From a virus, in IMG/VR virus record IMGVR_UViG_3300020444_000143, positions 1-47,857 of that record: DNA of 47,857 bases, one strand, 5' to 3'. Positions 1 to 47,857 of the stretch are shown here, one piece after another. A model generated the notes under the pieces. That model was not told where the DNA came from and ran no database searches. It was given only the letters and a program-made list of their open reading frames with translations. Position 1 is the stretch's first letter, and each line of letters opens with the position of its first letter. Position numbers and translations under genes: made by a program.

Positions 1-44
1 TCCTTTTTTCCGATCTTAAATCCAAATAAACTAAATTGTGCCAT
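1..44 (-). CDS. 20: Portal protein gp20, first 14 codons only
   Basis: An ATG at 42-44 opens a frame that runs off the left edge and reads MAQFSLFGFKIGKK. It has an AGGA ribosome site about 7 bases upstream. T4-like marine phages have the portal gene directly after the tail-tube gene, and their portal proteins often begin with a similar F-x-LFGF-x-I stretch. Order and N-terminus therefore both point to gp20, the dodecameric portal through which DNA is packaged. Only the extreme N-terminus is visible, so the call rests on synteny plus a short match. Confidence 0.7.
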   Translation of the reverse strand, partial: MAQFSLFGFKIGKK

Positions 45-85
45 AATATATCCTATTGATTGTTTTATTTTTCATATATATTTCT

Positions 86-763
86 CTAATAATCATCGTC
101 CATTGTTAAATCAAAATCATCCAACGTTGCATTCATTTCTGCTACACCTTGATCGCGCGGAACTGTGCTACCTCTTCCAATCCAATTATCAGGGCTGATG
201 TCGCGACTCTCAGGATTAGAACTTATATAATTGGTTGTATAATATTGATATTCAAATGTTGCTGTAAATTCTTCAATTGCATTTGTCGTATCCCAAGAAA
301 CAGGAATATCTGTTAATGTTAATGGATATAGCCCATTAAATGTATATTTTTTTAAAGGATTTCCATTTTTTGAAAATTGAGTCAATATAGCTGAAGATTG
401 ATAATCGAGTGGTGCATCCTCTCTTCCTGCAGTAGATTGTACTCTTGTTCTTCCAAGTTTCACGTGTCCAGAAATATAATCAGACCATCTTTCTAATGCA
501 TTTCTCAATTTAAAATCTTCATCATTAAGAAAAGTACATGTCCATTGTGGATATGTTCTTTCCCCTGCAAATTTAAAAACTCTACCAAGATAATTTACTG
601 TTGTGGAAGTTGATATAGATGCTGGAAGAAATGTTGTTTTAATGTTATAATTTGTTCTAGTAGAAGATGTCCAAGGCCAGACAATATCCACTTCAAATAG
701 ATTAGGTGCCGCACCACCATATTTTAGCGCTTTTGATCTAAATTCATCTACATTGAATGCCAC
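86..763 (-). CDS. Tail tube protein gp19 paralogue (most portal-proximal copy)
   Basis: This 225-residue protein shares the T4 gp19-type tube fold signature with its two neighbours. It has an N-terminal 'G.A.PNLFEV' segment, then 'YLGRVFKFAGERTYPQWTCTFLNDED' (residues about 58-84, the hallmark beta-hairpin region), and ends in a 'FTATFEYQYY' strand. It carries a C-terminal acidic tail with DDFDLTMDDDY that the other copies lack. The start is GTG, with AGGTTG a few bases upstream. Two GATAAATA late-promoter motifs lie just upstream. In T4 one gp19 forms the tube inside the contractile sheath. Which of the three copies builds the tube cannot be decided from sequence. Confidence 0.85.
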   Translation of the reverse strand: MAFNVDEFRSKALKYGGAAPNLFEVDIVWPWTSSTRTNYNIKTTFLPASISTSTTVNYLGRVFKFAGERTYPQWTCTFLNDEDFKLRNALERWSDYISGHVKLGRTRVQSTAGREDAPLDYQSSAILTQFSKNGNPLKKYTFNGLYPLTLTDIPVSWDTTNAIEEFTATFEYQYYTTNYISSNPESRDISPDNWIGRGSTVPRDQGVAEMNATLDDFDLTMDDDY

Positions 764-799
764 GAGTTATCAACCTGTAAAGTGTTTAAAATTATTAAC

Positions 800-825
800 T
801 ATTTATCTGATTATAACTATTTATC
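800..825 (-). promoter_or_regulatory. Two late-promoter motifs (GATAAATA) in tandem
   Basis: On the minus strand GATAAATA occurs at 818-825 and again at 800-807. The proximal copy ends 37 bases before the GTG start of the 225-residue tail-tube paralogue. T4-like phages transcribe virion genes from TATAAATA boxes recognised by gp55 sigma, and a first-base variant is common in relatives. The spacing matches the other late boxes in this window. No -35 element is expected. Confidence 0.6.
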
Positions 826-1393
826 ACGCAGCGGCTGCAATAATATCACCCACCTTTGCGGAGTTGCCAGCCTCAGATTTTTCTAGAAAATAATCATATC
901 TCCAAGTTACAGTAAATTCTTGAAATCCTTCTGTGCCCCAATCTAATGCAATATCACTTATATTTACTGGCCAAGCCTGTATTAATTTATAAGTTATTGT
1001 TTTTGTGCCATCTTTTTTTAATTGAGTAACGGACAAATCTCTATAATCAGAAGTAGTTTTATTAAATGGTCCATATACAGCAGTTCTTGATCCATCAATT
1101 CCCCCCGCCATTTGTCTCATCCATGTTATTAACTTCTGTCTTATTTCACCATCATCATTTAAAAATGTCGTATTCCATACATCATAAGTTCTAACTCCTG
1201 GGAGTTTAATTGCTCTTCCGCGATAATTTACAGGAATTACATTAATATTTGTTCCTGGTAATGATGCCGCTCGACAATGTAACATAAAACTTGTTCCTTC
1301 GAAACTTCCACTAATCTCAAATAGCGTAGGTCTCGCTCCACCATCCGCTAAAGCGGTTTTAATATCATTAACGTTAAATCCCGTTGCTGCCAT
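824..1393 (-). CDS. Tail tube protein gp19 paralogue (middle copy)
   Basis: This 189-residue protein has the gp19 signature 'YRGRAIKLPGVRTYDVWNTTFLNDDG' in short form near residues 57-82, the N-terminal 'GGARPTLFEISG' and a C-terminal 'FTVTWRYDYF' strand. It has no acidic tail. Its length is close to T4 gp19 (about 160-165 residues) plus loops. ATG start preceded by AAGGAGAAATA, a strong ribosome site. It lies 12 bases after the first gp19 copy and is presumably cotranscribed. It is a good candidate for the true tube subunit because it is the most compact copy. Confidence 0.88.
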   Translation of the reverse strand: MAATGFNVNDIKTALADGGARPTLFEISGSFEGTSFMLHCRAASLPGTNINVIPVNYRGRAIKLPGVRTYDVWNTTFLNDDGEIRQKLITWMRQMAGGIDGSRTAVYGPFNKTTSDYRDLSVTQLKKDGTKTITYKLIQAWPVNISDIALDWGTEGFQEFTVTWRYDYFLEKSEAGNSAKVGDIIAAAA

Positions 1394-1405
1394 TATTTCT
1401 CCTTA

Positions 1406-2041
1406 TTATGCGACTCCGCCGCCGGCTACTGTATCTATTGTTTTGACCGCATTAGTTGCTGTAGATAATGTTGGTCCAGAATAAGAATATTGCCAAGTTA
1501 TAGTAAATGTTTCTATAGTATTTACTGAATCATGACTTAATTCAATTGGTGATATATTATTTGGCCATGCACCATGTAATTTCATACTATCAATTGTCTT
1601 TGTCGTATCACCAGCTAAAGAATAAGATTTAACTAATATTGTACCTAACATACTAGAATGAGGAATCTTCCATGCTCTTACATTTCCCTCTGCACTATTC
1701 ATAGCTTCAATCCATCTTTCAATATTTGTTCTAACTTTCATATCTTCATCATTTAATACTGTACATGTCCAATCGCCAAATGTGGTATCTCCTGCAAAGA
1801 AAACCTGCCTCCCGTAATAAGAAACAGGAATTTCTCCATTAATATATCCTGGCATAACCGTTGCATTTACTAGAAAATCTAATTTGTCCGTTGCACCGGT
1901 CTGCTTTGCCATTCCTGCGGCATCCACTGCGGTTGCTGGTAATGTCATTGTACATGAAAATAAATTAGATCTCGCCCCTGAGGCTTTAATTGAACTAATA
2001 AAAGTATTAATACTAAAATTATTTACTGCTTCATCCGCCAT
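1406..2041 (-). CDS. Tail tube protein gp19 paralogue (sheath-proximal copy)
   Basis: This 211-residue member follows the sheath gene by 14 bases, where T4 gene 19 sits. It contains 'GARSNLFSC', the conserved 'YYGRQVFFAGDTTFGDWTC' region followed by VLNDEDMKVR, and the closing 'FTITWQYSY' strand. The residues between the N-terminus and the hairpin are longer than in the middle copy. Start ATG with AAGGAGAG upstream. It may be the structural tube protein or a specialised ring at a tube end. The three copies are divergent, so they are not a recent duplication. Confidence 0.87.
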   Translation of the reverse strand: MADEAVNNFSINTFISSIKASGARSNLFSCTMTLPATAVDAAGMAKQTGATDKLDFLVNATVMPGYINGEIPVSYYGRQVFFAGDTTFGDWTCTVLNDEDMKVRTNIERWIEAMNSAEGNVRAWKIPHSSMLGTILVKSYSLAGDTTKTIDSMKLHGAWPNNISPIELSHDSVNTIETFTITWQYSYSGPTLSTATNAVKTIDTVAGGGVA

Positions 2042-2055
2042 GTGTTATCTCTCCT

Positions 2056-4311
2056 TTATCTTTGAACTACTTCACTAAATGATACACCAGTTCTTACAGA
2101 TACAAAACTTAATTCAATAAAGTTAATTGATCTTGCCGGCTTAACATATATAGCACCTACAAATTGATTTGCATCTATAACTGTTGGTGTATTATTAGAT
2201 CCATCACATACAACCATAAAATCAGTAATTCCTCCCCTTGCTTGAATATCTCGCAAGAAAGGTTCTACAATGGAAACAAATTGAGATCTTGTAAAATCAT
2301 CATTGAATTCAAACAATGATTGTTTTGCCGCTTGAGAAATTGATTTTTCTAATGTAATAAACAATCTTCTTACATTAATTCTATCAAATGCATTTGGTTT
2401 TGCTAATAGTGTTTTATCTCCAAACAACATTCTTCCTTCGCCTGGAAAATTCACAACAGAATTGATACCTTTATTATAAAGAACATCTCTATCAGCTTCC
2501 GCAGGATTCCATGCCAAATCTCTAATATTCTTAATTTGACCTCTAGTATAACCTGCTGGAGAGTAAAATGAACCCAAAGTATTTTCTGTAGCAACTGCAA
2601 GCCCTGCACAATCCGGATTTAATGGAATGTATCTATAAACATCATTGGTCGTGTCCCATTGTCGTTTCCATCCTGAATCCATAAATCCATAAGATGTACT
2701 TGGTAAACCATTTCTATAATCTAAAACATTTGATGCTTGAGTAGTTGTACCCAAAACATCTGCTCTTTCCGGTGAACAAAATACGACCAAATCTTTTCTT
2801 GCTTCCGCGATAGTGGACATTACATAAGAAGATAATGCCGCTTCTGCGTCTCCCATAAAAATTAATGAAGCGGCTGAATCTACTGGTTCTTTAAATACAT
2901 CGTATCCCGTTTTTCGATCACCAAGTGATAATGTCTGTCCATCTAATCCACCATTAAGTGACCATGACTGTGACCATCCAAATGCATTAAATTTAGTACC
3001 ACTTACCGCGGCTGTTCCCCATGCAGAATCAGTAGTGTCATCACCATTTACTATACCACCTGTTGCTGGATGTGACATTGCCCATACTGGAAATTCGTCT
3101 GTGTTATTAACTTTAGATTTATAATAGTCTGGAGAATTTGAAGCGACTGAAACTCCATTCCATCTTTCTATTAATGTATCGCCCGTCGATGCTGTTGTGG
3201 ATGTTCCCCAATTTCCATCTTCGTCTACAACAACAATATGAATTTCGTCTTGAGAAGCTCCTCTTGCTTCAGCCCAAACTGAAGTTCCGGGTGCATCTCC
3301 ATTGACACTAGATTCTCCTGGATTACATGCATATTCCCATTCTCTACCAAAAGCTAATGTAGATGTAATTCCTTTGTCTGTGTCTGATGCTGTAACCAAT
3401 TGCAATTCAGTATTACTTGTGATTGAAGCAACTTTATGTCTGAATGGTGCTAGAGTATCACAAGTGGATACTATCATATCTCCCACTCTCAATTGTGTAC
3501 TAAAAAATGTACCAGTTCCGGTTACTGTTTTTGTTCCACCAGTATTTACAATTGTGCCGAAAATTTGTGTTGATTTTTCTTCAAATGCTGATCTAACCAA
3601 ACAGGATACTGCACTTCCAGCAGATTGTACTGTGACAGTAGCGGAACCTGGAGTTTGTACAACATACGCTGTATCAGTTCCTTGAGTATTCATTACATTA
3701 TTAACTAAGTAATTTTCTCCACCAATTTCTAAAACATCACCATTTCTAACTTCTTCAAACCAAAGTGAATTAGACGTTGATGCTACTAATCCAGTTGTCG
3801 CATTGACCGCAACTGTTCCTGTGAGGGTTTTTGCTGCTTTATCGGGTCCACATGCTGAAACCTTTAAACTATTTCCTCTTACTCCCGCATATGTCGCAAC
3901 CCACGGTCCATAAGTTCCCGTAGAAGATCCTCCTGTGGATGGATCATATGTGGTTTCGAATGCTTTCTTATTTTTAATTAAAACTGTCGCTCCCTCTTGT
4001 GTCGCCGCATAAGTTGTGTTAGCAGATGAAGCGTTTTTTGCTAAAGAGTTTGCTGTTCGTGAAATTTCAAGAACTCCACCATAGTTCATAAAATTTGATG
4101 CGCACATCCATGAAATATAATTATCTTCGTTTGGTACGAAAAATTTAGCTTTTAAATCGGCGTCTGAAGCGACTCGTCCATTTTCTGGATCTTCAATAGG
4201 TCCCCATCTAAAGAGTCCTGAAAATCCCCCTATATTTGTGGCGAGGGTTGGTACTATGGTTGTTAAATCGATTTCTCTAGTCAGAACACCAGGACTAACT
4301 GTGAAGGGCAT
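2056..4311 (-). CDS. 18: Tail sheath protein gp18
   Basis: This 751-residue contractile sheath subunit begins 'PFTVSPGVLTREIDLT', the typical T4-type N-terminus that starts with a short plug and a handle strand. The C-terminal third has 'LAWNPAEADRDVLYNKGINSVVNFPGEG' in outline, 'INVRRLFITLEKSISQAAK' and a final 'FIELSFVSVRTGVSFSEVV', all conserved in myovirus sheaths. The middle third (residues about 90-420) is beta-rich and low in conserved features, like the surface-exposed domains of gp18. It is slightly longer than T4 gp18 (659 residues). AGGAG precedes the ATG. It lies between terminase and tail-tube genes as in T4. Confidence 0.97.
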   Translation of the reverse strand: MPFTVSPGVLTREIDLTTIVPTLATNIGGFSGLFRWGPIEDPENGRVASDADLKAKFFVPNEDNYISWMCASNFMNYGGVLEISRTANSLAKNASSANTTYAATQEGATVLIKNKKAFETTYDPSTGGSSTGTYGPWVATYAGVRGNSLKVSACGPDKAAKTLTGTVAVNATTGLVASTSNSLWFEEVRNGDVLEIGGENYLVNNVMNTQGTDTAYVVQTPGSATVTVQSAGSAVSCLVRSAFEEKSTQIFGTIVNTGGTKTVTGTGTFFSTQLRVGDMIVSTCDTLAPFRHKVASITSNTELQLVTASDTDKGITSTLAFGREWEYACNPGESSVNGDAPGTSVWAEARGASQDEIHIVVVDEDGNWGTSTTASTGDTLIERWNGVSVASNSPDYYKSKVNNTDEFPVWAMSHPATGGIVNGDDTTDSAWGTAAVSGTKFNAFGWSQSWSLNGGLDGQTLSLGDRKTGYDVFKEPVDSAASLIFMGDAEAALSSYVMSTIAEARKDLVVFCSPERADVLGTTTQASNVLDYRNGLPSTSYGFMDSGWKRQWDTTNDVYRYIPLNPDCAGLAVATENTLGSFYSPAGYTRGQIKNIRDLAWNPAEADRDVLYNKGINSVVNFPGEGRMLFGDKTLLAKPNAFDRINVRRLFITLEKSISQAAKQSLFEFNDDFTRSQFVSIVEPFLRDIQARGGITDFMVVCDGSNNTPTVIDANQFVGAIYVKPARSINFIELSFVSVRTGVSFSEVVQR

Positions 4312-4324
4312 TTTTATTCTCCTA

Positions 4325-4409
4325 TATTTATTATATTTAGTTGACTTCTAGCGTGTTAGCTCTTACGTCTAACCTACTTGAAACTCACCTCTAATTAACT
4401 ATATTTATT
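4325..4409 (-). promoter_or_regulatory. Candidate late promoters ahead of gp18 (AATAAATA twice)
   Basis: AATAAATA occurs on the minus strand at 4402-4409, touching the terminase stop codon, and at 4325-4332, 14 bases from the sheath ATG. The distal box leaves a leader of about 80 bases. The proximal box is probably too close to the ATG to act. A sheath gene is strongly expressed late, so a promoter here is expected. The first base differs from the T4 consensus TATAAATA. Confidence 0.45.
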
Positions 4410-6042
4410 AAATTTCGGAATTCCAATAGAGTCCTGATTTATATTCTTTCCAAACATGATAATCATCTTCAGCCACTACCTCAGATTTGCCATCATTAAA
4501 AAAGCCCAATGGTAATGAATCTTCATCATTCATTCTTTCTTGTTGTTCTAATAATTTTTTTCTAATATCAGAATCAGTAATTTCTTTAAAATATCTTTGA
4601 TTCACTAACCATCCAAATAAAACTAAAGTCATGACCAAATCATCATGATATCCTTCCTCAGCCTGAAAACTGGGTCCTTTTTCAGCAAAAGTCATCAACT
4701 CTGAAATGATATCAAAATCCTCAATTATTAAATGATCCTTCTCAATTAATTCTTTTATAGTTGTACAACCGGTTCTTTTAACATGTTTTGATGTAATTAA
4801 ACCAATTCTAGAATTTTTCTTAAATCCACCACTAACTTCTTGACCACCTTTATTTGGAGAAGTGAGAATAGTGTTCTCATATTCTAAATCATAATACAAT
4901 ATATCTCCTACCTGCATACCATTTCCATTAGTTTCGACTAAACACCAAGACTTATTATATTGTGTAGATATTTGTTCAATTATATTTGGAAAAATAATTG
5001 GAGATATTTCATTGTTTCTATATTTTGCAACAACTTTATATGGTATTTCTGTAACATCAATTATTGTAAATGTGGAATAATCTTGACCAACGCCTGACGC
5101 TGTGTCTACAAGAGTACAATAAGCATGACCTTTTTGTGGTTCAACATAAACATCCAATTCTTGTTGTTTTCTAATTGGTGGCTTATAAGGCATATTTCTT
5201 AATTTGGCAGGTTCAATCAAAGTATTTGTAGATCCTAAAAATTCACACTCAAATTCTTGTCTCCATTGTCTTTCACTTGTATTTCGAATAGTTTCTTGTT
5301 TCCAAGCATCATCTCTACCTGGAACATCACTCCAATTTACAGAAAATGGAACATAAGTATTTCTCCCCTCTTCTGCATCAATCCACATTTTATAAAATTT
5401 ATTCATTCCATATGGTGTTGATACAATGAAAACTTTTGTAGTATTTCCAGAAGAAATTGTAGGATAAACAGAGTTAAAAAATTCATCCGCTAAAGATGGT
5501 GGATCTACATGAGCAAACTCATCAAGGAAAATGATATTAAAAGATGAACCCCTAACCGCTGAAGAGGATGTTGCTGCAGCGAGAATTTTACTACCATTTT
5601 CTAATTCAACATTACCTTTATTCCAAACAGTAACTCCTTGTTGTAGCCATCTCGGTAAATGTTCAAAAGACATCTGCATTCTGCTCAAAAGTTCTCTCGC
5701 AGTATTACCTTTATTAGCGAGAATAGCAACTGCAACATTCTCATTAAAAAGAATATAATGTAAAAGATAAGATACAATTGTTGTTGATTTACCAGATTGT
5801 CTAGGTAGTTTTGAAATTACAAATCTATTATTATGAAAAATTTCGACCATCTCTTCTTGATAATCGTATAATTTAAAAGGAACTAAACCATGATCAACAT
5901 GAACAATCTGAACATAATTTTCTATGAAATGTTTTGGGTCAGTGGCACATTTAACAAGTTCCTTTACTTGATCAGGAGAAAATTCTAATTGTACGTTTGA
6001 GTTTTTTAAATTTGGGTTACCAAGATAATGCTGTGCGCCCAT
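4408..6042 (-). CDS. 17: Terminase large subunit gp17
   Basis: This 544-residue packaging motor has an N-terminal ATPase and a C-terminal RNase-H-like nuclease. The Walker A motif is LPRQSGKS (residues 79-86) and Walker B is IIFLDE (D174, E175). Nuclease acidic residues are visible at D313 (LVDTASG), E370 (LVETNGNG) and D467/D468 (GYHDDLV), matching the T4 gp17 triad. Length is close to T4 gp17 (610 residues). It overlaps the stop of the upstream small membrane-protein gene by one base. In T4 gene 16 is the direct upstream neighbour, but here about 8 kb of accessory genes separates them. Confidence 0.98.
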   Translation of the reverse strand: MGAQHYLGNPNLKNSNVQLEFSPDQVKELVKCATDPKHFIENYVQIVHVDHGLVPFKLYDYQEEMVEIFHNNRFVISKLPRQSGKSTTIVSYLLHYILFNENVAVAILANKGNTARELLSRMQMSFEHLPRWLQQGVTVWNKGNVELENGSKILAAATSSSAVRGSSFNIIFLDEFAHVDPPSLADEFFNSVYPTISSGNTTKVFIVSTPYGMNKFYKMWIDAEEGRNTYVPFSVNWSDVPGRDDAWKQETIRNTSERQWRQEFECEFLGSTNTLIEPAKLRNMPYKPPIRKQQELDVYVEPQKGHAYCTLVDTASGVGQDYSTFTIIDVTEIPYKVVAKYRNNEISPIIFPNIIEQISTQYNKSWCLVETNGNGMQVGDILYYDLEYENTILTSPNKGGQEVSGGFKKNSRIGLITSKHVKRTGCTTIKELIEKDHLIIEDFDIISELMTFAEKGPSFQAEEGYHDDLVMTLVLFGWLVNQRYFKEITDSDIRKKLLEQQERMNDEDSLPLGFFNDGKSEVVAEDDYHVWKEYKSGLYWNSEI

Positions 6043-6266
6043 TAGTCTTTTGCATAGGATTCATAATTAAGTTCTTTTTCTTTTAGAGCGATCAAACTAT
6101 GAATATCATTTTTCATATCTTTTATATCCACTTGTATTGTTTTTACTCGTTCTGTTAATACAGCGATAGATGTCTCATGAGAAATTATTCCTGATGTCAT
6201 CCATATGACCAACGCTAATATCGAGGACAGAAACGCCGCTTCAACTTTTGGCCAATGATTAAACAT
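6042..6266 (-). CDS. Small single-pass membrane protein with coiled coil
   Basis: This 74-residue protein has one hydrophobic segment (about residues 10-31, 'AAFLSSILALVIWMTSGII') followed by a predicted amphipathic coiled coil ('AVLTERVKTIQVDIKDMKNDI'-like heptads, residues about 35-60). One membrane helix plus a coiled coil resembles small phage haemolysin/XhlA-type or spanin-like lysis accessories, but no catalytic motif is present. It abuts the terminase gene (one-base overlap) and follows a beta-rich protein by two bases. A role in lysis next to the SleB hydrolase gene is possible but inferred only from topology and neighbourhood. Confidence 0.7.
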   Translation of the reverse strand: MFNHWPKVEAAFLSSILALVIWMTSGIISHETSIAVLTERVKTIQVDIKDMKNDIHSLIALKEKELNYESYAKD

Positions 6267-6268
6267 TA

Positions 6269-6562
6269 TTAACTATCTCTTGAGATTCCAGGAGCCGCAT
6301 TGTATGCAACTGCTGTTAATGATGCTGTTCCGCCCGCCGAAGCGATTGTATCCAGTGGAGCTTTTCTCACTAACAACGCAAAATGTGGTGGTACAGATAG
6401 TGTTCCGCTATTTCCAGAACCATTAGTTACAGAACCATCTAAAGTTAAAACTACTGCGGTGGTTGCGTGAGAGTTCGCGCACCATACCAGAGTAGCAGTA
6501 CCCATAGTGGTCGCTGATACTGTTCCATCAGATTTTACACCTTTTACACTTATCGCTTCCAT
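6269..6562 (-). CDS. Small beta-rich protein, probably virion-associated
   Basis: This 97-residue protein is rich in Ala, Thr, Ser, Val and Gly with alternating beta patterns and no signal peptide or membrane helix. It has a 'VPPHFALLVRKAP' segment near residues 57-69 that looks like a structural core strand. It follows a perfect TATAAATA late promoter and has a strong AAAGGAAAT ribosome site, so late, high expression is likely. That supports a structural role such as decoration or fibre accessory. I do not recognise a named family. Confidence 0.7.
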   Translation of the reverse strand: MEAISVKGVKSDGTVSATTMGTATLVWCANSHATTAVVLTLDGSVTNGSGNSGTLSVPPHFALLVRKAPLDTIASAGGTASLTAVAYNAAPGISRDS

Positions 6563-6598
6563 ATTTCCTTTAAATTAATTTCATTTTTCACTTACATA

Positions 6599-6606
6599 TA
6601 TTTATA
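6599..6606 (-). promoter_or_regulatory. T4-type late promoter (perfect TATAAATA)
   Basis: The minus strand reads TATAAATA exactly, directly after the stop codon of the fibre-like gene and 37 bases before the ATG of the 97-residue protein. This is the canonical T4 late box at the usual distance. It would drive the small beta-rich protein, the small membrane protein and the terminase. Confidence 0.75.
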
Positions 6607-8010
6607 TTATACAGTTATCCAACCTCGTGCCACATTATAATATACTAGCTCTTTGGCCTGTCCATTTGTACTCATGACAAAATTACTCGTTGCTCCATCA
6701 ATTTTATGATTATTTCTATTGATGGTAATATTATTTGATGCAGCATTTTGAGATGCATCAACAATTCTTATATGATCTCCCATTACTCCTGTTTGTGGTA
6801 AAGTTACTATCAAAGGTGAAGTGGAAACATCACACAATAACCAATCTCCCGCACTTGCAGTTCTAGCACCATCTATTTCCATCCAAATACCAATATCACT
6901 TGTATAAACTGGTGTTCTTTGATCATCTGCTCCAGGACCAACAGCACCACCCATACCTGCATGGTTGGCACAATAAATGTAAATAATATCGGGAGTATCC
7001 CAACCTGTGGTAATATTTACTTTTGCATTAGCACTTCCTGGTGTTCCAACATGTTCAACTCCTGTTGATAATGCTGTTCCGCCTGTGTGTGTTCCATCTG
7101 GAGATGCTGAAAAATTTAATATATGACCTGAATTTGAACCAGCACTTACATCAAAACGATATACCATTCCTTTTTGTAAACGAATAGTGGGTCTAATGTG
7201 TGTGGACGTTTTCATTTTTTGTCCATCCAACTCAAAAACATTTTGAGATGAACTTCCATCATCTGCGACAGTTACTACAATTTGTGATGTGATATTATTA
7301 TCTACATATGCTTTAACTGATTGTTGTGTTACCAATGCGGTCGCAGAATTACTTGTTAAATCATCCTCATCTAAACATGAGTCTATTGAACCAAGTCCTG
7401 GTCTCGCTAGGGTTGCAACTCCATTATTAATAACTACTACACCTGTATTGGCTGCGGAAGAAGAACTAAAATCTTTTCCGGTTCCACCAAACATTGTACC
7501 AACTGGTGTAGATTGCCAGGTTCCAGCGACTATAGCACCCAAAGTTATAAGATTAGTTGATCCCACCTCTGGTGACAATCCTGCAGTTCCAGGTGCAGCA
7601 CTTGTCCAATTGCCGGTATTGTAATATATAATATCGCCTTGAGTGGCTGATGGGGAAGTTACGTCTGCTATGGAACTAAGATTAACTGAAGCAACATGTG
7701 CTACAGTTGCCATTGTGGAAGTATTCGCTTTTATTGCTATTGTATCTGTTGCTTGGGCTTCACAGAATATGGAAGTATCCGCCCCCTTAACAGTCATTGT
7801 GGCGGCTTGACCAATGGTTTCTGGCGATCCACCATCCGCAGCAACGGTAAAAGATGCAAATGTTCCATCCGCTATTGATATTAAATTTCCTACCGTTGCT
7901 CTTTTAACTCTTTCTGTATCATCTGATGTATCATAAACAAGTACTGAATCTGCGGTAGATATATCATCCGGATTCATTTCTGTCAGTTCACTTATTGGTC
8001 TATTTGCCAT
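6607..8010 (-). CDS. Fibre-like structural protein with cupredoxin-type domain
   Basis: This 467-residue protein starts with a tail-fibre-like motif ('ISELTEMNPDDISTADSVLV'; many marine phage fibres begin with repeats of this sort). It continues with Ser/Thr/Gly-rich beta segments. Residues about 245-360 form a plastocyanin-like module: 'SGHILNFSASPDG' gives a His, and 'YIYCANHAGMGG' gives the Cys-x3-His-x2-Met pattern of type-1 copper sites. The C-terminus (about 380-467) is another beta domain. It overlaps the SleB gene by one base. A virion surface or fibre role is likely. Whether copper is bound is untested. Confidence 0.8.
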   Translation of the reverse strand: MANRPISELTEMNPDDISTADSVLVYDTSDDTERVKRATVGNLISIADGTFASFTVAADGGSPETIGQAATMTVKGADTSIFCEAQATDTIAIKANTSTMATVAHVASVNLSSIADVTSPSATQGDIIYYNTGNWTSAAPGTAGLSPEVGSTNLITLGAIVAGTWQSTPVGTMFGGTGKDFSSSSAANTGVVVINNGVATLARPGLGSIDSCLDEDDLTSNSATALVTQQSVKAYVDNNITSQIVVTVADDGSSSQNVFELDGQKMKTSTHIRPTIRLQKGMVYRFDVSAGSNSGHILNFSASPDGTHTGGTALSTGVEHVGTPGSANAKVNITTGWDTPDIIYIYCANHAGMGGAVGPGADDQRTPVYTSDIGIWMEIDGARTASAGDWLLCDVSTSPLIVTLPQTGVMGDHIRIVDASQNAASNNITINRNNHKIDGATSNFVMSTNGQAKELVYYNVARGWITV

Positions 8011-8612
8011 TACATTCGCCTTGAAGAATAAAAAATATGTCTATCTATTGTTACAGTTTTTATTTTTGTAGTAGTCCATCTCGGAGCACTAATATAATCT
8101 GCATGATAAAATGTAGCTCCGTCAGTTATATCAACCAAATCATCTGTTTCTAATAAAAATTTTGCCAATTCTACAGAATTTTCCCAAAGTTTTCCTCGAA
8201 ACGGTCTGTCATGTTTACCATCACAATACCAACTGAATTGGCATCTATCTCTAACTGGAAATCCACTTTTATAATGTTTTCCTTCATATATTACATCACA
8301 TACTGTATTTGGAAAACTTATACTATCTTTTCTATTTAGTACCACTTGTCCGACGGCGATTTTGCCTGCGGTGGATTCTGTTGAAGCTTCAAAATATATA
8401 TTTTTAGACATACATTCCAATTCTATAGGATCTACTTGGTCCACATTTAGTTGAAAATTTTCCTTTGATATCATCAACATTGGAGGCATTGCGTCTGTAT
8501 GAGCGCGTTTAATGGAAAATGCTTCTGGATTCCAATATTGATTAAGAGAATTTCCTCCTATACTAAATGGTAAAAATATTAATATAGTAAAAAATATAAG
8601 TATTCGTAGCAT
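8010..8612 (-). CDS. Cell-wall hydrolase, SleB/Hydrolase_2 family, with signal anchor
   Basis: This 200-residue protein has an N-terminal hydrophobic segment (residues 4-18) that can act as a signal or signal anchor for export across the inner membrane. The Hydrolase_2 domain follows: 'NIYFEAS' (catalytic-type Glu75), 'GKIAVGQVVLNR', 'CDVIYEG', 'RCQFSWYCDG' and 'ATFYHADY'. These motifs mark SleB-like lytic transglycosylases or amidases. Its likely role is peptidoglycan degradation at lysis, since the export signal would deliver it to the periplasm. GAGGT lies just upstream of the ATG, next to the stop of the 47-residue gene. Confidence 0.9.
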   Translation of the reverse strand: MLRILIFFTILIFLPFSIGGNSLNQYWNPEAFSIKRAHTDAMPPMLMISKENFQLNVDQVDPIELECMSKNIYFEASTESTAGKIAVGQVVLNRKDSISFPNTVCDVIYEGKHYKSGFPVRDRCQFSWYCDGKHDRPFRGKLWENSVELAKFLLETDDLVDITDGATFYHADYISAPRWTTTKIKTVTIDRHIFYSSRRM

Positions 8613-8613
8613 G

Positions 8614-8757
8614 TTACCTCATGTATTGGGTTATAGGGTGCCCACCGTTAATAAAATTTAATTGGATTTTTGCGAAGCGCATGGCTTCATTTGGTATGTA
8701 TTCATGATAGGCAATTTTAAAACCTTTCTTAAAGAGTGTAGTATTATTTAGGTACAC
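8614..8757 (-). CDS. Small protein of 47 residues with GTG start
   Basis: An open frame fills the spacer between the acidic coiled-coil gene and the SleB gene. It starts at a GTG overlapping the upstream TAG stop by one base and ends in TAA two bases before the next ATG. Its composition is protein-like, with 'FKKGFKIAYHEYIPNEAMRFA' split around a YHEYIPNEA core and a C-terminal 'GGHPITQYMR'. It is predicted soluble and helical. I know no function. The exact fit between two genes with one-base and near-overlap junctions supports translation by coupling. A ribosome site is weak (AAGGG about 13 bases upstream). Confidence 0.6.
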   Translation of the reverse strand: MYLNNTTLFKKGFKIAYHEYIPNEAMRFAKIQLNFINGGHPITQYMR

Positions 8758-9305
8758 TAAACGGCTTCAGCCCTTGTAACTTCAAGAATCCTATCAATTT
8801 GTGCCTGTAATTTACCCGTCCTATTAGGCCAATATATATACTCTTTGCTTGGGTTTTTCATAAGATTTTTCAAAAGTGGAATAATCATTTTTTCCATTTT
8901 TTCCATCCTATCTTTTAATTGTCTATCAATTTCTACTTTTCTCTCTTCTACTTCATCTATAACTGCTCGAATACTAGAACCTTGTTCCGTAACTGCAGAT
9001 ACTAATTCTTGTGATTGCATTGTGAGAATCTTGTCTACTTTTTCTTCAACTCGATCCCATTGATCTGAATTTAAATTCCAATCATCGCCACCACTATCTT
9101 TATCTACTAGTGATCCCAATGCATCTATTTTTTTAATAATAGATTTTACATCATCTGTTAAATCTTTACTAACCGCGGTTGCAGCCTGAGTAGAAATTTC
9201 TTTTGTTCTTTCTTCAGCGGAAGCTTGAGTTCCTTCAACCTCTTCTGCTCCACTAAAACTAAATCCAAAATCAAAATCATCATCCCATACTTCTTCTTCT
9301 GCCAT
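8757..9305 (-). CDS. Acidic N-terminus, coiled-coil protein of unknown function
   Basis: This 182-residue protein starts with an acidic aromatic stretch (DDDFDFGFSFSG), then about 100 residues of charged helix with heptad character ('VEERKVEIDRQLKDRMEKME', residues about 120-140). It ends in a more conserved-looking basic tail containing 'YIYWPNRTGKLQ'. No enzyme motif is seen. It resembles proteins of unknown function seen near structural genes of marine T4-like phages. The acidic 'DDFGFS'-type motif recurs in gp15 of this genome. The stop of the gene overlaps the GTG of the 47-residue gene. A scaffold or assembly role is possible only by context. Confidence 0.75.
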   Translation of the reverse strand: MAEEEVWDDDFDFGFSFSGAEEVEGTQASAEERTKEISTQAATAVSKDLTDDVKSIIKKIDALGSLVDKDSGGDDWNLNSDQWDRVEEKVDKILTMQSQELVSAVTEQGSSIRAVIDEVEERKVEIDRQLKDRMEKMEKMIIPLLKNLMKNPSKEYIYWPNRTGKLQAQIDRILEVTRAEAV

Positions 9306-10501
9306 TATTTGAATCCTATCGCTTTAAGTTGTTTAATTGTATTTGCTGCACTGGTATGATGTATTCCTATTCCTCCCGCTTTTCTAAATTCTGCAATATT
9401 TTGTTCATGATCATCAATCAGAATATTGGGTCTTCTATCTCTACCATCTTTAGCAAATTGTTTTTTATCACGTCTTGAAACTGCTCTCATACTATTTTTT
9501 TCAACATTAAAATGTTTTAGCATCCATTTTGTCTTATCAGCTCCCGCCCTATCAGCGATTTTTCCCCTTTTATGTGTTGGTATTGCTGTAAGCATAAAGG
9601 GATTGAGTTTACCAATAAAATTCCAAAGTCGTTTCGCATCTTTCATTGGTGGTAATTTATAGAAAAAATCGTCTGGTAATTCCTCCCAACGCTCATCTTT
9701 AAACTTTCCACCAATCATTTCCTTAACTCCCGCATCAAAATCCGCTACAACTCCATCCATATCACAATAAATTTGAGGATTATCAAATTCATCTAATTCA
9801 AAATATTCTTTAAAAGTTTGAGATTTTTTTAATTTCTTTTCCCTTTCAATCCATTTTTTAGCTTTATAATTTTCTACAGGTTTCTGTATTATTTTTTTTA
9901 ATATTTTATAAACACTTCTAAATGGATCACGTGCTTCAGTTTCAGTATTATTATCAACAATTATAAATTTATCAGCACCAAAATATTCTTGAAATTTTCC
10001 TATATTTGACTGAACATTTTCCCAACTCTTTTTTACTATGTCATCTCTTAATTTTCTAGGTCTTCGACTATTTCTTTTTAAAGCGACATCTAATGATGTA
10101 TTAACAAATATCATCATTGTATCATAACCCAACCCCCGCAATCCTTCTGATGCTGATTGAAGTCTGTCAAATTTATGGCCTGTGCCATCTACAATTAAAC
10201 CTAATCTTCCGTCCATCCATTGTTTCATTCTCATTTTTGTAAGGGATTTTGCCTTATCTCTAATCACTTGAGATTTCTCGAAATCCTTTTCTGTATATTT
10301 CGTGAAGTCTGTTCCCAATCCAGAAGATGTTAATTTTAATTCATATATTTCATCTGAATTCACAATCTTCATTCCTAGTCCAGCTGTTGAATGACCGGCA
10401 ACCCACGACTTTCCAGAACCAGGACCTCCTGCCATGAAAACTGCTTTAAAAATTGAAGGATCATACATTCCTTCAATTAAGAATTCATTAAATTGCTTCA
10501 T
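9305..10501 (-). CDS. P-loop kinase (zeta-toxin/PNK-like) fused to HAD phosphatase-like domain
   Basis: I chose the ATG at 10499-10501 (398 residues, MKQFNEFLIE) rather than one 13 codons upstream. It has a clear AAGGAAA ribosome site, it overlaps the previous gene by only 14 bases, and its N-terminus matches that of neighbouring genes. Residues 25-32 (GGPGSGKS) are a Walker A motif, followed by a polynucleotide-kinase or zeta-toxin-like fold with 'IVDGTGHKFDR' and 'NSRRPRKL'. Residues about 245-254 (YCDMDGVVAD) open a HAD domain with the nucleophile Asp. The order kinase-phosphatase recalls T4 PseT. Substrate is unknown. A second 'TFKEYFELDE' motif lies between the domains. Confidence 0.85.
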   Translation of the reverse strand: MKQFNEFLIEGMYDPSIFKAVFMAGGPGSGKSWVAGHSTAGLGMKIVNSDEIYELKLTSSGLGTDFTKYTEKDFEKSQVIRDKAKSLTKMRMKQWMDGRLGLIVDGTGHKFDRLQSASEGLRGLGYDTMMIFVNTSLDVALKRNSRRPRKLRDDIVKKSWENVQSNIGKFQEYFGADKFIIVDNNTETEARDPFRSVYKILKKIIQKPVENYKAKKWIEREKKLKKSQTFKEYFELDEFDNPQIYCDMDGVVADFDAGVKEMIGGKFKDERWEELPDDFFYKLPPMKDAKRLWNFIGKLNPFMLTAIPTHKRGKIADRAGADKTKWMLKHFNVEKNSMRAVSRRDKKQFAKDGRDRRPNILIDDHEQNIAEFRKAGGIGIHHTSAANTIKQLKAIGFK

Positions 10502-11096
10502 TCGGCTTTCCTTCAAAGATTGTAAGCCATTGTTCACCATGTAATTTATTATAATACATGCTTGTTTCTAATTTTTCTTCCATAACAAAAGATTCCTCTT
10601 TCATTTTTAATAGAAACTTTTTATCTCTGTGTGAGCCTTTATGTAATTTTGAGAATAAATCTTGAAATTGGTTTCCTCTATTATCAACAGAAATACTTTT
10701 GCCCCCATGATTAAAATTTGCATGAACTTTACCATGAGAATTTCCTGGAGAAGTATTTGTTCCTAAAAGTGAAAAATCATCTTTCTCTTTGTGGATTACT
10801 GAATGTTGATCATATTTTTTTCCTAAACCCATCATGTGTTTTCTTTCAATATTAGGAATAAGAAGAGATTTTTCTTTAACAAATCCTCCCTCTTCTTTAT
10901 AACCACCTCTCATTTCAATATATCCATGTCCAAGTTTTCGAACATGATTTTTTAAATCAGAAAAGCGTTTTTCATTCTCTTCAGGTGAATGTTCCTGCCT
11001 ATGTGGTGATATTAAACCAAACTTAGGAGTTTTATTCACATGATGCATAACTCTCGATAAACTAGATTCTACTAAATGATTCTTAAATGTTTTCAT
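10488..11096 (-). CDS. DUF3293-like protein with capsid-targeting-like N-terminus
   Basis: This 202-residue protein begins MKTFKNHLVESS, close to the T4 internal-protein leader (MKTYQEFIAE). The body has 'EENEKRFSDLKNHVRKLGHGYIEM', then 'KEKSLLIPNI' and 'LGKKYDQHSVIHK', which follow the pattern of DUF3293-type proteins in which a strand-helix unit is followed by an E-x-SLL motif and a fQxA/S-like turn. The function of the family is unknown. It is preceded by a sigma-70-like promoter and an AAGGA ribosome site. It may be packaged and injected with DNA if the leader is functional. Confidence 0.7.
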   Translation of the reverse strand: MKTFKNHLVESSLSRVMHHVNKTPKFGLISPHRQEHSPEENEKRFSDLKNHVRKLGHGYIEMRGGYKEEGGFVKEKSLLIPNIERKHMMGLGKKYDQHSVIHKEKDDFSLLGTNTSPGNSHGKVHANFNHGGKSISVDNRGNQFQDLFSKLHKGSHRDKKFLLKMKEESFVMEEKLETSMYYNKLHGEQWLTIFEGKPNEAI

Positions 11097-11133
11097 TTAT
11101 ATATCCTTATTAAATTTTATTTCAGTTACATAT

Positions 11134-11163
11134 ATCATACCACGAAACTAGGAAAATTGTCAA
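11134..11163 (-). promoter_or_regulatory. Host-type sigma-70 promoter, extended -10
   Basis: The minus strand has TTGACA at 11158-11163 and TATGAT at 11134-11139 with an 18-base spacer, and TGG in front of the -10 gives an extended -10 (TGnTATGAT). The predicted start is near 11127, about 30 bases before the ATG of the DUF3293-like gene. This is the best host-type promoter in the window and could give early expression. A late-type AATAAATA box (11172-11179) lies just upstream at the stop codon of the DUF5706 gene, so the region may serve both phases. Confidence 0.65.
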
Positions 11164-11171
11164 GTTTTAAA

Positions 11172-11179
11172 TATTTATT
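11172..11179 (-). promoter_or_regulatory. Possible late-promoter box (AATAAATA)
   Basis: AATAAATA on the minus strand overlaps the stop codon of the DUF5706 gene and lies 76 bases before the next ATG. It matches the T4-type box in seven of eight positions. The sequence context is very AT-rich, so chance occurrence is possible. Confidence 0.35.
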
Positions 11180-11858
11180 AATTCCCACCATTCCTACATT
11201 GTATTGTTCCTTGACACGCCAAATGTTTCATTCCTTCCAACAAGAACAGCATTTCATCAATAAATGCATCAAGCCCTCTTATTAGGTACGGATAGATAAA
11301 TTCTCCAACCGGCCCTCGTAATAAGAATACTAAAACTGCTCCCACCATTCCCCAAAGGAAACTCATGTATGACCACTTGAGAAATTTGTATTTACTGAGA
11401 GCAAGAACTTTTCCTTGTCCGTATATGTCTCCCGCAAGTGCATCATATACGATATCATCTGTCATCAATTTTTCTGCGTAATCTTCTTTATATTCTTCAA
11501 TATCTATATGAGCAAAATGACCAAAAAATAAAGGATTAAAATGCGGAGATGATCTGTCTATATCTCCATGTCTGTCTTTTGGATAATCCGTCTTTGGTAT
11601 AATAGCAAATATCGCAAACAATAATGAGAAGAAACTGCCCGTTGCAAATGTTAGTAGAGGCCATTTCATCACCTCATTGTCCAGGTTTGCTATCGTTATA
11701 GAAAATACAATAGATGCAACAGTAATCATTATATTAGCTTTTGCATCTGCCATCAACCCCAATCTCATTTGATTACCGTGATTGAGGCGGAGAATATTAT
11801 CTACTGCAGTACGATCTTCAGGTACTTTTGAAAATTGATTAATTTCTTCTTTTTCCAC
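11178..11858 (-). CDS. DUF5706 (Pycsar effector-type) membrane protein
   Basis: This 226-residue protein has the DUF5706 signature 'MADAKANIMITVASIVFSI' (residues 36-54), an N-terminal cytosolic helix, a second hydrophobic segment (about 67-86, ending 'IPKTDYP'), a cytosolic loop with 'HFAHIDIEEYKEDYAE' and a third membrane segment (about 164-181). The DUF5706/PycTM domain is the membrane effector of Pycsar and related cyclic-nucleotide defence systems, where it disrupts the inner membrane. Here no cyclase is seen nearby. The neighbours are an AapJ-like binding protein and a cytochrome. In a phage it could be an exclusion factor, a holin-like protein or a decoy. The C-terminal 45 residues are an added soluble tail. 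Confidence 0.8.
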   Translation of the reverse strand: MEKEEINQFSKVPEDRTAVDNILRLNHGNQMRLGLMADAKANIMITVASIVFSITIANLDNEVMKWPLLTFATGSFFSLLFAIFAIIPKTDYPKDRHGDIDRSSPHFNPLFFGHFAHIDIEEYKEDYAEKLMTDDIVYDALAGDIYGQGKVLALSKYKFLKWSYMSFLWGMVGAVLVFLLRGPVGEFIYPYLIRGLDAFIDEMLFLLEGMKHLACQGTIQCRNGGN

Positions 11859-11867
11859 ATCATGCCC

Positions 11868-12983
11868 CTATTTCAATGGTGGGGCATATAATAATCCTCC
11901 ATGATTGTATAATTTATTCAGACCACGTTCTAATCCTATAGGTGTATCCGGCCCCACATTACGTTCATATATTTCTTTGTAATTTCCAATCAATTTAATA
12001 ACGTTATATGACCAAGATGCCTCTAGTCCAAGTTTAGCTCCAAGATGGGGATGATCTTTTCCATTTTTTTCACCCATAAATCTTTGAATGTTTGGGTCTA
12101 TGTGATTCTTGAACAAGTCAATGTTCTTTGAATTAATGCCCATCTCTTCTGCAATAAACAAAACATATACTGTCCATCGAACTATGTCTGTCCATTTCTG
12201 ATCTCCATACTTGACAACTGGCCCCAATGGTTCCTTTGAGATAATCTCTGGAAGTATCATGTGACGGGCAGGGTCATCAAAACTTAATCTATTCGATGCA
12301 AGACCAGACCTATCCGTACCATACATATCACAGTCACCCCTTTTGTATACGTTCTTTGTTTTTTCGTTAGGGGGTACTGCGACAGGGATATAGTTTATTC
12401 CATGTAACTCAAAAAAGTCTGCAATGTTCTTTGCAGCTGTTCCACTACCACTAAAACATATCCTTGCACCTTCCATCTGTTTTGCAGAAGATACTCCAAG
12501 AGTTTTTCTTACAATGAATCCTTGACCATCGTAATAGGTTGTAGGTAGGAATTCTAGTTTCTTTGCAACATTCCTTGTATAAGTAAATGTGGTTGCAGCA
12601 GAAAGAATATCTATAGAACCATCTATTAAGAATTCAAATCGGGTCTTACCATTGACTATAGTAAATTCGATTGCATCTGCATCACCGAATATTGCAGCTG
12701 CAACTGCACGACATATATCAACATCAAAACCTTCCCACCTATCACCATCTTCATTATTCCATATTTCCTGAGAGAAGCCGGGAAACTCATCATTGGTTCC
12801 ACAAATGACATATCCTCTTTTCTTCACTCGTTCAAATGTTGAATTATACGTTGGAACATATTCTGATTTTGGTGCACCAACTCCAAGTTTTTCTTTCATT
12901 GGATCTTGGCCCTCAGCAGGAGACAATGCCATCATCCAAAATACCCAAATTAAAGATACAACAAGTTTACCTACCATTATCAT
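11868..12983 (-). CDS. Periplasmic L-amino-acid-binding protein, AapJ-like
   Basis: This 371-residue protein has a Sec signal peptide (hydrophobic core about residues 6-20, cleavage probably after 'SPAEG'). It is a full-length family-3 solute-binding protein. Family landmarks include 'KRGYVICGTNDEFPGFS', 'GFDVDICRAVAAAIFGDA', 'TYYDGQGFIVRK', 'DMYGTDRSGLASNR', 'ILPEIISKEPLGPVVKYGD' and 'VRWTVYVLFIAEEMGI', all typical of AapJ of the general L-amino-acid ABC transporter. No permease or ATPase subunit is nearby, so it would feed the host transporter. It overlaps the upstream cytochrome gene by four bases (ATGA). It is an unusual gene for a phage. Confidence 0.92.
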   Translation of the reverse strand: MIMVGKLVVSLIWVFWMMALSPAEGQDPMKEKLGVGAPKSEYVPTYNSTFERVKKRGYVICGTNDEFPGFSQEIWNNEDGDRWEGFDVDICRAVAAAIFGDADAIEFTIVNGKTRFEFLIDGSIDILSAATTFTYTRNVAKKLEFLPTTYYDGQGFIVRKTLGVSSAKQMEGARICFSGSGTAAKNIADFFELHGINYIPVAVPPNEKTKNVYKRGDCDMYGTDRSGLASNRLSFDDPARHMILPEIISKEPLGPVVKYGDQKWTDIVRWTVYVLFIAEEMGINSKNIDLFKNHIDPNIQRFMGEKNGKDHPHLGAKLGLEASWSYNVIKLIGNYKEIYERNVGPDTPIGLERGLNKLYNHGGLLYAPPLK

Positions 12984-13450
12984 TGCAATGCCCGATATAC
13001 TTCTAACAATTCTTCATCTGCGATCGGGGCGGTCATAGTATAATATCTCTGGTGGCCAACCGACATGAATGCTTTAATGTCAGAAAAACTTGGATATTTC
13101 ATTAAGAGATTATGAAGAAGATAATCTGGACTCAAGTGGCACGATGCACATTGATTATCCTTTGCAAATACTCTGGTTGATTTCTTGAATCGTTCAGATT
13201 GAACTAATACAGAGTTGAGATCCTTTTCCATCCATGTAACTTTTTCTTCTATATCTGGAATAACCAAAAAGGTTAAGTATATAAGAAGTGCAATAATAAC
13301 ATAGATAAATGATTTACTCGCAACTATTTGGTCTTTAGCAGAAAGTTCCATTTGTTGAACTTCATCTACTTTTTTATCTATTTCTTCAATATCATGTTGT
13401 AGTATTTTTTGATCTTTTCCATTTGCAACAATTTTTTCTTTTTCAGCCAT
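12980..13450 (-). CDS. Membrane-anchored mono-haem c-type cytochrome
   Basis: This 156-residue protein has a charged cytosolic N-terminal helix (about 1-45), one membrane helix (residues about 47-65) and a periplasmic domain. The haem-attachment motif CASCH is at residues 101-105, and a probable axial Met139 lies in 'YYTMTAPIADEELLEVYRAL', the classic end of a small cytochrome c. The fold is short, about 60 residues after the haem motif. The host Ccm system would be needed for haem attachment. It is coupled to the AapJ-like gene (4-base overlap) and lies 7 bases after a small membrane-protein gene. An electron-transfer role with an unknown partner is inferred. Confidence 0.8.
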   Translation of the reverse strand: MAEKEKIVANGKDQKILQHDIEEIDKKVDEVQQMELSAKDQIVASKSFIYVIIALLIYLTFLVIPDIEEKVTWMEKDLNSVLVQSERFKKSTRVFAKDNQCASCHLSPDYLLHNLLMKYPSFSDIKAFMSVGHQRYYTMTAPIADEELLEVYRALQ

Positions 13451-13457
13451 AATTACC

Positions 13458-13802
13458 TCACTTCTTTCCTGCTTCGTTTAACTTCTTGGTGATTTGCTGT
13501 TGAAACCATTTGAGAACAATCGGTATGCTCACATTAGATGTCAATCCAAAAAGATAACCGATGGGATAACGATAACTTTCATAGGCCGCAAGTTGTGGAA
13601 CATTTGTAAATACAATAGAAATCAACAAATATCCAGTTGCTGACATTCCCATATTGATAACTAAATCAAGTAAAATCAACCATCCATGACCGTTATACTT
13701 ATCCTTATTATCCTGTCTGTAATTAAACAGAAATATCCAAAATGATGAAAATAATACCAATCCAAGCATCATCATTTCAGAAGTGTTAAATAAATCAATC
13801 AT
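13458..13802 (-). CDS. Small polytopic membrane protein
   Basis: This 114-residue protein has three hydrophobic segments (about residues 11-27, 41-65 and 77-98) and a basic C-terminal tail ('QQQITKKLNEAGKK'). The size, segment number and charged tail are holin-like, but no family-specific motif was recognised. ATG start with AAAGGT a few bases upstream. It lies 12 bases after the 56-residue gene and 7 bases before the cytochrome gene, within a run of membrane or exported proteins, so a joint membrane function is plausible. Confidence 0.75.
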   Translation of the reverse strand: MIDLFNTSEMMMLGLVLFSSFWIFLFNYRQDNKDKYNGHGWLILLDLVINMGMSATGYLLISIVFTNVPQLAAYESYRYPIGYLFGLTSNVSIPIVLKWFQQQITKKLNEAGKK

Positions 13803-13814
13803 ATTATGTTACCT

Positions 13815-13985
13815 TTATTTTCCTTCAATTCTATTAAAAAATTCTATAGATTTTATAAGTTGTTCAATCTGATCTGTATGTGACAGCGATTGATATATAA
13901 GTAATCCAAATGTGAATAGAACTATAAACCATAAACATGTGAATGATATTAACACAAGTTTAGATATTAATTCTTCTTCTTTCAT
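13815..13985 (-). CDS. Small membrane protein of 56 residues
   Basis: This short open frame starts at an ATG that overlaps the previous gene's TGA (ATGA, four bases) and ends 12 bases before the next gene. It encodes an acidic N-terminus (MKEEELISK), one strong membrane helix (about residues 10-31, containing CLWFIVLFTFGLLIY) and a charged tail. GGAAGAT lies 4 bases before the start. The exact fill of the spacer and the overlap support a real gene. It could assist the neighbouring membrane proteins or lysis. No family was recognised. Confidence 0.65.
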   Translation of the reverse strand: MKEEELISKLVLISFTCLWFIVLFTFGLLIYQSLSHTDQIEQLIKSIEFFNRIEGK

Positions 13986-14242
13986 TTATCTTCCAATTGA
14001 TAATTAAATGCTTTTGTATCCTTTGATGCTGGTTTTGCCATTGGTCTAAGCCAAACATAAATTACCATACTGCTCGTTGGTGATGGAAATTTAAAGGTTG
14101 GTTTACCCTTCCTCATACCAATATCATCAGTTGCATTAACTGGATGTCTTGCGAGTTTGCGTTTCTTGATTTCATCACTAACATACTTGTCAAGTTTTCT
14201 GTCTAAACGCGTTTCTTTGAGATATTCTTTAAAATTTATCAT
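13982..14242 (-). CDS. Small basic protein with capsid-targeting-like N-terminus
   Basis: This 86-residue protein begins MINFKEYLKETRLD, similar to the T4 internal-protein leader with an L-x-E cleavage-like site. The rest is basic (KKRKLARHP) then beta-rich ('GKPTFKFPSPTSSMVIYVWLRP'). No family recognised. The start overlaps the gp16 stop by four bases. If the leader is real, the basic body would fit a DNA-associated internal protein. Confidence 0.7.
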   Translation of the reverse strand: MINFKEYLKETRLDRKLDKYVSDEIKKRKLARHPVNATDDIGMRKGKPTFKFPSPTSSMVIYVWLRPMAKPASKDTKAFNYQLEDK

Positions 14243-14643
14243 TTATTCTTCTTATCCTTTATCAACTTTAATAAATCTGTAGTTGATCCAACATACAAAT
14301 TATTATTAACTGATGCTGGTCCTGTTGGTGCTTTGTTTGTTAATTCTTTTTTAACTTTTTGAAGATTTACCAATTTTTCATTAGTTTCTCCAAGATTTTT
14401 AATCAGTTGTGAAGCAACTTCAAAATGTCTTGCATGCTCTGTCGATTTTGCTATTTCTAATAATTCATCTAATGCGTCATGTCCCTTTTCCATTAAATTA
14501 TAATAATTTTCTCTTGAATATCTATAATCAGTTTTAAAATCCTCATCATCTGAATCTACTGTTAATCTTTTTTCTGTCTTTTCTGGAAGAGTTGTTATTG
14601 GGTCTTCAACCAAAACTTCTTGAACTAAATCTTTTATGTCCAT
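14239..14643 (-). CDS. 16: Terminase small subunit gp16
   Basis: This 134-residue protein has the gp16 core helix-turn-helix stretch: 'DYRYSRENYYNLMEKGHDALDELLEIAKSTEHARHFEV' in outline, then 'IKNLGETNEKLVNLQK', a coiled coil that makes the ring. T4 gp16 is 164 residues. It recognises DNA and regulates gp17. It follows gp15 (10-base overlap), as in T4, but gp17 is about 8 kb away, separated by the accessory block. Confidence 0.9.
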   Translation of the reverse strand: MDIKDLVQEVLVEDPITTLPEKTEKRLTVDSDDEDFKTDYRYSRENYYNLMEKGHDALDELLEIAKSTEHARHFEVASQLIKNLGETNEKLVNLQKVKKELTNKAPTGPASVNNNLYVGSTTDLLKLIKDKKNK

Positions 14644-15539
14644 GATACATCGTCTCCATCAAGTGTTAAACTAAACCCAAAATCATCATCCGCTGCCGCA
14701 TCTTCTGGTTTGGGTTTTATTCCAAGAGTTGCGGTTGTTTGTGTTGATGTATTTCCTAATAAATTTACGTCTGCAGATTCTAAATAAAGTGATTCAGAAT
14801 CTTCAGTTATTACGCTATTAATTGTAAATGCTGTACTACTTTCCAAAAGAAATCTATCTAAAGTACCAATATCCGCATCCGCGTTTCCAGATACATTCTC
14901 AGGAACTATTATCTGAAGAGTTATGTCCTTAATTGGTTTTCCACTAGTCGATAATTCTGGATACAGAAACGTTTTCATTGTAAATTGCATATCCCATGAT
15001 AAAGATCTTCTAGTTTCAAAATCTCCGTCATACGCATCTGTATAGTTAACAGAATTTAATATAATAGGACAATCGACCGCAATATCCATTAAAGGTACAG
15101 TTTTAATAGTTACTGTAAATTCTGGTGTAAAATTTGGTAAAATCTGTTCAACAATTTGTGCGGCATCTTCTGCATTTTTTGCTAAAATAGCCAAATCAAA
15201 AATAAAATTATAAGGAACAGGATTATATTGTGTTCTCATTGTTCCAGATATAGAAGAAGCATTCTTACCAACAGTATTCAATTTTCTTGTTCCATCATAC
15301 ATTATCTGACTCATCATAAACCCAATTCTAGGTAAAATTATTGCTGGAGTTCCTGCAAGAGCGGGATTTGCAATTCTAACCATAAATTTTTGTTTTGGTC
15401 CATAAGCAACAGGAATTTTTAAAGTTTCTACTACAACTCCGGATGAATTTACCCTTTTAACTGAAATATCATTAAATAATGAACCAAAAGCAACAACCAT
15501 TTTTCTGATTGTTTGATGATATGTCGATGTTCCAAACAT
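14634..15539 (-). CDS. 15: Tail sheath stabiliser and completion protein gp15
   Basis: This 301-residue protein starts 'MFGTSTYHQTIRKMVVAFGSLFNDI', the T4 gp15 N-terminus pattern, followed by 'IPVAYGPKQKFMVRI', 'PRIGFMMSQIMYDGTRKLN', 'YNPVPYNFIFDLAI' and 'RRSLSWDMQFTMKTFLYP'. T4 gp15 forms the hexamer that caps the tail. The C-terminal tail ends DDDFGFSLTLDGDDVSWT, an acidic aromatic motif shared with the N-terminus of the 182-residue coiled-coil protein. It overlaps gp14 and gp16 genes by one and ten bases. Confidence 0.95.
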   Translation of the reverse strand: MFGTSTYHQTIRKMVVAFGSLFNDISVKRVNSSGVVVETLKIPVAYGPKQKFMVRIANPALAGTPAIILPRIGFMMSQIMYDGTRKLNTVGKNASSISGTMRTQYNPVPYNFIFDLAILAKNAEDAAQIVEQILPNFTPEFTVTIKTVPLMDIAVDCPIILNSVNYTDAYDGDFETRRSLSWDMQFTMKTFLYPELSTSGKPIKDITLQIIVPENVSGNADADIGTLDRFLLESSTAFTINSVITEDSESLYLESADVNLLGNTSTQTTATLGIKPKPEDAAADDDFGFSLTLDGDDVSWT

Positions 15540-16384
15540 TATATGTTACCTTCAGAAAATGGATCTCTATCAGTGAAATCAAATATTGAATCACTTTCAG
15601 TTTGAATACCTAAATTATTCGCCAGTGGATCTGTTAGAATTACCAGATCATCTGGCACTGCTGTCATAGACCAAGATGCGGTACTTGCTACACCCACAAC
15701 ATCATATGCTGTAGTAATAGTACCAACAATATTTCCAACTCTCAAAGTCTTTGTAGTAGGAGCCCAAGAAAGAACTTTCATCGTAGCGTCTCCATTGCTA
15801 CAATCTTCTCCTATCGTAAAAGTTCCTTCTCCTGAAGTAAATACCAAGTCCATCGAGTATCCATAATCTGTTTCAATATCGTCGATTGCCGCAATACCAG
15901 TATCCATATCCTCATGACTGTACTCAAACGTTTCACAAGTGAGAGTATATATTGGAAGATTCCCCAACTGATAAAATACTTTTTCATGTTCAACAAATCT
16001 AACTTCAAATAATTTATCATTTAATGGAAAATATATTAAATCTCCTTCATATGGTCTATCAAGTCTTCCTGGTATTTCTTCATCTTTCCACCGTCTTTGA
16101 GAAACATCTAAAATTACTTGATCTCGTATTTCAAGCCCAAATTGTCCTACCATATCACCTTCACCACTAAATCCATCAGTTGAATCAATATACATTTCTA
16201 TTATATGTGCAGCTGAAAATTTAGAAGCGACATCTTCACTATACAAATTATCTACTGCAACTGATGTTCTAGGCAGATAACTTATATCTATTCCATGTAT
16301 TTTAATCGATTCTTCTACCAAATCGTTTAGTAAATTTTGTTCTGGTTGAAAATCAACATTTTGAAAATATGTAGATACTGGCAT
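15539..16384 (-). CDS. 14: Neck protein gp14
   Basis: This 281-residue protein has the T4 gp14 pattern: 'VSTYFQNVDFQPEQNLLNDL' near the N-terminus, 'ESIKIHGIDISYLPR', 'YPRRW'-like 'SQRRWKDEEIPGRLDRPYEGDLIYFP' in outline and 'ETFEYSHEDMDTGI'. gp14 joins head and tail via the neck. The middle has a longer beta insertion (about residues 185-250). It overlaps gp15 by one base and follows gp13 by 3 bases, the conserved 13-14-15 order. Confidence 0.95.
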   Translation of the reverse strand: MPVSTYFQNVDFQPEQNLLNDLVEESIKIHGIDISYLPRTSVAVDNLYSEDVASKFSAAHIIEMYIDSTDGFSGEGDMVGQFGLEIRDQVILDVSQRRWKDEEIPGRLDRPYEGDLIYFPLNDKLFEVRFVEHEKVFYQLGNLPIYTLTCETFEYSHEDMDTGIAAIDDIETDYGYSMDLVFTSGEGTFTIGEDCSNGDATMKVLSWAPTTKTLRVGNIVGTITTAYDVVGVASTASWSMTAVPDDLVILTDPLANNLGIQTESDSIFDFTDRDPFSEGNI

Positions 16385-16387
16385 TTA

Positions 16388-17134
16388 TTATCCTACTGCA
16401 AAGTCGACTGGGAATTGATATTTTCCTTCTAAATCTTGTAACAATATTTCTATATTTGATTTAGCTTCATCTAAAATTCTACCACCATCTAAAGTGGTTC
16501 CTCCAGGTAATTGTGTACCTTGATATTTAATTAAATTGTTTCCCCATTGTTTTCTAAACAATTCTGTAGTGTATTGTTTTAACCACATATCATTAAAAAC
16601 ATCCGTATGTGTAGTTGGATCAACGATTTGTACACATTCAGCAACGAGATAATCCCCCACATTAAATTCCTTAGACCAATCAACATCAACATATAATCTA
16701 TCCTGATGCCTAGAAAATCTCATTCCTGGTTTCCCACTAAATACTTCTTGAAGTACTCCTAAATGTTGTTGTACTTGATAGTATGATACTATTGAAGTTT
16801 TGGTTAAATCATAAATATCATTTAAATATAATTGATATCTAACATCAAACATGTTCTTTGTTGATCCACTATCCAAGGGAAAAACGGCTATAACACCAAT
16901 AGTTGCCTCTAATAATGTAACGTATGAGTTATCAATATCATCTTGTGTTATTTCGTGTTTTAAAAATGTTTTAATTGTGGCATCTCCATGAAATTCTTGA
17001 TACATTTGAAGACCTTCTTCCAATCTATCTTCCAGTTGATCCTCTTCAACATTGATCTGAATAACTGGTTTCCCTAATGCCCTTAAACAATATTCTCTTA
17101 ATTCTGTTCTTGACGCTGGTTGTGTAGCTGACAT
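16388..17134 (-). CDS. 13: Neck protein gp13
   Basis: This 248-residue protein matches T4 gp13: 'RTELREYCLRALGKPVIQINV' at the N-terminus, 'EDRLEEGLQMYQEFH', 'FDVRYQLYLNDIYDLT', then 'TELFRKQWGNNLIKY' and 'ILDEAKSNIEILLQDLE'. gp13 acts with gp14 in head completion. ATG with AGGA upstream. It is the first gene of the leftward structural run; a diverging gene pair starts 57 bases to the right. Confidence 0.95.
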   Translation of the reverse strand: MSATQPASRTELREYCLRALGKPVIQINVEEDQLEDRLEEGLQMYQEFHGDATIKTFLKHEITQDDIDNSYVTLLEATIGVIAVFPLDSGSTKNMFDVRYQLYLNDIYDLTKTSIVSYYQVQQHLGVLQEVFSGKPGMRFSRHQDRLYVDVDWSKEFNVGDYLVAECVQIVDPTTHTDVFNDMWLKQYTTELFRKQWGNNLIKYQGTQLPGGTTLDGGRILDEAKSNIEILLQDLEGKYQFPVDFAVG

Positions 17135-17137
17135 AAT
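17110..17137 (+). promoter_or_regulatory. Candidate sigma-70 promoter for the SDR gene
   Basis: TTGACG at 17110-17115 and CATAAT at 17132-17137 are separated by 16 bases; each matches the consensus in five of six positions. The expected start near 17144 leaves about 47 bases of leader before the SDR ATG. It lies inside the gp13 5' coding end. The region is AT-rich, so this is a weak call. Confidence 0.35.
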
Positions 17138-17172
17138 GTTCCTATAACGGCGTTAATATATGTTATATTAAC

Positions 17173-17180
17173 TATTTAGT
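17173..17180 (-). promoter_or_regulatory. Weak late-type box upstream of gp13 (ACTAAATA)
   Basis: ACTAAATA lies 39 bases before the gp13 ATG, the spacing seen for the better late boxes. It differs from TATAAATA in two positions. The same variant lies 35 bases before the glycosyltransferase-like gene at 45764, which makes it slightly more credible. Confidence 0.3.
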
Positions 17181-17191
17181 AAGGTAAGTTT

Positions 17192-17863
17192 ATGGAAATT
17201 TTGATTACTGGACACAATGGTTTCATTGGTTCTAATCTCTACAATTATCTTAATTCATATCATAATATTTATGGAATTGACTACCCAAATGACATATTAA
17301 ATACTGAGTTACCTAAAGTTGATTGTGTAATACATTTGGCGGGATCAACAGGCGTCAGAGAAAGTCACAAAAATCCTAAAAAATATTTAGATAATAATAT
17401 AAAAATAACTAAAAGAATATTTGATCATTATAAAGATACAAAAATTCTATTTGCATCCACCTCTTCTGTAAAAGAATTACAAAGTCCATATGCAATATCA
17501 AAATATGCATGTGAACTTATTGCTCCCAAAAACGTTGTTATTATGAGGTTTTTTACTGTTTGGGGAGATTATAATTATAGAAAAAATATGTTATATGGAC
17601 TAGCCATAGAAGGTAAATTAGACTATATTACTGAACATAAAAGAGATTTTACTCATGTATATGAAGTTTGTAGAGCCATTAAAATACTAATAGATAAAGG
17701 AGTTGGTGGAGAACTTTATGAAATTGGTCACGGAAAACCAATATCCCCCCTTGACTTTTTGAAAAAGATAGGGTATAATAAGGTGTTACCGTTTAGGAAA
17801 GTTGAAGGTGAATCTAATATAACTTGTGCAGATCCAACTAAAATGAAAGAATTGGGATGGTAA
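17192..17863 (+). CDS. NAD-dependent epimerase/dehydratase (extended SDR)
   Basis: This 223-residue protein has the nucleotide-binding GHNGFIG (residues 7-13), 'DCVIHLAGSTGVRES' (45-58), an active-site Ser in 'ASTSSV' and Y100-x3-K104 ('YAISKYA'), then 'VVIMRFFTVWGD' and 'RDFTHVYEVCRAI'. This is the UDP-sugar epimerase/dehydratase type. It is shorter than the usual 300-340 residues, mainly in substrate-binding loops, so substrate may be a smaller or different nucleotide sugar. It overlaps the following methyltransferase by seven bases. Likely role: nucleotide-sugar conversion for glycan or phage modification. Confidence 0.9.
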   Translation: MEILITGHNGFIGSNLYNYLNSYHNIYGIDYPNDILNTELPKVDCVIHLAGSTGVRESHKNPKKYLDNNIKITKRIFDHYKDTKILFASTSSVKELQSPYAISKYACELIAPKNVVIMRFFTVWGDYNYRKNMLYGLAIEGKLDYITEHKRDFTHVYEVCRAIKILIDKGVGGELYEIGHGKPISPLDFLKKIGYNKVLPFRKVEGESNITCADPTKMKELGW

Positions 17864-18378
17864 TTGACTACTTTAAAAATGATTGGAAACCTAATTGGAG
17901 CAAATATTCTTATAGCGGTTGGGAACTTCTAAACAAAATATCAAATAATGAAACCATACTTGATATAGGTTGTGGTTATAATCTCTTTAAAGGACGTTAT
18001 GGTGATAAATTATATGGTATTGATCCCGCCAATGACAGTGCAGATGAAGTAATATCTATTGAAAAATTCGATGCTGACGGTAAACAATGGGATGTGGTTT
18101 TATGTCTCGGTAGTTTAAATTTTGGATCTATAGAAGATGTTGAACCACAAGTACAAAAAGCTGTAAAATTAACCAAAGTTGGTGGAAGATTATATTGGAG
18201 ACAAAATCCAGGACTAAATGATCATCGTTGGAAAAATCAAGAAAATATTACATTTTTTCCTTGGACATTTGATCTGAATTATAAATGGGCAAAAAAATAT
18301 GGATGCACAGTTATGGGAATGTTATGGGACGACGCTAGAATTTATTCAGAATGGATTAAGGAGAATGAATGTGTTTAA
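17857..18378 (+). CDS. Class I SAM-dependent methyltransferase
   Basis: This 173-residue protein has motif I ILDIGCGYN (residues 34-42), the acidic residue ending strand 2 ('YGIDPAND', D56), then 'WDVVLCLGSLNFG' and 'VGGRLYWRQNPG', the strand-4/5 motifs of small methyltransferases. Substrate is not evident. Start overlaps the SDR stop (ATGGTAA), indicating coupling; together they suggest sugar modification. Its 3' end overlaps the convergent tctC-like gene by 23 bases. Confidence 0.85.
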   Translation: MVIDYFKNDWKPNWSKYSYSGWELLNKISNNETILDIGCGYNLFKGRYGDKLYGIDPANDSADEVISIEKFDADGKQWDVVLCLGSLNFGSIEDVEPQVQKAVKLTKVGGRLYWRQNPGLNDHRWKNQENITFFPWTFDLNYKWAKKYGCTVMGMLWDDARIYSEWIKENECV

Positions 18379-19471
18379 CTACTGCTTTATAACCTAATCC
18401 TTCATTAACAAATCTTACTGCATTTTTTAATGTTGATTCATTTACCGCTTCATACATTCTTTTTATAATAAACTCAGAGTCTTGTCCAATAAATACCCCA
18501 TAATTTCCTAATTTTTTTAATCTTTCTTTTTGAAATTCCTCATCGAACCACGTTTTTGTTGCAATTGTTACCATATCATGATAATATACACTATCCGTAG
18601 TCACAAAAAAACTTTTTTGAATACCATCTCTCCACAATCTCAATAAAACATATGCATCATAAACCTCTCCTTTGGGTTTAAATCCATGAGTTTGTTCAAA
18701 TATATAATCGAAACATAATCCTTTAAGTTCAGGATTTGGATCATCTACCCATTGACCTGTTTTATAATTCATTTGACAATGATGAAACCATATTTCAAGT
18801 TCATTGTTAGATAATGCTTTTTTATATTTTGCATTACCTGTATAATTCTGAAAGGTGTCTCTACTTACATTCAATTCTCCATTTACAAATGCTACAATCC
18901 GCGCTCCTCCACTTTTCATACCTTTAACAATAATTACTCTATCTTTAAAACATTTCATAAATTTATCCATATCATTAGTCTCTGGACACACCATTAGTCC
19001 CGCCGCGAAATGGTCTGGTTCTGATCCACCCCCAGGATTAAGTGCGAATTTTTGTTTATGGAATTTTGGATTATAATCTATCCTTTTGGGAATAAGCATA
19101 TTACCAGGATGAATTAATATTGGTTTATATTTTCTAAAATCATAATTTCCAACATCTTCTAATAATGTTGCCATAGCATTTCCACCATGACTAGTCATCA
19201 TATAATTACCGTATTTCAATTTACTTTCAAATTTTCTTAGAGCATTTTTTCCTCTATTTCCTGGGATATATTTAAAATCTATTTGTTCAATATTACCTGA
19301 TAAATTATTATTCATATGTTTACCCCAAAGCCATGCCCATCTCGAGGTTCCTCCTGGCTTTGGTGAACTAGGAATAACTGCGTACATTGTATCAGCATTA
19401 ACCTGACTGACCATAACCATTGTACCAAAAACAAACAACATACATAATATTAATTGAATAAATTTAAACAT
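18356..19471 (-). CDS. Tripartite tricarboxylate transporter binding protein, TctC-like
   Basis: This 371-residue protein has a signal peptide (hydrophobic core about 5-20, cleavage after 'QVNA') and a mature domain with the TctC/Bug pattern: 'VIPSSPKPGGTSRWAWLWG', 'YIPGNRGKNALRKF', 'MTSHGGNAMATLLED', then 'NPGGGSEPDHFAAGLM'. TctC proteins bind carboxylates in the periplasm and deliver them to the TctA/TctB membrane complex. The gene overlaps tctA by eight bases. The C-terminal part is divergent and the substrate is unknown. Lipoprotein features are absent. Confidence 0.8.
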   Translation of the reverse strand: MFKFIQLILCMLFVFGTMVMVSQVNADTMYAVIPSSPKPGGTSRWAWLWGKHMNNNLSGNIEQIDFKYIPGNRGKNALRKFESKLKYGNYMMTSHGGNAMATLLEDVGNYDFRKYKPILIHPGNMLIPKRIDYNPKFHKQKFALNPGGGSEPDHFAAGLMVCPETNDMDKFMKCFKDRVIIVKGMKSGGARIVAFVNGELNVSRDTFQNYTGNAKYKKALSNNELEIWFHHCQMNYKTGQWVDDPNPELKGLCFDYIFEQTHGFKPKGEVYDAYVLLRLWRDGIQKSFFVTTDSVYYHDMVTIATKTWFDEEFQKERLKKLGNYGVFIGQDSEFIIKRMYEAVNESTLKNAVRFVNEGLGYKAVVKHIHSP

Positions 19472-20909
19472 AATCTACCTTTACTTTTTTACTAAAAATG
19501 ACCATCAATATTGATAACAACATTATTATAATAACGAATGGTCTTATAATTATTTCTTGAAAACTATACAAATCTATCAATTGATATGAAAATTGTTCTA
19601 ATCTTTCACTCAAAATAAATCCCAACAATACCGCTGGCCTGCTAATTTTAAAATGCTTCAGTATAAACCCACAAAATGAAAACACAATAAAAAATATTGA
19701 ATCTTCTAAAATAAATTCATAAAAATTTGAACTTATTATTGCCCACCATGTAACAAGTGCAACAAATGCTATGAAAAAATATTTATTGATACGAAATATT
19801 TTAGATATCGGCCCGGCTAATAATAATCCAAAAATTGTAACTGAAATAGTGCCGACTAGATAACCAATTATTATAGAATTTATAAAATTTTTATCCTCTA
19901 ATATATATAAATCTCCCATAGGAAATCCAATATATTCCCATAATCCCATCGCGATCATTGCCCATGTTGCACCAGGAATACCTATGAGAATAGTGGGTAT
20001 TAATGCTCCTGCCTTGCCGGCATTATTAACTCCTTCTGGTGCGACTATACCTTCTGGCGCGCCCTTACCAAATGGAGTTGAAAATACCCTTTTCATTTTT
20101 GTCGCTATACTATAAGAAATCCATTCTGAACCGCCACCACCATATCCCGGCAATAGTCCATAGAAAAACCCAATTAATCCCCCAACAAAACCATGTTTCC
20201 ATAAACGTATTGCATCAATTATACCTTTTTTTATTTGTTTAAAGTCACTATTTTCTTTAACAGATTTCATATCAAATTTACACAATGTATATAATTCTGG
20301 AATACAAAATAATCCTGATGCCAATACTGCAATACCTATACCGTCATAAAGATAATATTCCATTCCAAATGTAAATCTTGGATTTCCTGTAACATCAGAA
20401 CCAATTGATCCTAAACCAACACCTATAATTACTGCTAAAATACCTTTTAATGGTTTATTACTTGATAGTAAACTTACACTCAAAAAACTAAACAATATAA
20501 TAACCCACATCTCAGGAACTTTCATATATTGTAAAATATATTCATATAATGGAAGAACAATAAGAAATGGAACAAACCAAATAATACCTTGTATACCACT
20601 AGTGGTTAATGCTAAACTAATTGCGTAAGAACTTTGTCCTGCTTTGGTGAGTGGGAATCCATCAACCATTGTCGCCGCAGAAGAATTAGATCCGGGAATT
20701 CCAATATAAACTCCTGAAAAACTATCTCCTATTGTGCACGCAACAACCGCTGCCATAGAAAATGCGACAAATTCATATGGTATATGTGAAAAATGATTTA
20801 CAACACTAAACAGCATTATTAATGCTTTGGTGGGCCCTGAAACGGGAATTATGCCTATAAATAATCCATAAAGTGAACCCAATATAGTCCACATCAACAA
20901 TTCAAACAT
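19464..20909 (-). CDS. Tripartite tricarboxylate transporter permease, TctA-like
   Basis: This 481-residue polytopic protein shows the TctA repeat motifs: 'GLFIGIIPVSGPTKALIML' near the N-terminus, 'SFSGVYIGIPGSNSSAATMVDGFPL' (short parts of it), 'GFFYGLLPGYGGGGSEWISY', 'FGKGAPEGIVAPEGVNNAGKAG' and 'GIPGATWAMIAMGL'. The two inverted 'GIPG' hairpins are typical. About ten to twelve membrane segments are visible. No TctB (small 4-helix subunit) gene was found here, so the complex would use a host TctB or act without it. Coupled to the TctC-like gene. The pair looks like an auxiliary metabolic transport module. Confidence 0.9.
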   Translation of the reverse strand: MFELLMWTILGSLYGLFIGIIPVSGPTKALIMLFSVVNHFSHIPYEFVAFSMAAVVACTIGDSFSGVYIGIPGSNSSAATMVDGFPLTKAGQSSYAISLALTTSGIQGIIWFVPFLIVLPLYEYILQYMKVPEMWVIILFSFLSVSLLSSNKPLKGILAVIIGVGLGSIGSDVTGNPRFTFGMEYYLYDGIGIAVLASGLFCIPELYTLCKFDMKSVKENSDFKQIKKGIIDAIRLWKHGFVGGLIGFFYGLLPGYGGGGSEWISYSIATKMKRVFSTPFGKGAPEGIVAPEGVNNAGKAGALIPTILIGIPGATWAMIAMGLWEYIGFPMGDLYILEDKNFINSIIIGYLVGTISVTIFGLLLAGPISKIFRINKYFFIAFVALVTWWAIISSNFYEFILEDSIFFIVFSFCGFILKHFKISRPAVLLGFILSERLEQFSYQLIDLYSFQEIIIRPFVIIIMLLSILMVIFSKKVKVDYV

Positions 20910-20924
20910 AATTTTTATAATTCT

Positions 20925-21359
20925 TTATACGGGAAATACTTCTTTAGCTTCATTATTAAATATAATTTGACAATTATCACATACTCTCTTTGCATAGTCA
21001 TTTGCATCAGGAATACCTGTCTCACTTATAATATAATGTGCTTTCTCTACTGTTCTAGTCCACCCAATTCCCGCAGGCAATGTATCAAGAGGTTCATCTT
21101 TTATTTGGTCCCATCTTTTGTCAGAAAATATAAATGTTTTTTGAAATCCATTTCCATTTTGCGTAAGCTCGTCAGTTACTACTAAATCACCATTTTCTAG
21201 ATCATCATTTATATCATTGTCAGATGCCAGTAGATACTGTCCTTTGGCGGCTTCGATGTCATCACTGAACATTGCTAAAGCCTCAGATAAAGTTTCAAAT
21301 GATGAAAAATCTAATTTTGAAAAAGATTTTTGAAAAGTTATAATAAGTCTTGCAGACAT
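20925..21359 (-). CDS. Unknown protein, paralogue of the next gene upstream
   Basis: This 144-residue protein is related to the 130-residue product at 21407-21799: both start with a beta strand and a helix ('FSSFETLSEALAMF' versus 'YSTVVEAKMAFEKA') and share 'GFQKTFIFSDKRWDQI' versus 'GFKITRTWTDERWAIV' with a following 'GWTR/GWNR'. The C-terminus here carries two Cys (VCDNC) absent from the paralogue. No signal peptide or membrane segment. It has its own late-type boxes and an AAAGGAAT ribosome site, so a virion or late role is plausible. Function unknown. Confidence 0.7.
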   Translation of the reverse strand: MSARLIITFQKSFSKLDFSSFETLSEALAMFSDDIEAAKGQYLLASDNDINDDLENGDLVVTDELTQNGNGFQKTFIFSDKRWDQIKDEPLDTLPAGIGWTRTVEKAHYIISETGIPDANDYAKRVCDNCQIIFNNEAKEVFPV

Positions 21360-21372
21360 TTTAAATTCCTTT

Positions 21373-21400
21373 TATTTATATGGTTACATTTATATTTATA
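21373..21400 (-). promoter_or_regulatory. Two perfect T4-type late-promoter boxes (TATAAATA)
   Basis: TATAAATA occurs at 21393-21400 and 21373-21380 on the minus strand. The first is 34 bases before the ATG of the 144-residue protein, the usual distance, while the second is only 14 bases away. They fall in the short spacer after the 130-residue paralogue and would drive that unknown gene and the tctA-tctC pair late in infection. Confidence 0.7.
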
Positions 21401-21406
21401 TAAAGT

Positions 21407-21799
21407 TTAAATTTCTATTCGATTCCATCCGTTTCCTACTACAGGAACTGGAATTGATTGAACAATTGCCCATCGTTCATCAGTCCATGTTCTAGTAATT
21501 TTAAAACCAGTTTTGTCGACTGTCAATTCTTGTATGTGTTTTTCATACAGATAAGAATTCCAGGAATCATCTATCTCGTCGCCCCCTTTTGCTATCGTCC
21601 TAATTTCTTTTACTCCAGCGCCTTCTATTACTTTTTTAAATTTCGTATTAATTCCTAAAGTCTTAGATTGGGAGAGCTCCGCATCGAATGTATTAACTAT
21701 ATGAGGATTCGCCTTCTCAAATGCCATCTTTGCTTCCACGACAGTTGAATAAGTAGTTCCTGTAATATTTGTGAATATGACTATGGTTGTTACTGACAT
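21407..21799 (-). CDS. Unknown protein, paralogue of the next gene downstream
   Basis: This 130-residue protein starts 'SVTTIVIFTNITGTTYST' and ends 'RWAIVQSIPVPVVGNGWNRIEI', the same layout as its neighbour at 20925. The middle of the two differs, so the shared parts are probably structural edges of a small alpha-beta fold. It follows the Fe(II)-oxygenase-like gene by two bases, and so may be the last gene of the large leftward operon. Function unknown. Confidence 0.7.
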   Translation of the reverse strand: MSVTTIVIFTNITGTTYSTVVEAKMAFEKANPHIVNTFDAELSQSKTLGINTKFKKVIEGAGVKEIRTIAKGGDEIDDSWNSYLYEKHIQELTVDKTGFKITRTWTDERWAIVQSIPVPVVGNGWNRIEI

Positions 21800-21801
21800 T
21801 T

Positions 21802-22410
21802 CTATTCTTCTTCGTATATAATGTAGTCCTTATATTTGTTGATACTTCTTTTTAAAATTTCATAGTGTTTTTGTTTATTAACCCAAAAATGAGTAAAAAG
21901 TATAAATCTATCAGGATCATAATTACCACCATGAGTTGTATCTGTACTTCGTATAACACACCAATCAGTATCTATTGGCATTTTAGCTAAAACTGTTTCT
22001 CCATTATTTTTTTGAATATAAGGATTTTTAATATTGTTATCATATTGTATTGTCATTCGATAGCCACATGGTTGTAAACTTTTTTCATGTTTCCATAAAT
22101 CTGCGTTTTTATCTGGTGTTAAAAAATCAATATGCATTTCAGTAGCTTTTAAATAATTATTAATTCTAACATTAACTAAATGATCAATTGGTAAATTTTT
22201 ATCAATATATTTTGTTAGAGAAGATTCTTCAATCCACGATGATTTACTATAATTTTTATTTGTTGTAGTAAATTTTTGATATTGAAATGCTTGAGCACCT
22301 GTTCCATCATCCGGCGGTGAGTCACCAACAAAATTATCTATAAGATCTTTTTTATATTGATATTTTGGAATGTCGACTGGCATCCATAAAATATTATCAA
22401 AATTATTCAT
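21802..22410 (-). CDS. Fe(II)/2-oxoglutarate oxygenase-like protein
   Basis: This 202-residue protein shows the double-stranded beta-helix facial-triad pattern: H93-x-D95 in 'MHIDFLTPD', then H160 in 'STDTTHGG', and R168 ('DPDRFILFTHFWVN') as the candidate 2-oxoglutarate contact. The upstream part is poorly conserved. It resembles small phage 2OG-Fe oxygenases. Substrate unknown. The upstream neighbour is a methyltransferase with a 9-base gap. One of five such oxygenase-like genes in this operon. Confidence 0.6.
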   Translation of the reverse strand: MNNFDNILWMPVDIPKYQYKKDLIDNFVGDSPPDDGTGAQAFQYQKFTTTNKNYSKSSWIEESSLTKYIDKNLPIDHLVNVRINNYLKATEMHIDFLTPDKNADLWKHEKSLQPCGYRMTIQYDNNIKNPYIQKNNGETVLAKMPIDTDWCVIRSTDTTHGGNYDPDRFILFTHFWVNKQKHYEILKRSINKYKDYIIYEEE

Positions 22411-22419
22411 ATTTCTTTC

Positions 22420-23001
22420 TTAACGTTTTTTAAATACAGTCATAAAATGTCTTTGTTGTCCTTCATCTTCAGTAAGTATAGAATCAACTTTTTCCGAAGA
22501 AATAATATCCAAATATTCTTGATCTCTCCATCCAAATGCTGTAAGAGGATCATCATTTCCATGAGCTGATACTGATGCTACCATCATTCCATTTTTTTCT
22601 AAAGAATCTGAAAAGAATTTTGCTGTATCTGATTGAAGATGTGATTTGTTAAATCCTCCAATAATTGTTATACATTTATATTTTCTTGGTAATGGAAATT
22701 CTTTCATATCATGCAAAATTATGTCACGATAATTAGTCGCCTCAAATGTATCAATCATTTTTTGATTAACATCATATCCATCTATAATATAATCATTATT
22801 ATTAAAACCAATACCAATCTGACCATTACCACATGCAACATCTGCTATTTCAGTACCTAATTCAAAATTCCTTTTTACCCAATCACATGCATAACGTATA
22901 GGACCTTCCATCCAACCGACCTTCATTGTCCAAGCGTGATAATCCCAATCCTTATATAATTCTTCAACACTTTTACTATAAACTTCATCAAGCCAAGTCA
23001 T
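22420..23001 (-). CDS. Class I SAM-dependent methyltransferase
   Basis: This 193-residue protein has motif I 'IADVACGNGQIG' (52-63), 'DGYDVNQKMIDTF' (second strand acidic residue), 'ITIIGGFNKSHLQSD' and 'LEKNGMMVASVSAHGND'. It belongs to the Methyltransf_11/25-type small enzymes. A preceding 30-residue helix ends in a 'WMEGPIRY' motif. Substrate not evident. It lies between two Fe(II)-oxygenase-like genes. Start ATG with AGGAATAAAAT upstream. Confidence 0.85.
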   Translation of the reverse strand: MTWLDEVYSKSVEELYKDWDYHAWTMKVGWMEGPIRYACDWVKRNFELGTEIADVACGNGQIGIGFNNNDYIIDGYDVNQKMIDTFEATNYRDIILHDMKEFPLPRKYKCITIIGGFNKSHLQSDTAKFFSDSLEKNGMMVASVSAHGNDDPLTAFGWRDQEYLDIISSEKVDSILTEDEGQQRHFMTVFKKR

Positions 23002-23004
23002 ATT

Positions 23005-23886
23005 TTATTCCTTTATAATAGTTGTGTAATCAAATGCGACTCTCCATAATTCTCTAGACTTATTCACAACATGTGAACGTCTATGTATAGTATACAATTG
23101 ATCCATAATTAATAAATCTCCCTTTTTAAATACAAAATGTTTTTGATATATTGACCTATCTAATATTTTTTTAAGTTTATCTTTTATAATATTTACATCT
23201 ATCAACTTTCCATTTTTCCATGCCTTTTCTGTTAAAGATGGTTGCCAATATAAAAATTCTTCTCCACCAATTGGATGAACATTCACAATTGACATGCGTT
23301 CATCTCCCTTATGATGTGCCGGAATAGTATAATCTTTCACAACAGCAATCTCATTATCCTTGCCGGCCATTGTGTATTTCACTTCATGCGCCATCATGTT
23401 CCCAATTGCTTCCCGGTCAGCCCGATCCTTTTGTGCGTCATCTATAGATCCGAATACGCCATAATTAAAATTATTTAATTGTATTTCAACAGTACGCCAG
23501 TAATCTTTTTCATTATTAGGTAAATCTAAAAAAGATCTTCTTTGATCTAATAAACTAAAAACAGTATCACGACATTCTTCCACACAATACAAAGCAGTTA
23601 ATATTTCTTTAAAATCTCCTATATGTATCATAGTACCATCCCCATGCCACTCTAAATCTGCCATACCAAACAAACCTTTATACATTACTCTCGATATATC
23701 TGGATTATCTTTTGGATTAAAAGGCATGTAACCCAACACATCATCGTCTGTATTTCCTATACGCCTACAATAATTAACTAATTGAGATTGAGTTAAATTC
23801 TGTTCGTGATAAAAAGTATAGCCATGTTTTAATACTTTCTGTATTTCTGATTTTAATTCTAAATCTGTAAATTCTAATACTTGCAT
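23005..23886 (-). CDS. TauD/TfdA-type Fe(II)/2OG dioxygenase
   Basis: This 293-residue protein has H81-x-D83 in 'LEWHGDGTM', the TauD iron-binding pattern, the second His in 'MDQLYTIHRRSHV' (H268 or H272) and R282 in 'ELWRVAFDY' which binds 2-oxoglutarate in the family. 'FKKGDLLIMDQ' before the His is also typical. The length matches TauD (about 280-300). Substrates of the family are sulfonates, amino acids and peptidyl carriers. Adjacent to an ANL adenylating enzyme (next gene upstream, zero gap), so a hydroxylation of an activated or linked amino acid is conceivable. Confidence 0.85.
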   Translation of the reverse strand: MQVLEFTDLELKSEIQKVLKHGYTFYHEQNLTQSQLVNYCRRIGNTDDDVLGYMPFNPKDNPDISRVMYKGLFGMADLEWHGDGTMIHIGDFKEILTALYCVEECRDTVFSLLDQRRSFLDLPNNEKDYWRTVEIQLNNFNYGVFGSIDDAQKDRADREAIGNMMAHEVKYTMAGKDNEIAVVKDYTIPAHHKGDERMSIVNVHPIGGEEFLYWQPSLTEKAWKNGKLIDVNIIKDKLKKILDRSIYQKHFVFKKGDLLIMDQLYTIHRRSHVVNKSRELWRVAFDYTTIIKE

Positions 23887-25311
23887 TTATATTTCACTAT
23901 GTGGTTTAATACTCAATGTTGATATTATTTCATTAGGAAAATCATCTAACAAACTTACTAATTTTGATTTTTGATGTTTCGTTTTTCCACCATAATACAA
24001 TTTTTCAGTAACATGATATATATTATGCGGACGTTTATATTTTTGAAGTTCTTCAAACCGTTTAGCAAGATTATTAATATCAGCCGATCCTGTATAAATT
24101 ACATAATGTATTTCATCACGAGAACAACTTGATACCTCATTAACTCCTGGTTCTAGTAATGCTTGAGCCTCTACTAATCCTGTGTAAACTTTTACGCCAT
24201 CTTTCATAAAAATTACATCATCAAAAACTCTACCATCATAATACCATTTTCCGTTCGCAATTTTCATTTTATCACCATCAGTCATCCAATCATTAAGTCC
24301 ATACTTGTACCACAATACGCCCCCATCATCTACTTTTAATTCTCCCCAATAATAAGTTTTATAAAAACCATAAAAATTATCTAATGAATCTCCTGGCCTA
24401 TATTCAGATCTTGTATGACAATCCGCTTCAGTGCTCGCCATTACATTATAAATTACTTTCCATTTAAACTTTTTCTCAATATCTCTAATAATATTTTCTC
24501 CCGTATGCCCTCCAGCAAATTCCCAATAATCTACCTCAAAATCAAAATCATCAGGACATGCATCAAGTAATCTTTTTACAGCATTAGGATAAGACGCCAC
24601 AAGATTTGGTTTCACTTTTTGAAATTGTTCTGGAATATTATCCACTGTTTCATTTATAAAATGAATTGTTCCGCCTGTATAATAAGCTCTAGCTAAATTC
24701 CAAACAAGATAGGTTGATTCAAATCCTCCATTTTGTAACATTATGGGTCTTTTATTATTAAAAAGTTCAGGGGATACTTCTTTCAAATGTCCGGTCATAG
24801 AACCCATTGTACAACCCCTCAATGTTTCCCCATTAACATTAGCTTGAGCATGATCCTCATAATCCCAAAAAAATGGCCATAATTCAAATATAGGTTTTAC
24901 TGTAGTACCACTAGTCATTCCTCTATACATCTCATTGGGGTGTAATAATGTGGAAGGAATTTTGCCCTCACTATCTGGTTCATGTAACATTTTAATTTTA
25001 TTTGAACGTATAACACAACTGGCATTACTGTCACCAATTAAAGAATCTAATTCTATATTTGATTGATCTGCTGAAGCTTGACTAGCTGATCCACCATTTT
25101 TTATACTAGCAAGAATCCATAACATATCATCCAGAGTTTTAACTTCTTCAGCTACTACAAAAACAACATGAGGTCCCAATCCGTGTTTTTTTAAAATTTC
25201 AATTTTTTCATCTAACATGTTATGTAAATTTTTCCATGTAACATGTTCTGTTGATAAACTTATGAATACATCATCTTCATTAAGCGGTGCTTGATATTGT
25301 TTTAGTGTCAT
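23887..25311 (-). CDS. ANL-superfamily adenylating enzyme (acyl/aryl-CoA ligase type)
   Basis: This 474-residue protein has the AMP-binding P-loop 'MTSGTTVKP' (132-140), the A5-like 'YNVMASTEADC', the A7-like 'MTDGDKMKIANGKWYYDGR' and the C-terminal lid lysine in 'YYGGKTKHQK' (K443 is the likely catalytic Lys). The family activates a carboxylate as acyl-AMP, then transfers it to CoA, a carrier or another acceptor. No carrier-protein gene was seen. It overlaps the next upstream gene by four bases. Substrate specificity residues cannot be read. ATG start, GAAAAT upstream. Confidence 0.85.
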   Translation of the reverse strand: MTLKQYQAPLNEDDVFISLSTEHVTWKNLHNMLDEKIEILKKHGLGPHVVFVVAEEVKTLDDMLWILASIKNGGSASQASADQSNIELDSLIGDSNASCVIRSNKIKMLHEPDSEGKIPSTLLHPNEMYRGMTSGTTVKPIFELWPFFWDYEDHAQANVNGETLRGCTMGSMTGHLKEVSPELFNNKRPIMLQNGGFESTYLVWNLARAYYTGGTIHFINETVDNIPEQFQKVKPNLVASYPNAVKRLLDACPDDFDFEVDYWEFAGGHTGENIIRDIEKKFKWKVIYNVMASTEADCHTRSEYRPGDSLDNFYGFYKTYYWGELKVDDGGVLWYKYGLNDWMTDGDKMKIANGKWYYDGRVFDDVIFMKDGVKVYTGLVEAQALLEPGVNEVSSCSRDEIHYVIYTGSADINNLAKRFEELQKYKRPHNIYHVTEKLYYGGKTKHQKSKLVSLLDDFPNEIISTLSIKPHSEI

Positions 25312-25757
25312 ATTTTCTCTTCAGGATAATACCACCATCCAGCATCTGGTTCATATTTAAATATCGATATTCCCACTCTTTCAGTTTCAATATTTTCTAT
25401 TGAATGTTCTATACCAGCATTAAACTTGTGCCATTTTTTTTCTGGTATACATGTTCTATAAAGTTCTTTACCTTTGTCCCACCACACAGTTTCTACATTG
25501 CTGCCACCTGCTTGTAAAATATAATTATAATTTGTAGTCCTATCAACATCAATATGTTTGGGTATACCATTTCTTAAAATTTGATACTTGAAATTATCAC
25601 ATTCAGGAAATAAATGTTTTAGAAAATTTGTTAACTCATCTTCACAATAATAAATTCCGTATATTTCTTTATTTCCTGGCCAAATATTTTCTTTTAATTT
25701 TATTGATTCAGTATCTAAAAAACAAGGTGGGCCTGGTAAATCTAAAAATTCAATCAT
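25308..25757 (-). CDS. Small cupin-type Fe(II)-oxygenase-like protein
   Basis: This 149-residue protein has H68-x-D70 in 'IPKHIDVDR', followed 12 residues later by a strand ('YNYILQAGG'), H118 in 'GIEHSIENI' and R127 ('ETERVGISIF'). The spacing fits a minimal double-stranded beta helix like aspartyl beta-hydroxylase-related phage proteins. The N-terminus has a Cys-rich 'GPPCFLD'. Overlaps neighbours by four and eight bases. Substrate unknown. Confidence 0.6.
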   Translation of the reverse strand: MIEFLDLPGPPCFLDTESIKLKENIWPGNKEIYGIYYCEDELTNFLKHLFPECDNFKYQILRNGIPKHIDVDRTTNYNYILQAGGSNVETVWWDKGKELYRTCIPEKKWHKFNAGIEHSIENIETERVGISIFKYEPDAGWWYYPEEKI

Positions 25758-26403
25758 TTTTTCTTATCTCTATCAAATTTTTAAGAGTTTCATATACATA
25801 CATTTTATATTCTTCATCTGTACCCTCAAATAAATCACGCATAACTGCATCTTTATTTTCTTCTAATCTTTTTGCATGAGATGTGAGATAATTTGGTCTA
25901 AAATCTGACAAGTTTAAATAAGCTGGAAAGTTTGCAGTAGTTTTTAAATAATGCTCAACAACAACATTTATATCATTTGGTATTATTTCTTCTATCCTAG
26001 CATTAGGAAACGTTGCTTTTATTTTTGACTTTGTTACATGCACAGGATACATTATATATTTTCCACTTTCCATTATTTCTAAACCACCTCGTGCCTCAAA
26101 CAGTTTTTCAAATAATGGATAATATTCATCAATATCATTATAATAAGGTTCAATTACATTAAATAATGGGGGTAACATTTTGCCGTCTATCATTCTATCA
26201 AAATGATTTGGAGCAACTAATCTGCGTGATATTGAATATTCATTGATTGATGTATCAAGTGGAACTATACCATTTTCTTTACAAGAATACCAATATACGT
26301 CATCATTATCATTAGCAAGGTTTCTGCCTAATCTATGTCCACCCGCACCTTGTTCAAATGCAATGAATAAAAATTTATCATGTTCAAATAAGTCTACCAT
26401 CAT
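25750..26403 (-). CDS. Unknown protein with sulfotransferase-like P-loop pattern
   Basis: I chose the ATG at 26401-26403 (217 residues, MMVDLFEHD); a start 11 codons upstream would overlap the previous gene by 53 bases. Residues about 11-24 read FLFIAFEQGAGGHR, a strand-loop-helix that recalls the 5'-phosphosulfate loop of sulfotransferases, but the rest has no clear match. The sequence is mixed alpha/beta with several Tyr-rich helices. Product unknown; a transferase is possible. The ribosome site is weak, so coupling with the previous gene is likely. Confidence 0.55.
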   Translation of the reverse strand: MMVDLFEHDKFLFIAFEQGAGGHRLGRNLANDNDDVYWYSCKENGIVPLDTSINEYSISRRLVAPNHFDRMIDGKMLPPLFNVIEPYYNDIDEYYPLFEKLFEARGGLEIMESGKYIMYPVHVTKSKIKATFPNARIEEIIPNDINVVVEHYLKTTANFPAYLNLSDFRPNYLTSHAKRLEENKDAVMRDLFEGTDEEYKMYVYETLKNLIEIRKND

Positions 26404-27079
26404 AATACATTCTATTATTATTATAGTGGGATTCAATTAAATAAACTAAATCATTTGTATTATACCAATCATTATAAATGCACGTATCTCCCCTTACAAA
26501 TAATTTACCATCTTCAATCTTCCAATCACAATAATACGTATCACCCAATATTGTTTCTTTTCTTTTAACTTCTTGTATTTGATCCAAATTATAAAACACT
26601 TTATTAATTGTTAAGGGTCCTATTTCACTCATACCCCAATTTGCCATAAATGTTGCTCCTTTGTTTACAAATGATTCTATAATATGCCATTCAACAGGAT
26701 TGGAACCACAAGTAATCCATATACCTTTTAAATTTAAATCCTTAAATCCTTTTGTTTTAATAATTGCTTTTGCATGATCTGGAGCTAAATGAGTATGAGT
26801 GTATTTGTTAATTTCTTTAGAAAATCTATACGCATTAAATTGTTCAACAGTTACTTCTGCACCAATACTAATTGCTGGTAATGTTTGTGCTAATAATCCT
26901 CCTGCATGTTCCATTTTACATACGGTATAGATTTTAGAATTCTTTGATATTTTTTGACTTTCTATTGCAATCTTATTACATGCCTTTAAATTTTCTGGAG
27001 TCCTAAAAATATGTTTTTGTATTCCTGTTGTACCACTACTTTTAACAAAAACTCCTTCGCTTAACATATTCTTGTACAT
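26384..27079 (-). CDS. ANL-type adenylation domain lacking C-terminal lid
   Basis: This 231-residue protein has the P-loop 'VKSSGTTGIQKH' (about 12-23), the A5-like 'ANWGMSEIGP', and an A7-like 'NTNDLV...MYYDGR' region, then ends right after the hinge. It therefore corresponds to the large adenylation domain only, without the C-terminal lid that carries the catalytic Lys. It lacks the first ~100 residues of ordinary enzymes as well. It may work as a binding domain, or need a lid from another protein such as the full ligase at 23887. Overlaps the GNAT-like gene by 38 bases. Confidence 0.75.
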   Translation of the reverse strand: MYKNMLSEGVFVKSSGTTGIQKHIFRTPENLKACNKIAIESQKISKNSKIYTVCKMEHAGGLLAQTLPAISIGAEVTVEQFNAYRFSKEINKYTHTHLAPDHAKAIIKTKGFKDLNLKGIWITCGSNPVEWHIIESFVNKGATFMANWGMSEIGPLTINKVFYNLDQIQEVKRKETILGDTYYCDWKIEDGKLFVRGDTCIYNDWYNTNDLVYLIESHYNNNRMYYDGRLI

Positions 27080-27581
27080 TTAATTTCCATATAGTTTGTT
27101 CTGTATAATATAATATAGTATCAGATACTTTATCGAGTATTCCTTGTTTTGCTAATAAACCCATTAATTTATGATTTCGTAATGCCTTACCACTATGTTC
27201 ATTGGAAATGTTTGTTGTTATATACAAATTATCTGTAGGACAGTAATCTATGAAAACAGGAATAAAATCTCTCCAAGTTATTGTGTTCCAATTACCTTTA
27301 TTCAGGCCTTTATAAGGACTTGCTCCGGGTAATTCACATCCTCGAAAATTAATCCTCCAACCATTTTCGTTTATTTCTGGTAAGGGATGACAACCTCCAA
27401 CCGCAACAATTTCATCATCCTTGATAGCACAATAATATTCTCCCCAATCTTTACACCATTCTAATTTCATAGACTTAAAGGATGAGTTATTTGTATATCC
27501 TAAGTCTTTACATTTATCACAAAATATTTGGAGTTTGCTATGTAGTTGATTAGTGATTGGTTTTATATTGAAAATCCCCAT
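27042..27581 (-). CDS. GNAT-like acetyltransferase
   Basis: I chose the ATG at 27579-27581 (179 residues, MGIFNIKP), which has AGGAAAG a few bases upstream; the longer form would overlap the previous gene much more. It shows an N-terminal strand-helix, a 'YYCAIKDDEIVAVGGCHPLPE' beta hairpin typical of GNAT folds, and later 'LYITTNISNEHSGKALRNHKLMGLLAKQGILDKVSD', the helix after an acetyl-CoA-like loop. The acetyl-CoA Q/R-x2-G-x-G/A motif is degenerate (HSGKA). Substrate unknown. Confidence 0.55.
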   Translation of the reverse strand: MGIFNIKPITNQLHSKLQIFCDKCKDLGYTNNSSFKSMKLEWCKDWGEYYCAIKDDEIVAVGGCHPLPEINENGWRINFRGCELPGASPYKGLNKGNWNTITWRDFIPVFIDYCPTDNLYITTNISNEHSGKALRNHKLMGLLAKQGILDKVSDTILYYTEQTIWKLNVQEYVKRRSFC

Positions 27582-28207
27582 GCTCTTTCCTGACACCACC
27601 AACATATACCACAATGTCCTAATTTTGGGTCTTTAACATTTTGTGCTTCCCATTCACATGATCTAGTATATACAAATAAACTATCTATTAAATTATATTC
27701 TTTATATATTTGGGCTAGTTTCTTTTTATCTATATTAATCCAGGGTGTATATGCTTTATTATTATTACGTAAAACGTCTTTCATAATAGTAGGATTTCTG
27801 TCTACTTCTGTAACTTCTTCTATAAATGTATCAGTAATAGATTTTGGTGGATTAGCAGTAATTCCTGTATAGAAAATATTTATTAATTTATTTTTTCTAT
27901 AATAATCTAATTTATCAAATATATTACTTAATGTTTGATGGTCACAAAATGTACTATGATGTTCTATGTTTATATTTCCGGTTAATTCGATACATTTTTG
28001 AATAACATTATTAGTTGTTGTAACATTTTTAAATTGTCTTGCTTTATTTCCAGTAGATAAAATATAGATTTTATCATTAGAATATTTCATTAAAAAGTAT
28101 AAAAGCAAAGAACTATCAGCTCCGCCGCTACAACTTATACCTATAGGACCTTCATATATTTTTAAATTGACTCCGGATAAATTTAATTCTTTTTTAATTA
28201 AATTCAT
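27563..28207 (-). CDS. QueC-like PP-loop ATPase
   Basis: This 214-residue protein has the PP-loop SGGADSS (residues 27-33) of N-type ATP pyrophosphatases and a C-terminal zinc-type cluster: C184, then C199-x2-C202-x2-C205 followed by QERAWGF, the QueC arrangement (CGxCxxCxxR). QueC makes preQ0 from CDG with ammonia and ATP. Apart from these ends the body diverges, and no QueD, QueE or FolE was recognised nearby. A related nitrile- or amide-forming ATP-dependent step on a different substrate is equally possible. Overlaps neighbours by 4 and 19 bases. Confidence 0.75.
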   Translation of the reverse strand: MNLIKKELNLSGVNLKIYEGPIGISCSGGADSSLLLYFLMKYSNDKIYILSTGNKARQFKNVTTTNNVIQKCIELTGNINIEHHSTFCDHQTLSNIFDKLDYYRKNKLINIFYTGITANPPKSITDTFIEEVTEVDRNPTIMKDVLRNNNKAYTPWINIDKKKLAQIYKEYNLIDSLFVYTRSCEWEAQNVKDPKLGHCGICWWCQERAWGFSI

Positions 28208-28836
28208 GGTTCTATTAGATTTGTTACTGTTGACACAGATTCTTCTGTTAATTTAATATTCATTATTAATACAATATGATCATCCTCATCATTGGCATTA
28301 AATATTGTATGCCGTTTACAAGTATTTAAAAAATATAAACTACCATAATTCCAATGTAATACATTATCATATTGATATATAAAATATCCCCCATCTAACG
28401 GATTACATACTAGTAAAGGGACAATTAATCTAAAACTATCTATTGTAGATCCCATATTATCTACATGACTTGGAAAAAATCCGCCTGGTTTTAATTTTAA
28501 AATATGAGATCTAAATAACCATTCTTTAAAAGGATCACAATATAATTTTAATACATCATAAACAGGTGTTGGTACAATAAAATCAGATTCAGTTATATTT
28601 GTATTATTTTCTTTATTATACTCATATAAACTATCTAAATCAGGCCCAGGTCCTAAATTGCCGTCTAAATTAGTTACACTCAATCCCCAACGATTTATAT
28701 GTTTTCTAGGATTATATTTTGTCCAATTATCATCAAATTGGATTAATCTTTCTAACATAGTCTTCGAATTTTGATATATGTTTAATTTAACTTGATCCCC
28801 ATATGCTGTTAGAGTATTAAATAATTCAAAACTCAT
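28204..28836 (-). CDS. Aspartyl-hydroxylase-like Fe(II)/2OG oxygenase
   Basis: Start chosen at the ATG at 28834-28836 (residue 13 of the longer frame), with a strong AGGAGA about 8 bases upstream and an 11-base overlap with the previous gene. In the longer numbering H136-x-D138 in 'FPSHVDNM', a beta strand 'RLIVPLLVC' and H188 in 'LNTCKRHTIFN' give the facial triad; the 'GGYFIYQ' segment lies between. This resembles small oxygenases in marine phages. A 60-residue N-terminal extension of unknown role precedes it. Substrate unknown. Confidence 0.75.
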   Translation of the reverse strand: MSFELFNTLTAYGDQVKLNIYQNSKTMLERLIQFDDNWTKYNPRKHINRWGLSVTNLDGNLGPGPDLDSLYEYNKENNTNITESDFIVPTPVYDVLKLYCDPFKEWLFRSHILKLKPGGFFPSHVDNMGSTIDSFRLIVPLLVCNPLDGGYFIYQYDNVLHWNYGSLYFLNTCKRHTIFNANDEDDHIVLIMNIKLTEESVSTVTNLIEP

Positions 28837-29857
28837 ACGTTGTATCTCCTGGCCATAGTGGTAATTGTACACCCACTTTTCTTTTTGGTATTTTACTATC
28901 AGCAGAACTCACGCAATTATCAGTAATGCATGGCATAGGTTTGTCAAATAATTTAAATCCAGTTTGAATATTTCCTAAAGGTATATCAGAGCAAGAATAT
29001 GACCGCTTAATGCTCCCACAAGGCTCGCGTATAATAATACTACGATATCCCGACGAACAGATCCAGCCTTTGAATTCATTAAAATTAAACGCATTAAATC
29101 TTTCGGCTTGATCCATTTCATGCACAATCCCTTTCGAATCAATTAACTCTATTTCCATTTGTGGGGTTTGAGACTCATTATGCAATATGTCTAACTGACT
29201 TTTAGTATATCCATCTACTACTTTTGTCGCCGTAGGATTAGATTGGGGTTTTAAAGTTGTATGAATACCCCTCTCTTTAAAATATAAAACATGATCTGTT
29301 AATGTCCAAAATTTCTCAGGTATCATTACCATATTAATAGTAATTCTTACACCATTATCTTGACAATATACTAATTTGTCTGTAAATTCTTCAATCTTTT
29401 TTTCAGTATCTAAATGTTCAAAATGAGCAGATGCGGTTATTGAAGCCCTATCAAATTTTTTAGCATATTTGATATATGTTTCAAACCATTTCATCTTTCT
29501 TGAACAGTTTGACGTCATATGTATTCTCTGTCTCTTAGAATATTTATCATCTGCAAGATATTTTAATATATCCAAATATCCAGGATGAAATGTTGGTTCT
29601 CCACCAGACAAAGACCAATTAAATGAATTAAATCCTTGTTCTCTCGCCTGACGTTTTATTTCATCTATTGTTGTTAAACACAACTCTGTAGGTCTATGAT
29701 CTTTCTTATCTGATCTCGCGTATGGCCAACAATAAGAACAGTGATAATTACAAAATCTTCCTAATAACCATGACACAGTAAAGGTATCATGATGTAACAT
29801 GGTTTTTGTTCCTACAAGTTGTATATCATCAAATGGAATTTTAGTAAAATCATTCAT
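28826..29857 (-). CDS. Radical-SAM enzyme with C-terminal Cys-rich domain
   Basis: This 343-residue protein has the radical-SAM cluster motif CNYHCSYC (C36, C40, C43) and a SAM-binding 'SLSGGEPTFHPG' (82-93), then 'MTSNCSR', 'TINMVMIP', a typical three-quarter TIM barrel. The C-terminal domain has Cys at 267, 280, 289, 310 and 315, a SPASM/twitch-like auxiliary cluster region. The core motif and C-terminal Cys-set are similar to peptide- or nucleoside-modifying enzymes. Its stop overlaps the oxygenase start by 11 bases. Substrate unknown. Confidence 0.9.
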   Translation of the reverse strand: MNDFTKIPFDDIQLVGTKTMLHHDTFTVSWLLGRFCNYHCSYCWPYARSDKKDHRPTELCLTTIDEIKRQAREQGFNSFNWSLSGGEPTFHPGYLDILKYLADDKYSKRQRIHMTSNCSRKMKWFETYIKYAKKFDRASITASAHFEHLDTEKKIEEFTDKLVYCQDNGVRITINMVMIPEKFWTLTDHVLYFKERGIHTTLKPQSNPTATKVVDGYTKSQLDILHNESQTPQMEIELIDSKGIVHEMDQAERFNAFNFNEFKGWICSSGYRSIIIREPCGSIKRSYSCSDIPLGNIQTGFKLFDKPMPCITDNCVSSADSKIPKRKVGVQLPLWPGDTTYEF

Positions 29858-31158
29858 ATTAAATATTTTTTAATTCGTGGATGTAAACTTTCCGCAGCAC
29901 TTGTATTTCTAATTTTGTCTTGTATTCTTGTATGTTTTTTAAAATGATGTCTTAATTCCTCTACACTATTTGGTTTAATAGTAGGAAATACAGTTGGTAA
30001 AAATAAATCCCATATTGGATCATTTAAACATGTTTGAACAGGAGTTAATGTTTTTTCTATAAATTCCTCATCTTTAATATTTTCTTCTTTAATTAAATCA
30101 TTGATTTCTTTTATTATAAATTTTTTATCTTCTTCAAATAAAATAGCAGGATGAAAATGTGGTGGATCTTCACACGCCTGAATATATGCAGCTCCAACAG
30201 ATGCACGCCCTTCAGGATATCCTTCTTTTCTCATATTATAAAAATATCTTGCCCATTCTTTTACATCAAAAATATTATACATTTGTACAACCATGTTAAT
30301 TGAAAGATGTGTAAGATTGGGAAGAGTTTGTAATTCATTAATATTTTGTAATACTGCGTTCCATTTGGCATTTGTTCTTATATACTCATATGTTTTTCCT
30401 ATACCATCTAAACTCGCGCAAATATTTAATTTATTAAATTGTTTAAATAATTGCCAATGTTTATTAAAATTTGTGCAATTAGAAGTGATATTTAAATGTA
30501 AATCTGTATTATCTTCTTCAATTAACTTCTCTAAAAATGCTATTGAATCTGGATCTACTGTAGGTTCTCCACCCAATATGTTTAATCTCTCTATAAGTGT
30601 AAAATCAATATCAGAAAGAAAATTATTAATATCCATATTATTTGAAATTTTTCCTTCAGGTCTACCCATGTAATATTGATATAACACCGGATGAAGTTCT
30701 AATTCTTTATATATTTCTGTACTATTTCCTGGATCACACATACGACATTTTAAATTACAAACATTACCAGGACGAATATCTAATGCCAATGGTTGTTTAT
30801 CTCGATTTCCATATTTTAAATCTGGAGTAACATGGCCGTCTCGTTTTATAAATTCTTGTCTATCACTAGACCATCCCTTTCTTTCTCGATCACCACATAC
30901 AAAACATTCAAGCGGTTCTTCCCCCTTTAATAATTTTTCTCTTATTTCCAAAAGTTGTTTATCATTATAAAAAAACTCCTTCAATCTTTCTTTTGCAGGA
31001 ATTCCTGAAGATTTTTCACTAAACTTTGCTTTCGTGAAGCGTGCTTCACAACACATCTTAATTGAATCTTTTGATGCGTTTACATAAGTATGCATAAATG
31101 GGGCGGGACAATGAAATCCCTTTTTATATTTTATTTTTTCATGAATTTCACGTCTCAT
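29854..31158 (-). CDS. N-terminal-twitch radical-SAM protein
   Basis: This 434-residue protein has an N-terminal cluster domain with C17 ('HCPAPFMHT'), C36/C37 ('IKMCCEAR') and C85-x2-C88 ('ECFVCGD'), followed by the radical-SAM core C134-x3-C138-x2-C141 ('NVCNLKCRMCDPGNS') and 'LGGEPT' (195-200). This N-terminal 'twitch' arrangement characterises a marine phage/cyanobacterial radical-SAM family of unknown function. Its C-terminus ('HPRIKKYLI') matches the next family member. Genes overlap by four bases each side. Confidence 0.9.
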   Translation of the reverse strand: MRREIHEKIKYKKGFHCPAPFMHTYVNASKDSIKMCCEARFTKAKFSEKSSGIPAKERLKEFFYNDKQLLEIREKLLKGEEPLECFVCGDRERKGWSSDRQEFIKRDGHVTPDLKYGNRDKQPLALDIRPGNVCNLKCRMCDPGNSTEIYKELELHPVLYQYYMGRPEGKISNNMDINNFLSDIDFTLIERLNILGGEPTVDPDSIAFLEKLIEEDNTDLHLNITSNCTNFNKHWQLFKQFNKLNICASLDGIGKTYEYIRTNAKWNAVLQNINELQTLPNLTHLSINMVVQMYNIFDVKEWARYFYNMRKEGYPEGRASVGAAYIQACEDPPHFHPAILFEEDKKFIIKEINDLIKEENIKDEEFIEKTLTPVQTCLNDPIWDLFLPTVFPTIKPNSVEELRHHFKKHTRIQDKIRNTSAAESLHPRIKKYLI

Positions 31159-32327
31159 AAAAATTCCTTAATTAAAAATTTATCTTTTTCTAACCAATGT
31201 CCAACTTGATTTACTGGTATTCCTCCACGTCGGACATAAAAATTATCAATATCATTTAATTTATTTAATAATTCAATTTGCTTAGTACATCTATAATATA
31301 ATCCCATATATACTGCAGTGGGTCGATATTGAAAAATATTACTTAACCACATCAATTTTGTGCCCGAATTTTCATCCTCATCATGTTTAGAAATAAAATC
31401 ATGAATAGAAAATCTTGAATCCAATAAATCTACATGATCATAATATAAGTTTACATTATCTTTAAATTCATTAAACCAGGATAACCAACTCTGCATTCCT
31501 CCAAAATAATCAGTATACTTTTCAAATTCCCCATCTTTTATTTCACTAGCTCCATCCAAAACATCTACACTACTAATAAAATCTTTATAATTTAATCCAT
31601 TCCAATTTTCATGTATTTGTTTCATCATATATAATGAATATTCATTACTATCAAAAAATACTAATTTCAAGTCTTTAGTATAACCTGTATCTTTTAAAAT
31701 TTTTAAATGATTAAGTCCACAAGCTACTGTATAAAATACAGATACATCTTTTATAAAATGATGAGAATGAATAGATGGTGAATTTTCTTTAGGTAAAATT
31801 GGCTCCGTATTCCAAGGAAGAAAGTTTGAAAATGTACTATCCTTTATAAAATTATAAACATCATATTGATCAGCTATATAAGTAAGAGTTTTTTTAATTT
31901 GAGAACTAAATTCTCTTCTTTCTTTTATTTTTGATAATAAAGGACATCCTTTAGATTTCCATTGTTTAACATTTAAATAATATAATTCTTGATCTCCTAT
32001 AAAAACATCATTATCTATAATATCTTGATCTAATTCTTGTATAAATGAATCATCCTCTGTTTCTAAATCATGTCCAACTTTTATTATTATTGCATGATCA
32101 ACTGATTTTGTTTTTAAAAATTCAAGAGCTTCAACATAAGTACCAAAAAGTTTAAAAGACTTCTCATATGAAGACGGCGGGGGATATGGATAAGGTTGGG
32201 GATTTACTTGCCAATCTAATTCCAAAAACCAATATTCTGTTAAATTTTTATGAAGACCTTTAACAACAGGATCAACATTATTTGAATTGTCAATCCAACA
32301 AATAAAATATTTTCTTTTTAATTCCAT
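31155..32327 (-). CDS. Unknown protein with methyltransferase-like fold, paralogue of the giant protein's N-terminus
   Basis: This 390-residue protein has two parts. Residues 1-170 contain 'YFICWIDNS' and 'HAIIIKVGHDLETEDDSF', similar to 'ALIQKPGHRLSHDTCF' in the 1412-residue protein at 36156. Residues about 196-340 contain 'VACGLNHLKIL' and 'LVFFDSNEYSLYMMKQIHENW', similar to 'IFYDISGPALSFKRLLSEHW' in the same partner and reminiscent of a Rossmann methyltransferase (glycine loop, acidic residue at end of strand 2, FFDSNE). No clear catalytic motif. Likely a partner of the radical-SAM enzymes. Confidence 0.65.
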   Translation of the reverse strand: MELKRKYFICWIDNSNNVDPVVKGLHKNLTEYWFLELDWQVNPQPYPYPPPSSYEKSFKLFGTYVEALEFLKTKSVDHAIIIKVGHDLETEDDSFIQELDQDIIDNDVFIGDQELYYLNVKQWKSKGCPLLSKIKERREFSSQIKKTLTYIADQYDVYNFIKDSTFSNFLPWNTEPILPKENSPSIHSHHFIKDVSVFYTVACGLNHLKILKDTGYTKDLKLVFFDSNEYSLYMMKQIHENWNGLNYKDFISSVDVLDGASEIKDGEFEKYTDYFGGMQSWLSWFNEFKDNVNLYYDHVDLLDSRFSIHDFISKHDEDENSGTKLMWLSNIFQYRPTAVYMGLYYRCTKQIELLNKLNDIDNFYVRRGGIPVNQVGHWLEKDKFLIKEFL

Positions 32328-32333
32328 AATTAA

Positions 32334-33710
32334 TCATATTAAATATCGTTCAAGTTGTGGTGTAATATCTAAAACATTCGTTTTTCTTAATTTATCTGCT
32401 AATCTGGTATGTTTAATAAATTGCTCTTTATTATATTTTATATTAGGTAACATCCATCTATCACCTCTTTTTTCAAGATCATCTGGTAACTTGTCTACAA
32501 ATTCTGAATCTTTTCTATAATGACTTACATCTTTATTAAGATCTGAATATACTTGCTGAAAACATTCTTGTTCTTCTTCATTAATATTATAATCATATAT
32601 TACTCTCTCTATTTCACTTCTAATAAAATCTTTATGATCATCATCTAACCAATGTATATTTAAATGCATTGGTTCAACTATTGGATGTAGTGCCGGTGGA
32701 TCTATAAATTCAAATCTACGGCTTTGCTCTATCATCCATGCAACATGATTGTAAATATGGAAAATATTATATACATTTATTACACTATTAAATCCTATAC
32801 TATTAATATTTGGTAATTCACACGCTTTTAAGAAATTAGTATGAACTCTTTTCCACTCACATCCTGTTCTACAATATTCAAAAACTTTTCCCAATCCATC
32901 AACACTAAACCGCAATTGTAACCCTTTAAATTGAGAAAGAAGATCAATAACTTTCTTAGGCCAAACTGTACCATTAGTAATTAAATGTAGTTGTATATTT
33001 TTAGCATCACCATGTTCAACTAACTGTTTCCATATTTTTATACAACTTGGATCTATAAATGTTTCTCCTCCAGACATTTTTAACCAACGGACACCTTCAA
33101 GATTATAATTATCATATAATCGAGAATTATCTTGATCCCAATCAATAGATTCAGCCATTTTCATTTGCCACGGATTATCAGTCCACATATCCCAATATGT
33201 ACCTTCTAATAAATCATAATTATCTAAAACTTCCTTTTCTATTTTACTACTCCAAATACTACTACAAGATCGACATTTGGCATTACATAATTTTCCTGGT
33301 CGCAAATCTATGTCTATTGGATGGTCATATATATTTCCTGTTTCAACATTAAATCCCATATTATCCATCGTAATACCTTCTGGTGCATATCTGTTTATAA
33401 AATCAATTCTAGCACTTTCTCTTTCAGCACCAATTTCTTCATAATGCTTACAATAATTACAAGGATTTGAACCATCTTCTAAAACGGGCCATTCATTTTT
33501 TAAAAAAGCTTCTCTAACAGTTTTAATCTTATCACTTGACCACCATTTTTCTTGTTGATTGGCTACAGTATCCCCTTCTCGAATTGCCGGTGTATCAATT
33601 CTATCCATAATATCACTCATACAACATAATTTAAAAGCACTATTACCCATACTAGTATAGGTGTGTAAAAATGGTGCAGGGCAGAACACCTTCTTGATTT
33701 GCTCTTTCAT
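32334..33710 (-). CDS. N-terminal-twitch radical-SAM protein
   Basis: This 458-residue protein has twitch cysteines C10 ('FCPAPFLHTY'), C29/C30 ('KLCCMSD') and C84-x2-C87, then the core C142-x3-C146-x2-C149 ('KLCNAKCRSCSS') and 'KMSGGETF' (211-218), where the usual GGEP has Thr. 'RFSVDGLGKVFEYCRTG' and 'NVYNIFHIYN' are shared with the other members. It is the closest relative of the 434-residue protein at 29854. Overlaps its upstream neighbour by four bases. Function unknown. Confidence 0.9.
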   Translation of the reverse strand: MKEQIKKVFCPAPFLHTYTSMGNSAFKLCCMSDIMDRIDTPAIREGDTVANQQEKWWSSDKIKTVREAFLKNEWPVLEDGSNPCNYCKHYEEIGAERESARIDFINRYAPEGITMDNMGFNVETGNIYDHPIDIDLRPGKLCNAKCRSCSSIWSSKIEKEVLDNYDLLEGTYWDMWTDNPWQMKMAESIDWDQDNSRLYDNYNLEGVRWLKMSGGETFIDPSCIKIWKQLVEHGDAKNIQLHLITNGTVWPKKVIDLLSQFKGLQLRFSVDGLGKVFEYCRTGCEWKRVHTNFLKACELPNINSIGFNSVINVYNIFHIYNHVAWMIEQSRRFEFIDPPALHPIVEPMHLNIHWLDDDHKDFIRSEIERVIYDYNINEEEQECFQQVYSDLNKDVSHYRKDSEFVDKLPDDLEKRGDRWMLPNIKYNKEQFIKHTRLADKLRKTNVLDITPQLERYLI

Positions 33711-36169
33711 AATTTTCCTTGTCTTCTTGCTTTTAATGCTTCGCGGATTCCAATTTTAACATACTTTTCATCATCTAAAAAATGCAAACTAGTATCTTTC
33801 CATTCTGGCATTTTTTCAAATCCATCCCACATTTCCGTTAAAATCCAAGGGAATTCATGTGGACCTAACGCTACATGCATACATTTTGTTTCATATAATT
33901 TAAATTCTTTGCAAAGTTCTTTATGCCAGTTTAAATATTTATTAGGTATAAAATCACATGAAAAATTATTCATTTGATGATTCGCTATATGCGCCATTGA
34001 TAATGTTAAATGATTATAATCATTTGTTACAGCAATTGTACCATCAGTAAAATTACTATATCTAATTCCTATCCTCGAATGACCTAATCCCAAACTTTTA
34101 CTTAAACTAAAACACACTTCTTTTATGGCAGGATGATTAACATCTATAGTAATATCATAACATGTACCATACCACGCACAATCAATAAGTACTGGTACAT
34201 CTTTTTCTAAACATGAATCGAGAGTTTCTTGTAAAAATGGAACTTGATTCCCATTTCCACAAAATGGCATACTAATTATAACCCAATCATTTTTTTGTAT
34301 TGGTTCTTGAATATCGTCGTGGGGATATTCCGTATCTATAAATTCCCATTCATTAAAGATTCTTCTATGATAATGATATTCCCCTCGATAAAATCTCAAT
34401 CTTCTATCTTTATATCTAAAATAACTTTCATCAAGTGCTTGAGTAGTACCTATAATTATATGCTTTTGTTTGAATTTGTCTAATCCTTTTATTTTATTTA
34501 ATTTTGTTGATTTAATCCATGAGTCTATATTTTTTAAAAACTCTTCTTTACATTCCCAAAATCCCGAAGCTTCAAATTCCTCTTTCCAAGGTAATTCACC
34601 TAATGATTTTTGAAAATTTGGATCAAAAATTGCGTGGTGCTTATCTTTGAATAATATACTATTCTCTTTTAAAATTCTTTTTTTCCTCGGATAATTTATA
34701 TTTTTTAAATGTGCATAAATTGGTTCAGCTATCTCAGGTAAAGATTCTCGAAAATTCTGTGATCTATACTTATCAAGTGCCTCAGTACGATCAATAAACT
34801 CTCTAATATGATATGATTCATCTTGTGCCCACATATATTTTAAAATAGAATTTAAACAATTCGTTGTTACATCTATTACATAATCATTATCCACAATATT
34901 CTCATAATGTTTCCACACCTTTCTCTGTTCTATTAATTTGGGAAACCTTTCTAAAAAACTTTCATATTTAGATTGAACTAATAGTTTTATTCGTTCTGGC
35001 AAACATCTAATATTATAATATAATGGATTATGTAAATGGTGCATACTAAAAAACATATGTTTACCATTTATATTAAATCTTTTAAAATTTTGTTCTATTG
35101 TCCATTCTATTAATTCAGGAATATTCAATACATTAAAAACTTGAACTGTTGTAGTAAACCATCCATTTATATTTGGAATTTGATCAATCTTATGAACCGT
35201 TTTTTCAATTTTTTTCCAATTACTCGGAAAGCGTATATATTCATTAACATCTTTAATACCATCAACACTTCCGCCCAATTCAACAAGTCTAAAATGTTTC
35301 CATAATTCAAATGCCTTATCAGGTATATTAACTAAATTAGTATTATAATCTAATGCAATACGCTTAGATCTACCTGTGTCAATAAATTTTTGCAATAATT
35401 CATAATTAGCTTTCGCTATAGTAGGTTCTCCACCACTAATATGAATCATTTCAATATTAGGGGCATTTTCAACTATTTGATTAAAAATATCACCACGTTC
35501 ATGCCAACTATAAGGATCAAAACCATCTATACATATTTGACCTTGTTTATCCTTTTTTAAATACAAATACTTATCATCTGCTGCATCATGTCTAAATCTA
35601 TTCCATCCAAAAGCATTATACCAATCATCTTTCCAAGGGCTACTTTCTGTCGGTCCGCACATTCTACATTTTAAATTGCACAAATTCCCCAATCTAATAT
35701 CAGTATGTAAAATAGGTGAAGAGAAGTCAATAGATCCGTCTGATTTTGTTAAATTTTTAGCGTCATCTATAGTAAAAGACTGTAGGGTTTTGTCTTCAAC
35801 TAAAGGCTTTTCCCACGAAGGACATTGTAATTCAATTTGTCCTTCTCGCAATGCCCTCTGCTCATATCTTCTTCTATCCACAACTCTTCTACTTTGTTGT
35901 CCCGCATCTTCTTCCTCATTACATCTTTGACATACTGGATGCCTTTCACCTTTTAACATAGATGATCTAACGTCTTTTAATAATTTACAATTTCTTGCTT
36001 CATTTATAGAAGCATTATCAGCTGTCATTATTTCATTATTATCTTTTCTGCAAACTCCTCTAGTTTTTCTATGAGTATTTGCTTGAACACACATACGATA
36101 TTGTCCATTATTATTAATACTAAAACTAGTCCAAGGGACGGGACAATAACTTATATTATTTGTATTCAT
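33707..36169 (-). CDS. Radical-SAM enzyme fused to PLP-dependent aminotransferase-like domain
   Basis: This 820-residue protein has two modules. Residues 1-about 490 are an N-terminal-twitch radical SAM: C9 ('YCPVPWTSF'), C27, C40, C80-x2-C83, core C164-x3-C168-x2-C171 ('NLCNLKCRMCGP') and 'ISGGEPT' (244-250). Residues about 500-820 resemble fold-type-I aminotransferases: 'GTTQAL' (574-579, phosphate-binding end), 'PVLIDCAWYGTC' with D663 where the pyridine-N Asp lies, 'SLSKSLGLGHSRIG' with K691 as Schiff-base Lys and R699 exactly eight residues on, as in aspartate aminotransferases. The domain is short (about 300 residues). Substrate unknown. Confidence 0.82.
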   Translation of the reverse strand: MNTNNISYCPVPWTSFSINNNGQYRMCVQANTHRKTRGVCRKDNNEIMTADNASINEARNCKLLKDVRSSMLKGERHPVCQRCNEEEDAGQQSRRVVDRRRYEQRALREGQIELQCPSWEKPLVEDKTLQSFTIDDAKNLTKSDGSIDFSSPILHTDIRLGNLCNLKCRMCGPTESSPWKDDWYNAFGWNRFRHDAADDKYLYLKKDKQGQICIDGFDPYSWHERGDIFNQIVENAPNIEMIHISGGEPTIAKANYELLQKFIDTGRSKRIALDYNTNLVNIPDKAFELWKHFRLVELGGSVDGIKDVNEYIRFPSNWKKIEKTVHKIDQIPNINGWFTTTVQVFNVLNIPELIEWTIEQNFKRFNINGKHMFFSMHHLHNPLYYNIRCLPERIKLLVQSKYESFLERFPKLIEQRKVWKHYENIVDNDYVIDVTTNCLNSILKYMWAQDESYHIREFIDRTEALDKYRSQNFRESLPEIAEPIYAHLKNINYPRKKRILKENSILFKDKHHAIFDPNFQKSLGELPWKEEFEASGFWECKEEFLKNIDSWIKSTKLNKIKGLDKFKQKHIIIGTTQALDESYFRYKDRRLRFYRGEYHYHRRIFNEWEFIDTEYPHDDIQEPIQKNDWVIISMPFCGNGNQVPFLQETLDSCLEKDVPVLIDCAWYGTCYDITIDVNHPAIKEVCFSLSKSLGLGHSRIGIRYSNFTDGTIAVTNDYNHLTLSMAHIANHQMNNFSCDFIPNKYLNWHKELCKEFKLYETKCMHVALGPHEFPWILTEMWDGFEKMPEWKDTSLHFLDDEKYVKIGIREALKARRQGKL

Positions 36170-39100
36170 TATACAACTCCTTTAATTCAGGAAAAATTAT
36201 ACTAAAATTAAGTTGTCTAATATTTTCTAAATTTTGTATGTATTCAAATGTCTGTGGCAATAAATTAGATTGATCCTCAGACCACATAAATTCAATTAAT
36301 GATTTTAATTTTTTAATTCCATTTGGTTTTTCCAATACTCGATCATAATATTCAAAATTTTCTTCCAACCATTTATAAAAATCATTATATTTGTCTGAAA
36401 TTTTTTCTTTATATTCTTTTGTTAAACATTTTACACTTAAAAAATTAGGACTATGTAAAAAATGAATTCCTATCATTCCTCCATGTTCAGGCCATTTATT
36501 TATTTCAGAAATTTCATCTTGTGTCAATTTCCATTTAATAAAATCTGGTATGTGCATTATATTAAAAATACTCGCAGTCGTGTCTATATTAATTTTTATA
36601 TGTTCATTATTTTTTGCAAAATTATTATATTTTATAAGATTTTGCATTGTCGTATCCAATTTACTAGGATATCTTAACCATTCATGACGCTTCTCAACAC
36701 CATCCAGACTCACAGCAATTTCTACTAATGATAACCTCTTTAACATCGAAAATAATTTATCATCAATTTCTTCAGCATTTGTATTAAAGCGTAAATTTGT
36801 TGTTTTTGGAGAATTTTTAATAAAATCCTTAAATTCGTTTATAATTGTAGGTTCACCTCCTAATATATACGCATCTGATATTGGTTGCTCTGATAACTCT
36901 TTCCAAGTTTGTTCATTCTTATACCAATTATATCCACCATTTTGATCCTTCCCCTTAGACCAACTTAATTTGTTTTGTAAATCTGAACTTATATTACTAT
37001 TCTTCATTTTTGTCCAATCCTTTATCCAAAAACTACTATCATCTGGATTACAAGTTGAACAGGCTAAATTACACTTATTTCCTAGTTTTAAATCAACATA
37101 ATGAATTTTTGCTGGTGCTTCTCCATCATCTTTAGTATGCCACACAATCGAATTATAATCCAATTTTTTCTTCCATTTTTTATTTTCCCAAATACGTTTG
37201 CTATTATATCCAACTTCTTCTTCTTTGTAACATTTTTGACATTCTCGTGGTTTATTTCCTTTAATCATTTCTGAACGCACATTTTTCATATAATTGGTAT
37301 TCCAATAATCTTTCCAATTATCATGTTTTAAATTAACCAATTGACCATCATCTTTTCTATTACAACCTATTTGTGGATGTTCATCATCACTACTACTATT
37401 AGCTGTACAACATAATTGCATATTGCCTGTAGTTCTAGTACTTAAATGCATCCAAGGCAAAATACAAAATCCACTATCCTCTTTTTTCCAAGGCGCGGGT
37501 GGTGCATTATCTAAATAATCAATCATCTCTGATGCTAAATGATTTTTATATTGTTGATTTCTAATATTATCATAAAATCTAGTTGTTTTCTTTAATTGAT
37601 AATGTTTTAAATCTTTTATATTATTGATAATTGTATTTTTAACAAAATTCTGAAAGAATTTTAAACGTGGTTTAATTCCTACAACTTCTTTTGTATTTGC
37701 TTCAAATTTTTCTAAAGCTAATTTTAATAAATCATGATCAATAAATTCAGAATTCAATTCACTACTTTGTGGTATCATTTGGAAATCAACAGCCACATCT
37801 ATCATTGCATCAGGGCCATCATGTTCTGAAAGATTTGTATAATATTTTTTATATAACTCGTCTGCCCATTTATAAATATCATCCAAATTAAATATGTTAT
37901 ATGGTTGAGCAACTATAGAAAATCCTACTGAAACCCTGTTTTGTAAATATTCCTTTTCTTTAAAATGACTAAACATTAAATTAACACTCTTATTCAACAT
38001 ATCCCAATTAAAAGGATACCGAATATAATCATAAAGCTTATCAGTACCATCTATAGAAATTCTAAAACGACAAAATTTAAAATGTGAAATTTTTTCTAAT
38101 AAATCTGAATTAAATTTTGTACCATTAGTAGTTAAATCTAATACTATATTTTTAGCATAATCATTTTTTATAGCATAATCAACTGCATTTAAAAATTTAT
38201 GATTAACTGTTGGTTCCCCACCAGTAACCTTTAAAACTTCTAATTCTGGTAAAGCGGAAATAACATCTTGTTCTAAAAATGGTTTTTCAGCATGAGATGA
38301 TAATCTATGAGACAATTCTTTTTTATACTTATTATTATTTTCATATTCACCATAATCAAAATGATTTGGTATGCGTTTACCATCATTGACTTGAATGAGT
38401 AATTCCTTTTGATGTTGATCACTACTACCTGCGCTACACATTCTACATGCTAAGTTACACTTATTATCATACTTTATATCTAAATATTTTAATTTTGGTT
38501 TTTTCAAATTAAATGTATCAATATTATCCGCAAATCTCCCATTCATGGCAATTCGTAAACTTGCGATTCCCATATCTTCTCTTTTCCAACACGTTGAACA
38601 AATATTTGGTCTTTCATTATTTAAAAATTGTTTTCTTATTTTATTCATTTCTGGACTATAAAATGCATCTTTAATTGTAGCAACATTTGCATGTAATGCA
38701 TCTTGGGATGTAACATCTTTTGAATCACTACCCACTCGTAAATTTTTATTACTGTCACAACATACTCGATACCAACCAGCCACACTTGATGTCATATGTA
38801 TCCACGGCAATATACAAAAATTTTTTGTAGGAATATTTATGTTTTCCTGTAAAAACTTTTTTGTATATATTTCACCTTGTAAAACTTTTCGACCAAAACT
38901 ATTATATATTCGTTCTGAATCATCATCATCTAATTTAATATCAGGTAAAAATCCGTACACATATACTTGATCATTTAACTTAGAAATAAGTTTTTTTAAT
39001 TGCTTAAAAATATTTGAATAATTTTTATGTTCCCATAATGCATATTCATTAGCATAAACATTACTAACCCATATAAATGTATTTCCTTTGAGATTATTAA

Positions 39101-40394
39101 TTTCATTAACCTGCCAACCCTCATAATTATTTAAAATGTCCCATCGCCAATATTGATGTTGTTGTCTATTCTTTACAAATGTTTCCCAATGTTGTACAAA
39201 ATTTTCTAATCCTCCCCATCTAGTACATTCTTCTGTCCATAACTCATCAAATTCTATAATATCATCACAAAATTCTATTAAACTATCCTCACTATTTGAA
39301 TTATCTTTAAATTTTATATCAACCAATTCATTAAATATATCTTTAAATGTTTGTTTTTTTAGATTCCAATGTTCTGACAATAATCTCTTAAAAGATAAAG
39401 CGGGTCCACTTATATCATAAAATATAACATTTTCTTTTCCTGAATAATTAAAAGTATTTAAAATATGATTTCCAACAAATCCTGCAGATAATACCACATA
39501 ATTATCAAATTGTTTTGGTGCATTTATTCTTTCTAATAAGTTATAAAAATTATTTTCAGGTATTTCTGTTGGATATGGTTCTGAATTAAATGCATATAAT
39601 TTACTAGAATATCCTCTAGTTGTAAGTGAAGTTTGATATCTAACCTTAGTTTCCATATCATTAAGCATTTTTTTATCTTGCTGTACTTCATCCAAATAAA
39701 AATATTCTTTACTTTCTCTTATTTTATAATTAAATCCTTCAACATTATATCCATATTTAAAAACTGTATTTAAAAAGTTCCACCCCCATCCCATACGTGA
39801 TCCCTTTTCAATTTTTTTCATTTTTAATTTATAATCTCTCGGCTTTAACCATAGAGGTGTATAATCATCATGAAAATCTTCAACACATCTTTCAGGTTCA
39901 TATAATTCTTCTATTGTCAAAATACTAGAAGTGTGCAGGTCAGGGCAATGAATATCTTTATAAATTTCCAAATTTAAAAACATCATTTGAGGATGTATAC
40001 TATACCAATTTCTATTCAAATGAATTCTACTTTTAGCATCATTGTCAACAATATGACAAAGCATAGCTGTATTTGGAGAAGCTTCTGCTTGTTCAATCAA
40101 ATAAAAACACGTATCATGACTAAGACGATGTCCCGGTTTTTGAATTAATGCATATTTCCTCTCACTAGATAATGCATCTTTGATACATTCTTGTAAATCA
40201 TTATTTTCACTGTAATATATGTTTGCATGAATGTTGGCCAATTGTCCTTGAAGTTTCGATTTTGTAAACTGATCTGCAAGATCAAGTAAATATGGATCAT
40301 CAATCTCATCTTCCCAATCAGAAAAAGTTCTCCAATAGCAAAAATAAATTTCTTTTTCAGCTATCTCATTTAATACTTTATTAGAATTTAACAT
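36156..40394 (-). CDS. Giant fusion with two N-terminal-twitch radical-SAM modules
   Basis: This 1412-residue protein has three parts. Residues 1-about 515 match the layout of the 390-residue neighbour (KPGHRL near 86-91; 'IFYDISGPALSFKRLLSEHW' at 324-343). Module 2: C527 ('FCILPWIHMT'), C545/C546, C599-x2-C602, core C646-x3-C650-x2-C653 ('KCNLACRMCSAG'), 'VTGGEPTV' (723-730). Module 3: C977 ('FCILPWMHLS'), C995/C996, C1052-x2-C1055, core C1108-x3-C1112-x2-C1115 ('KCNLACSTCNPDD'), 'ILGGEPTI' (1177-1184). Both cores have all cluster cysteines, so both may be active. Overlaps neighbours by 14 bases each. The product is unknown. Confidence 0.88.
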   Translation of the reverse strand: MLNSNKVLNEIAEKEIYFCYWRTFSDWEDEIDDPYLLDLADQFTKSKLQGQLANIHANIYYSENNDLQECIKDALSSERKYALIQKPGHRLSHDTCFYLIEQAEASPNTAMLCHIVDNDAKSRIHLNRNWYSIHPQMMFLNLEIYKDIHCPDLHTSSILTIEELYEPERCVEDFHDDYTPLWLKPRDYKLKMKKIEKGSRMGWGWNFLNTVFKYGYNVEGFNYKIRESKEYFYLDEVQQDKKMLNDMETKVRYQTSLTTRGYSSKLYAFNSEPYPTEIPENNFYNLLERINAPKQFDNYVVLSAGFVGNHILNTFNYSGKENVIFYDISGPALSFKRLLSEHWNLKKQTFKDIFNELVDIKFKDNSNSEDSLIEFCDDIIEFDELWTEECTRWGGLENFVQHWETFVKNRQQHQYWRWDILNNYEGWQVNEINNLKGNTFIWVSNVYANEYALWEHKNYSNIFKQLKKLISKLNDQVYVYGFLPDIKLDDDDSERIYNSFGRKVLQGEIYTKKFLQENINIPTKNFCILPWIHMTSSVAGWYRVCCDSNKNLRVGSDSKDVTSQDALHANVATIKDAFYSPEMNKIRKQFLNNERPNICSTCWKREDMGIASLRIAMNGRFADNIDTFNLKKPKLKYLDIKYDNKCNLACRMCSAGSSDQHQKELLIQVNDGKRIPNHFDYGEYENNNKYKKELSHRLSSHAEKPFLEQDVISALPELEVLKVTGGEPTVNHKFLNAVDYAIKNDYAKNIVLDLTTNGTKFNSDLLEKISHFKFCRFRISIDGTDKLYDYIRYPFNWDMLNKSVNLMFSHFKEKEYLQNRVSVGFSIVAQPYNIFNLDDIYKWADELYKKYYTNLSEHDGPDAMIDVAVDFQMIPQSSELNSEFIDHDLLKLALEKFEANTKEVVGIKPRLKFFQNFVKNTIINNIKDLKHYQLKKTTRFYDNIRNQQYKNHLASEMIDYLDNAPPAPWKKEDSGFCILPWMHLSTRTTGNMQLCCTANSSSDDEHPQIGCNRKDDGQLVNLKHDNWKDYWNTNYMKNVRSEMIKGNKPRECQKCYKEEEVGYNSKRIWENKKWKKKLDYNSIVWHTKDDGEAPAKIHYVDLKLGNKCNLACSTCNPDDSSFWIKDWTKMKNSNISSDLQNKLSWSKGKDQNGGYNWYKNEQTWKELSEQPISDAYILGGEPTIINEFKDFIKNSPKTTNLRFNTNAEEIDDKLFSMLKRLSLVEIAVSLDGVEKRHEWLRYPSKLDTTMQNLIKYNNFAKNNEHIKINIDTTASIFNIMHIPDFIKWKLTQDEISEINKWPEHGGMIGIHFLHSPNFLSVKCLTKEYKEKISDKYNDFYKWLEENFEYYDRVLEKPNGIKKLKSLIEFMWSEDQSNLLPQTFEYIQNLENIRQLNFSIIFPELKELYNEYK

Positions 40395-41034
40395 TATTAT
40401 ATCCGTTTATGAAATTTTTCCAACTTCTTCTGACAATAGGATTCCAAAATTCTGAATCCATATTACATCCATTAGTAAGAATATGATAACGTGGCTTATC
40501 ACTATTATTAATACACTCATGGTTCCATACATTAGAAAAAAGCCACGTAGATCCATTATCAATTGGGATATTGCCCCATCCTGATACATGAAAATCACAA
40601 CCTTTTGGATGTTGAATAGAGAAATGCAGGATACTTGGACCCATTATATCAAGGGTAAGTGGTTGGTCTTCAATATCTCTATCATTATGTAAAAAAATTG
40701 AACCTCCTGGATCAATTTTCATAAATCTTGTTCTTTCATGAGATATTATTCCCGCGTGGTTTTGTAAAAAGTCTTTTGTTTTTGGACATTTATCCGCTAT
40801 ACTTGTCCAATCATATCTAACATGTTCTAATTCTTCATGATAAACACTGCCGAATTCACCACTAATTCCATGTAATGCTAAACTAGACCAATTCTTTCCA
40901 CTACTTTCTCTATATGGTATCCATTCATCTAATTGTTCAACTTCATGTAAAATGTCTTCCCAACGAAATTGAAAGTCAAGCATTAACCACGGCAATGCAC
41001 AATTATCTATTGCGTAACTATATTCTTTATTCAT
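40381..41034 (-). CDS. Aspartyl/asparaginyl beta-hydroxylase-like Fe(II) oxygenase
   Basis: This 217-residue protein has H116-x-D118 in 'SIFLHNDRD', H172 in 'NVWNHECIN' and R182 ('SDKPRYHIL'), the same order as in aspartyl beta-hydroxylases, and a 'GGSIFLH' approach strand. The N-terminus has 'CALPWLMLDFQFRWEDIL', echoing the ALPW start of the twitch radical-SAM proteins. It overlaps the standalone SPASM gene and the giant gene. A hydroxylase acting in the same pathway is inferred. Substrate unknown. Confidence 0.8.
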   Translation of the reverse strand: MNKEYSYAIDNCALPWLMLDFQFRWEDILHEVEQLDEWIPYRESSGKNWSSLALHGISGEFGSVYHEELEHVRYDWTSIADKCPKTKDFLQNHAGIISHERTRFMKIDPGGSIFLHNDRDIEDQPLTLDIMGPSILHFSIQHPKGCDFHVSGWGNIPIDNGSTWLFSNVWNHECINNSDKPRYHILTNGCNMDSEFWNPIVRRSWKNFINGYNNVKF

Positions 41035-41335
41035 TTTTTTTATCTATAAAAGTGTCTCTATTTTTTAATTCACATGTCTGTTTACATTTTTTAACAGGCT
41101 CATCTGAACTCCATGAATTTATAATACCATTAAATAACGGGCCATCTAATATTTCTTGTATTGTTTGACTATACAAACTATTATTATATTTTGCATTAAA
41201 TTCACCAAACAATGTTTTTGGGGGATGTCCAGCCGCCATATTTAATGATTCAGCATTTACATAACAACACGGTATTAATTCACCAACATGATTTATAAAT
41301 ATTCTTTTTTGATTTCCATATTTACATTCTATCAT
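41027..41335 (-). CDS. Standalone SPASM-type domain
   Basis: This 102-residue protein matches only the C-terminal SPASM region of the radical-SAM protein at 43292: 'RIFINHVGELIPCCYVNAE' versus 'EIFVTAEGHVFPCCWTAGQ', then 'TIQEILDGPLFNGIINSWSSDEPVKKCKQTC' in parts versus 'TIKEIVNGPFFKAIEDSWS' and 'KVCANKC'. The Cys pattern for an auxiliary Fe-S cluster is present (C4, C23, C24 and the C-terminal KCKQTC). A radical-SAM core lacking this part is encoded at 42702. Together they look like a split enzyme with the hydrolase gene in between. Overlaps both neighbours by 4-8 bases. Confidence 0.8.
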   Translation of the reverse strand: MIECKYGNQKRIFINHVGELIPCCYVNAESLNMAAGHPPKTLFGEFNAKYNNSLYSQTIQEILDGPLFNGIINSWSSDEPVKKCKQTCELKNRDTFIDKKNE

Positions 41336-42705
41336 ATTACTTTCTTTATACTATCCAAAAAATAATCTGCTAGCCATTGATTTGACTTTTTTCCAGGATG
41401 ACTTAAATCTCTTGCATAATCATCATAAGCAGAAGGAAGTTTATTTTTTTCAATGTATTCAATTACTTGTTCTCTCGTAGCCTGTTTTCCATCTTCAACA
41501 AAATTCTCTATCATTTCTGCCATCTCACTAATTGATGTAACATTTATCTGTGCATCTACTTTATTAAAAGGTATCTCATAATCATCAGCCAAAAAATAAT
41601 GAAAGGAAGCCTTATTTTCATAACAAACACCTTTAACAGCATTAATATTTCTTGATGCATTTAATTTATTCATATATATATTTCTGGACATATGATTAAC
41701 CAATTGTTTTACATATTGATCAAAATATATATCCCCCTCTTCACCCTGATGAGATCCGAACGGATTTGTACAAATATCAAATTCAAATAAGTCAGTATAT
41801 TCAGTTTTATGTTGAATAAAAGAAACATCTTCCCACCAGTAAGGCTCTTTCTGGAGCGCCAATTTCCAATTAGATTCAAAACCCTTTAATATAAGATATT
41901 TAAATAAATTTTCATTAAAATGAAAAGTACGAGTAATATTAGGACCTAAAAATACTACATGTTTCGGTTTTAAAAGAGGTATTAAATATTGACTAAAAAG
42001 ATATGCTTGATCATGACTACCTCCTGATAGACCTACATTATAGTTTTTTAATCCCAAAGTTTTACTAAGTATATTAGAAAAACGATCTTTTTCTGCTAAA
42101 CCTATACCATAAACATAACTACATCCTAATATTAAAATACTATCACCTTTATTGTCAAAATCAAATTCATCAGACCTAAATCCCCAACTATTATGTCTAT
42201 ACCAAGGCACTTCTTCACATTCAGTCTGTAAATAATTTATTTGTTTTTTTGATAATGTATATGGCCAATCCTGGCCATCATGAATCATTTTAATTTTCTC
42301 AAATTGTTCTGTATATCCACACATATCCAGTACATATTTGCCGTAACTGGAATTTTGAAATTTATCATATCGCTCTTTATTATCTTGCCCCATATAAAGA
42401 TAATCGCCATTACGTCTATGCCAAGATGTATGCAAAAATGGTATAATTTGTTTTTCTGTAAAATCATGATTTTGTAAATATCCTATAAAATGAGTCAATT
42501 CTGTATCATGAACATTAAAATTTGTTAAATCAAATTCTCCATTATCAATTCTTTGACTAATTTTAGAAATCTTTTCTTCTGAACCATCTTTAATAGGGCA
42601 TTTAGGTAAAATATCATCTTCCCATTCTAAACAAAATCCTTTAGTTTTGAAATCTTTTCCTAATTTAAACTTAGCATTATTGGCATTTAGATGTTCTTCA
42701 CTCAT
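41332..42705 (-). CDS. SGNH/GDSL-like hydrolase with N-terminal domain
   Basis: This 457-residue protein has an SGNH fold at residues about 188-440: block I 'ILILGCSYVYGIGL' (Ser196; Cys replaces the Asp of GDS), 'NVGLSGGSHDQ' (block II Gly), 'VVFLGPNIT' (block III GxN) and D433-x2-H436 ('RDLSHPG', block V). The N-terminal about 180 residues contain 'IPFLHTSWHRRNGDYLYMGQDNKERYD', not recognised. Such enzymes act as esterases, lipases or acyl transferases. It lies between the two halves of the split radical-SAM/SPASM protein, with four-base overlaps. Confidence 0.75.
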   Translation of the reverse strand: MSEEHLNANNAKFKLGKDFKTKGFCLEWEDDILPKCPIKDGSEEKISKISQRIDNGEFDLTNFNVHDTELTHFIGYLQNHDFTEKQIIPFLHTSWHRRNGDYLYMGQDNKERYDKFQNSSYGKYVLDMCGYTEQFEKIKMIHDGQDWPYTLSKKQINYLQTECEEVPWYRHNSWGFRSDEFDFDNKGDSILILGCSYVYGIGLAEKDRFSNILSKTLGLKNYNVGLSGGSHDQAYLFSQYLIPLLKPKHVVFLGPNITRTFHFNENLFKYLILKGFESNWKLALQKEPYWWEDVSFIQHKTEYTDLFEFDICTNPFGSHQGEEGDIYFDQYVKQLVNHMSRNIYMNKLNASRNINAVKGVCYENKASFHYFLADDYEIPFNKVDAQINVTSISEMAEMIENFVEDGKQATREQVIEYIEKNKLPSAYDDYARDLSHPGKKSNQWLADYFLDSIKKVI

Positions 42706-43292
42706 TTCACTTCTCCACTACCTGTTCTATGTGAATATATTTTTCTAAATCTTTTAAATCCTTCAACTTTAGACATATTCTCTGCCTCCTTTATTAAATG
42801 TTCATTATGATCAAATACAATAAATTGCCATGTTGCATTGCCGCCCGCACCTATAAATGCTCTATAATTTTCCTGCACCTTTTTAAAATTAGATCCAATT
42901 CTATATTTTTCCAATGATTTTTGATCTGTTCCATCAAGACCAAAAAATACAGATAACTTTCTTCTACCCAGATCTTCCCAGAATTTAATAGTTCGAGTAG
43001 ATCCATTAGTAGCAACATTAACATCTGAAAAATCTAAAAAATAATCTACTATGTCTATAAATTCCGGATGAGTAGTGGGTTCATCGACTGATCCACAAAA
43101 ATTTATAATTTTCAAATTGGGTAAATATCCTTTCGGAATCCATTTTTTTAAATCTTCAAATTTAATATAAGACTTATTAAGTAATGGTCCAACTTTATCA
43201 TGCATTTCTTGACGAAGACATCCTGGACATTTAATATTACAAAAACTAGTAAGTTCTATATCAATCCATTCTATGGTATTTTTATTCCACAT
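42702..43292 (-). CDS. Radical-SAM core lacking SPASM (split protein)
   Basis: This 196-residue protein has the core motif C18-x3-C22-x2-C25 ('SFCNIKCPGCLR'), 'IINFCGSVDEPTTHPE' (a GGEP variant), 'FGLDGTDQKS' and 'IVFDHNEHLIKEAENM'. It ends where the 353-residue paralogue at 43292 goes on to its linker and SPASM. The core alone is complete as a short barrel. The missing SPASM appears as a separate gene at 41027. One-base overlap with the upstream full-length enzyme and four-base overlap with the SGNH gene. Confidence 0.85.
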   Translation of the reverse strand: MWNKNTIEWIDIELTSFCNIKCPGCLRQEMHDKVGPLLNKSYIKFEDLKKWIPKGYLPNLKIINFCGSVDEPTTHPEFIDIVDYFLDFSDVNVATNGSTRTIKFWEDLGRRKLSVFFGLDGTDQKSLEKYRIGSNFKKVQENYRAFIGAGGNATWQFIVFDHNEHLIKEAENMSKVEGFKRFRKIYSHRTGSGEVK

Positions 43293-44353
43293 TATAAAAA
43301 TTGTTCATTATATGCATCAAATCCTATTCCACATTTGTTAGCGCAAACTTTAAGTTTTCCATCTTTAACACTGGAACATGACCAAGAGTCTTCTATGGCT
43401 TTGAAAAACGGGCCGTTAACTATTTCTTTTATAGTATGTTTTCTGAGACTGATATTTTCATAATCTCCTATTAATTTCCAAATAGGTGCTTCGCGGGGTT
43501 TCCAATACCATTTATATTGTTGTCCCGCTGTCCAACAACAAGGAAACACATGTCCTTCTGCCGTAACAAATATTTCCTTCTTATCTATTGCTTTACAATT
43601 AATAGGTGTTGTATCATAATATGCATCCATACTACCATGTTCAGCAACTAAATCTTTTTCTTTTTTTAGTGCAACATTAACAAACTCTAAACTGGGTTTT
43701 TCTAACTTCTGAGTATTTTCGCCTTTTCGATTTGTTGCTTGATGGGCGTCTTTACCTTTATGTTGAACAGTCGAAAAGAAACGTCCTGTTTTTTTGACTT
43801 GAAATTTTTCAAAGCCCATATCCATCGCCAATTGTCTTGCCTCATCTACCTGATGTTCATTATGTTTAAACACTATAAAATCCCATTTAGCATGACCACC
43901 TCGATCAATAAACGCTTTGGCATTCTCCATTACTCTTTCCCATTTAACTTTTTGCCTATATAAATGATTAGTATCCTCTAAACCATCTATACTAAATGTT
44001 ACAACTACATCTATATCTGCTAAATCTTCCCAAAAATATTCTGGTTTAGCGCCTCCATTGGTATTCATACCTAACCACATATTGGGATTAGCATTTCTAA
44101 AAGATCTAAATCCCTCGATTGCATAATTGCTTATGCATGGATCACCTAAATTACCACACATATACATAGAGTCCAACTGTTCTACAAAATGCCAAGGAAA
44201 CATTTCATAATAATCCATAGAACTTAACATTGCATTTGTGAGATAGGGATTATCTTTACCACCATTTATATTACGGTCACATTGGGGGCAAGCGGCATTA
44301 CATCCCTGAGTAGGTTCAATATGAACACTTTTTATTTCATCATATCTATACAT
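43292..44353 (-). CDS. Radical-SAM/SPASM enzyme, full length
   Basis: This 353-residue protein has core C18-x3-C22-x2-C25 ('QGCNAACPQCDR'), 'MYMCGNLGDPCISN', 'FSIDGLEDTNH', 'FIVFKHNEHQVDEAR', then a linker and SPASM region with 'INCKAI', 'VFPCCWTAG', 'DSWSCSSVKDGKLKVCANKCGIGF'. It is the paralogue of the split pair 42702 and 41027. The SPASM family usually modifies peptides or carries auxiliary Fe-S clusters for oxidation. The stop is one base from the split core. The start overlaps the next enzyme by 22 bases. Confidence 0.92.
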   Translation of the reverse strand: MYRYDEIKSVHIEPTQGCNAACPQCDRNINGGKDNPYLTNAMLSSMDYYEMFPWHFVEQLDSMYMCGNLGDPCISNYAIEGFRSFRNANPNMWLGMNTNGGAKPEYFWEDLADIDVVVTFSIDGLEDTNHLYRQKVKWERVMENAKAFIDRGGHAKWDFIVFKHNEHQVDEARQLAMDMGFEKFQVKKTGRFFSTVQHKGKDAHQATNRKGENTQKLEKPSLEFVNVALKKEKDLVAEHGSMDAYYDTTPINCKAIDKKEIFVTAEGHVFPCCWTAGQQYKWYWKPREAPIWKLIGDYENISLRKHTIKEIVNGPFFKAIEDSWSCSSVKDGKLKVCANKCGIGFDAYNEQFL

Positions 44354-45711
44354 AATTCTGGAAAAACTTTTTCAAATTGTTTATGTGGTCTTAATCTATT
44401 TAAATGTGAAATATATTCTTGAAATTCGGGAAGTCTTTCAGACCAATCTTCATCATCCATGAAATTTAATAGTCCTTCATATCTTTTAATTCCATAGGAT
44501 GAATTTGCCCAATCATCAAATTCTATATTTTCTACACCGGTACATAATTTCCAATTATCTTCCATCCAAGGGAAAAACTCTTCTTCATATTTCTCTCTAA
44601 TTTTATATTTTAATTCTTTTGGTATTATTTTAACATTTAATTGTGGTGGCCAATATGCCAAATGACAATTGATCATTCCTGCTCCCCCAGGCCATTTATT
44701 TATTTTCTTATATCCTTGCTGAACTTTCCAAGATATAAATTCTGGAAGATAATTAATACTCAATGCCATAATAGTTGTTGCGGTTGTTACTGTAATATTA
44801 TCATCAGTCTGATCCATTAATTTTAAATTCTTTTCAATAATTTTCCATCTACTAGGATAGCGAATATAATCATTATACTTTCCCCAACTATCTATTGAAA
44901 AATGAAATATTACATGTTTAAATTCACTCCACAACTTAAATAACTTATCTGGTAATTCAATACCATTTGAATTATATCTTAATTCAATTTTAGGAGCATA
45001 GCCCATTTCAATTACTTTTTCAAGTAAGGTATAATGCTCGTCAATAATAGTTGATTCACCTCCTGCAAAATATAATTGATAAATGTTTGGTATTTGTTCA
45101 TATAAATCTTCCCAAAAATGAGGACTCATTTTATGCCAATTATACGTTCCGCCGTCTTCATTTTTTTTCCATTGACTAGTATCTTTCAATCTTTCATTTT
45201 TTATTTTAGGATAAAAATCTAACCACTCTTTATTCCATCCAGAAGAATCATTTGGAGAACACATCACACAAGCCAATTGACATTTACTTCCCATTCGTAA
45301 GTCAATATATCTAAGTTTGGGGGCAACTGATCCATCTTCATTTGTGTTTTTTACTAATTCATTTAAATCATAAATTTCTCCCCATTTATTAGTTTCCCAA
45401 ACTCTTTTAGGAATATGGCCCGCATCTTCTTCTTTAAAACATTTTTCACATTGAGGGGGGCGTTCACCTTTCATCATCATCAATCTAGTACGCCTCATAT
45501 AATCATTATTCCACGCATCTAATAATCGAGTGGTATTTAAATTAGCACATTGGCCATCTTCATTTCTTATATTTGCTTTTGTTCTTATGGAAGAATTTGG
45601 ATCTTGAACAGCAGACGCATTCGCAGTACAACATACTCTCATATGTCCGTTGGGTCTTGTTGATAAATGTATCCACGGCAATGCGCAAAAAGTGGGGGAA
45701 GGATAATCCAT
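44332..45711 (-). CDS. N-terminal-twitch radical-SAM protein, first gene of the cluster
   Basis: I chose the ATG at 45709-45711 (459 residues, MDYPSPTF); an in-frame GTG four codons upstream is the alternative. Cysteines in the longer numbering: C13 ('FCALPWIHLS'), C31/C32, C92-x2-C95, core C148-x3-C152-x2-C155 ('KCQLACVMCSP'), then 'FAGGESTI'. It closely resembles module 3 of the 1412-residue protein. A late-type CATAAATA box lies 35 bases upstream, so it is the first gene of the leftward cluster. The gene overlaps the next by 22 bases. Confidence 0.9.
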   Translation of the reverse strand: MDYPSPTFCALPWIHLSTRPNGHMRVCCTANASAVQDPNSSIRTKANIRNEDGQCANLNTTRLLDAWNNDYMRRTRLMMMKGERPPQCEKCFKEEDAGHIPKRVWETNKWGEIYDLNELVKNTNEDGSVAPKLRYIDLRMGSKCQLACVMCSPNDSSGWNKEWLDFYPKIKNERLKDTSQWKKNEDGGTYNWHKMSPHFWEDLYEQIPNIYQLYFAGGESTIIDEHYTLLEKVIEMGYAPKIELRYNSNGIELPDKLFKLWSEFKHVIFHFSIDSWGKYNDYIRYPSRWKIIEKNLKLMDQTDDNITVTTATTIMALSINYLPEFISWKVQQGYKKINKWPGGAGMINCHLAYWPPQLNVKIIPKELKYKIREKYEEEFFPWMEDNWKLCTGVENIEFDDWANSSYGIKRYEGLLNFMDDEDWSERLPEFQEYISHLNRLRPHKQFEKVFPELCIDMMK

Positions 45712-45714
45712 AAA

Positions 45715-45743
45715 TTGTCTCACTAAATATTAATAACTATAAT
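45715..45743 (+). promoter_or_regulatory. Candidate promoter for the rightward glycosyltransferase gene
   Basis: TTGTCT at 45715-45720 and TATAAT at 45738-45743 are separated by 17 bases: a perfect -10 and a -35 matching at four of six positions. In addition ACTAAATA at 45722-45729 lies 35 bases before the ATG, matching the spacing of late boxes. One or the other may start the rightward transcript. The AT-rich context lowers certainty. Confidence 0.4.
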
Positions 45744-45745
45744 TA

Positions 45746-45753
45746 TATTTATG
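45746..45753 (-). promoter_or_regulatory. Late-promoter box for the radical-SAM cluster (CATAAATA)
   Basis: CATAAATA on the minus strand lies 35 bases before the ATG of the first radical-SAM gene, the same distance as for the other late boxes. It matches the T4 box in seven of eight positions. It sits in the 41-base spacer between divergent genes and is the only box seen for the long cluster. Confidence 0.5.
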
Positions 45754-45763
45754 CTACTAAAAT

Positions 45764-46516
45764 ATGACTAATTTTTTTTGTTTGAAGTGGGGAAATAAAT
45801 ATCCTCCAAAATATGTGAATCGATTATTCAATTCTTTAAAAATACACTATAATAATTCTTTTAATTTTCATTGTTTAACAGAAAATTCTAAAGGATTAAA
45901 TAAAGATATTGAAATAAAACCAATTCCTACAACATTCGATGAATTTCCAAGAACTCAAATTTTCACTTCAGAAAAAATGTGTTATTTTGGAGATTATGCT
46001 AACATGTCAGGTAAAAAGGCATGGTTTGATTTAGATATATTGATTCAAAATAACATAACAAAATACATACACAAAAATCATCCAAAACCAAAATTTATTT
46101 GGAATTATTGGAGAGATTCATTGGCCTCAAAATTAAATTATGGATATTTAACAACTCCTATAAATTCTTCATTTGTTGCTTGGGATAATGATGCTGGATA
46201 TGAAATGTATGAAAATTTATTAAAAACAAAAAAGGAAGCATTCTTTTCATATCCATCTTTCGATAAACTCATATTTTATCAATGTCATCGCAAAAAAATG
46301 GTAGATTTCTGGCCTCCAACCACTGCCTATAATTACAATATAGGTGCAAAATTTCCAAATGATATGACTCCAAAAGAATATAAAAAACGTTATAAAATAT
46401 GTCTATTCAATACTTCACATAAAGCATGGGCAAAAGAACATGAACAACATGTAGAATTGCATGATGCACAAGGATGGGCAAAAGAATTATGGGAAAGTTA
46501 TAATGTCATCTTATGA
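45764..46516 (+). CDS. Glycosyltransferase-like protein
   Basis: This 250-residue protein starts 'MTNFFCLKWGNKYPPKYVNRLFNSL' and has 'AWFDLDILIQ' (D89-x-D91, the DxD metal site) and later 'FSYPSFDKLIFYQ'. The pattern (short N-terminal strand, 'FNFHCLTE', DxD) is that of GT-A-fold enzymes near GT8 and of phage sugar transferases. No signal peptide. It is first in the rightward run. It probably modifies a sugar-bearing target (host surface, capsid or a small molecule). Target unknown. Confidence 0.7.
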   Translation: MTNFFCLKWGNKYPPKYVNRLFNSLKIHYNNSFNFHCLTENSKGLNKDIEIKPIPTTFDEFPRTQIFTSEKMCYFGDYANMSGKKAWFDLDILIQNNITKYIHKNHPKPKFIWNYWRDSLASKLNYGYLTTPINSSFVAWDNDAGYEMYENLLKTKKEAFFSYPSFDKLIFYQCHRKKMVDFWPPTTAYNYNIGAKFPNDMTPKEYKKRYKICLFNTSHKAWAKEHEQHVELHDAQGWAKELWESYNVIL

Positions 46517-47036
46517 AACTTTATTAAAAACAAAACATAAAAAATTTAAATATTTAATTGAATATTCTAATAATAAAGATGTTCAAAAAATATCATGGCG
46601 AGTATTTGACGAAATCATGATACATTATGAAGAAGAGCCCGTACATTTTTTATGTAGTTGGTTCTGTCATATAGAAGTGGATGATTTTGAATTATTCGGT
46701 TATAAGTGCTATTATTATGATATAGATCCTATGGTATGCAAAATTAATAAATTAATAACAAAGAATGTTATTAATAAAGATGTCATATTTGATGATGTTA
46801 AAATAGAAGACGGTATAATTGTAAATAAATATTGTGAAACATGTTATCCTGTTGGTAGAAAGTTCTCAGGAAAGTTTGTTTTAGTTGGTTCTGATAATCC
46901 ACATCTATCTTGTATTAATCCGATAAATAGTTGTCAACAAATTATAGATCAAAATCAATTAACAACAATTCATTATAAAACTGAAATAAAAGGTAAACAT
47001 AATTATTATTTGGTGGTAGGATGCAATCAACTATAG
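46503..47036 (+). CDS. Methyltransferase-like protein
   Basis: Start chosen at ATG 46503-46505 (177 residues, MSSYETLL), 14 bases before the previous gene's end. It has a Rossmann-like 'VHFLCSWFCHIEVDDF', 'YYYDIDPMVCKINKLIT' (acidic residue and DP motif at the end of strand 2), then a strand 'KFVLVGSDNPHLSC'. It looks related to the following gene ('IEIIGGWFGCPLIDLL'). Typical GxGxG is replaced by 'CSWFCH', so SAM binding is uncertain. Role unknown. Confidence 0.6.
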   Translation: MSSYETLLKTKHKKFKYLIEYSNNKDVQKISWRVFDEIMIHYEEEPVHFLCSWFCHIEVDDFELFGYKCYYYDIDPMVCKINKLITKNVINKDVIFDDVKIEDGIIVNKYCETCYPVGRKFSGKFVLVGSDNPHLSCINPINSCQQIIDQNQLTTIHYKTEIKGKHNYYLVVGCNQL

Positions 47037-47857
47037 AAAAATTAAAAAAATTTGAAGATAATATTGAAAAGAAAAATCAAGAAATTAGAGATTCTGCAGG
47101 AAATATTAGAAAAACTATTGGAAAATTAAAAAATGATGTTAGAAAAACTATTGGAAAATATAAAACAAATATTGGAAAAAATAAAAAACATGTAAGTGAT
47201 ACCACAAAAAAAATTAATAAATTACCATATCATAAAATAGAACAATGGATAATAAACAATCAGGTTGGTAGTTTAGAAAGTTATCAAGATTCTTTATCAC
47301 ATGGACAATTATCTTCAAAACAATGGTTAGTTGACAAATTACCCAAAGGAAAAGATTTATATCTTGAAGTTATTTCAGACGGAACGCCAACTATTTTAGG
47401 ATATACACAACATTTGCCTTTGGTCAATAGTGAAGGTAATACTGACCCATACCCCGAATCATCTTTATATATTGAAATTATTGGTGGATGGTTTGGTTGT
47501 CCATTAATAGATTTGTTACATTCTAAATTAGAAATAAAAAAAATAGACTTTTATGAAAAAGATGAATTATGTAAAAAAATATTAGCACAATATCTAAATC
47601 ATTTTGAATTTCCCTTTGAGGTTTCTATTTTCGGAGATTTTTTTGAAAGAAAAGAAATTAGACGTAGAGATTTAATCATTAATACCTCAGGAGAACATAT
47701 GGAAGATATTATAAAAATGAAACATTATTTTAAAGGAAATCCTGTAGTTGCTATACAATCAAATGATTATTTTGGATTAGATGAACATATCAATTGTGTT
47801 CATAATGTTGAAGAATTAATTGAAAAAAATCAAATTAAAAATGTGGTATATAAAGGT
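47021..47857 (+). CDS. Partial protein: N-terminal repeats, methyltransferase-like domain
   Basis: The ATG overlaps the previous gene's end and 279 codons remain open to the window edge. Residues 1-65 form a Lys-rich coiled-coil-like segment with a repeated 'RKTIGK' unit (the same 19 bases occur at 47108-47126 and 47141-47159). Then 'SLSHGQLSSKQWLVDKL' and, further on, 'LYIEIIGGWFGCPLIDLL', 'IDFYEKDELCKKIL' and 'FEVSIFGDF', 'DLIINTSGEHME' form a Rossmann methyltransferase-like order (glycine loop, acidic strand end, fourth strand). The right end is cut off, so full length and product are unknown. Confidence 0.7.
   Translation, partial: MQSTIEKLKKFEDNIEKKNQEIRDSAGNIRKTIGKLKNDVRKTIGKYKTNIGKNKKHVSDTTKKINKLPYHKIEQWIINNQVGSLESYQDSLSHGQLSSKQWLVDKLPKGKDLYLEVISDGTPTILGYTQHLPLVNSEGNTDPYPESSLYIEIIGGWFGCPLIDLLHSKLEIKKIDFYEKDELCKKILAQYLNHFEFPFEVSIFGDFFERKEIRRRDLIINTSGEHMEDIIKMKHYFKGNPVVAIQSNDYFGLDEHINCVHNVEELIEKNQIKNVVYKG
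47108..47159 (+). repeat. Short direct repeat inside coding sequence
   Basis: A 19-base unit starting AGAAAAACTATTGG occurs at 47108-47126 and again at 47141-47159, 33 bases (11 codons) apart and in the same frame. A third decayed copy follows near 47167. It encodes the repeated RKTIGK helix segment and probably arose by in-frame slippage or duplication. Confidence 0.8.

Follow-up and report, generated by a model that had tools for sequence, protein, structure and literature searches.

Within the part of the published description consulted here, the "host recognition cluster" (HRC) of pelagimyophages is presented as a hypervariable island between VrlC and the neck gene gp14, containing tail fibres and glycosyltransferases; radical-SAM (rSAM) cassettes were already noted in it in 2020 from a comparison of two genomes, a change of the host surface was proposed as its role, and neither an rSAM trio, nor an occurrence in Bdellovibrionota, nor nine cores per block was found in that part (PMC7029224). 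The cultured Pelagibacter phage Mosig EXVC030M (MT647606.1) has a related island between gp13 and VrlC.

The DNA analysed here (the window) is a whole 47,857-nucleotide contig of an uncultured T4-like phage. It contains a nearly gapless block of 22 ORFs on the minus strand at 21802–45723, with gp13 and gp14 neck genes located at 15539–17134. Judged by this adjoining position, the location of the island appears to match that of the HRC; the HRC has VrlC on its far side, and no VrlC is in view in the window. A TctA-type transporter gene (Pfam) adjoins the block, and an epimerase gene (PF01370) is also present in the window. The neck gene and the genes beyond the upstream end of the block are as follows.

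16388–17134, minus strand: gp13 neck protein; tblastn against neck proteins of T4-like phages, with identities of 45% or less in the rows listed
45764–46516, plus strand: u1, glycosyltransferase-like, carries a DxD motif and is transcribed divergently from the block; DLD invariant in 11 sequences
46461–47036, plus strand: u2, small protein that neighbours u1 and u3 in other islands (Pfam/PHROG searches, island comparison)
47021–47857, plus strand: u3, class I SAM-methyltransferase-like, truncated by the window end; structure model of a relative

By sequence comparison, gp13 (43% identical to a Pelagibacter phage gp13 and 45% to a Caulobacter phage gp13) fixes both the type of phage and the position of the island. 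It lies downstream of g12, on the same strand, in all 13 loci that show both genes (the block of the window is nearly duplicated in four of these), and late expression of the block is therefore plausible. For u3, the model was made from a 48% identical relative in locus L144 (pLDDT 84.7; VIA Z about 15 to methyltransferases), while u1 had no match in Pfam or the PDB.

The sequence-only reading had described about 22 coupled genes on one strand with overlaps at almost every junction, and this was borne out: the 22 ORFs occupy 99.9% of 21802–45723, 17 of the 21 junctions overlap if each ORF is taken from its earliest possible start, and the widest intergenic gap is 9 bp. Some long overlaps, as we read them, would become shorter with the start codons seen in relatives. 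The mechanically called ORF of g1 starts at 45723 (GTG), and the start given earlier, 45711, corresponds to an ATG four codons downstream; either may be the true start. Near-identical copies of the block joined to gp13 were found in other metagenome contigs. Since the block thus recurs as a unit elsewhere, it is neither unique nor an assembly chimera, the two findings that had been named as fatal to it.

Radical-SAM proteins

The ORFs with rSAM cores, together with a detached SPASM domain, are listed in order of transcription.

44332–45723, minus strand: g1, rSAM with N-terminal twitch domain (N_Twi_rSAM), 463 aa, trio member; NF033640 395.8 bits; orthologs in phages and Bdellovibrionota
43292–44353, minus strand: g2, rSAM/SPASM, 353 aa, trio member; PF04055 and PF13186 above cut-off; orthologs
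42702–43292, minus strand: g3, rSAM-core portion of a presumably split rSAM/SPASM gene, 196 aa; PF04055 37.5 bits
41027–41335, minus strand: g5, detached SPASM domain, 102 aa; PF13186 24.1 bits
36156–40394, minus strand: g7, 1412 aa, N-terminal part and two tandem N_Twi_rSAM modules; NF033640 in two stretches, 569 bits; two PF04055 places
33707–36169, minus strand: g8, N_Twi_rSAM fused to a class I/II aminotransferase-like domain; NF033640 336 bits
32334–33710, minus strand: g9, N_Twi_rSAM, 458 aa; NF033640 251 bits
29854–31158, minus strand: g11, N_Twi_rSAM, 434 aa; NF033640 262.9 bits
28826–29857, minus strand: g12, rSAM with four invariant C-terminal cysteines (twitch-like), trio member; PF04055 57.5 bits; alignment A1

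Matches to PF04055 (radical SAM) fall in nine places in eight ORFs, and the CxxxCxxC motif is present at all nine, in agreement with the count of cores read earlier from the sequence. Eight of these places score above the Pfam cut-off; the ninth, in g9, lies below it at 20 bits, and this protein is recognized by NF033640 (N_Twi_rSAM) instead. Five window proteins, containing six modules, pass the curated whole-protein cut-off of that model (170 bits) and so belong to a family whose description states no function, whereas g2 (39.5 bits), g3 (30.1 bits), and g12 (49.6 bits) miss it and are other rSAM types. A search of 14 control genomes with NF033640 at E 1e-20 gave no matches, and near-identical copies of the block exist in other contigs; the rSAM block is therefore more than a chance feature.

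Two of the listed genes look like the halves of one split gene: the counterpart of g3 and g5 was a single ORF of 308–319 aa in each of the 10 related loci examined, and in the window the SGNH-like g4 separates them. The aminotransferase-like domain claimed earlier could be placed in the C-terminal part of g8, where a family profile matched aminotransferases in the PDB (E 3.5e-4) and SxxK and an Asp are invariant.

Other genes of the block and comparison with Mosig

The remaining 13 ORFs include oxygenase-like, adenylating, and other tailoring-type proteins.

41332–42705, minus strand: g4, SGNH-hydrolase-like, 457 aa, between g3 and g5; GCS and DxxH motifs by eye
40381–41034, minus strand: g6, Asp/Asn beta-hydroxylase-like Fe(II) oxygenase (Asp_Arg_Hydrox); PF05118 45.1 bits, above cut-off
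31155–32327, minus strand: g10, distantly resembles g7 in the N-terminal region of the latter (alignment A9, 21% identity)
28204–28872, minus strand: g13, Asp/Asn-hydroxylase-like Fe(II) oxygenase, 222 aa; PF05118 weak, E 0.0065
27563–28207, minus strand: g14, QueC-like PP-loop ATPase; PF06508 27.1 bits, cut-off 22
27042–27614, minus strand: g15, member of a recurring g15-g16-g17 cassette; relatives adjoin g16/g17 relatives
26384–27079, minus strand: g16, short ANL (AMP-binding) protein, 231 aa; PF00501 41.3 bits
25750–26436, minus strand: g17, P-loop-like start by eye; no Pfam or PHROG match
25308–25757, minus strand: g18, Fe(II)-oxygenase-like by motif only, 149 aa; no family match; relatives in other islands
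23887–25311, minus strand: g19, ANL adenylating protein, 474 aa; PF00501 35.2 bits
23005–23886, minus strand: g20, TauD-like Fe(II)/2OG dioxygenase; PF02668 36.5 bits, above cut-off
22420–23001, minus strand: g21, SAM methyltransferase-like; PF13649 23.5 bits, below cut-off
21802–22410, minus strand: g22, Fe(II)-oxygenase-like by motif only; no Pfam or PHROG match

Several labels given by the sequence-only reading were recovered by family searches, namely the QueC-like enzyme (g14, in whose family SGGxDS and four Cys are invariant across 18 sequences) and the two ANL proteins; the match of g16 covers only the middle of the family profile (PF00501 positions 170–341 of 384), and a scan for close relatives of g19 returned near-identical contigs only. 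Others were recovered in part. Five Fe(II)-oxygenase-like enzymes had been counted, of which g6 and g20 are above their Pfam cut-offs and g13 is a weak match, but g18 and g22 match no family. The SGNH label comes from motifs seen by eye, g4 having no Pfam SGNH or PHROG match and relatives in other islands, and the methyltransferase label from sub-threshold Pfam matches. Family searches gave no match for g10 and no supported Pfam family for g15.

Like the window block, the Mosig island adjoins gp13 and has Fe(II) oxygenases, an SGNH-like ORF (by eye), and an rSAM core ORF with a weakly matching SPASM-like ORF after it. Its homologs include those of g13 (41%; annotated Asp_Arg_Hydrox), the window epimerase (39%), u3 (30%), and g20 (29%). 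In contrast to the window block, it contains a DegT (sugar) aminotransferase and a carbamoyltransferase, and a GT8 match there falls just under the cut-off.

A conserved trio with variable neighbours

The new point is a core-and-halo design, in which the rSAM trio g1, g2, and g12 is conserved and the remaining genes are variable. Both g1 and g2 were present in 27 of the 29 long phage records picked by g12 (25 distinct g12 sequences), and orthologs of g1 and of g2, with a single strong match apiece, were present in 30 of 32 long phage records, an identical set for both genes. The distance of g12 from g1 and g2 is about 75 kb in record G011, and 6 of the 10 records picked by g1, which are fragments, show no g12.

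Outside uncultured phages, the searches made here found the trio in no group other than Bdellovibrionota, a phylum whose predatory members are well known. In a set of 290 genomes of this phylum, g12 occurs in 17, g1 in 15 (all within the 17), and g2 in 15 (14 within the 17), counts that hold at the E-values used. The complete trio is present in 13 of the 20 Bdellovibrionota-type loci that have a match at the cut-offs, 11 of these 13 sets lying within 5 kb. Profile A5 includes the searched records L068, L073, and L101, profile A6 includes L073 and L101, and both also include five of the searched Bdellovibrionota genomes. Orthologs in these bacterial loci (e.g., L146, L157, L163) are 51–60% (g12), 42–48% (g2), and 49–56% (g1) identical to those of the window; unlike the phage block, the loci are chromosomal and have another halo. 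Of 61 phage rows for g12, 59 form a clade of their own.

The idea that the whole block is one pathway proved too simple, as the conserved trio stands amid genes that vary from phage to phage. In locus L094, some neighbour genes are about 80% identical to those of the window, yet g12 is only 59% identical, and the non-trio genes apparently vary by cassette exchange. Across islands, the halo contains N_Twi rSAMs, QueC-like, aminotransferase-like, ANL, Fe(II)-oxygenase, SGNH-like, and methyltransferase-like genes, joined in some islands by glycosyltransferase-like genes. QueC-like genes were present in 37 of 66 dereplicated phage loci, the u1 family in 8, and a GT-A-fold family in 7, of which only L105 has a g12 of the main phage clade. 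The block had also been called exceptional for a phage; this stands in so far as g12 had no matches among 50,697 phage records, but not for uncultured phages, since IMG/VR contains 118 stretches with a g12 relative, many other viral contigs carry rSAM islands of different composition, and some uncultured-phage records reach 11–13 rSAM matches.

Possible products of the island

The reading we prefer, to which we give a probability of about 45%, is that the island is a modular pathway making or decorating a glycan on the host surface or the virion. The trio would make or rearrange one common building block via radical chemistry; the halo would then aminate, hydroxylate, acylate or de-acylate, and methylate, and would attach the trio-derived building block. 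The product, a glycan or glycan substituent, would be put on the host envelope or virion late in infection, different halos giving different products, as in O-antigen variation, with superinfection exclusion or adhesion as the usual candidate benefits. A fuller version is more doubtful: that a three-enzyme rSAM pathway leads to an undescribed building block, to which each phage adds its own radical and oxygenase tailoring, in a combinatorial surface glycan common to two attackers of bacteria.

In favour of a glycan, the GT-A-fold family is present in 9 of 18 distinct bacterial loci, and its model (pLDDT 88.8) matches glycosyltransferases and nucleotidyltransferases with VIA Z 9–11 over about 130 of 230 residues. 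The GT-A fold is common to nucleotidyltransferases too. A DegT sugar aminotransferase occurs in one bacterial locus and a GT2 in another. The sugar-type genes of the Mosig island, and the surface change proposed earlier for the HRC, also speak for this reading. As to the window itself, its candidate glycan-type enzymes are the DxD protein u1, which is without a library match, and the epimerase; family searches found no proven sugar enzyme in the 22-gene block, profile comparison gave no link of u1, g10, or the N-terminal part of g7 to the GT-A family, and clear sugar enzymes occur in relatives only. It would also argue against a glycan that Mosig, with the best sugar context, had no match to g12 or g1, while g2 was matched over just a part, at 26%, and that the GT-A family is in few phage loci.

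It is unlikely that the island instead modifies a virion protein post-translationally, such as adjacent tail fibres, by hydroxylation, rSAM/SPASM radical modification, and glycosylation. SPASM domains and Asp_Arg_Hydrox folds are present, families that often modify proteins; sister contig L012 has ORFs just past the island that look tail-fibre-like by eye (two tested had no Pfam match); and the GT-A matches include SunS and ThuS, which S-glycosylate peptides, along with one domain of the lysyl hydroxylase LH3. However, the trio is also chromosomal in Bdellovibrionota, with no tail genes among the ORFs listed there, and the ANL and QueC-like genes better suit a small building block. Synthesis during infection of a small diffusible compound, be it a signal, a toxin, or a cofactor, is likewise unlikely. 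While the ANL proteins, aminotransferase domain, tailoring oxygenases, and rSAMs resemble a natural-product cluster next to a transporter gene, none of the 22 genes has an NRPS condensation, carrier-protein, or polyketide domain (Pfam, E 0.1), and in bacteria and part of the phages the trio repeatedly has glycosyltransferase-like genes around it.

Modification of a DNA or tRNA base, for instance by a 7-deazaguanine-type pathway around g14, is improbable. The frequency of QueC-like genes across loci, a weak match of g12 to a QueE-like PHROG (phrog_2076, E 8e-7), and folE, queC, and DpdA-like genes near the island in a few related contigs (by eye) speak for it. Nevertheless, from the set of FolE, QueD, QueE, QueC, and transglycosylase, only the QueC-like protein is above cut-off among the 22 genes of this fragmentary contig, with no FolE, QueD, or transglycosylase Pfam match even at E 0.1; other rSAM models fit g12 better than QueE, the QueC-like family profiles weakly match TtuA and asparagine synthetase (PDB), g14 weakly matches a TilS model, and the trio is found on bacterial chromosomes as well. 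A heavily rSAM-modified ribosomal peptide is very improbable: rSAM/SPASM proteins and Fe(II) oxygenases do occur together in known RiPP clusters such as that of polytheonamide, but the 9-bp maximum gap leaves no room inside the block for a separate precursor gene, and known RiPP-maturase rSAM models score far under their cut-offs.

If the surface-glycan pathway is correct, phages would carry a natural combinatorial system of radical chemistry, built from three constant enzymes and a variable halo, and the link with Bdellovibrionota would point to a requirement that both have at the attacked cell's surface. Why HRC phages hold many envelope-type genes near their tail fibres, a question raised with the description of the HRC (PMC7029224), would also become testable. 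In L012, two more glycosyltransferase candidates, with weak matches below cut-off, lie beyond the region covered by the window.

Content and setting of the island

The window, a virus record of 47,857 bases, carries T4-like late genes on its minus strand, including gp13 and the large terminase; the block of 22 genes (g1-g22) occupies that strand too, upstream of gp13. The features needed here are the following.

4408-6042, minus strand: large terminase (at most 59% identity among the matches listed)
16388-17134, minus strand: gp13 neck protein (tblastn to T4-like neck proteins, no match listed exceeding 45% identity)
17192-17863: NAD-dependent epimerase (family match)
21802-45723, minus strand: the block, including g12 (28826-29857), g2 (43292-44353) and g1 (44332-45723)

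The block is 99.9% coding, its largest gap is 9 bp and, with mechanical starts, 17 of its 21 junctions overlap, in agreement with the sequence-only reading that almost every junction does so. The nine radical-SAM (rSAM) cores counted there in eight proteins are likewise confirmed: PF04055 matches at nine places in eight open reading frames (ORFs), over the cut-off at eight, and CxxxCxxC is present at all nine. Six N_Twi_rSAM modules (NF033640) score above the curated cut-off in five block proteins, while the products of 28826-29857, 42702-43292 and 43292-44353 are other rSAM types. The remaining enzyme assignments held in part. Two of the five proposed Fe(II) oxygenases, both ANL proteins and the QueC-like protein pass Pfam cut-offs; a third oxygenase, the methyltransferase and the aminotransferase domain match more weakly, and the SGNH hydrolase and two further oxygenases are motifs read by eye. 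One rSAM gene appears divided: g3 (rSAM core, 42702-43292) and g5 (SPASM, 41027-41335) correspond to a single ORF of 308-319 amino acids in 10/10 related loci examined, and in the window they are separated by a 457-residue SGNH-like gene, with both halves kept as ORFs.

Recurrence and known relatives

The block is neither unique nor chimeric, both of which had been considered. Near-identical blocks in differently named metagenome contigs (3300006339_000004, 3300032278_002257 and 3300009425_000016 among others) rule out a chimera or one-off. Such blocks occur in L009, L010, the sister contig L012 and L136-L140, and L136-L140 have the same gp13 junction. The more distant L094 and L097 keep the order g7-g8-g9-g11-g12-g13-g14, lacking g10 and with different genes between g11 and g12. 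L094 is 79-81% identical to the window in g9, g13 and g14, 62-72% in g7, g8 and g11, and only 59% in g12; such unequal identity between neighbours points to cassettes having been exchanged. Three other contigs (G013, G014, G015) have 11-13 rSAM matches in other combinations, and G014 and G015 seem to be near-copies.

When 50,697 phage records were searched at the DNA level with the block (24,951 bases), no close cultured relative came up. Protein searches of these records at E 1e-5 gave no match to g12 or g14, three to g1 (26-28%) and one to g2 (26%), the last in the cultured Pelagibacter phage EXVC030M (Mosig). The Mosig island sits at the same position, with gp13 on one side and VrlC on the other, and encodes a carbamoyltransferase, a DegT aminotransferase whose best NCBIfam models (PseC and LegC-type) stay below cut-offs, a GT8 match that narrowly misses its cut-off, an SGNH-like ORF recognized by eye, and rSAM genes. 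It has homologs of the oxygenase-like g13 (41%), the epimerase (39%), the methyltransferase-like u3 that lies beyond the block (30%) and the TauD-like g20 (29%). In Mosig a SPASM-like ORF (PF13186 below cut-off) comes after an rSAM core ORF with no insert, in contrast to the SGNH-like insert of the window. This phage locus was described in 2020 as carrying rSAM cassettes (PMC7029224), and the island is of a known type with an unusual core. That core is a trio of g1 (N_Twi_rSAM), g2 (rSAM/SPASM) and g12 (rSAM). Neither the trio nor its co-occurrence nor its presence in Bdellovibrionota was found in the accessible portions of the open-licence PMC literature, including PMC7029224, PMC7150976, PMC9301287 and PMC7892664, and publication elsewhere is possible.

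The trio and its variable neighbours in phages

Dereplication reduced 104 loci, five of them on contigs from metagenome-assembled genomes (MAGs), to 66, all viral or phage-like, and 57 of these 66 have the g12-type cluster, a biased count, most loci having been chosen by g12. N_Twi-type rSAMs occur in 54 (182 genes), g2/g3-type rSAM/SPASM proteins in 44 and QueC-like proteins in 37. Less frequent are an aminotransferase-like family (22 loci), a nitroreductase family (18), an SDR-like family (17) and the u3 family (16); the nitroreductase and SDR names each come from a single representative, and the SDR match is weak. In a few contigs (L044 and L041, ~17800-20400), folE, queC and DpdA-like genes were recognized by eye beside the rSAM island.

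Because g12 stood alone within 10 kb in 40/89 phage-like loci, as against 14/89 with the complete trio, whole records were then searched (32 long records, of which g12 had selected 29 and g1 three). In 30/32, g1 matched at E <=4e-229 (next best 3.5e-133), and the same 30 had a g2 match at E <=9.8e-136 (next 6.4e-96), with one strong match each. The complete trio is therefore present in 27 of the 29 g12-chosen records, which represent 25 distinct g12 sequences; some profile rows were drawn from searched records (L068, L073, L101), where matches are expected. The exceptions, G335 and G337 (loci L100 and L103), have g12 but matched neither g1 nor g2 at the E-values applied, and in L100 the gene next to g12 resembles a nitroreductase by eye. 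One g12 alignment left out L073, L078 and L084. Against a single linked unit, g12 of G011 lies ~75 kb from g1 and g2. When ten records were chosen by g1 instead, four had a g12-type match at E 1e-40, which was strong in two; the six with none at this threshold are fragments of 24-62 kb.

The trio in Bdellovibrionota

One genome scan with g12 returned 26 loci. Five of these (L141-L144 and L164), in MAGs labelled Acidimicrobiaceae, Gammaproteobacteria, Rickettsiales and Chloroflexi, have phage-like rSAM islands with g12 in the phage clade; they were rejected as bacterial loci, counted as phage and are probably misbinned phage contigs. The remaining loci are labelled Bdellovibrionia, Bdellovibrionales, Oligoflexia, Bacteriovoracaceae or Halobacteriovoraceae, with L161 the sole exception. 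All three genes are present in 13 of the 20 bacterial loci matching at cut-offs, within 5 kb in 11; three of the incomplete loci are contigs of 4-10 kb, and L165, with a partial g12, had no match at these cut-offs.

Across 290 Bdellovibrionota genomes, g12 was found in 17, g1 in 15 (all 15 among the 17) and g2 in 15 (14 among the 17), and the complete trio in 13, counts that are uncorrected for kinship. As thirteen of the 290 had been reached earlier through g12, and rows from five had gone into the profiles of g1 and g2, the telling part is the absence of any g1 match at E 1e-150 from the 273 genomes without g12. NF033640 at E 1e-20 gave up to 20 matches per genome in the 17 genomes searched and none in 14 control genomes. 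In a g12 tree (108 sequences reduced to 80), 59 of the 61 phage rows group in a single supported clade, separate from the Bdellovibrionota rows, the other two being divergent, long-branched and outside it; this separation makes a recent exchange between phages and Bdellovibrionota improbable. One Bdellovibrionota island (L178) also carries a B12-binding-type rSAM (12505-14022; best NCBIfam model TIGR03975, below cut-off), with HTTM-like proteins nearby by eye.

Neighbouring genes and the likely product

Two non-rSAM families are the most frequent neighbours of the trio in bacteria, one of ~230 residues (9/18 distinct loci) and the u3 family (8/18), the 18 being 19 loci minus L171, which is the same place as L150. 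The ~230-residue family has a modelled GT-A fold over its first 140 residues (pLDDT 88.8), with VIA Z of 9-11 over ~130 residues (rmsd mostly ~3 Angstrom) to glycosyltransferases and nucleotidyltransferases among the matches listed, the C-terminal third of the model being barely covered, and one Asp of its DxD-like motif is invariant. The u3 family has a class I methyltransferase fold (VIA Z ~15), and methyltransferase folds fill the matches listed. A DegT sugar aminotransferase was found in one bacterial locus and a GT2 in another. The DxD protein u1, on the plus strand beyond the block (45764-46516), has an invariant DLD and no library match. Profile searches of the PDB gave only weak general relatives for g12 (viperin, an anaerobic sulfatase-maturating enzyme and, oddly, one E3 ligase), weak PP-loop relatives for the g14 family and weak matches to spermidine synthases for u3; neither the GT-A family nor u1 yielded a useful match. 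By hhalign, the family-less g10 and N-terminal part of g7 were unlinked to the GT-A family or u3, and u1 to the GT-A family.

The most likely product is a glycan, at a little under even odds (about 0.45). This reading is favoured by the carbohydrate-type enzymes that recur around the trio, both in bacteria and in some of the phages, and by an existing proposal that the locus serves surface modification (PMC7029224); the odds stay below even because the 22-gene block contains no demonstrated sugar enzyme. In a survey of Tasman Sea phages, samples enriched in rSAM genes were reported to be enriched in glycosyltransferase genes as well (PMC7150976). It is rather unlikely that, as an extension, the trio makes a building block that is combinatorially tailored into a surface glycan common to phages and Bdellovibrionota. 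Both the glycan reading and this extension are weakened by a recount in which few trio-bearing phage loci contained the GT-A family: it occurs in 7/66, and only L105 of these has g12 of the main phage clade. The main rivals to a glycan are modification of tail fibres by the island and synthesis of a small molecule. A 7-deazaguanine pathway is disfavoured since partner genes are missing, although g12 weakly matches a QueE-like model, and a RiPP pathway is disfavoured as the block has no room for a precursor.

Other genes of the window

Between the island and gp13 (18356-20909) lies a gene for a TctA permease (PF01970, 268 bits) whose neighbour resembles, by eye and with no family match, a TctC-type binding protein, giving a tripartite-transporter-like pair on a phage. 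The protein of 9305-10540 is zeta-toxin/polynucleotide-kinase-like (PF06414 over cut-off), and its C-terminal part is weakly nucleotidase-like (PF06941 below cut-off). Amid the phage structural genes, 11178-11858 encodes a membrane protein from the PycTM family of Pycsar effectors (PF18967, 71 bits), and at 11868-13802 two small membrane proteins, the first with a CxxCH haem-type motif by eye, follow a family 3 solute-binding protein (PF00497).
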